NCBI GenBank assembly: GCA_031279415.1
Contig: JAITIP010000034.1
Span: forward strand, 1 to 34,165
Length of the DNA: 34,165 nt
DNA from: Candidatus Endomicrobium procryptotermitis
GTDB taxonomy: Bacteria > Elusimicrobiota > Endomicrobiia > Endomicrobiales > Endomicrobiaceae
Direction: 5' to 3'
A program made the position numbers and the translations under genes. Every line of letters starts with the position of its first letter. Position 1 is the stretch's first letter. Shown piece by piece: positions 1 to 34,165 of the stretch. Below the pieces are notes generated by a model. That model saw only the letters and a list, made by a program, of their open reading frames with translations, had not been told where the DNA came from and did not search any database.

Positions 1-435
1 AATATATGGGTAAATGATAATATAAGCATAGCGCCATATGGACATATAAAGAGTGGATATGTGAGGAATTATTCATCAAGAGAAAAAGGAAGAGCCGGAG
101 CAAATATAGAGATATATGATGACAGCTATTTAAGAATTGAAGGAAAACTCGGAGCCGGCATAAATTATGCGATAAACAGATTGAACTCTTATGCCAGAAT
201 ATCTGTAGGATATGTAATGGCAGGAGACAGAGCTGAATACTCTGGAGAATTTTTAGACAGCGGCGAAAAAATGGAAATATGGGGAACGGAAAGCGGGAAA
301 ATATCTGGGGGAATTGGCTTTGGTATAGAATATAAAATAACAAATCAGTGGAGTATATATGCAAATATAACAGGAAATACTTTTCAAAAGGGAAAAGAAT
401 ATTATGGGAACATAGGAATAAATTACAGTTTTTAA
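1..435 (+). CDS. C-terminal end of an autotransporter-like outer-membrane beta-barrel protein (5' partial)
   Basis: The frame is open back to base 1, so this is the 3' end of a longer gene; the GTG at 61 is internal and I do not take it as the start. About 144 residues are visible. They alternate polar and aromatic/hydrophobic residues in strands of about 10, with Gly-rich turns, and end in Tyr-Ser-Phe. A terminal Phe on the last strand is the typical outer-membrane barrel signal read by BamA. Stretches such as LRIEGKLGAGINYAI and SARISVGY-like strands resemble the autotransporter beta-domain, so the missing N-terminal part is probably a secreted passenger. It is the only gene on the plus strand and converges on dapL across a shared terminator. 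The passenger and its function cannot be judged from this piece. Confidence 0.75.
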   Translation, partial: NIWVNDNISIAPYGHIKSGYVRNYSSREKGRAGANIEIYDDSYLRIEGKLGAGINYAINRLNSYARISVGYVMAGDRAEYSGEFLDSGEKMEIWGTESGKISGGIGFGIEYKITNQWSIYANITGNTFQKGKEYYGNIGINYSF

Positions 436-488
436 TTATAATATTAGCGCAAATAAATGAATTAAAAAAATAAGCAGTTTGTATGAAA

Positions 489-520
489 AAGAGCCTGACA
501 TAAATTTATGTCAGGCTCTT
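489..520. terminator. Bidirectional palindromic terminator between the barrel gene and dapL
   Basis: A perfect 16-bp inverted repeat (489-504 with 505-520) forms a GC-containing hairpin around AGAGCCTGACATAAA. On the minus strand it is followed by a run of five T, so it should end the lysA-dap transcript efficiently. On the plus strand the T tract is weaker (CTTAAATTAT). It sits in the 106-base gap between two converging genes; I see nothing else in that gap. Confidence 0.85.
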
Positions 521-541
521 AAATTATAAAAGTTATAAAAA

Positions 542-1711
542 TTACCACTTTATATTACTTATTCTTTTGACAGCCTCTTTAATTCTCGAAACTCCTACGG
601 TCAATGCAAATCTTATGTACCCTTCGCCGCTTTTTCCCATCCCGTTTCCGGGAGTGCATACGATTGCAGCCTCTTCAAGAAGTTTTGAAACTGTTTGGGC
701 TGAAGTATAGCCTTTTGGCGTTTTTGCCCATACGTAAAAAGTGGCCTTCGGTTCAATTACTTCCCAGCCTATATCTCTCAACCCACCGACCAAAGTGTCT
801 TTTCTTTCTTTATAGACTTTTCTATTTTCTTTAACACATTCCTGCGAAGAAGTCAAAGCACTAATGGCGGCTTCCTGAATTACCTGAAAAGCGCCCGAGT
901 CATAATTATCTTTTACTGTTGCGATTCCTTTTACTATATCCTTATTTCCGCACAACCAGCCTATACGCCAGCCCGTCATATTGTACGTTTTTGACAAAGA
1001 GTGAAATTCCACACCCACATCTTTTGCTCCAGGATACTCCAGAAAGCTTTTCGGCTTATCATTTTCATCATAAAAAATTTCAGAATAAGCAGCATCTGCT
1101 GCAACTATTATGTCGTTCTTTTTTGCAAAATCTATAAGTTTGACGTAAAATTCATCAGAGGCCATAGCCGATGTCGGATTGTTCGGATAGTTGACAAATA
1201 TTATTTTCGCTTTTTTTACCACATCTTTTTCAATCGCGTCCAAATCAGGCATAAAACCGTTTCTTTCAAGGAGCGGCATAAAGTAAGGAACGCCGTCCGT
1301 AAAAATCGTCCCTGTAGTGTAAACAGGATATCCAGGCTCTGGGATAAGAACTACATCTCCGGGATTTATAAAACCAAGAGGCAAATGACCTATGCCTTCT
1401 TTTGAACCTATTAACGCGCATATTTCGGCTGCGAAATCTAAGTCCACGTTAAATCTTTTTTTATACCACAAAGCCACCGCTTTTCTGTAAGAAACCATTC
1501 CCGCACCGAAAGGATATTGGTGATTAGCAGGTTTTGTCATTGCCTGCTGTCCTGCTTCTATTATGTGTTTGGGAGTCGGCATGTCAGGATCCCCAACGCC
1601 TAACGATATGATGTCGGCTCCTCTTTCCATGGCTTCTTTTTTCTTCTTATCTATTTCGACAAAAAGATACGGCGGAAGTTTTTTCAATTTTTCATTGTAA
1701 CGTATTTCCAT
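542..1711 (-). CDS. dapL: LL-diaminopimelate aminotransferase
   Basis: A PLP-dependent class I/II aminotransferase that converts tetrahydrodipicolinate directly to LL-2,6-diaminopimelate with glutamate as amino donor, bypassing the succinylase (DapD/DapC/DapE) or acetylase steps. The 389-residue protein has the family signatures: GVGDPDMPTP (38-47), IGSKEGIGHLPL (101-112), NYPNNPT (174-180), ADAAYSEI (205-212), and the PLP lysine K241 in SLSKTYNMTGWRIG. The length fits the shorter DapL class. The ATG start is preceded by GGGAG about 7 bases away. It is the last gene of the lysA-dapF-dapA-dapB-dapL run, 131 bases after dapB, and ends 22 bases before a terminator. No dapD or dapE occurs nearby, in keeping with this route. 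A generic alanine/aspartate aminotransferase is the alternative, but the motifs and neighbours make DapL much more likely. Confidence 0.94.
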   Translation of the reverse strand: MEIRYNEKLKKLPPYLFVEIDKKKKEAMERGADIISLGVGDPDMPTPKHIIEAGQQAMTKPANHQYPFGAGMVSYRKAVALWYKKRFNVDLDFAAEICALIGSKEGIGHLPLGFINPGDVVLIPEPGYPVYTTGTIFTDGVPYFMPLLERNGFMPDLDAIEKDVVKKAKIIFVNYPNNPTSAMASDEFYVKLIDFAKKNDIIVAADAAYSEIFYDENDKPKSFLEYPGAKDVGVEFHSLSKTYNMTGWRIGWLCGNKDIVKGIATVKDNYDSGAFQVIQEAAISALTSSQECVKENRKVYKERKDTLVGGLRDIGWEVIEPKATFYVWAKTPKGYTSAQTVSKLLEEAAIVCTPGNGMGKSGEGYIRFALTVGVSRIKEAVKRISNIKW

Positions 1712-1842
1712 TTAATGCTCCCGTATTTAAATTTATGAATATAATTCCTTTTAAAAAAAATTAAAGCGAGCAAGTCTAAAATTTTCTCATTTTAAATCAA
1801 AAAACTTTATCGGTGTAAAGACTACACAATATATATTGTCAG
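1712..1842. other. AT-rich gap between dapB and dapL
   Basis: This 131-base gap holds a 14-bp palindrome (1826-1839, ACAATATATATTGT) just after the dapB stop. A weak 5-bp hairpin followed by six T on the minus strand lies near 1799-1820. It could be a leaky terminator or a processing site that lowers dapL expression. I see no clear sigma70 promoter with correct spacing. Confidence 0.3.
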
Positions 1843-2616
1843 TTATTTTAATCCTAGAACGTCCTGCATATCGTACAGACCCGGGTCTTTTCCTATAATC
1901 CATTTTGCCGCCCTTATAGCGCCCGCTCCAAAATTGTTTCTTGACTGAGCTCTGTGAACCAATTCCAATCTTTCGCCTATTCCTGCAAAATAAACTGTAT
2001 GTTCTCCCACTATGTCACCGCCTCTGACGGAAAAAACACCTATTTCGTCTTTTTTTCTTTCACCAAGCACTGTTTTTCTGCCGTATATGCCGACTTCATT
2101 AATATTGCTGCCTATGGCATTCGCAGCAATCTCAGACAGCATAGTCGCGGTGCCAGAAGGGGAGTCCTTTTTTTTATTGTGATGCAGTTCAACCATTTCA
2201 ATATCATAATCTGGAACCAATTTTGCTACATATTCCACAAGTTTAAACAAAATATTGACTCCGACGGACATATTAGGCGATAAAACTATCGGTATTTCTT
2301 TGGAAACTTTGACAATTTTTTCTTTTTGTTCTGCAATAAATCCCGTTGTGCCTATCACTGCTGGAATTTTATACTTTTTTGCAAGTTCCAAATTTTTTAA
2401 AGCATTATCAGGATTAGTAAAATCAATCAACACTTCCGTATCAGCCAAAACTGTTTCAATAGAAGATGCCGGAATAATCGCTGGTGTCCCCGCTCCTATT
2501 GCCGGACTTGAGTCATATTCAACGCCCGCACAAATCTGAACCGCTTCATCAAACTTCGCTATGCCCAATATCGATTGTCCCATTCTTCCAGCCGCACCAC
2601 ATACAGTAATTTTCAT
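1843..2616 (-). CDS. dapB: 4-hydroxy-tetrahydrodipicolinate reductase
   Basis: Reduces the DapA product to tetrahydrodipicolinate using NAD(P)H, the second step of the diaminopimelate/lysine branch in the cytoplasm. The 257-residue protein starts with a Rossmann fold (GAAGRMG, 7-13), followed by the dinucleotide-contacting IGTTGF (88-93) and SPNMSVGVN (113-121). The catalytic/substrate motif ELHHNKKKDSPSGTA (143-157) carries the His pair and the Lys, and GEHTVYF occurs near the end. Length is normal for bacterial DapB. The ATG is set by a perfect AGGAGGT Shine-Dalgarno 4 bases upstream, and the start lies 16 bases after the dapA stop, so it is cotranscribed with dapA. Nothing looks degraded. 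Confidence 0.96.
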   Translation of the reverse strand: MKITVCGAAGRMGQSILGIAKFDEAVQICAGVEYDSSPAIGAGTPAIIPASSIETVLADTEVLIDFTNPDNALKNLELAKKYKIPAVIGTTGFIAEQKEKIVKVSKEIPIVLSPNMSVGVNILFKLVEYVAKLVPDYDIEMVELHHNKKKDSPSGTATMLSEIAANAIGSNINEVGIYGRKTVLGERKKDEIGVFSVRGGDIVGEHTVYFAGIGERLELVHRAQSRNNFGAGAIRAAKWIIGKDPGLYDMQDVLGLK

Positions 2617-2632
2617 TGCAACCTCCTACAGT

Positions 2633-3508
2633 TTACTTCAAAAGCCCGAAATCTTTCATAGCTTTCTCTAATTTAATTTTATTTGACGCTTCCATCTCGC
2701 ACATCGGAAGTCTTAATTCAGGAGAACATATTCCCAATAAAGCAGCGGCTGTTTTTATGGGTATAGGGTTTGTTTCAATAAAAATGGCTTTTACTAAAGC
2801 AAGCAGAGAGTAATGAATTTTGACGGCCTCTTTAATATTGCCGTGTTCGAAAGCTTTTACCAAAGAAACAACTTCTGCCGGAACTATGTTTGACAAAACC
2901 GAAATAATTCCACAGCCGCCTATTGAAAACAAAGGAAGAGTAAGAGCATCGTCGCCGGAAATCAAATCAATTTTCGGGACAAGCGCTTTTATAGCGCTCA
3001 TCTGGTCAAGTGAACCTGAAGCTTCTTTTACGCCGACAATATTTTTACAATCTTTAAAAAGTTTCGCTATGGTCGCAGGTTCGATATTAACCGAAGTTCT
3101 TCCTGCTATATTATATAACACTATTGGAATGTTTACCGCATCCGCCACGGCCTTATAATGCAGATATAATCCTTTTTGCGTAGGCTTATTATAATATGGA
3201 GAAACCATTAAAGCACCATCGCAGCCGACCTTTTTTGCAAATTTTGTAAAATGTATGGCTTCGTCTGTAGAGTTTGAGCCTGTACCGGCAAGAACTTTCA
3301 TTTTACCTTCGGACTGTTTTACACAAAATTCAATTACAGCTTCATGTTCTTCATAAGACAAAGTAGGCGATTCGCCCGTAGTTCCGCACGGAACAATACC
3401 ATCAATTCCGTTTTTGCACTGATTTTCTATTAACTTACCAAACGCTTCAAAATCGACTTCACCATCTTTAAACGGCGTAATTAATGCAGTATATACTCCA
3501 GAAAACAT
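2633..3508 (-). CDS. dapA: 4-hydroxy-tetrahydrodipicolinate synthase
   Basis: Condenses pyruvate with aspartate semialdehyde, the committed step to diaminopimelate and lysine. The 291-residue TIM-barrel protein keeps every key element at standard numbering: CGTTGES (41-47) with T44 and T45, Y133 in LYN, R138 in GRT, and the Schiff-base K161 in GVKEASG. The nonpolar end and total length match homotetrameric bacterial enzymes. The ATG has a GGAGGG ribosome-binding site 3 bases upstream. The gene follows dapF after 22 bases. Feedback inhibition by lysine cannot be judged from sequence with certainty. Confidence 0.96.
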   Translation of the reverse strand: MFSGVYTALITPFKDGEVDFEAFGKLIENQCKNGIDGIVPCGTTGESPTLSYEEHEAVIEFCVKQSEGKMKVLAGTGSNSTDEAIHFTKFAKKVGCDGALMVSPYYNKPTQKGLYLHYKAVADAVNIPIVLYNIAGRTSVNIEPATIAKLFKDCKNIVGVKEASGSLDQMSAIKALVPKIDLISGDDALTLPLFSIGGCGIISVLSNIVPAEVVSLVKAFEHGNIKEAVKIHYSLLALVKAIFIETNPIPIKTAAALLGICSPELRLPMCEMEASNKIKLEKAMKDFGLLK

Positions 3509-3530
3509 AAACCCTCCGGGATCATCTATC

Positions 3531-4349
3531 TTAAATTTTTACAACGCCTTCAAAAGCTGTTATGGCAGGTCCTTCAAGAATAACACCAGTTATTTTACCC
3601 GAATCATTTTTATAAGAAACCGAAAGTCTGTCTCCACCTCTGGCTATAATATTTACCGGAGATTTGGCAAACCCTTTAAGCCCTGCTATTATAGCCGAAG
3701 CTATAATTCCCGTACCGCAAGCCAAAGTTTCGTCTTCAACGCCCCTTTCATAAGTGCGCACAAGAATAGTGTTATCTTTATCTTGTGTGGCTTTGACAAA
3801 ATTTACATTCGTTCCGTCCGGAGCAAAAAGAGCGTGATATCTTACCGCTCTGCCGTATTTTACAATTTCGACCTTTTCAATATCATCGACAAAAATAATG
3901 ACATGCGGAACTCCGGTATTTATAAAGTCCACTTTAAAAGTCACATCTTCGACATCAACTTTTATATCGGTTTTTAAATCCTTCGGCTCATACAGATCAA
4001 GCTTGACTTTGTCATCTTTTAATATCTCGGCAGTTATTATTCCGGCATCCGTTTCAAAAACCATAGTTTCTTTTGCCGCGCCGATGTCATAAGCAAATTT
4101 TGATATGGATCTTCCTCCGTTACCACACATTGAAGCGTGAGAACCATCAGAATTAAAATATTTCATTTTGAAATCGTATTTGCCGCTTTTTTCTATCAAA
4201 ATGAGTCCATCCGCTCCTATAGAATATTTTCTATCGCACAACTTTCTGGCAAGGCATGGATAATCTTCGGCGGAAATAATATTTTTCCTGTTATCTATCA
4301 AAACAAAATCATTTCCCGCAGCCGTAAGTTTTGAGAAATTTATTTGCAC
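3531..4349 (-). CDS. dapF: Diaminopimelate epimerase
   Basis: Interconverts LL- and meso-diaminopimelate by a PLP-independent two-base mechanism. The product feeds both peptidoglycan and lysine. The 272-residue protein has the paired catalytic cysteines in the two pseudo-symmetric halves: C75 in MCGNGGRS and C211 in LACGTG, with AGNDF near the start and E201-R202 before the second cysteine. The start is a GTG giving MQINFSK; no in-frame ATG gives a better N-terminus, and GGGAG lies upstream. The gene follows lysA after an 80-base leader containing competing inverted repeats (see separate entry). Confidence 0.95.
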   Translation of the reverse strand: MQINFSKLTAAGNDFVLIDNRKNIISAEDYPCLARKLCDRKYSIGADGLILIEKSGKYDFKMKYFNSDGSHASMCGNGGRSISKFAYDIGAAKETMVFETDAGIITAEILKDDKVKLDLYEPKDLKTDIKVDVEDVTFKVDFINTGVPHVIIFVDDIEKVEIVKYGRAVRYHALFAPDGTNVNFVKATQDKDNTILVRTYERGVEDETLACGTGIIASAIIAGLKGFAKSPVNIIARGGDRLSVSYKNDSGKITGVILEGPAITAFEGVVKI

Positions 4350-4360
4350 TTTGGCTCCCT

Positions 4361-4418
4361 GAAGTTTGGAAAACTTAAATGGTATATTAGATAACCGCAG
4401 TTAATGATGCCAAACTTC
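4361..4418 (-). promoter_or_regulatory. Overlapping inverted repeats in the dapF leader
   Basis: Within the lysA-dapF gap, GAAGTTTGG (4361-4369) pairs perfectly with CCAAACTTC (4410-4418) across a 40-base loop. The same left arm also forms a tight local hairpin AAGTTT-GGA-AAACTT (4362-4376). The two structures share bases and cannot coexist, and both lie just upstream of the dapF ribosome-binding site. This arrangement could control dapF translation or RNA processing. The pairing is visible; the regulatory role is only inferred. Confidence 0.35.
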
Positions 4419-4428
4419 TTATTTTCTG

Positions 4429-5661
4429 TTATATTTCATTTAAAATCAAATCTTTATATGTTGCTCTTTTTCTTATAAGTACGGCTTTTTTACCATCTAC
4501 CATAATTTCCGCAAGCAAAGGCCTTGAATTATATTCCGATGACATCGACGCACCATAAGCACCAGCACATTTTACTAAAATGAGTTCTCCCTGTCGCAAA
4601 ATAGGAAGCATTCTATCTTTGCCCATAAAATCTCCACTTTCACATATCGGGCCGACAACATTGGTTTTAATTTTTTTGGCACTTGTCTTTTTTAGCGGAA
4701 TAATTTCATGATATGCCTCATAAAGCGTCGGCCTTATCAAATCGTTCATACCAGCATCCGTTATAAGAAAACTTTTGTCTCCAGAAATCTTTCTGTAAAT
4801 AATTTTAGCTAAAAGATGTCCCGCATTTCCGATAATAAAACGGCCGGGCTCAAAAATAAATTTTGTGTTTTTATCAAATATTTTAAAAAGCTCGTCGGTC
4901 AGCAGCTTTGGATTCAAGGCTTTATCCTGTGATGAATATTTGATGCCGATACCCCCGCCGCAATTTATATATTCCAGAACTATGCCCGCCTTTTTAAGTT
5001 TATCAGTAAGGTTTTTTATTTTTTTTGCCGCCAATATAAAAGGTGCAATATCTAAAATCTGTGAACCTATGTGGGTGTGCACGCCGACAGCCTGTATATT
5101 GTCCATCTTAGAAGCTATAAGATAGGCTTCAAAAGCTTCTTCATAAGGAATGCCGAATTTTGTTCCTTTTTTACCGGTTACTATATATGAATGGGTATCT
5201 GGATCCACATTTGGATTTACCCTGAAAGCGATTTTTGCTTTCATTTTAAGTTTTTTGGCAATTTTGTCTATGGCTTCAAGCTCCTCGTAAGATTCTACGT
5301 TAAACATTAATATTTTGCTTTTCAAGGCATATTCTATCTCTTCGGCTGTCTTGCCGACTCCGGCGTAAACTATTTTTGAAGGATTAAATCCGGCGTTAAT
5401 GCATCTGAAAATTTCACCACCAGAAGTAGTGTCTGCGCCAGCCCCTTGATCTGCAAGAATTTTCAAAATACGGCCGTTCGAATTTGTTTTACAGGCAAAA
5501 CAAATAAGACTTTCTCTATTGTTTAAAGCCTTCCGATAATACCGAAAATTGTCTATTATTTGATTTTTGGAATAAACATAAGCGGCGGTCCCGTACTTTT
5601 TCGCTATAGATGACAAAGGTGTTTGTTCTATATAAAGTTCATTTTTTACAAATTTAATCAT
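4429..5661 (-). CDS. lysA: Diaminopimelate decarboxylase
   Basis: Decarboxylates meso-diaminopimelate to L-lysine. The 410-residue protein is a fold-type III (alanine racemase-like) PLP enzyme. K58 in CFACKTN binds PLP, HIGSQ is at 197-201, CGGGIG at 234-239 and EPGR at 271-274 in the phosphate and substrate site. DAGMNDLIRP (302-311) is followed by CESGDF with C340, the cysteine donated across the dimer interface. Length is typical. The ATG has an AAGGAAA Shine-Dalgarno. It is the first gene of the lysine block and has its own promoter in the 92-base gap behind the TPR gene. Confidence 0.95.
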   Translation of the reverse strand: MIKFVKNELYIEQTPLSSIAKKYGTAAYVYSKNQIIDNFRYYRKALNNRESLICFACKTNSNGRILKILADQGAGADTTSGGEIFRCINAGFNPSKIVYAGVGKTAEEIEYALKSKILMFNVESYEELEAIDKIAKKLKMKAKIAFRVNPNVDPDTHSYIVTGKKGTKFGIPYEEAFEAYLIASKMDNIQAVGVHTHIGSQILDIAPFILAAKKIKNLTDKLKKAGIVLEYINCGGGIGIKYSSQDKALNPKLLTDELFKIFDKNTKFIFEPGRFIIGNAGHLLAKIIYRKISGDKSFLITDAGMNDLIRPTLYEAYHEIIPLKKTSAKKIKTNVVGPICESGDFMGKDRMLPILRQGELILVKCAGAYGASMSSEYNSRPLLAEIMVDGKKAVLIRKRATYKDLILNEI

Positions 5662-5704
5662 TTTGCTTTTCCTTTTATGTTAATTATTTCTTTATTAATT
5701 TATA

Positions 5705-5734
5705 ATGATACAAAATAGAGTTATCTGCTGTCAA
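5705..5734 (-). promoter_or_regulatory. Sigma70-type promoter for lysA-dapFAB-dapL
   Basis: On the minus strand a perfect -35 box TTGACA (5729-5734) is followed after 18 bases by TATCAT (5705-5710), leaving about 40 bases to the lysA ATG. A TATAAA lies 5 bases further on. The position directly before the first gene of the block supports it; the -10 is imperfect. Confidence 0.55.
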
Positions 5735-5753
5735 AATATGTTGCGGACAATTT

Positions 5754-6788
5754 TTATTTATCGCTTTTTGTTAAAAAATCCAGCATGCGCTGCGACTGCT
5801 GTTTTAAAAAAGGTCTTTTTGATTTTAAAACGGCATTTGAAGCATATCTTCTGGCTTCATATAATCTGCCTTTTTTATACGCTATTGACGCAAACATCAT
5901 ATCAACTACAGCCGTGTACGAATTTATAAGGTTTGCTTTTTTGAGCATTTCTTCCGCTTTATCCATATCGCCGTTATCGAGATATATGGCGGCAAGATTA
6001 ACACAAGCGGCAAAGTTATTAGGATCAGCTTCTACAGCGGAAAAAAACTGTTCTTTGGCTTTTGGGACATTTCCCGTTTCTGCATACAAAAGTCCGGATA
6101 AAAGATAAAGGTCGGAATCAGCGTGTTCTTCTATAAAATCGTCCACCAGCATTATCGCTTTTTTATAATTGTTTAAATTTTTATAGCATTCTGAAAAATT
6201 CGCGATTATCTCTTTATCATAATAAGAAGGCGAAACACTTTCATAATATTTTAACGCCGTCGAGTATTTTTTTTGCCAGAAATAAATATCGCCGAGCTTT
6301 CTTTTCGCATAATCGGAATTTTTATCTAAATCAAGAATATCCTTAAAACACTGTTCAGCCAACCCGTAAAGATTGCTCTGAAGAAGAATGTCTCCTATTT
6401 TGCATCTTATGTTATTATTTTTTTTATATAAAGACAAAGCACTTGAATAATATTCGATGCTTTCATTATAAGATTTTTGCGCTGCTTCAATGTCTCCGAG
6501 TTTTACAAAATATTCGGCCTTCTTTTTTTTCGAAGGTTTCATCTCGATAAGAACCAAATATATATCGACCGCCATCCTATACGCTTTATTTGAAAAAAAC
6601 ATTTCAGCATATTCTTCATAAAGCGCTATTATATCTTTTTTTTTGCGCGCTTCATCAATTTTTAAAGACAGTTCGTTCATTTTATACACTATCTCTTCTT
6701 CGCTCATTCCCGTTTCGGAAATGCTTGCGCAATAAGAATAAGAAAAAAATATGAATATAAAAAATATTGACACGGCTGTTTTATTCAA
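5754..6788 (-). CDS. Exported TPR-repeat protein
   Basis: The 344-residue protein starts with a short charged N-terminus and a hydrophobic aromatic stretch (about residues 5-19) ending in YSYCAS, which looks like a Sec signal peptide; the Cys makes a lipoprotein possible but the lipobox is poor. From about residue 25 to the end it is built of tetratricopeptide-type helical pairs, e.g. FVKLGDIEAAQKSYNESIEYYSSAL and ANFSECYKNLNNYKKAI, about eight repeats. TPR domains mediate protein-protein contacts, so it probably acts as a periplasmic or envelope scaffold. The start is TTG, overlapping the patatin gene by 8 bases, with GAGGTG a few bases upstream. The coupling suggests it works with the patatin/TolC-like pair. 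The partner is unknown. Confidence 0.75.
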   Translation of the reverse strand: MNKTAVSIFFIFIFFSYSYCASISETGMSEEEIVYKMNELSLKIDEARKKKDIIALYEEYAEMFFSNKAYRMAVDIYLVLIEMKPSKKKKAEYFVKLGDIEAAQKSYNESIEYYSSALSLYKKNNNIRCKIGDILLQSNLYGLAEQCFKDILDLDKNSDYAKRKLGDIYFWQKKYSTALKYYESVSPSYYDKEIIANFSECYKNLNNYKKAIMLVDDFIEEHADSDLYLLSGLLYAETGNVPKAKEQFFSAVEADPNNFAACVNLAAIYLDNGDMDKAEEMLKKANLINSYTAVVDMMFASIAYKKGRLYEARRYASNAVLKSKRPFLKQQSQRMLDFLTKSDK

Positions 6789-7731
6789 TCAAATACACCT
6801 CTTGCGTTTTATTTATAATCGTCATTTTTATATCTTTTAAAGACTCTCTTGCCGCGGCAAAACCTTTGTCTATGCTCTGATAAGCATGACCTAAGTCCGT
6901 AGCCAACATTTCTCCAACGTCGGGTCGGATTATGGCATCCGACAATGAAAGATTTTCTCTATCCAAAGTTCTTCCCTGAATGTAAATGGCCTGCATAAGA
7001 GTGGTAAAAACATTTGTTGTGGTATTTTTCGTTATGTCCGCAGATACAGGAACGGCGATAATAACATCCGGATCAAAAAGCTTTGCAACACCCACAGGAA
7101 CATTGTCCACAAGTCCTCCATCAACCAAATACCTCTGTTTGTATTCTACAGGCTTAAAAAACCCGGGCAAAGTTGAACTTGCCCTGGCTGCAAAAGCGAC
7201 GCTGCCGTTTTTTAAAAGCACTCTTTCTCCGGTATGTAAATCAGTAGATACGCAGACGAGAGGGATTTTAAGCTGTTCGAAACGCAAATCACCGATATTT
7301 TCTTTCAGAAAATTTTCTATCTGTGCGTTTGAAAGAAGTTCTTCCGAAAGAAGCATCGATATTATTGATGTAGCACTAAAATTCGATACGGATTTCCAGC
7401 TTATGTCTTTTGCCAGCTCTTCCACTTTGTCCATAGAAATTCCAGCGCAGTAAAAAGCTCCTATTATGGAACCTACGCTTGTGCCAACAACCAAATCTAC
7501 AGGTATCTTTTCCTCTTCAAAAACCCTGAACACTCCTATATGTGAAAAGCCTCTTGCTCCACCGCCGCCTAAAACTAAAGCAGTTTTAGGCCTTTGGCCG
7601 GTTTGGAGTTTTTTTACTTTGTTCCACAGCATGTTAACCATAAAATCTTCTTCGTTAAATTCAAAAACGGAAGAAGCAAAACAGTGTGAAAATAAAAAAA
7701 ACGATAAAAAAATTAAAAGTATTTTTTTCAT
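6781..7731 (-). CDS. Patatin-like phospholipase (RssA/NTE family)
   Basis: A predicted lipid acyl hydrolase with a Ser-Asp dyad. After a signal peptide (about 1-19, MKKILLIFLSFFLFSHCFA) the 316-residue protein has the oxyanion-hole loop GGGGARG (55-61), the nucleophile elbow GTSVG with S85, a conserved Arg/Ser/Pro region (AARASSTLPGFF, 181-192), and DGG with D204. All patatin blocks are present, so it should be active. The signal peptide places it in the periplasm or on the outer membrane, unlike cytoplasmic RssA; there is no C-terminal BamA-like barrel as in PlpD-type enzymes. It starts 12 bases after the TolC-like gene and overlaps the TPR gene. A role in envelope lipid turnover is inferred; the substrate is unknown. 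Confidence 0.88.
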   Translation of the reverse strand: MKKILLIFLSFFLFSHCFASSVFEFNEEDFMVNMLWNKVKKLQTGQRPKTALVLGGGGARGFSHIGVFRVFEEEKIPVDLVVGTSVGSIIGAFYCAGISMDKVEELAKDISWKSVSNFSATSIISMLLSEELLSNAQIENFLKENIGDLRFEQLKIPLVCVSTDLHTGERVLLKNGSVAFAARASSTLPGFFKPVEYKQRYLVDGGLVDNVPVGVAKLFDPDVIIAVPVSADITKNTTTNVFTTLMQAIYIQGRTLDRENLSLSDAIIRPDVGEMLATDLGHAYQSIDKGFAAARESLKDIKMTIINKTQEVYLIE

Positions 7732-7743
7732 TGCAAATAATAC

Positions 7744-8919
7744 CTAAAAGGAATCAAGCTGAATGCCTATGGCAAGTTCTAAAGCATAATAACTGCTGTT
7801 GAGGTTGTAAATTATGTCAAGTTCGTTTTCGTCGTAGTCGGGTTTTGTCGCGTCTTTCTCGGACATTTCGGCTTTAAAATATTGTTCTTTCCAAAATTCA
7901 TATTCCATAAACGCCTTATGCGTCTGAAGTTTTATCTGTTCTTCAATTTTAGATCTCTTAAGAGTAGTCCCTCTTGCGTTGATTTTACCCTGCCTGACTC
8001 TCGAAAAACTTCCGCCTCCATCAAAAATTGGGAGATTTGCGTTTATCGAAACATACCAACTGCTCTCATCGCCTATGACTCTGTCGCCCAGCCACTCCTG
8101 TCCAACTCCAACCGAAATCATCGGGAACCTCTGCATAGATAATAAATTTACCATCAGTCCGTCTATGGACTCCTGTGCCTGCGTAGTTTGCATTTCCGGC
8201 CTGAACTGATACGCCCACAACATGCATTGATTCAAATCGAATTTTTTGATTTTAGCGGCAAAAACTCCTTCGATTTTCACCGTAACGTCAAGTTCAAGCC
8301 CGATGGCGTACAAAAGATTTAAAATTTCTTTCTCATAATTCAATTTCATAATATCAACTTTTTTTTGAATTCCATAAGTTTCGGCCGCAGATTTATTTTT
8401 CAAATTTTCAAGCTGTTTTAAAAGCAATGCGTATTTTTCTCTGTACATAAGACAAGTGTTAAAAACGGTTTTAACTTTATTAATTACATTATTCTTTACG
8501 GCGTTTGCTTCATTTTTAACTTTATTCATATTCATTTCGGCAAGTTTGTTTGTAGTCTTGATTCTGCCGCCGGCATAAATACTTTGCAATACAGATAAAC
8601 GCGTGGAAAAATAAATATCTTTGTTTTCTCCTGGCAGATATACTGGAACAGGGGACAATTGTCCCGCCAAGATAAGCGGTTCCATATTATTGAAGCGCGA
8701 AGCATTCAAATTCAAATCTATTTTAGGAAAATACAAAGACTGCGATTCTTTTATGCGCTGCTGAGCGAAATCTATGTTTTGAGAATGGATCAATATATCG
8801 TGATTTATATTGACAGCAGTTTGCACGCTTGACTCTTCGGTCAATATCTTTTCATAACCGATGGAATAAGCAAGCTGCGAAATAAAACATACTGCAAGTA
8901 AAATAAAAGCCTTTTTCAT
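7744..8919 (-). CDS. TolC-family outer-membrane protein, short form
   Basis: The 391-residue protein has a signal peptide (MKKAFILLAVCFISQLAYS) and two tandem halves, each with the outer-membrane efflux pattern: amphipathic strands, then long helices. SLYFPKIDLNLNASRFNN and LSVLQSIYAGGRI are in the first half; MQRFPMISVGVGQEW and ANLPIFDGGG in the second. Family members are trimeric outer-membrane channels for type I secretion or efflux. It is short (TolC is about 470 mature residues): in both halves the helical part after the conserved G-x-D-x turn looks reduced by roughly two to three heptads. Its ATG overlaps the argH stop (ATGA). No inner-membrane pump or membrane-fusion protein is in the window, so its partner is unknown; a structural rather than pump role is possible. 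Confidence 0.8.
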   Translation of the reverse strand: MKKAFILLAVCFISQLAYSIGYEKILTEESSVQTAVNINHDILIHSQNIDFAQQRIKESQSLYFPKIDLNLNASRFNNMEPLILAGQLSPVPVYLPGENKDIYFSTRLSVLQSIYAGGRIKTTNKLAEMNMNKVKNEANAVKNNVINKVKTVFNTCLMYREKYALLLKQLENLKNKSAAETYGIQKKVDIMKLNYEKEILNLLYAIGLELDVTVKIEGVFAAKIKKFDLNQCMLWAYQFRPEMQTTQAQESIDGLMVNLLSMQRFPMISVGVGQEWLGDRVIGDESSWYVSINANLPIFDGGGSFSRVRQGKINARGTTLKRSKIEEQIKLQTHKAFMEYEFWKEQYFKAEMSEKDATKPDYDENELDIIYNLNSSYYALELAIGIQLDSF

Positions 8920-10271
8920 TTTTCCTTCTTAAGAAGATTTTTCATTGATTTTATCTGTCTTTCTACGGATTTTCTCGAAGTCGCACCGTAAGAAGTTTTC
9001 ATTTCAACAATATTCTTAAAATCTATATATTTATAAATGTCCATCTTAAATGCCGGATAACGTTTGGGATAAAATTTATTGTACTCGTGGAGTGTCAGTT
9101 CGTTTAGAGTTTTCGAATTTTTAATACAATACGAAACTATCTCTTTTACCACGCCGTGCGCTTCCCTGAATGGAACGCCTCTTCTGGCGAGATAATCGGC
9201 GATCTCCGTAGCTGCAATAAAACCTTTTTCCATACTTTTTAAAGTGTTTTCTTTAACGAATTTCATTCCAGAAACCATTTCACAGGCGACTTTCATGCAC
9301 ATTTTTATATTGTCACAGACATCAAAAACCGAAGGCTTGTCTTCTTGCAAATCTCTGTTATACGTCAAAGGAAGAGCTTTGATAATCGTAAGCAAAGCCA
9401 TCAGAGCACCGAAAATTCTTCCCGATTTGCCTCTTATGACTTCTGCACAGTCCGGATTTCTTTTCTGCGGCATTATTGAAGAACCTGAAGTAAATTTATC
9501 GGCTATTTTAATGTAAGCAAATTCTGGATTCATCCACAAAATTATCTCTTCGCAAAACCGCGTAAGATGAACGGCCAGCATCGAAACACAAAATACGAAT
9601 TCGACTGCGAAATCTCTGTCGCTCACTCCATCAAGAGAATTTTCACATACACCGCCAAATCCCAACAGTTTCGCCGTAAAATGTCTGTCTATTTTAAACG
9701 ACGTTCCGGCAAGAGCCGCACTTCCTAAAGGGGAGATATTTATTCTTTTGCGGCAATCATAAAATCTTTCTTTATCTCTTTGCACCATATATGCATAAGC
9801 CATAAGATGATGAGCCGCCGATATCGGCTGTGCAGGCTGCAAATGCGTAAAGCCAGGCATTAGCACATCAATATTTTCCTGTGCTTTTTTCACAATAATT
9901 CTTTGAAACTCTTCTATGAGATTAATACAGCTATCCGTTTCTTTTCTTAAATAAATCCTTAAATCCGCAGCGGCTTGATCGTTGCGACTTCTGGCCGTAT
10001 GCATTTTTCCGCCGACAAGACCTATCCGCCTGATAAGCTCTTTTTCTACAGCAAAATGAATATCTTCCTCTTTCGGCAGCTGCCGACCTTTTTGCAAATC
10101 TCTCAAAATAGACTGCAATCCAGAAATGATTCGTTTTCCTTCCGAAGATTTAATTATTTTAGTTTTGACGAGCATTTGTACATGAGCAATAGACCCCATT
10201 ATATCGGCTTCGGCAAGCCTGCCGTCAAAAGAAAAAGAGCCGATAAATTGTTCAAAATTGAGTTTGTTCAT
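8916..10271 (-). CDS. argH: Argininosuccinate lyase
   Basis: Cleaves argininosuccinate to arginine and fumarate, the last arginine step. The 451-residue protein belongs to the fumarase/aspartase superfamily and keeps its three conserved regions: HTARSRNDQ (91-99), FTHLQPAQP (141-149) with the acid/base His, and the flexible signature loop GSSIMPQKRNPD (263-274) with the catalytic Ser. Length is normal. The ATG is preceded by AGAGGT. It lies 126 bases after argG, behind a hairpin, and its stop overlaps the start of the TolC-like gene by 4 bases, so arginine synthesis and the envelope genes share a transcript. Confidence 0.95.
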   Translation of the reverse strand: MNKLNFEQFIGSFSFDGRLAEADIMGSIAHVQMLVKTKIIKSSEGKRIISGLQSILRDLQKGRQLPKEEDIHFAVEKELIRRIGLVGGKMHTARSRNDQAAADLRIYLRKETDSCINLIEEFQRIIVKKAQENIDVLMPGFTHLQPAQPISAAHHLMAYAYMVQRDKERFYDCRKRINISPLGSAALAGTSFKIDRHFTAKLLGFGGVCENSLDGVSDRDFAVEFVFCVSMLAVHLTRFCEEIILWMNPEFAYIKIADKFTSGSSIMPQKRNPDCAEVIRGKSGRIFGALMALLTIIKALPLTYNRDLQEDKPSVFDVCDNIKMCMKVACEMVSGMKFVKENTLKSMEKGFIAATEIADYLARRGVPFREAHGVVKEIVSYCIKNSKTLNELTLHEYNKFYPKRYPAFKMDIYKYIDFKNIVEMKTSYGATSRKSVERQIKSMKNLLKKEK

Positions 10272-10334
10272 TAATGACCTCTATAAATAAGATTTTATAA
10301 TTTATATATTGTTTTGTAAAATAGCCATAATACA
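10272..10334 (-). promoter_or_regulatory. Possible weak promoter upstream of argH
   Basis: Below the argG hairpin the minus strand carries TTTACA followed after about 15 bases by TATAAA, then a short leader with AGAGGT before argH. The spacing is shorter than ideal. It could restart transcription after the hairpin, but read-through is equally plausible. Confidence 0.25.
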
Positions 10335-10370
10335 AAATGGCGCCGGTTTAATTTCTTTTAAAGCGGCGCC
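10334..10370 (-). terminator. Hairpin terminator/attenuator between argG and argH
   Basis: GGCGCC at 10339-10344 pairs with GGCGCC at 10365-10370. The stem extends inward through a G-C pair, one mismatch and five A-T pairs to a 6-base loop. On the minus strand it is followed by ATTTT. The GC-rich stem stands out in AT-rich surroundings. With only four T it may be leaky, giving partial read-through into argH. Confidence 0.6.
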
Positions 10371-10397
10371 GTAATGCTTTACCATATTTTTAAGGTT

Positions 10398-11600
10398 TTA
10401 TTTCTTTCTCATTAAAGCCTGAACTTTTATCGGCAAGCCGAATAAATTGATAAATCCTTCGGCGTCTTTTTGATTATAAATTTCGTCTTTTTCAAAAGTG
10501 GCAAGCTCTTCCCAGTACAGAGAATATTTTGCCTGTCTTGAAACTGGAATTATATTGCCTTTGTAAAGTTTCAATTTTATTTCTCCAGTAACATATTTTT
10601 GAGTGCTGTCGATAAAAGCGTCCAGAGCTTCTCTTAAAGGAGAAAACCACAATCCGTAATAAGTAAGTTCGGCCCATTTATGCGCAAGTTCCTGTTTAAA
10701 ATGAAAAGTATCTCTGTCTAAAGCTAATTCTTCAAGTTCTCTGTGAGCGGCATATAAAAGCTTTGCAGCAGGAGATTCATAAACTCCCCTTGATTTCATG
10801 CCGACAAGCCTGTTTTCAACCATATCGGTTCTTCCTATGCCATTTGCTCCGGCGATTTTATTCAAATAAGAGACCAATTCGACAGGCTCGGTTTTTTTGC
10901 CATTTATGGTAACAGGAATACCTTTTTCAAATCCTATTTTTATATATGTCGGCTTATTTGGGGCTTTCTGCGGAGAAACAGTCATCTTAAACATAGATTC
11001 ATCATACTCGTTTTTCATATCTTCCATCACTCCGCCCTCATAAGAAATATGCCACAGATTGGCATCGGAAGAATAAGGTTTTGCTTTTGTCACGGTAATC
11101 GGAATGCCTCTTTTTTTAGCGTAATTCATCGCGTCTTGCCTTGAACGTATATTCCATTCTCTCCACGGCGCTATAATTTTCACGTTCGGTATCAAAGCTT
11201 TAAATGTAAGTTCGAATCTTACTTGATCGTTTCCTTTGCCCGTTGCTCCGTGACATACAGCGTCGGCCTTTTCTTTTTTTACGATCTCTGCGATTTTTTT
11301 CGCGATGACTGGTCTGGCCAGAGAAGTTCCGAGATAATATTTATTTTCATACAAAGCGTCGGCCTTTACGGCTTTGTAAATGTAACCCGTTACGAACTCT
11401 TTTTTCGCATCAATTATATAAGATTTTGATGCGCCTGTTCTTCTGGCTTTTTCATTCAATCCTTTCAGCTCTTTGCCCTGACCCACATCCACACAGCACG
11501 CTATGACTTCGCATTTGTAATTTTCTTTTATCCACGACAGAATAATGGACGTGTCAAGCCCGCCGGAATAAGCCACCACTACTTTTTTGATGTCTGCCAT
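10398..11600 (-). CDS. argG: Argininosuccinate synthase
   Basis: Ligates citrulline and aspartate with ATP to argininosuccinate. The 400-residue protein has the N-type ATP pyrophosphatase P-loop AYSGGLDTS (10-18), [15 protein letters not shown] (115-129) for citrulline/aspartate binding, and APWREW (143-148). Further family blocks include [15 protein letters not shown] and the C-terminal RQAKYSLY. Length is typical. The ATG lies inside the 3' end of argD (22-base overlap) with GGAGGA about 9 bases upstream, so translation is coupled to argD. A GC-rich hairpin follows the gene. Confidence 0.96.
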
Positions 11601-12766
11601 TTTAGCGCTTCCTCCAAAATTTTTATTGCCAAATCTATATTTTTTTTTGTTATCGTAAGCGGCGGCAAAAACCTTAAAACCGTATCGTGTGTACAGTTGA
11701 TTATAAGTCCTTTTTTAAGGCAGTAAGAAACTATTTCTTTTCCCGGAACTCCGAGTTCTATCCCCATCATAAGTCCCATTCCCCTTATTTCTTTGATAAG
11801 CAGATATTTTTTACCGAGTGCTTCAAATCTGAGATTCAAATATTTTGACAAATCCACCACTTTTTTTAAAAAACCGACGTTTATTATTTTCAAAGCCGCC
11901 AATGCCGCGGCGCAGGAAACAGGATTTCCTCCAAAAGTCGAACCGTGGTCGCCGTACGTAAACGCTTCGGCGCACTTTTTTCCGGCGATAGCCGCTCCGA
12001 GCGGAAGCCCATTCGCCATGGATTTCGCCAATGTCACTATATCCGGCTTTATACCATAATTTTCAAAAGCGTAAAACTTTCCGCTGCGTCCCATGCCGCA
12101 TTGTATTTCGTCAAAAATCAATAACAGATTATTTTTATCGCAAAGAAGTCGAAGCTCTTTTATAAATTTTTTATCAGCTGTAAAAAGACCGCCTTCGCCC
12201 TGCACAAGTTCAATTATTACGGCAACGGTTTTTTTGTTTATAAGTCTTTTTACGGAATCTATATTATTGTATTGCGCAAAAACAAATTTTTCCTGAAGAG
12301 GCTTTAAATATTCATGAAATTGCATCTGTCCAGTGGCCGCCATCGTAGCCATAGTCCTTCCATGGAAAGAATTTTCAAAAGAAATTATTTCATAACGTCC
12401 ACCGCTATTATAGCCAAACTTTCGGGCAAGTTTTATCGCACATTCATTTGCTTCCGCCCCGGAATTTGCAAGAAAAACTTTTCCTGCGGAAAAAGTCCTT
12501 TTCACAAGCTCTTCTCCAAGTTCAATCTGCGTGCTTGAATAATAGAGATTTGAAACATGCGCATACGAATCAAGCTGTTTTTTTATCGATTTAATCACGC
12601 TCTCATTACAATGTCCTAAATTGCAAACGCTTATTCCGGAAAAGAAATCCAGATATTTTTTTCCTTTATCGTCCCATATAAATGAGCCTTTGGCCTTTTT
12701 TACAACCAGATTGTTTCGTTTGTATGTGTGCATTAAATATTTATTTTCTTTTTGTATTATGTTCAT
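11579..12766 (-). CDS. argD: Acetylornithine aminotransferase
   Basis: A class III PLP aminotransferase converting N-acetylglutamate semialdehyde to N-acetylornithine. In the 395-residue protein NSGAEANE (101-108) binds the phosphate, FHGRT (134-138) packs on the cofactor, [13 protein letters not shown] (217-229) contains the PLP Asp, K248 in [14 protein letters not shown] forms the Schiff base, and [13 protein letters not shown] follows. Length is normal. It starts 12 bases after argB and overlaps argG. Enzymes of this family can also act as DapC, but DapL makes that unnecessary here. Arginine context makes ArgD the best call over ornithine or GABA aminotransferase. Confidence 0.93.
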
Positions 12767-12778
12767 TTCAGCCTTCTT

Positions 12779-13528
12779 TTATTTTTTTATAACTGTTCCG
12801 TAAATATTCTTTATGCCTTTCGATCCTTCGGCAATCCAGACTTCTTTAACGCCTTTTCGCACAGAATTGTCGCAGCCTTTTATTTTTGGTATCATTCCGC
12901 CGTTTACGGTTCCATTCTTAATTAAAGGAGCAATATCTTTTATTTTTATTTCTTTTATGGTCTTTTTATTCTTATCCAAAACTCCCGCTGCATCGGTTAA
13001 GAACACAAGCTTATCTGCTTTAAAAGCTATGGCTATAGCGGTTGCCAGAGTATCGGCATTGACGTTCATCGCGTTTGCTCTGCTGTCGGATGCTATTGAA
13101 GCTATTACGGGAAGAAATCCTGCCTTTATAAGCGTTTCTATAAGCTTTTTATTGACTTTTATCGGCTCTCCGACAAAACCTAATTTTTTTATCCGTCTGC
13201 ATACAACGCTGTTACCGTCTTTTGCAGAAAAACCTACAGCAGCAACTTTATTTTTTATAAGTCCGCTCGTTAAAACTCTGTTTACTTTCCCGCACAGTGC
13301 CATTTCGACGACTTCAAGAGCTGATGCGTCGGTAAATCTGAAACCGTTCACAAATTTGCTTGTTATCGAAAATTTCTCCAAAAGCAAATTTATTTCGGGT
13401 CCGCCTCCGTGTACGAGTATTATATTTTGCCTTTGCGAAATTTCGGCCAGCTCTTTTAAAAACTTTCTCTGTACAGATGGATTTTTAGTTAAACTTCCTC
13501 CGAATTTCACCACAGTTAATTTTTTCAT
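12779..13528 (-). CDS. argB: Acetylglutamate kinase
   Basis: Phosphorylates N-acetylglutamate with ATP, the second arginine step and the usual point of arginine feedback. An amino-acid-kinase fold with VVKFGGS at the N-terminus, LVHGGGPEIN for substrate binding, NADTLATAIA in the middle, FLTDAAGVLD and GMIPKIKGC near the C-terminus. I choose the ATG at 13528 (MKKLTVVKFGG) because GAGAAGGA lies just upstream; the longer GTG start at 13543 would add five Arg/Lys-rich residues and put the ribosome site inside the gene. Length is then 249 residues. It lacks the N-terminal helix typical of hexameric arginine-inhibited forms, so it may be the dimeric, arginine-insensitive type (inference). It follows the nuclease gene after 17 bases. 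Confidence 0.94.
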   Translation of the reverse strand: MKKLTVVKFGGSLTKNPSVQRKFLKELAEISQRQNIILVHGGGPEINLLLEKFSITSKFVNGFRFTDASALEVVEMALCGKVNRVLTSGLIKNKVAAVGFSAKDGNSVVCRRIKKLGFVGEPIKVNKKLIETLIKAGFLPVIASIASDSRANAMNVNADTLATAIAIAFKADKLVFLTDAAGVLDKNKKTIKEIKIKDIAPLIKNGTVNGGMIPKIKGCDNSVRKGVKEVWIAEGSKGIKNIYGTVIKK

Positions 13529-13545
13529 TTTTTTCCTTCTCACTG

Positions 13546-14292
13546 TTAAACCCTTTCGGCCAAACAGACAGAATTTTTACATTTCAATTTGAAACCACAG
13601 TTTCCACATTTTGACGTATTCGGACTAAAATCGTCATCCATTATTTTTTCGGCAGTTTCCAAAGCCAAATTTATGCCATTTTCTATTTCTTCGTGCGAAC
13701 GTTTCGTATAAATCTTTATGTTATCGGACAAAAAATATGCCGATATTTTATCAGGCATAAAACCGAACACATTTTTGCAAGCATAGACATAAAAAGTAAG
13801 CTGCAAATCGCTGTCCACTCTTTGCTGGTCCCATGCTTTAAGATGCGTTTTGTAATCCATTATCTCTTTAGTTCCATCGGAATACTCATCTATCCTGTCA
13901 ATAATTCCTATAAATCTATATTTTCCGATGTTTGCATCAAAAGATTTTTCCGTATATAAAATTTTTATGTCCAAAACTGAAAAAGATTTAAAATAATTTT
14001 CAAGCATCAAGGTTCCGCGCCTATAATATTCAAAATTCTGCTGCGCAGTTGCAAAACCTTTATTTTCCCACGATTCGTCATAACATTCCATCAGACCCGA
14101 CAAATCCTTTCCGCCGCGGCTGTGATATTTTTCAAGGGTTTTATGTATTATCTGCCCGAAAGTTATATCGGCATTCAGTGGAATATATTGATTATCTATA
14201 TAAATGAGTTTATATTTATACGGACAAAACAAATACGTATTTATCCTAGAATAACTTATTTTAAAATCCGCCCTGTCAAACCCGTATTTCAT
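13546..14292 (-). CDS. RecB/Cas4-like PD-(D/E)XK nuclease with Fe-S cluster motif
   Basis: The 248-residue protein matches the stand-alone PDDEXK_1 exonuclease family. SYSRINTYLFCPYKYK (13-28) supplies C23; GQIIHKTLE (46-54) has H50; GIIDRID has D132; IMDYKTH gives D146-x-K148 of the active site; QLTFYVYA (164-171) is the QhxxY-type motif. The C-terminal cluster C229-x2-C232-x5-C238 with C23 fits a [4Fe-4S] site as in AddB and Cas4. It probably acts as a 5'-3' DNA exonuclease in repair. No cas1, cas2 or CRISPR repeats are in the window, so I do not call it Cas4. It overlaps rsmD by 17 bases and precedes argB, so it is a housekeeping operon member. Confidence 0.85.
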   Translation of the reverse strand: MKYGFDRADFKISYSRINTYLFCPYKYKLIYIDNQYIPLNADITFGQIIHKTLEKYHSRGGKDLSGLMECYDESWENKGFATAQQNFEYYRRGTLMLENYFKSFSVLDIKILYTEKSFDANIGKYRFIGIIDRIDEYSDGTKEIMDYKTHLKAWDQQRVDSDLQLTFYVYACKNVFGFMPDKISAYFLSDNIKIYTKRSHEEIENGINLALETAEKIMDDDFSPNTSKCGNCGFKLKCKNSVCLAERV

Positions 14293-14860
14293 TTTCAGGC
14301 CTATAAAAAGAAACTACTGTATCCCCGTATTTTTCTGTTCTAAATAAATCAAGCCCAGCGACGTTCCCCACTGACTCTTTAATATGTTTTTGTGTTATGA
14401 TAATGGAATCCTTTTTTAAAATATCATATTTTACCGCATTTTTAAGAGTCGGATACGTAAGGGTAAGCGCTTTTTTGTCTCCATCTTTATACGGAGGTCC
14501 CATAAAAACTATATCGTATTTGCCGGCAATAAGTTCAAACTGTTTAATTACATTGCATCTTACTATTGCAGCTCTGTCATTATATCCACACATATTCACA
14601 TTGTTTTTTATAAGTTTTAAAGATGCTTCGCTTATTTCGGCAAAAACACATTTTTTGGCCCCTCTGGAAAGAGCTTCTATTCCAACCGAACCAACGCCGG
14701 CAAACAAATCCAAAAAATCACAGTCTGGAAGTCTAAACTGAATGATATCAAAAACAGATTTTTTCATTCTTCCAAGCATCGGACGGATAGACAAATCGTC
14801 CTGTGGCAAGGTTTTCAGTATTCTCCCGCGGGCATCTCCTGCGATAATTTTTAAAGTCAC
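14276..14860 (-). CDS. rsmD: 16S rRNA (guanine-N2)-methyltransferase RsmD-like
   Basis: A class I SAM-dependent methyltransferase of the RsmD family, which methylates G966 of 16S rRNA (E. coli numbering). The 194-residue protein has the family N-terminus KIIAGDARGR, the IRPMLGRMKKSVFDII block, SAM motif I DLFAGVGSVGIEALSRGA (51-68), and acidic motif II FAEIS. The catalytic motif IV, normally DPPY/F, reads MGPPY: the first Asp is replaced by Gly (codon GGA). The rest is intact, so activity may be altered. It begins with GTG, 3 bases after the yjbQ stop, and overlaps the nuclease gene. The usual neighbour coaD is not present. Confidence 0.88.
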   Translation of the reverse strand: MTLKIIAGDARGRILKTLPQDDLSIRPMLGRMKKSVFDIIQFRLPDCDFLDLFAGVGSVGIEALSRGAKKCVFAEISEASLKLIKNNVNMCGYNDRAAIVRCNVIKQFELIAGKYDIVFMGPPYKDGDKKALTLTYPTLKNAVKYDILKKDSIIITQKHIKESVGNVAGLDLFRTEKYGDTVVSFYRPENEIRV

Positions 14861-14863
14861 TTA

Positions 14864-15280
14864 TTATTCTCCGAAAACCTGCACGAATACTTTTCTGCTT
14901 CGGGGTCTGTTATCAAAATCGACTAAGATTATCTGCTGCCATGTTCCCAGCAGCAAAGATTTTGACGCTATGGGAATAGTTTTTGATGTACCTACAAGCG
15001 ATGAGCGTAAGTGGGAAAAGCCGTTGCCGTCATGCCATTTTTCGTCATGGCCGTAAACGCCTTTTTCTGGAGCAATGATTTCAAGCGCTTTGCGAAAATC
15101 CGATATTAATCCAGTCTCAAATTCAAGAGTAGTTACCGCCGAAGTGGAGCTTGACACGCTTATTGTAACCAAACCATTTTGTACCCCTGAACGCGAAACA
15201 ATCCTTTTAACATCATCAGTAATATCAGAAATATCCGTATATCCTTTAGTTTCACGGCTGATATATTCAGAGTAAATCAT
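14864..15280 (-). CDS. yjbQ: YjbQ/UPF0047 family protein
   Basis: A small single-domain protein of 138 residues. The family folds into a compact beta structure; some members show weak thiamine-phosphate synthase activity, but the physiological role is unsettled. The family blocks are clear: GLVTISVSSSTSAVTTLEFE (36-55), APEKGVYGHDEKWHDGNG (69-86), SHLRSSLVGTS (89-99) and the ending LGTWQQIILVDFDNRPRSR. In the usual DGNGHSH motif the first His is Phe here (DGNGFSH), which may affect the metal/substrate site. The ATG has TGAGGAAAG upstream. It is the first gene of the rsmD-arg cluster behind a good promoter. Confidence 0.88.
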   Translation of the reverse strand: MIYSEYISRETKGYTDISDITDDVKRIVSRSGVQNGLVTISVSSSTSAVTTLEFETGLISDFRKALEIIAPEKGVYGHDEKWHDGNGFSHLRSSLVGTSKTIPIASKSLLLGTWQQIILVDFDNRPRSRKVFVQVFGE

Positions 15281-15362
15281 AATCTTTCCTCATAAAAATT
15301 CTTTGAAAAGGCAAGAAAATAGGCAGGTTTCCAAAACCTTTGTCCGCCCCGTTATTGCAACA
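15281..15362 (-). promoter_or_regulatory. yjbQ 5' leader with a small hairpin
   Basis: The leader between the predicted transcription start and yjbQ is about 80 bases. It holds a perfect 6-bp stem AGGTTT-CCA-AAACCT (15325-15339), flanked by GGC/GCC that can extend it with an internal loop, and a GC-rich patch (GGGGCGG) unusual for the region. I match it to no known riboswitch. Confidence 0.25.
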
Positions 15363-15369
15363 TGGAGCA

Positions 15370-15398
15370 ATTATACATAAATTATAAAAAAAAGGCAA
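15370..15398 (-). promoter_or_regulatory. Sigma70-type promoter for the yjbQ-rsmD-arg cluster
   Basis: On the minus strand TTGCCT (15393-15398) is followed after exactly 17 bases by a consensus TATAAT (15370-15375), with an A/T-rich spacer. It lies between the giant ORF's terminator and yjbQ, the correct place to start this cluster. This is the best promoter match I find in the window. Confidence 0.7.
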
Positions 15399-15491
15399 AA
15401 ATATCAGTATCTGACTTCAATCTTCACAGGCACTTAATATTGCGGCTTGAAGATGCAATGTCTTGACGGACTTATAAAAATTAAACTATTA

Positions 15492-15530
15492 AAAAACCGC
15501 AGAGCTTTGTTAAGAAGCTCTGCGGTTTTT
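15492..15530. terminator. Strong hairpin terminator after the giant ORF
   Basis: AAAAACCGCAGAGCTT (15492-15507) pairs perfectly with 15515-15530 around a 7-base loop. Runs of A and T flank both sides, so it can work in either direction. It starts 27 bases past the stop of the giant ORF, ends that transcript, and insulates the yjbQ promoter from read-through. Confidence 0.88.
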
Positions 15531-15556
15531 ATTTTTTATTATTTTATCCCCACCAA

Positions 15557-18500
15557 TTATGCTGCCGCTGCCACCGCTCTGGCATTCCTAAGCATTGGAC
15601 TCAATGCCACCGCAGCTTCACCTCCCCTCATCCCTGCCGATATCATCTTCAGTAACTCTTCATTCTTCTCAAATATATCAACAGGCTCTTTCTTCTCCAA
15701 CTCCATCTTTAGCTTCTCTATATCTATCTTAAACTTTCCCATTGTCATAATATTATCCTCTATACTCACTTCCTTAGCCATCGTAGCCATCGCTTCCGCT
15801 ACCACATACCTATTAACTTTTACCTCCCTCGGCATTAACCCTTGCAGCCTTTCCACTCCTTCCTTGTCTTTTACCTCATTTATCAGCCTCTTTACCTCTT
15901 TATCTTCCAACGACGCCATCAACATATCTCCCACCACTCTTATCAGCGCTATCTCTCTATCCCTTTCTTCCAATGTCAATTCCCCTTTTTGCTCAGAGGA
16001 TATCGCCTCTCCTATCTTATTTATCGCCGCATTCGCTACTCCTTCTTTATTATATTCCCCTTTTTCCTTTTCCAACCCTAGATACTTTTCCATCTCCTCT
16101 ACAGACGCAAACGCCACCACCGCTGCCAACACCATTATGTCTAACTCTTTACTACCACCCATATACCCCTGATCCTGCTCGGCATCCTTCATCTTTTCCC
16201 CTGCATTTACCATATCTCCTATTCTCGTATATCCATTTATAATCTCTTCAATCATATTTTTAACTACTACTTTAACATCATCATTGACTTTGCTTACAAC
16301 TACTTCTATTGCCTCTTTTATTATCCTTGACGATGGCGCAGATAATACTTCTTTTATTATTCCCTTATTCTCCTCCATCACTTCTTCTCTTGCCAACACT
16401 TTGTTAAATCCTTTATCTACCAATTCTTCAAGCGTTCCCGCCTTTTCTTCCCCAGATTCTCTATATATCACTTTCCCATCTTCACCTATCTCCGTTATCG
16501 CTATAACATGCCCTATTTCTTTCTCCTCTTTTACCAGCAGTATACCTTCTCCTATTTTTATTGCTTTGCCCTCTATCAACTCTTTATTTATTTCTCCCAA
16601 TACCAAATCTAATGTCTCCCTCGCCGCTCCTATCTTCACCAGCGGCACCTCTCCTTCTAACAACTCCTCTCCCGCCGCCAGCAGATTATCCTCTTTGTAT
16701 TTATAATCGTTAGCTGATAACCCTAGCATTTTCTGCGCAAGTTCCTCGCTTATTTTCACACCAGGTATTGCATTGAACGCCATTATCAGACAATTTTCCA
16801 TTATTCCTTTTTCTTCACTCGTTCCTTCCTCTGACGCCAACAAACCAGTAGTCTCCAGCACTACTTTCGCTGCCCCTTGCACCGCCGTTGCCGACTCGGG
16901 CAAGCTTTCTGCAAACGTTATCTCTTTTTCTATTCCTTCCTCTCTCTTTACCCCTGCGGTATACCCTTCAATTTTTTTGTTTTCCCCAGATTCATATATT
17001 CTTTTTATTTCCGTAACTTTTGCTTCTGCATCACTAAAATTATCATCTTTGTTGTATATTCTGTTAACCACGTCACTCATTCCAGCTTTCTGATAGAACT
17101 TGCTATCCTTTATAGTTGCTATAAGTGTATCAATAAACTCAGTATCCTCCAATACATTTAAACTTAATTCTACGGCAAAAATTTCATTTTTTAGTTTATC
17201 ATAGTTACTTTTAATTTTACTAATTGCTTCCTCACTTAACAATTCCTTTAATACCAACCTTCTATACTCTTCTGACGGTAATGATGTTATATCAGCGTAT
17301 GTCACCTTTTCTCCATTACTTTCTTTGTATTTTTTCACTAATTTATTAACGTATTCTTTAACTTTATCTTTTTTCGGCTTTGCAAGTTCGATTATTAACA
17401 AATTTTCATTAATTTTGCCAGCTTTTTTGGCGTCTTTATAATTCCTCTTAATATTTCTTATTTCTTCTTTACTAAAACCCAATTTTAATAAGCCATCATT
17501 ATTTATTACCCCATTATCAACCAAACTTTTGATGGGAACTTTGCTCTTGACATATGCTGTCAACTCTTCCACATTTTTTTTGCCCACACCTTCTTGTTTG
17601 ACATTATCCTCAAGTCCTCTGAATATCCCCGCAACTGTTTCTATCGTATGCCATTCTTTGCCTAATATTTGGCTCAAAGGCAAAGAATCTATCAATTCTT
17701 GGAATAATCCTTTTCCTCTGAGATCATATACTCTGCTGTTATACACTTCTTCGCTACTTCCATATTCTTCTATCAAATCTTTCATAAACTCATTAACGGC
17801 TTTATTAATATTATTTTTGTCTTCGCTGTATGCCTTGATATTTGCTTCTCTCTCTTTTGCATCCTTTGTATCCCTATATTTCTCAGCAGCCTCTTCATTA
17901 AGTTTTTTCTTAGCTTCTGCTTCAATCCCTTTCTTAGTCTTTTTGCCAAGTATTTCTTTTCTATTTGCCGCTGCTTTCTTCTTTTCTTTATCAGTCAACA
18001 GCAACTCTTTTAATTCCTTAGCGTTAAGCTCTTTCAGCGCTTTCATCTTTTCATCATCTTCCTCTTTTCTATTGGCTTCCTTCTGCAAGATCTTGTAATT
18101 TTTATCTATCAGTTTTATTTTCTTCTTTCCATATCCTAATGACTTCAACAATTTAACAGATACATTTTCTTTATCCAGTAAATTTCCAATAACAGATCTT
18201 TCTTTGGCAAATGACAGCACCTTATCTACAATATTTTCCTCTTTAATATCTTTCAAATTATTAAACATCTCCGAAACTTTATTTCCTGATATCATTTTAT
18301 GCAAAATTTCCAATCCTGCTTCTGTCTTATCCACTCTATTTTTATCAGATGATTTAAGCTCGCTCGCTATCTCAATCATATCATTTAATGTTAACTCGTT
18401 AAACAATACAATCTCTATCTTCTCTTCTGTAAACTTATACGCTCTATATGCATATTTGTAATCTTTGCGACCTTTATCCCCTTTCGACTGTTCAATGGTT

Positions 18501-21500
18501 TCAGCATATTTATTCAACGCACTATCTAGTTTCATCTCGACAGAATCCGACATTTCTTCTTTGTATAAATATTCTGCCGCTTTCTGTAGCTGTTTAGATT
18601 TCAGTCTGCCAAGACTGCCTATTATCTCCTTATTTATAGCTTCAATCGAATGATAGCCACTCAATCTTGAGGCTTGAGCGGACGGCACAATGTCAAGCTC
18701 TATCAAAAGAACGAATCCCTCTACAACTTTATCCTCACTGTTTAATATTTTAAGCGACAACTTGTTTACTTCTTCTTTTGTTACTCCCTTTTCTTCAGAC
18801 AGCTTTTCGACATTGGCATCTATTCTATTTTTATCCAATCCGACTTCATCCCAAATCTCTTTCGGCAGACCATAGATTAAATATTCACTCAGGCTCATCA
18901 TCTGCAATGTCTTCTCTATATATCCATCTACATCATCTTCTACAATACTGATAATTTTACGTGTATCGGATATTTTACTCAACATCAAATTAAGATTATT
19001 TCTTAATATGGATATGAGAGTATTCCTTATATCCTCATCAAACTTGTTTAATATCTTAGAAGAGTTAAGCCATTCTTTTATCTTACTGTTATTTGCTTCT
19101 ATTTTTTCTACATCTAATTTTTCCGATTCCAACACAGCCCTGACACCTTCATCTTTCAGATTTATATCGTCATACCTAAGTGTTTTTATGCCTGTATTGA
19201 TGTTATCTAGTATTTTTCTGACTTCATTATTTGTATCTGTTTGTGTCTTCCTTAAGTTTTCTAATTTTTGCTCTTTCGACTTGAGATCTTTTTTCAAAAT
19301 TTTTAATTGTTTTTTGAGAAGCCTCAGCGTCTCCTGCTGCGCTTCTTCTAATTCTTGCTCAGCTTTACCTTTCTTGTTTATAATATTATCCAACGAACTG
19401 GATAAGCGAATAGCTCTTTCTATCGACTTTTGAATTACAGGCTTGTTTTCAGTTTTATTTGTATCGGCTTGTTCAACAGTATCAGTTGCTAAAGTTTGAG
19501 CTTCTTTAAATAATTTTTCTATTTTATCCAACTCTTTATTTAATGCCAGTCTGAGCGAAGCTCTTTTATTATTCTCCTTATTTCTTTGAGCATTAATTTC
19601 GTTTACTTTTGTGTCTATTTCTTTTTTGTATAAGTCCTTAAATTTATTATCAAAATCTTTTGCTGTTTTTATATCTTTTACTTTTTGTGATATTTTCTTT
19701 TCTATTTTTATCTTTTCAAGCTGCCCAATTTTATTGTCGCTGATTTTTACCTCAGCTGTAACTGTTTTTTTCGCCTCCAGCATGATTTCTTTTTCAGCAG
19801 CTTTTTTTATATAGTTTTCCGCTGCTGTTCTAATGTTCTCTTCAATTATTTCCGACCCTCTACTATCCTCACCGCCAAGCTTTTCTAACTCTGCTAAATA
19901 CATCTCAATTTTCTTCTGTGCAGCTCTTGCTGTTTTACTATTGCGCTGTGCATCTTTTAGAGCTTTTTGGGCAGTGGAAATACCATCTTTCGCCTTCTTA
20001 TGTGACTCTGAATTATAATTTTTTATTTGGCTATCTAATTTATCTATTTGATTCTTATTCTCGCTCATGCCCTTTTCAGTCTGTTCAATATTCTTTTTAT
20101 TTTCTTCCAATTTTTCAATTGATATCTTTTCTAAAGTATTTTTTACATTCTTTTGTTCCATTTTTATTTTGTCTATAAATCTCTCGGCAAAACCTTTGTT
20201 TGCAAGTTCTGCAAAATTCATATTTTCCATAAATTTAGCGGCAACAATAGGAGCTACACCCTCCTTTTCCAAATATTCTCCCAACTTCTTGATATTTTCC
20301 AATACAATTTCATCGTCTATTTTGACGACTTCCAATGCTTTTTTAAATGCCGTTCCCTCTTCTTTAACGCCTGTTTCATCTGCAGCGACCTGCTGCCTCA
20401 TTTTGTCTTCAATGTCTCCCAGCCTTAATACTTTCCTTATCTCTTCTTTAATATTTTTAACATCAATCTTTCTTATATCTATCCTCCCACCGATTTCATA
20501 TCCTTCTTTTTCAATATCATCAACTGCAGTTATAATATTGTCCGCATCCTCAACGCTTTTTACAGTAGGATTGACTATAAACAAAATCAGTTTAAGATTC
20601 TCTTTCTCACTTCGTTTGCCTTTGACTTCTCCCGCTATATCTCTCGCTTCTCTCATTGAAATGAGTTTCTCATTCAAGAAATTCAGCTGAATTTCTTCCC
20701 GCATTTTAGGTTCCATTTTTGCTTTCAGCCTATTAAGCAGCAGATACATCTCTTTGTCCGATTTTAACCTTGGTATGTTTATTTTCCCTAAATTGGCAAA
20801 TATGTTAACCTTGCTTAACTTCTCAAGCATACCATTGTTCAACCTCTTCGGAATAAATCCCATCGACATAAAGCTTAACCCCATCATCAATCCCATAGGC
20901 AACGACACCCAAGGCAATAATGACATCAATAAACCGATTACAATTCCTGACCCCTTCAATGCCATTCTTGCCGCGCGTTCAGATGTTGTCTCTAACATTA
21001 TATTTTGTGCTTCCACGTAATCACCTCTGCGAACTGCCTCATCTAATTTCGAAAAATCATAATTGCGGCTAAACTTGACACCCTGCTTTTGGGCAGATTG
21101 ATTTGCGTTAAAGAGAGTTTGATAATTATCAATTAATTGCCTGCCACCAAATTTGATATTTCCTAAATCATCATATTGTAATGAAGCAAGTAAAGCTTCA
21201 GGAATATTCACATTGCCTTCTGTCAATACATTGCGTTTAGTTTTTGCGAAAGCAGTGTTTGCCTTATTAATTGCCCTTTGTGCCAATTTAAGTTTTATAT
21301 TATAGAACATATATTCAATTTTCCCTTCAAGCGTGTTGAATGTTCCTTTTTCATGTTCTATTCTTATCTCATTCTTCAAATTTTCATATTTAGAATTTAC
21401 AGATATGATTTCATCAACATCTTTTTTGATACTTTTGCCAAAATCAAATGTGCCTTTAGCATATTCCATTAACGCGTCTTTAAGATTTGTTACACTACTT

Positions 21501-24500
21501 ATGCGTACATCGTCTGATTTCTTAGTCTCTTCAGCAACTATTGCATTAACGTTAAAAATATCGTCAAGAGTAATTCCCGTAGACGCATTACCTGTAAGAA
21601 CTTCGACATTCTGCAATATCAATACTGTGTCCACCAGCTTCTCAAAATTATCGGCATCGTCTTTTTGCAGTTGAGTCTGAGGCAATAACGCATTAACAGC
21701 ATAAAGCTTCTGATCAGCATTTTCTGAATTAATGGCTTCCTGCAAAGCCAAGGCTTGGCCAAACACAACGGAGCCAGCTTCACTGATCTCTGTTCCCGCA
21801 TTATTAAATAATTTAAGCTTTTGCTCAGAAATACTTATTTTTTCTTCTAAACGTTTTATTTCCTCATTATTATTAGGTACTTCCTTAGCCTTAAACATAT
21901 CGGACACTGCCTCTCTTTTCTCATCTACGAATTTCTTAACAAGGGCATCCTCTGACATATTAAGCCTGTCGGCAAGAATTTGTATATTTTTGACGTAATC
22001 CGTTATGCTTGCTTTATTTGAGCTTTCTTTAACACTACCGACGCTTTGAGCCACGACTCTATCTTCCGCGTCTTGTCCTTCCTTTGAAAATACGCGTTCG
22101 TTAAACAATTTAATATAACCGTTTGCAGAATAAATATCGCCGTCTCTTTCTCTCATCAACCTTTCTTCAACAGCGCTTTTATTTGCGTTTATTGTGTTTT
22201 TATCCGAAATAAATGTAACATGGATATTATATTTATTTGTGCCTTTGCCAGTTTCAAGTTGAGAATGTCTTGTTCCACCGGCACGTCCGACAAATTGTTC
22301 TATAGCAGATTTATAACTGAGATGCGGATCTATAGCCACAAGTTCGAGGAAATGAACGTTATCTTTGAAGTTAATATCAACACCTCTGCCGATTTGCTCA
22401 TAAGTCCCTATAAAAAATCTTCTGCTGCCTTCATTCTTGGCAAGAGTATTCCCATCGGCTTTTGACATAGTAGTGTCAAACCAAGCTATTTCTTTTTCGC
22501 TTTCTTTATCTATAAAACCCGTAAGTTCGCCAAGCTTTTTAAACATATCTATTTTTGTCTGAGAAGGCATTCCGACAATTAGACCGGAATTCTTATATAA
22601 CATTGTTGTAAATATCGGATTAAAAACCTCTAATACCGTATTGGCAGCTTTAAGAGTAGTTCCTTTAAACGAACCGTCTTTACCTTTATCTATATTTATC
22701 TCCACACTTTCCATTTTCATATCTGAAGCAGGAGTATAATTTACTGCAGCATATCCCATTGCTTTTCTTGCAGAAGCAGAATAAGTGCCGGTCACGCCTA
22801 TAAAACCTGAAGCTCTATTTAAAGCATCTATTATGGCAATTGAAGAATTCTCTCTTGAACCGACTTTTGTTATTCCTGCTATTTCCTCTCCTCTGTCAAG
22901 CATTCTTATTTCCTGAATTTGTTTAAAGCCCGCCTGAGGGACAAGGTCTGCCAATGCTCCGCCTGAAACAAGTTGAACTTTATAGTCTCCCTGCGCATCA
23001 AAACCCATTCCGAAATTTTGTCCTTCAACCCAGGTCATGTCTGACATAAGCATATTGTTGATAATTTCGCTTAACTTAAACCCGGAAGCAAAAATATTAG
23101 TGGTATTAATCAGCCCGAGCTTATTTCCAATATCTTTGCTTATCTTTCTAACGCCTTGTTCAAAAATTTCCATTGCCTTTTCATTATTTCTCAAAACAAC
23201 ATCCGTTCTGTTTTTGATTTCAACGTCTAATATCTTTCCGGAAAGCTCAAGCAAATTAATAGTTTTATTGTTTATCGGCGAATTTTGCAGCTGAGAAAGC
23301 GCATTTCTTACTTCACGAATTCTTGCTGCATCTATTGTTAATGTATTAGTTTTACCGTCTCTAATATATGTTTCGGCTTTCCCCTCCACGCTTTGAAGCA
23401 TATCTGACAATGACTTATGCAAAGCTTCTATTTGAGGCTTGGTAGCTTCAATAGCTTTTGCAATAACAGCTGCGTCAGCTTTTGTAAATCCGGATTTTTT
23501 AGTTCTTAAAATATCCAATGCAGGTTTTAAATTAGCCTGCACATCAAGCGACGATTTAAGTGTTCCGTCATTCTTGGCAATTTCCTCAACCAGCAACTCT
23601 CTTTGAGTCGTCCATTCTTTTTCATAAACTCCCTTCTCTCCGAAAGATTTAAAAAATTCATAAAATGCAGATGTTGATTCTTCAAAACCGCCCGTATCTC
23701 CCTGCATAACTTTAGACATATAAACGGCAGTATCGGCTTCATCTCCGAGAATAATACCTACTTTGCCTCCAAATATCTGCTTTGCTCCAGCTTTACTTTC
23801 CGCTACGTTTATAAAAGCAAAATCAGTATATGTCATGAAGTAAGATGCTTTTGTCCCGTATTTTGCTACCGCAGCGGCATAACTGTTGCTGTCAACTTTT
23901 TCAAATATATATCTGTCCCCATACAAAGCCCTAATTCTTCCCATATCGTTATTTACAGTAGTGTGAATGTCGGCAAGAAAAACAGAATAATTCCCATATA
24001 TGTCGTTTGCCAATTTAACGGCAGGAAATATCGCCGAAAGAACAGAAGTTTTTCCTTCACCGGTTCCAAGTATTTCAATTTGTCTGAATGCATTTTTTAT
24101 GGAGGATCCATCGCCCGATCTCATGCTTTCCGTCATTGAGCTAGTAATACCTCTCATAGCTTCATACTGCGCCTTAGAGAATGTGAACCCGCCTGATAAA
24201 CTTGATGCCAACTGCAATTGAATCGCTTTTTCAGACAATTCGCCGATGAGACCTTTATCTTCTTTATTTTTTCCGACAAATTCTTCAAATTTCTGTCTTT
24301 CTGCATCCGTAAGTTTTTTTATTCCTTGTTCTTTTATTTTGTTTGCAACTTTAGACATCTCATTGATTTTTTCAATCGTTGTTATCTTATTAGAAACTTC
24401 TTTGAATTGATACATAGCCATCATATCAAAGTTAAAAATAACTTCTCTGTCTTTCCCATTAATTTTTATTGTTGCTTTCTGTTGAAAGGAAGCATAATCA

Positions 24501-27500
24501 TTTGATTTTGCTTTCCACTCTTTTACAGAATCATCATTTCTAAATTCGTTTTTTTCGACAAAATTTTTAATGATATCATTCCTTGCTTTATCAAATGACT
24601 TCGCGTTTTCACCGACAATTTCTCCCAGCTTAATATCATGATTACTGATAAGCTTATCCAAAAGCAGCCAGCGAATGTCCTTATATTCATCAGCAACCTC
24701 TGGTTTTGTAACTTCCAAAAGTAATTCATCCAGATTTTGCATTTTCTCTGACTCTGAATATATCCTATCCGCCTTAATACGATTACTTTCATTAACACTC
24801 TTGTTTACCGACGTTAATTCTTCAGACACTTTCTTTATGCTTTGGACTTCTCTCTCAGAATAACGGCTACCTTCTTTTAAAATTTCTCCTACAAATTTTC
24901 CGGCCTGTTCTACAAAAACTTTTTCAAAAGCGCCGACCCTTGACGCCCATCCATCAAGAGACTTTAGCATTCCTTTTGCAGTTTCTACGGAAACTCCATC
25001 AAAAAGTTTTACTAAATTAAGCCCTTCTTCTCCTTGTTGAAGTCCTTTTTCATACTTTGAGGCTATATTTTCAGCTATTTTTTCATGTAATCCAGATAAA
25101 TATATAGTATTAAGTATCTTACCTTCTATCACAACATTTTTTCTAAGAATTAAATTAGCTTTGTAAAATTCTACATTAGCAGAACTTATCCTTTTGCTTA
25201 CATCGGTTAATTTTATGCGTTCAGCTTCTAATCGGACTATTCTCTTTTGAGTGGTGGCTTCATTTGCCGTTTTATTGCCAATTCCTCTTAATTCCTTTTG
25301 TGCATCAACAATTTGTCTATCTAATTCTCTCACTCTACTCAAAGTTTTTACATCATTAAATGCCCTGCGTTCAGCTTCTAATTGGCTTATTTTCCTTTGA
25401 GCCGCTTCATATGCCGTTTTATTGCCAATTCCTCTTAATTCCTTTTGTGCATCAGCAATTTGTCTATCTAATTCTCTCACTCTATTTTGAGCGTCAGACT
25501 TTAAAGAAGGTGAATTCATTATGTCATTTATTCTATTCTCTGACATTATTTCGCTTGCTACAGCTTCAATGCCTTTATCTGTAAGTGCTCTGTTTTTCAA
25601 GTCAGATATTTCACGTTGAATTTGATTGCGGGCTTCTTTCGTTTCAGTTTTTTGAAGCGCCGCGCTCTTCTCGGCAATTTGGTTTTGAACTTCTGCGTTA
25701 AAGTTCAATATCTCAACGCCTGCGCCGGCATTCTTTTTTGCTGTTCTAATAGCGACATAATCTTTAAACGTCATTGTTTCTGCTCTTGAAGGCACAAGCA
25801 GCATTGCCATATTGCTCAGCATATATTCAAATAAACCGCCCATTTCTCCATTTGTCAATTGATAATTTGCCTGCATGCCAAGCATAGAATCAAGACTGTG
25901 TCCAGCTTTTCCCAATGCCCATTCTGCCAAAGCAAACTGCTGCATTGTAAGAGTTGTGTTAAGCGCCGGCTTTTCTAATAAATATACAAGCCCTTTACCT
26001 AATACATTAAGAGGCTTATTTACCCATCTAATAGCAAAATTTGCTTCGGCCATAGATTTAGCACCCGCAGAGAAAAGATTCCCCTGCGTCATTTTATCTA
26101 TAAATTTGCTATTTTGAAAAAACGCCTGTCCCGGCATTGCCATTGCAAAGAAAGGAGATACGATTGCACCCATGCCAAAGCCGCTTGATACATGAGTCCA
26201 AGCCATGCGGGTCTCTTCCTCTGTAAAGTTGTTCCAATATATTCCGGCATATTCGTGGACTATATTCTCGCCAAAATTTTTAAAACTAAAATTTCCGCTA
26301 TAAACATCTTTCCATGTTTGCAATGAAAATATATTGTTGACAAGAGGCATAGCTAAAGCGTTAAATTTTGCAAGATGCACGCCGGATTCCAAAGCCTGCA
26401 GCATTACAGTTCTGGGCTGTGTGGCTATTTTTCCAAGCGTTCCGCCGATATTATGCCGCGCCCAATAAGTAACCGCTCCGGGAGTATTTGCAAATCTCTT
26501 TGTTAAACGGCTTGTCGCCCTGCTAACAACCGCACTGCCGCCGCCCAATATAAGACCGAACCCAAATCCCATCAAATAATCTTGAGTTATGCTGCCAAAC
26601 GACAAACCTGCAAAAGCGTTGTTGCCTTGCGATAGATTTCCGGAAATCGTATTTGCAATTTTCATTGTAGAAAAAGCGACTCCAAACATAACAGCATTGT
26701 CGCCGTGATAGGAAAGTTTATTAAAGAACCCCTTTGTTCCGGCTAATTCCTGAGTATACTTTCCGACTTGTTTTACAATCGCTTCTTTTTCCATTTGCAC
26801 CTGAACTTGAGCCTGTTCTTGCTGAGCTGAAGATTGATTCTCCCCTATTTTATTTCTTGCCGAAATTCCTGCAAAAACAATGGCCATTGCAAGATTAAAC
26901 GCGCCTCCCCACATATTTCCTTCGCTAAACTGGTATTTCGCAGCTTGAACTGAACGGGTTATTAACACCACATCTAAAGCTTTAGAGCCGATAAAAACAG
27001 CTTTACTCCAAGTTCCTGCTGTCTTGCTTGCCAAATTAGTTACTGTTCCTCCTAAAGCAACCCCGACCAGTGCTCCCATGCCGGCATACCAAAGAGCATC
27101 TCCCCAATCTATAGCTCCCCAATCCTTTCCATTATTAAAATATTGATAACCAATATTCGATCCAAATCCTATAGTTGCGCCCATCAGAGCTCTAACACCG
27201 ACAGTTTTAGCAACATTTTTCATAACTTCTCTTGTTAAAGCTTTTGAGACGCTATTTCCTATTCCTATTGCAACTCCTTTAGCGGAGGCTTTAAAGCCTT
27301 CTTTTGCAATCCCTACGGCAGCAGCCCTTGCGGCGCCCATAGCAGCGCCGCCTAGTTTTCCAAGTCCGAAACCGGACAATAAAATCATACCCATATTAAA
27401 AGCAAAACCGCCCCAATTTCCCGAATATGCACAATCAACGGCATTTTCAGTTAAGCTTATAGAGCCGACAGCCGCCCAAGTCGCCAAAGCAACTGCCATG

Positions 27501-30500
27501 GCGGCAGTTATTACATTGGCCGCCGTTATAGCACCAGCCGCAATAGCTGCAAAGGCCGCTAAAGCACCGCCGAATGTAACAATTGTCAAAACCGCCACAA
27601 AAATAACAACGGCAACTGTCGCTACTATTTTTATAAATCCTTTTCGAGCATCTGTGGCTTCTACTGTAGTTAAGCCCGCAAAGTTTTTAAGCATTGTTCC
27701 TGATGATAATAAGTCTGCGGCTATATTGTTTACTGCAATGTTCATAATATTGCTTGTTTCCATCGATCTATACACCGAGGTATTGCCTATGCCGCTGTTA
27801 GCAAAATATCCGCCGTTTTTATCCAGTTCTATTCCTTTTCCTGAGGTAGAGATTCCACCAATGGTGGCGGCATTAGAAACGGAATAATACGTAGTAAATA
27901 ATATGCCTCCAGGAACGCCTTTCTGCGTATATTGCGTGGTATTGCATCCGGTTAATGTCTGCCCTGCATATTCTCCGGCAAGATAAGTTCTTGTGAAATT
28001 ATAACTGGTTTCTCTTCCCCATGCGTCGGCGCTGAAATTTGTGTTAGTGTATTGATAGCTCTGCTGCGCGTTAAGAGTTACGTCTGTTCCTTTATATCCT
28101 TTGGCAGCAATGACTTCATCAAACTTCTTACCGCTGGCAGCAATGACTTCATCAAGCTTCACACCGTTTAATAATTCCGCATTTTTGAAATCCCATCTTC
28201 TTGTCTCTCCTGAAACTTTTTTGCCGTTTTCACCCAAAATAGGTTTTCCATCAACAGTATATTTTGCCGCTGTTGTCGATAAGCTTGAAATAATATAGAA
28301 CTGCCCCTTTTCATAATCTGCCGTTTTACCATTAAATTCAGTTTTGCTTGTCCTTTCTCTGTCTTCATTGCCTTCACCAGTCACCGTTATATTGAATTCT
28401 CTGATGCTGCCTTCTTCTGTCTTGAGAAGTTCGCCATAAGCGCCTAAACGGTAAGTGTTTGTCGTATATCTGTCTGTAGTTTCCATCTCATTATATTTTC
28501 CAGTATAGTTCCCTTGATCATCTTTAGAATATTCATTATTATGAGTCTTATTTCCTGTAGTAATCGCAGTTGTTTTACCTATGTAATCATAAGTGATTCT
28601 TTCATATGTCGAAGAAACAGCCTGTGGTCTTACACTTCCATCGGAATCGGTATAGTTAAACACTTCATTATTTATCTCTCTTCCAGCTCTTATTATGCCG
28701 TCTCCACCTATTGTGCTGCTCTTTCCCGTTTTAGGATCAACTATTTCAATTTCAATCCCATGTCCTGTAGTAATATAATTGCCGCTATCTCTAAACTGTT
28801 CTACAAGTTTATTATCCAGATAAACGTCACGGCTAAAAGCGCCTTCCGACACTGTGGTGGCAACAAGCCTCTTGTCTGTTGTATTCGTAACCGTATCCGC
28901 ATAAGTATAATTTATAGTTTTACCGGGATCTCTTAGGACAGTTCTTATATTGCCTGAAACTGTTGTGTGTGTCCAGCCGTCTTTAGCTTCCTGTATAAGT
29001 CTGCCTACATCTTCAGAATCTTTAGCTTCTCTAACTTCAGCTGATTCAAAAGTTCTGGTTGTTTTGGAATCTCCATATCTGTCAGTAAAGATTTCTTCCA
29101 TTATTCCGCGTTCCGTGGTAGCAGCCGCACCTTCAAAGAAAAGTCCATTCGATTGATTTGTTTTGGTATTTCTGGAAAATACGCTTTCAAATTCTAAGTT
29201 CCTTACGGTACGGCTATCGCCATTACTGTAATTTACGGTAGTTATACCTGTAATATTTGTTGTAGTCTTCTTCAAGATATTTTCGTTTTTATCAAGTACC
29301 ATTACAACCTGAGGATGCCCTGAAACAGAAGTTTCTGAAACTACCGTGCCGACGCTCTTAACTTCACCGTTGATATTAAGAACGGCTTCACTCATTTGAC
29401 CGTAATAGCTGGTCGTGATTGTCGAATAGCGTTTATCATTGTAATAATTAATCTTATTACCGGTAGCTTTACCATCAATATATTCGTCACCATAAGACTT
29501 TTCATAGAGAGTATCAGTTCTTGACTTTGAAGAATGAAGAACACCACTATCCCCAATGGATGAACTATATGTTTTTCCATTCTGAGAATATATGGCGGCA
29601 AATATTTCGTCTACTTTAGACATGGTTTTATCGCCTGTTTGCACGGCTTTTCCGGATTGGTCATAGTCATAAGTAATTTCTCTTACATTGCTAAATATTT
29701 GATATGACTCGACTTTTCCCCATCCTGCTTTTTTATCTTCTCCTGAAACCTTAAATGTAATCAGCGGTTTATGTGAAGGTGAAACATCAAGCTTGTAGTC
29801 ATCAATGTCATCATCAGAGTATATGTTTGTAATAGTTCCGCCGTGCAAGACTGTAGAACTCGCTCTTTCCCAATTGCCAGTATCTCTATTAAGTTTCCAT
29901 TGCGTCTGCATATAATTGTTTGGATTATATTGCAGCATTTTACCATCTTCGCTCCATTTGATGTCTGTCATTGCTGCAGCAACCAGCAGATTGCCATCTT
30001 TGTCCTTCAGCGTTCCCGCCCCTATTTCTGTGTAAGAAAAACGCTTGCCATCTATGCCATAAGAAGCGGAAAAACCTGCAATATTTGTGAATTCATTTAT
30101 GGCATTGAGATCGAGAGTATCATTACCGGTAACCCTCCAGTTGTCTACATTTGCTCTTATGCTTTCTACTTTTCTGCCTCCTAAGATATCTAGGGTTGTT
30201 GAAGTTCTTTCTATAAGGTTAGTCTGACCGTCAATCATTTTCATTGTATTAACAGAGATTGAACCGTTTAAAGAGTGCGATATTGAAATTTCCGCAGAGG
30301 GAGTTTTAATAAGGCGGCTATCCTCTGCTTTTTTTTCTGAAATCATAGACAGTTTTATATCTCCACCTGATTCCTGCAGCCTTAACACATTCGTCACACC
30401 AGTTAATCTCCCTAATGGAAAATGGAAATAGAGAGCATTGTCTTCTTCTCTGCCAGAAAAAACTCTTTTGCTGTCAAGATCAATGAAATAATACTCGTTC

Positions 30501-33500
30501 TCCCAATGTGTATCTCTAATAACAATCGCATTGTCTAAAGATATTCCCCCAAAATGACCGACTCCATTTAAGATCGTAGCGTTTTCCATTCCTATATTGA
30601 ATGCAAGATCACTATCAACGGACTTATAAAAAGAAGGCAGAGCTGATGCTATGCTTTGTCCGTTGCCATCTTGTACGCGGACACTCTGAATAACACCATT
30701 CCTGTCAACATAAGCTGTTCCTGATGCAGCGTTAAAAGAAGCCGCTATGCTTCCGTCATTATTATATTTGTTAGACGTGTATCCTGTAATATTTGCATTT
30801 CCGTTTCTTAATGCACCACTATAGTAATCAAAGATTTTATATGCTTCATCATTCATATTACCATGAAATTCTATATTATTAGGTCTTTCTTTGACATTGG
30901 CAGAAATTATTGAAGTGTCAGTTACAATGCCTATGGAGTTAGTAACAGTCTGAAATTGTGTGACTGTATTTATTTTTCTACTTCCACCTGTCTTGTCGTT
31001 ATCAGTAACAAATGTAATGGATGAATAACGATTTGAACCGTCTGCAACTGAAGAATTAATAATTATATTGCTGCTTTTAAAATCGGCATCTCTTCCAATG
31101 CCATAATTATATAAATTTCCTCTGAGGTCAACGTTATTATCCATTTCTATTGTGATAGTAGTATCATTCCCATTACCTGCAATAGCCTCCTCAAAGCTGG
31201 AATATGTTGTATAATTAGCTGTGCTATAATAACTATCCAAAACCCAACCTTCTTTCTTATCTCTGGCAATCTCAAGTTTTGCAACCCCATTTTTAGAAAA
31301 GAAATATTCCGTTAATTTATAGGGGTTTGCAGTATTATTAAAACCCTGCAGCACCGTTACTTTTCCATTGCCAGCTGTTGCTATTACAGGGAAGACTGTA
31401 AGAGAAGGATTACCACCTGCACTTAGTCCTCCTCCTATGGGTTTAACATTCACAGAATACCACTGCCCGTTAGAATAAAAATTTCCTCTTTTATCATCTG
31501 CTTCAACTGGTGTCATTTTACTTCTATCAATTCTTGCTACTGCAGTATAGTTTCCATTTTCATAGAAATATCCCTGCGCTTGATTTTCACCCATGTTTAT
31601 ACTTTGAAGCGCCTGATCGGTATATTTCCTGTCTTCAACCATGTTTCTTTGAAGAGCCAGCGCCCTGACATCTGCGTCATCATCAAGATTATAAGTACGC
31701 GATCTGCCATCGAGTGTTACCATTATCCCCCTTTCAGTAAATATGACATTACCCTCTCCAAAAACACTTTGCATTCCTGCAGTATCTGATACTATGCTCC
31801 TAAGTTCATGCAGTTCGGCGTATTTATAAATAGTTCCATAATCAATAATTTCACCTTTTGCTATAGCAGCTTCGATAGGTTTCTTTGATTCGTCGCTTTC
31901 AGGTGGGTCGACATAAGCGACAGTATTATCCGATCCCGACCTAAAAACCATACAGTCACTGCTACTCTCATTAATTGCAATACTTTCAATTCCGAAACTA
32001 ACTATTCCGCCCGCTTTTATGTTTATGCCATTAGGCAACATAATGTCTTTATCCGCAGTCATAGACACTCTTTTTCCTTTATTCTCTCTTGAACCTAAAA
32101 GATTTTCAAGCATAGTGTTCATATTTGAAGAAATTGTACCCCTTATATCTGAATACGAAAGAGCATCCAAGTCGGCACGGGTTAAACTTTGTCCCTGCGA
32201 TTCAAACGCTTGGGCAATTAAATCTTTCGTTCTTGCAGCATCTGTATATGAATAGCTTGCGTCTTCAGAAACGCCCTCCCATCCACCTGCATTCACACTG
32301 TATTGGTGAACTCCCTTCGTTACGACTTCACCGCTGCTTGTCTGGAAAACGGAACCTTCCCATGCTTTCGCGCCTTCTCCTATCATTTGCGCTTTTCCGT
32401 TTATAAACGTAATTATGGAATTTTGGCCTGATATAGTCATCTGCCCTTGACTATCTTTTCCATATTGGCCCTGAGTATATATGGGAATATTCGGCATACT
32501 TCCGGCTTTACCTGCTACTGAGTCAGAATCTGCAGCGCTTTCAGGTTTCTGTTCAGAACCTGCAGCACTCTCAGGTTCCGGCTTTGCCGGTTTTTCGGAA
32601 GTGTCAAGCGGATTTACATATACAGCCCCATTGGTATTCACAAAATCAACCGCTACCATAGGGGCATCTCCTCCATAATATACCCTGAAGTCTATTTTAC
32701 CTGCTATGTTCCCATTTAATGTGGCTGCTATGCTTCCGACAGGACTACCTTTTACATCTTCCATAGTCGTTGCCACAACTGAAAAATCAGAAGTATCAAT
32801 ATTTACATTCAGCTTAATAGGCGTTGAAGGATCAACAGGTTTTATTTGACTGCCTTCAAGCAATTTACCTGTTTTAACTTCAATTAATTCCCGAATGAAA
32901 ATGTTTCCACCTTCTACTCTCATTCCTTTCATCGCTTCAGGAGTCAAACTTTTAATATCTATTCCAAGAAAAGGTGCGGCAGCTTGAAGTGACTTTGTTA
33001 CTTCATTTCTTTGTCTAGAAATGAGTCTATCTCTCAGTGTGGCTGGAAGTAATGAAATTAGCGCACTTTCTTGCACGAGGGAAAAATTTGCTACATCTGC
33101 TCGTAATCTCGCTTGAACTTGCTCTCTTTTCGCATTGACCGCAGTATTATATCCATCCTTGCCGGCCTGAGTAGTAACGTCATATGTCGTTCTGTCCATC
33201 GTTATTGACGTCACTGTTTTTCCATCAGAACCATATTTTATAACCCGACCATCAGAAGTTGCTATTGTGCTTAATTTCCCTGTTCTTTTGTCAAGTGTAT
33301 GCTTGCTTCCGTCAGCATCAGTATAGGATACATTGTATACACTATGGCTGAAAATAAGATTGCCATTTCCATCTCTGGCTATTACTTTATAGCCATTGTT
33401 TGTTGTAGTCTTTGTTGTAGTCTTTGTTGTAGTCTTATAGTAGTTTGCTATATAACTTCCCTTGTCCGCTCCTTTCGGCGTACTTATCGAGTAAACAGAG

Positions 33501-34165
33501 CTAAATCCATTGTTGTCCAATTTAGCGTATAATGACGCTCCCATCTTTACCCTTGCCTCTTTCCCTTCCGAAATAAATATACGCTGACCGTCTATTATAT
33601 CCGCTATCATCACTGAACCCTTAGTCACTTTACCTAATCCAAACACATCACTGCCTGTCTCAAAAGTACTATCTTTGGAAAATATGTTATCCCTTGTAAA
33701 TATTCTTTCAAGCGCATCATCTCTTGAAAAAACTACCCCCGATACTTTTAACGTTCCATTGACACTCCATCCATCAGGGTTTTGACTGTCTTTTCCTCCA
33801 TAAGCAATTGTTTTTCCCTTAAATACCACTTTTTCATCGCTTCCTCCAGAAGAACTGCCACCCTTTGTATTTCCTACTCGCACATCAGTTGAAGTAAGTT
33901 CTGCACTGATTATGTCAAAGGAATTATCTCTGATATTAATCTCTGCGCTGACCATTTCGACCTTTCCTTCTCCATGCTCGAATATAAAATCACTTCTTCC
34001 TCCAAAATTTGCAGCAAAATTCCCTGCGGCATTAACTGAAAGTATTAAGGTTCCTGCCGCAAATATTTTATCCTCTCCTGCTATCTTTTTTGTAATATCA
34101 ACTGAATTCGTGAAGACAGGTTTTACTCCGTAATAATTCAACAGTCCATTGCTCAGATTTATCTG
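15557..34165 (-). CDS. Giant multidomain protein with divergent SecA-like ATPase (5' partial, over 6,200 residues)
   Basis: One open frame runs from the right edge to TAA at 15557-15559. The TTG at 34139-34141 is internal: eight more sense codons (QINLSNGL) reach the edge, so the start is outside. Residue numbers here count from that TTG. 1-2120: Thr/Asn/Gly/Tyr-rich beta-type surface region with some YD-like stretches. 2165-2785: Gly/Ala-rich hydrophobic segments. 2790-3280: coiled coil with a duplicated 40-residue unit. 3290-4000: SecA-like DEAD ATPase (Walker A GTGEGKT 3359-3365, DEAD 3467-3470, TGT 3784-3786, GRAGGTR 3952-3958). 4391-4431: hydrophobic hairpin. 4440-5660: Lys/Glu-rich coiled coil. 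5755-5920: possible papain/C39-like peptidase (C5784, H5878). I count only four Cys (730, 2066, 2237, 5784). No family assigned as a whole; a surface or secretion-linked role is inferred. Confidence 0.85.
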   Translation of the reverse strand, partial: QINLSNGLLNYYGVKPVFTNSVDITKKIAGEDKIFAAGTLILSVNAAGNFAANFGGRSDFIFEHGEGKVEMVSAEINIRDNSFDIISAELTSTDVRVGNTKGGSSSGGSDEKVVFKGKTIAYGGKDSQNPDGWSVNGTLKVSGVVFSRDDALERIFTRDNIFSKDSTFETGSDVFGLGKVTKGSVMIADIIDGQRIFISEGKEARVKMGASLYAKLDNNGFSSVYSISTPKGADKGSYIANYYKTTTKTTTKTTTNNGYKVIARDGNGNLIFSHSVYNVSYTDADGSKHTLDKRTGKLSTIATSDGRVIKYGSDGKTVTSITMDRTTYDVTTQAGKDGYNTAVNAKREQVQARLRADVANFSLVQESALISLLPATLRDRLISRQRNEVTKSLQAAAPFLGIDIKSLTPEAMKGMRVEGGNIFIRELIEVKTGKLLEGSQIKPVDPSTPIKLNVNIDTSDFSVVATTMEDVKGSPVGSIAATLNGNIAGKIDFRVYYGGDAPMVAVDFVNTNGAVYVNPLDTSEKPAKPEPESAAGSEQKPESAADSDSVAGKAGSMPNIPIYTQGQYGKDSQGQMTISGQNSIITFINGKAQMIGEGAKAWEGSVFQTSSGEVVTKGVHQYSVNAGGWEGVSEDASYSYTDAARTKDLIAQAFESQGQSLTRADLDALSYSDIRGTISSNMNTMLENLLGSRENKGKRVSMTADKDIMLPNGINIKAGGIVSFGIESIAINESSSDCMVFRSGSDNTVAYVDPPESDESKKPIEAAIAKGEIIDYGTIYKYAELHELRSIVSDTAGMQSVFGEGNVIFTERGIMVTLDGRSRTYNLDDDADVRALALQRNMVEDRKYTDQALQSINMGENQAQGYFYENGNYTAVARIDRSKMTPVEADDKRGNFYSNGQWYSVNVKPIGGGLSAGGNPSLTVFPVIATAGNGKVTVLQGFNNTANPYKLTEYFFSKNGVAKLEIARDKKEGWVLDSYYSTANYTTYSSFEEAIAGNGNDTTITIEMDNNVDLRGNLYNYGIGRDADFKSSNIIINSSVADGSNRYSSITFVTDNDKTGGSRKINTVTQFQTVTNSIGIVTDTSIISANVKERPNNIEFHGNMNDEAYKIFDYYSGALRNGNANITGYTSNKYNNDGSIAASFNAASGTAYVDRNGVIQSVRVQDGNGQSIASALPSFYKSVDSDLAFNIGMENATILNGVGHFGGISLDNAIVIRDTHWENEYYFIDLDSKRVFSGREEDNALYFHFPLGRLTGVTNVLRLQESGGDIKLSMISEKKAEDSRLIKTPSAEISISHSLNGSISVNTMKMIDGQTNLIERTSTTLDILGGRKVESIRANVDNWRVTGNDTLDLNAINEFTNIAGFSASYGIDGKRFSYTEIGAGTLKDKDGNLLVAAAMTDIKWSEDGKMLQYNPNNYMQTQWKLNRDTGNWERASSTVLHGGTITNIYSDDDIDDYKLDVSPSHKPLITFKVSGEDKKAGWGKVESYQIFSNVREITYDYDQSGKAVQTGDKTMSKVDEIFAAIYSQNGKTYSSSIGDSGVLHSSKSRTDTLYEKSYGDEYIDGKATGNKINYYNDKRYSTITTSYYGQMSEAVLNINGEVKSVGTVVSETSVSGHPQVVMVLDKNENILKKTTTNITGITTVNYSNGDSRTVRNLEFESVFSRNTKTNQSNGLFFEGAAATTERGIMEEIFTDRYGDSKTTRTFESAEVREAKDSEDVGRLIQEAKDGWTHTTVSGNIRTVLRDPGKTINYTYADTVTNTTDKRLVATTVSEGAFSRDVYLDNKLVEQFRDSGNYITTGHGIEIEIVDPKTGKSSTIGGDGIIRAGREINNEVFNYTDSDGSVRPQAVSSTYERITYDYIGKTTAITTGNKTHNNEYSKDDQGNYTGKYNEMETTDRYTTNTYRLGAYGELLKTEEGSIREFNITVTGEGNEDRERTSKTEFNGKTADYEKGQFYIISSLSTTAAKYTVDGKPILGENGKKVSGETRRWDFKNAELLNGVKLDEVIAASGKKFDEVIAAKGYKGTDVTLNAQQSYQYTNTNFSADAWGRETSYNFTRTYLAGEYAGQTLTGCNTTQYTQKGVPGGILFTTYYSVSNAATIGGISTSGKGIELDKNGGYFANSGIGNTSVYRSMETSNIMNIAVNNIAADLLSSGTMLKNFAGLTTVEATDARKGFIKIVATVAVVIFVAVLTIVTFGGALAAFAAIAAGAITAANVITAAMAVALATWAAVGSISLTENAVDCAYSGNWGGFAFNMGMILLSGFGLGKLGGAAMGAARAAAVGIAKEGFKASAKGVAIGIGNSVSKALTREVMKNVAKTVGVRALMGATIGFGSNIGYQYFNNGKDWGAIDWGDALWYAGMGALVGVALGGTVTNLASKTAGTWSKAVFIGSKALDVVLITRSVQAAKYQFSEGNMWGGAFNLAMAIVFAGISARNKIGENQSSAQQEQAQVQVQMEKEAIVKQVGKYTQELAGTKGFFNKLSYHGDNAVMFGVAFSTMKIANTISGNLSQGNNAFAGLSFGSITQDYLMGFGFGLILGGGSAVVSRATSRLTKRFANTPGAVTYWARHNIGGTLGKIATQPRTVMLQALESGVHLAKFNALAMPLVNNIFSLQTWKDVYSGNFSFKNFGENIVHEYAGIYWNNFTEEETRMAWTHVSSGFGMGAIVSPFFAMAMPGQAFFQNSKFIDKMTQGNLFSAGAKSMAEANFAIRWVNKPLNVLGKGLVYLLEKPALNTTLTMQQFALAEWALGKAGHSLDSMLGMQANYQLTNGEMGGLFEYMLSNMAMLLVPSRAETMTFKDYVAIRTAKKNAGAGVEILNFNAEVQNQIAEKSAALQKTETKEARNQIQREISDLKNRALTDKGIEAVASEIMSENRINDIMNSPSLKSDAQNRVRELDRQIADAQKELRGIGNKTAYEAAQRKISQLEAERRAFNDVKTLSRVRELDRQIVDAQKELRGIGNKTANEATTQKRIVRLEAERIKLTDVSKRISSANVEFYKANLILRKNVVIEGKILNTIYLSGLHEKIAENIASKYEKGLQQGEEGLNLVKLFDGVSVETAKGMLKSLDGWASRVGAFEKVFVEQAGKFVGEILKEGSRYSEREVQSIKKVSEELTSVNKSVNESNRIKADRIYSESEKMQNLDELLLEVTKPEVADEYKDIRWLLLDKLISNHDIKLGEIVGENAKSFDKARNDIIKNFVEKNEFRNDDSVKEWKAKSNDYASFQQKATIKINGKDREVIFNFDMMAMYQFKEVSNKITTIEKINEMSKVANKIKEQGIKKLTDAERQKFEEFVGKNKEDKGLIGELSEKAIQLQLASSLSGGFTFSKAQYEAMRGITSSMTESMRSGDGSSIKNAFRQIEILGTGEGKTSVLSAIFPAVKLANDIYGNYSVFLADIHTTVNNDMGRIRALYGDRYIFEKVDSNSYAAAVAKYGTKASYFMTYTDFAFINVAESKAGAKQIFGGKVGIILGDEADTAVYMSKVMQGDTGGFEESTSAFYEFFKSFGEKGVYEKEWTTQRELLVEEIAKNDGTLKSSLDVQANLKPALDILRTKKSGFTKADAAVIAKAIEATKPQIEALHKSLSDMLQSVEGKAETYIRDGKTNTLTIDAARIREVRNALSQLQNSPINNKTINLLELSGKILDVEIKNRTDVVLRNNEKAMEIFEQGVRKISKDIGNKLGLINTTNIFASGFKLSEIINNMLMSDMTWVEGQNFGMGFDAQGDYKVQLVSGGALADLVPQAGFKQIQEIRMLDRGEEIAGITKVGSRENSSIAIIDALNRASGFIGVTGTYSASARKAMGYAAVNYTPASDMKMESVEINIDKGKDGSFKGTTLKAANTVLEVFNPIFTTMLYKNSGLIVGMPSQTKIDMFKKLGELTGFIDKESEKEIAWFDTTMSKADGNTLAKNEGSRRFFIGTYEQIGRGVDINFKDNVHFLELVAIDPHLSYKSAIEQFVGRAGGTRHSQLETGKGTNKYNIHVTFISDKNTINANKSAVEERLMRERDGDIYSANGYIKLFNERVFSKEGQDAEDRVVAQSVGSVKESSNKASITDYVKNIQILADRLNMSEDALVKKFVDEKREAVSDMFKAKEVPNNNEEIKRLEEKISISEQKLKLFNNAGTEISEAGSVVFGQALALQEAINSENADQKLYAVNALLPQTQLQKDDADNFEKLVDTVLILQNVEVLTGNASTGITLDDIFNVNAIVAEETKKSDDVRISSVTNLKDALMEYAKGTFDFGKSIKKDVDEIISVNSKYENLKNEIRIEHEKGTFNTLEGKIEYMFYNIKLKLAQRAINKANTAFAKTKRNVLTEGNVNIPEALLASLQYDDLGNIKFGGRQLIDNYQTLFNANQSAQKQGVKFSRNYDFSKLDEAVRRGDYVEAQNIMLETTSERAARMALKGSGIVIGLLMSLLPWVSLPMGLMMGLSFMSMGFIPKRLNNGMLEKLSKVNIFANLGKINIPRLKSDKEMYLLLNRLKAKMEPKMREEIQLNFLNEKLISMREARDIAGEVKGKRSEKENLKLILFIVNPTVKSVEDADNIITAVDDIEKEGYEIGGRIDIRKIDVKNIKEEIRKVLRLGDIEDKMRQQVAADETGVKEEGTAFKKALEVVKIDDEIVLENIKKLGEYLEKEGVAPIVAAKFMENMNFAELANKGFAERFIDKIKMEQKNVKNTLEKISIEKLEENKKNIEQTEKGMSENKNQIDKLDSQIKNYNSESHKKAKDGISTAQKALKDAQRNSKTARAAQKKIEMYLAELEKLGGEDSRGSEIIEENIRTAAENYIKKAAEKEIMLEAKKTVTAEVKISDNKIGQLEKIKIEKKISQKVKDIKTAKDFDNKFKDLYKKEIDTKVNEINAQRNKENNKRASLRLALNKELDKIEKLFKEAQTLATDTVEQADTNKTENKPVIQKSIERAIRLSSSLDNIINKKGKAEQELEEAQQETLRLLKKQLKILKKDLKSKEQKLENLRKTQTDTNNEVRKILDNINTGIKTLRYDDINLKDEGVRAVLESEKLDVEKIEANNSKIKEWLNSSKILNKFDEDIRNTLISILRNNLNLMLSKISDTRKIISIVEDDVDGYIEKTLQMMSLSEYLIYGLPKEIWDEVGLDKNRIDANVEKLSEEKGVTKEEVNKLSLKILNSEDKVVEGFVLLIELDIVPSAQASRLSGYHSIEAINKEIIGSLGRLKSKQLQKAAEYLYKEEMSDSVEMKLDSALNKYAETIEQSKGDKGRKDYKYAYRAYKFTEEKIEIVLFNELTLNDMIEIASELKSSDKNRVDKTEAGLEILHKMISGNKVSEMFNNLKDIKEENIVDKVLSFAKERSVIGNLLDKENVSVKLLKSLGYGKKKIKLIDKNYKILQKEANRKEEDDEKMKALKELNAKELKELLLTDKEKKKAAANRKEILGKKTKKGIEAEAKKKLNEEAAEKYRDTKDAKEREANIKAYSEDKNNINKAVNEFMKDLIEEYGSSEEVYNSRVYDLRGKGLFQELIDSLPLSQILGKEWHTIETVAGIFRGLEDNVKQEGVGKKNVEELTAYVKSKVPIKSLVDNGVINNDGLLKLGFSKEEIRNIKRNYKDAKKAGKINENLLIIELAKPKKDKVKEYVNKLVKKYKESNGEKVTYADITSLPSEEYRRLVLKELLSEEAISKIKSNYDKLKNEIFAVELSLNVLEDTEFIDTLIATIKDSKFYQKAGMSDVVNRIYNKDDNFSDAEAKVTEIKRIYESGENKKIEGYTAGVKREEGIEKEITFAESLPESATAVQGAAKVVLETTGLLASEEGTSEEKGIMENCLIMAFNAIPGVKISEELAQKMLGLSANDYKYKEDNLLAAGEELLEGEVPLVKIGAARETLDLVLGEINKELIEGKAIKIGEGILLVKEEKEIGHVIAITEIGEDGKVIYRESGEEKAGTLEELVDKGFNKVLAREEVMEENKGIIKEVLSAPSSRIIKEAIEVVVSKVNDDVKVVVKNMIEEIINGYTRIGDMVNAGEKMKDAEQDQGYMGGSKELDIMVLAAVVAFASVEEMEKYLGLEKEKGEYNKEGVANAAINKIGEAISSEQKGELTLEERDREIALIRVVGDMLMASLEDKEVKRLINEVKDKEGVERLQGLMPREVKVNRYVVAEAMATMAKEVSIEDNIMTMGKFKIDIEKLKMELEKKEPVDIFEKNEELLKMISAGMRGGEAAVALSPMLRNARAVAAAA
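16382..16879 (-). other. Region of giant ORF resembling a papain/C39-like cysteine peptidase
   Basis: Residues about 5755-5920 contain IMENCLIMAFNAIPG with C5784 on a hydrophobic helix, then after 94 residues a strand pair EIGHVIAITEIGEDGKVIY with H5878, followed by RESG with E5895. Order and spacing (Cys helix, His strand, acidic residue after the next strand) match C39/papain-like folds. The Gln normally before the Cys is not seen, and the acid is Glu rather than Asp, so this is a fold-level suggestion only. Confidence 0.4.
20849..20971 (-). other. Hydrophobic hairpin in giant ORF
   Basis: Residues about 4391-4431 hold two hydrophobic stretches, GIVIGLLMSLLPWVSLP and MGLMMGLSFMSMGFIP, joined by a short Pro turn and bounded by charged residues (Arg/Lys on both sides). 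It looks like a membrane helical hairpin placed between the SecA-like part and the long coiled coil. Confidence 0.55.
22142..24274 (-). other. SecA-like DEAD ATPase domain within giant ORF
   Basis: Residues about 3290-4000 carry the ordered motor motifs of SecA: ILGTGEGKTSV (P-loop, K3364), a YGTKASYFMTYTDFAF stretch comparable to the SecA NBD1 block before motif II, GDEADTAV (motif II), VTGTYSAS (motif III), GTYEQIGRGVDI (motif V, to 3923) and QFVGRAGGTR (motif VI). About 310 residues separate motif II from III, longer than the preprotein-crosslinking insertion of true SecA. The second motif VI arginine is Gly. Confidence 0.8.
25216..25484 (-). repeat. Tandem duplication encoding a coiled-coil unit
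   Basis: Two nearly identical segments of about 120 bases (25216-25337 and 25366-25484) lie about 147-150 bases apart. They encode RVRELDRQI(A/V)DAQKEL followed by RGIGNKTA and an L-E-A-E-R ending. One copy has an extra codon, so the period is 49-50 residues. High DNA identity indicates a recent in-frame duplication. Confidence 0.9.
25787..27649 (-). other. Hydrophobic, Gly/Ala-rich membrane-type region of giant ORF
   Basis: Residues about 2165-2785 begin with FIKIVATVAVVIFVAVLTIV and a long Ala-rich stretch to about 2235, followed by several weaker hydrophobic, Gly-zipper-like segments (e.g. MGMILLSGFGLGKLGGAAMG, YLMGFGFGLILGGGSAVV). Several could span or insert into a membrane. Confidence 0.7.
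28102..28166 (-). repeat. Tandem 33-base repeat in giant ORF
   Basis: Two adjacent 33-base copies (28102-28134, 28135-28166) encode LDEVIAASGKK and FDEVIAAKGYK. The first 20 or so bases are identical. It lies just before the hydrophobic region. Confidence 0.8.
32529..32578 (-). repeat. Repeated Pro/Glu/Ser/Ala linker
   Basis: Two copies of a 20-base block 30 bases apart encode PESAAGSEQK and PESAADSDS within a Pro/Glu/Ala/Ser-rich segment (about residues 515-545). It looks like a flexible linker between two beta-type regions. Confidence 0.65.
33399..33434 (-). repeat. 12-base microsatellite encoding Thr-Thr-Thr-Lys
   Basis: Three exact copies of a 12-base unit (TTTGTTGTAGTC on the plus strand) run without a gap and encode TTTK repeats near residues 237-248. 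The unit is a multiple of three, so copy-number change would keep the frame and only alter length. Confidence 0.9.

What the first reader, a model, noticed from the sequence alone, without database searches (positions are those of the whole stretch)
15557..34165. Uninterrupted ORF of more than 18.6 kb with no start in the window
The frame is open for at least 6,202 codons and still open at the right edge. Such length without a stop in AT-rich DNA needs selection. The architecture (beta-type surface region, hydrophobic region, coiled coils, SecA-like motor, coiled coil, possible peptidase) is not one standard family. As I recall, giant ORFs with membrane segments and divergent SecA DEAD domains were described mainly in Omnitrophota with unknown function; this may be a member from a related lineage.
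Basis: partly seen in the sequence, partly recalled or inferred. Interest (0 to 1): 0.92.

Follow-up and report, generated by a model that had tools for sequence, protein, structure and literature searches.

The report
Giant bacterial protein with built-in motor
An uncultured gut-type bacterium (Elusimicrobiota, family Endomicrobiaceae) carries one gene of more than 18.6 kb for a giant surface-type protein with its own ATP-driven motor related to SecA, the cell's protein-export motor; relatives keep this layout while swapping the motor for very different versions, which hints at a self-powered secretion or delivery machine in a single chain.

Summary
Confirmed. Window 15557-34165 (-) is one open frame of 6,202 codons, cut 5' by the contig end. 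Codon usage, homologs in independent assemblies and dN/dS 0.28 in a homolog pair show real coding. The genome is Elusimicrobiota (Endomicrobiaceae), not Omnitrophota. Layout: signal peptide (seen in 5'-complete homologs), beta-rich region, hydrophobic hairpin, Gly/Ala-rich domain, helices, SecA-type ATPase, helices, Cys/His papain-like candidate, AVAAAA tail. The AlphaFold2 motor model has SecA as its 19 best PDB matches, but the SecA family cut-off is not reached. A search for the A[V/I]AAAA tail found 11 giant ORF ends in relatives, the window's included; in all ten that could be read through, the same slot holds an SF2/SecA-type ATPase, from at least four unalignable subfamilies, with a long motif II-III insert as in SecA. 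So this is a class of exported giants with an exchangeable built-in motor. Best mechanism (0.4): the motor drives passage of the giant's own chain from the cytosolic side. Main rival (0.3): the motor half is delivered into a target cell. An estimated 2.2-3.6k N-terminal residues are missing from the assembly.

The parts
15557..34165 (-). Giant ORF, 6202 codons plus stop, 5' end cut by the contig end
27641..34165 (-). Beta-rich region rich in G/S/T/N/Q (aa 1-2175); conserved block aa 1011-2175 shared with G001:C47, G002:C126, G031:C13
   Evidence: GSTNQ 0.39, charged 0.23
27446..27640 (-). Strongly hydrophobic hairpin (aa 2176-2240), uncharged loop, basic N-flank; a hydrophobic segment at this place is present in all 13 homologous giants examined
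25748..27223 (-). Gly/Ala-rich, moderately hydrophobic domain (aa 2315-2806), conserved between hairpin and motor; no amino-acid change in the corresponding part between G022 and G331
24239..25747 (-). Helical, charged linker (aa 2807-3309)
   Evidence: composition
21866..24238 (-). SecA-type ATPase motor (aa 3310-4100)
24047..24064 (-). Walker A / motif I TGEGKT (aa 3368-3373)
23732..23743 (-). Walker B / motif II DEAD (aa 3475-3478)
22799..23731 (-). Insert of about 310 aa between motif II and motif III (aa 3479-3789), at the place of SecA's preprotein-crosslinking domain
   Evidence: own-phylum SecA spacing 183 aa
22271..22297 (-). Motif VI QFVGRAGGT (aa 3957-3965)
20876..20962 (-). Second hydrophobic segment after the motor (aa 4402-4430)
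16931..20875 (-). Long helical, highly charged region (aa 4431-5745)
15560..16930 (-). C-terminal module (aa 5746-6202): papain-like Cys/His candidate (C5792, H5886) plus helices
15560..15577 (-). Conserved C-terminal tail AVAAAA, directly before the stop
15492..15530 (.). Symmetrical intrinsic terminator just after the stop

Best explanation
It is a giant cell-surface protein with a built-in SecA-type translocation motor. The N-terminus (signal peptide in complete homologs) is exported through Sec and the beta-rich part becomes the surface or extracellular stalk. The hydrophobic hairpin and Gly/Ala-rich domain hold the chain in the inner membrane. The SecA-type ATPase and the C-terminal Cys/His domain remain in the cytosol, where ATP is available. 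There the motor grips polypeptide, most likely the giant's own passenger, and drives or adjusts its passage across the membrane; the Cys/His domain probably cuts the chain. Shown by sequence: order of parts, complete ATPase motifs, SecA-like predicted fold with an insert in the right place, invariant Cys/His, constant tail, purifying selection. Inferred: membrane orientation, polypeptide as substrate, self-translocation, peptidase activity, surface location.
For: Signal peptides in 5'-complete homologs: G031:C13 and G031:C8, and G010:C7, complete from signal to AVAAAA at 7712 aa. ATPase motifs conserved in all A1/A2 members. The AlphaFold2 model (pLDDT 73, pTM 0.73) has SecA as its 19 best PDB matches, E 1e-10, best TM 0.43/0.45 to SecA bound to SecY, ahead of nucleic-acid helicases. 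The motif II-III spacing is 182-316 aa in every motor type where it could be measured; 183 in the phylum's SecA. Pfam SecA_PP_bind (E 0.0024, below cut-off) lies just after DEVH in the G022:C14 motor. All 10 AVAAAA-tailed giants read through keep an ATPase in this slot although the subfamilies do not align: constant kind, diverging sequence. Composition changes across the hairpin from exported-like to charged, cytosol-like. dN/dS is 0.067 in the motor, with no amino-acid change in hairpin and Gly domain. No conserved neighbour that could be an immunity gene.
Against: Two hydrophobic hairpins (an even number of crossings) would put the C-half on the same side as the N-half, and the basic N-flank of the first hairpin contradicts an exported N-side. 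The region after the hairpin resembles, from memory only, pre-toxin segments of polymorphic toxins. Motors for self-export through the cell's one SecYEG would not obviously need four subfamilies. The SecA family cut-off is not reached by the window motor, and profile comparison with SecA is weak (probability 40%, first half only). Nothing shows expression.
Confidence: 0.4

Rival explanations
1. Contact-dependent delivery: the beta-rich part binds a target cell, the hydrophobic hairpin and Gly/Ala-rich domain insert into the target membrane, and the SecA-type ATPase with the Cys/His domain acts in the target's cytosol, in the manner of other giant delivered proteins.
For: Exported N-terminus and hydrophobic segment before an enzymatic half; swappable middle module between constant flanks (G002:C126 shares aa 1034-2172 and 5655-6194 with the window but has a different middle); Cys/His domain near the C-terminus; recent recombination with a diverged beta region; giant ORFs are linked to predation or symbiosis in Omnitrophota (PMC10066038).
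Against: The middle module is always an ATPase of the same kind, not varied effectors. No conserved downstream immunity-like gene. No toxin, RHS, RTX or CPD family match.
Confidence: 0.3
2. The motor is a nucleic-acid helicase of superfamily 2, used on DNA or RNA, inside or outside the cell.
For: Pfam ResIII matches 4 of 8 members, best E 1.4e-7; DEAD/ResIII and Helicase_C weak matches in other subfamilies; MDA5, DinG and XPD follow SecA in Foldseek, and XPD/DinG also carry an insert between motifs II and III (insert position from general knowledge).
Against: SecA fills ranks 1-19 in the PDB fold search; hhalign aligns the MTYTD stretch with SecA's TNNE-GFDYLRDN stretch; SecA_PP_bind hint in one subfamily; the rest of the protein looks exported and membrane-bound.
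Confidence: 0.15
3. Giant adhesin in which the ATPase is a relic or structural spacer.
For: Giant surface adhesins are common, and motor sequences diverge strongly; one subfamily has a degenerate Walker A (AGGKS in G002:C126).
Against: Catalytic motifs invariant or nearly so in ten A2 members, dN/dS 0.067, an ATPase kept in every giant of the class examined.
Confidence: 0.1
4. Assembly artefact or chimeric join.
For: Ends at a contig edge with no linking k-mer.
Against: Same order of parts in homologs from rumen, termite and waste assemblies; continuous codon signal.
Confidence: 0.02

Closest known systems
SecA, the Sec translocase ATPase (PF07517, PF01043)
   Same: DEAD ATPase core motifs TGEGKT, TGT, GRGxDI, long insert between motifs II and III, best fold match
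   Different: Embedded in a chain of over 6200 aa, below the SecA family cut-off, no C-terminal zinc-binding CPCGSG..CC tail, highly divergent; the genome has its own normal 876-aa SecA
Giant ORFs of Omnitrophota (PMC10066038)
   Same: Very long single ORF with transmembrane segments, few recognisable domains, host-associated lineages
   Different: Phylum Elusimicrobiota; no SecA domain is mentioned in that paper; here a defined motor, Cys/His module and constant C-terminal tail
Accessory Sec system (SecA2 with giant serine-rich adhesins), from general knowledge
   Same: A dedicated SecA-type motor for a giant surface passenger
   Different: There motor and passenger are separate genes; here they would be one chain
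MARTX / polymorphic toxin architectures (PMC3482391)
   Same: Exported N-part, hydrophobic segment, exchangeable internal module, cysteine-peptidase candidate
   Different: No RTX, RHS, CPD or toxin family match, conserved rather than variable C-terminus, module always an ATPase, no immunity gene
PCAT1-type peptidase-containing transporters
   Same: Papain-like C39 peptidase combined with a translocating ATPase and membrane segments; the PCAT1 peptidase domain is the second Foldseek match of the C-terminal model (not significant)
   Different: SecA-type not ABC ATPase, and a giant passenger in the same chain
DUF3638 proteins of giant viruses
   Same: Best viral fold match of the motor model (E 1.6e-9)
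   Different: No sequence match; unrelated context

Membership tests
SecA (PF07517) | Match above the curated SecA_DEAD cut-off | tested here: not met
   No match in the window; one of 8 members at E 0.0031. Some other giant ORFs of the phylum do pass the cut-off
SecA (PF07517) | Two-RecA motor fold closest to SecA | tested here: met
   19 best PDB matches of the predicted model are SecA
SecA (PF07517) | Preprotein-crosslinking insert between motifs II and III | tested here: met
   Spacing about 316 aa in the window, 182-234 in other types, 183 in SecA; homology of the insert itself not shown
SecA (PF07517) | Stand-alone protein of about 880 aa with C-terminal zinc-binding motif | tested here: not met
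   Embedded in a giant ORF, almost no Cys; canonical SecA is separate
SecA (PF07517) | Binds SecYEG and moves polypeptide | not testable with these tools
   Needs biochemistry
Omnitrophota-type giant ORF | Single ORF longer than 20 kb | tested here: inconclusive
   18.6 kb seen, cut at the 5' end; homology suggests a further 2.2-3.6k aa
Omnitrophota-type giant ORF | Belongs to Omnitrophota | tested here: not met
   Named homologs are Endomicrobiaceae, Elusimicrobiota
Papain-like (C39/CHAP) cysteine peptidase | Conserved Cys and His in order and context | tested here: met
   C5792 and H5886 invariant in 6 aligned homologs; recognisable in further giants
Papain-like (C39/CHAP) cysteine peptidase | Family profile match or fold | tested here: inconclusive
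   Peptidase_C39 E 0.007 in one member, CHAP 0.13; model pLDDT 50, PCAT1 E 0.16
Polymorphic toxin / CDI | Adjacent immunity gene | tested here: not met
   Different housekeeping genes downstream in different homologs
Polymorphic toxin / CDI | Variable C-terminal toxin domain | tested here: not met
   The C-terminus is the conserved part
MARTX toxin | RTX repeats and InsP6-dependent cysteine protease domain | tested here: not met
   No Pfam or NCBIfam match in any 700-aa piece; the missing N-terminus is untested

The most novel reading that the evidence does not exclude
A class of single-chain, self-powered secretion or injection machines: an exported giant passenger, a membrane hairpin, an exchangeable SecA-type motor and a processing protease in one polypeptide, diversified by module swapping across Endomicrobiaceae.
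Probability: 0.35. Interest if true: 0.92.

Novelty: new variant of a known kind. Interest (0 to 1): 0.82.

Why it matters
Giant genes of the PVC-related phyla are known, but what they do is an open question, because almost no domain is recognised in them. Here a defined core (hairpin, SecA-type motor, Cys/His domain, AVAAAA tail) gives a searchable signature and single domains small enough to express and assay, so the question becomes testable. If the motor moves polypeptide, it would be a protein-translocation motor fused to its own passenger, a kind of secretion machine not described in anything I could read.

Tried and rejected
Pfam and NCBIfam on 700-aa pieces gave nothing above cut-off. 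A profile search of PDB sequences gave only chance coiled-coil matches. Linking the contig end to another contig by shared k-mers failed. The open contig ends C7, C27, C38 and C46 were examined as the missing 5' part; none resembles known N-termini, and two homology searches that included the own genome were empty for it. No relatives on plasmids or in IMG/VR viral contigs, so no sign of a mobile or phage origin. A second AlphaFold2 job, on the C-terminal module, gave low confidence, and its fold matches are not significant. The Omnitrophota attribution was rejected for this genome. I first thought the class is lost in the small-genome, endosymbiont-like genus g8; the A1-type motor is indeed absent from that genus, but the C-terminal module remains in seven of its genomes.

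Full report
OBSERVATION. The minus-strand frame 15557-34165 is open for 6202 codons, ends with TAA at 15557-15559 and runs off the right edge. The window is the complete contig C34 of a 2.0-Mb, 46-contig genome, so the 5' end is lost in assembly. At the ORF's base composition an open frame of this length has a probability of about 10^-222; the other two forward frames carry 32-86 stops per 620 codons; codon usage agrees best with neighbouring housekeeping genes in this frame, all along. A strong terminator follows the stop. Downstream genes are housekeeping (RsmD-type methyltransferase, arginine and lysine pathway genes), with a 138-aa ORF in between.

WHOSE GENOME. The single scan of named GTDB genomes finds homologs only in Endomicrobiaceae and unnamed rumen Elusimicrobia of the phylum Elusimicrobiota: Ca. 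Ruminimicrobiellum ovillum and bubulum, Ca. Endomicrobium embiratermitis, Ca. Praeruminimicrobium purgamenti and an Endomicrobia bacterium, isolate Th196P4bin33, whose genome (G001) is in the window's genus by the tool's kinship. The profile of the motor matches strongly in 9 of 341 phylum genomes, all in family f1, and weakly in four others. The genus g8 (35 of the 70 family genomes; sizes 0.2-1.4 Mb), which by size and abundance I take to be the endosymbiotic genus Endomicrobiellum (PMC11257099; inference), has no A1-type motor.

ANATOMY. Residues 1-2175 are rich in G/S/T/N/Q and aromatic residues. Then come a hydrophobic hairpin (2176-2240), a Gly/Ala-rich domain (2315-2806), a helical linker, the ATPase (3310-4100), a second hydrophobic segment (4402-4430), a long charged helical region and a C-terminal module (5746-6202) ending in AVAAAA. 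Two homologs with an intact 5' end (G031:C13 and C8) begin with a long basic region and a signal peptide ending ..NIVNLPVYA. G010:C7 is complete, 7712 aa, from such a signal peptide to AVAAAA. Aligning shared blocks puts the window's missing N-terminus at about 2.2k aa (against G010:C7) to 3.6k aa (against G031:C13).

THE MOTOR. Eight homologs share TG[EA]GK[TS], a MTYTD-like stretch, DEAD/DEVD, GxTGTYS, a GTYEQxGRGxDI-like stretch and QxxGRxxGxR. AlphaFold2 on ten sequences gave pLDDT 73 and pTM 0.73. Foldseek against PDB returned SecA at ranks 1-19, then MDA5, DinG and XPD among others. TM-scores are modest (up to 0.45), as expected for a divergent relative. Profile comparison with 13 SecA sequences of the phylum aligns only the first RecA half, weakly, and Pfam assigns ResIII rather than SecA_DEAD to some members. 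So it is SecA-like by fold and insert position, but not a SecA family member by the sequence criterion.

A CLASS OF GIANTS. Searching A[V/I]AAAA-stop in 41 genomes gave 12 matches; 11 lie at the end of ORFs with a homologous C-terminal module (the window's included; one, G024:C85, is only a 50-aa contig-end fragment), the twelfth is a 13-aa chance frame. Ten of these giants could be read through their middle (window, G001:C47, G022:C4, G013:C35, G015:C6, G002:C126, G010:C7, G013:C37, G022:C14, G015:C4). All have an SF2/SecA-type ATPase between hairpin and C-terminal module, of at least four kinds that do not align with each other: TGEGKT/DEAD, AGGGKS/DEAD, VGFGK[TS]/DEVH, and a degenerate AGGKS/DEIH. 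The spacing from motif II to motif III is 182-316 aa against 183 in SecA; in DEAD-box helicases it is about 30 (general knowledge), while XPD and DinG also have an insert there. In the DEVH type, Pfam's SecA preprotein-crosslinking domain matches right after DEVH (E 0.0024, below cut-off). Within the window's own genus, G002:C126 shares the beta block and C-terminal module with the window but has another middle: module exchange. The C-terminal module occurs in 30 of 336 phylum genomes, 29 in this family. Outside the class, SecA_DEAD above cut-off turns up in other very long ORFs of the order (1.5-11.3k aa) next to one normal SecA per genome.

C-TERMINAL MODULE. One Cys and one His are invariant in six aligned homologs (C5792, H5886). 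Weak hints point to a papain-like fold: Peptidase_C39 E 0.007, CHAP 0.13, and PCAT1 peptidase, CHAP and papain-like toxin structures among high-probability but non-significant Foldseek matches of a low-confidence model. Peptidase is likely but not shown.

SELECTION AND EXCHANGE. Between the Ruminimicrobiellum-type genomes G022 and G331, dN/dS is 0.28 over the ORF, 0.067 in the motor, and no amino-acid change occurs in hairpin and Gly domain. dS is about 0.33 in the beta region but about 0.01 in the rest, while the SecA region of the two genomes is mostly 80-91% identical and sequence beside the giant gene 88-94%. This suggests recent recombination of the membrane-motor part with a different surface region; cross-contamination of two rumen metagenome bins is not excluded, and with dS near 0.01 the regional dN/dS values rest on few changes.

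MECHANISM. ATP is needed, so the motor should work in a cytosol. Reading 1 (0.4): the producer's cytosol, with the hairpin as membrane anchor and the motor acting on the giant's own chain. Reading 2 (0.3): a target cell's cytosol, after contact-dependent insertion. The always-present ATPase and the missing immunity gene favour the first; the even number of hydrophobic hairpins and the exported layout favour the second. Neither orientation nor substrate is shown.

NOVELTY. Giant ORFs in Omnitrophota and Elusimicrobia are known (PMC10066038; PMC12057145). I found no paper in the held library describing SecA-type motors in them; the relevant preprint is not held, so priority is uncertain.

Noticed in passing
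L044-L046 (G000:C13:9977-42940 +): A complete second giant ORF of 10,988 aa in the same genome, with a SecA-type motif II (DEVDSALIQGGMTPLIISG) near residue 1073 and an N-terminal 'QDLHAH' module shared with large ORFs on five other contigs.
   Followed up: partly
L005 / L051 (G000:C46:17761-23554 +): Open 1931-aa ORF at a contig end with Chlamydia polymorphic-membrane-protein repeats.
   Followed up: no
G301:C35, G029:C8, G021:C32: Giant-gene N-terminal module in small-genome relatives (g8) interrupted by in-frame stops, perhaps decaying genes.
   Followed up: no
L145 and L150 (G022:C4, G331:C26): dS jumps from about 0.01 (hairpin, motor, C-terminus) to 0.33 (beta region) between two species: recent exchange, or bin cross-contamination.
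   Followed up: partly
L219 (G001:C26), L216-L217 (G004:C40): Another giant class with a GTGAGKT/DEAH SecA-type ATPase followed by many hydrophobic segments; G001:C26 also has a HEIRH stretch before the ATPase.
   Followed up: no
window 14864-15280 (-): 138-aa ORF between the giant gene and the methyltransferase gene, resembling the YjbQ/UPF0047 family from memory only.
   Followed up: no
window 1-119: The left contig end shares its first 119 bases with the left end of contig C35, an assembly-graph branch.
   Followed up: no
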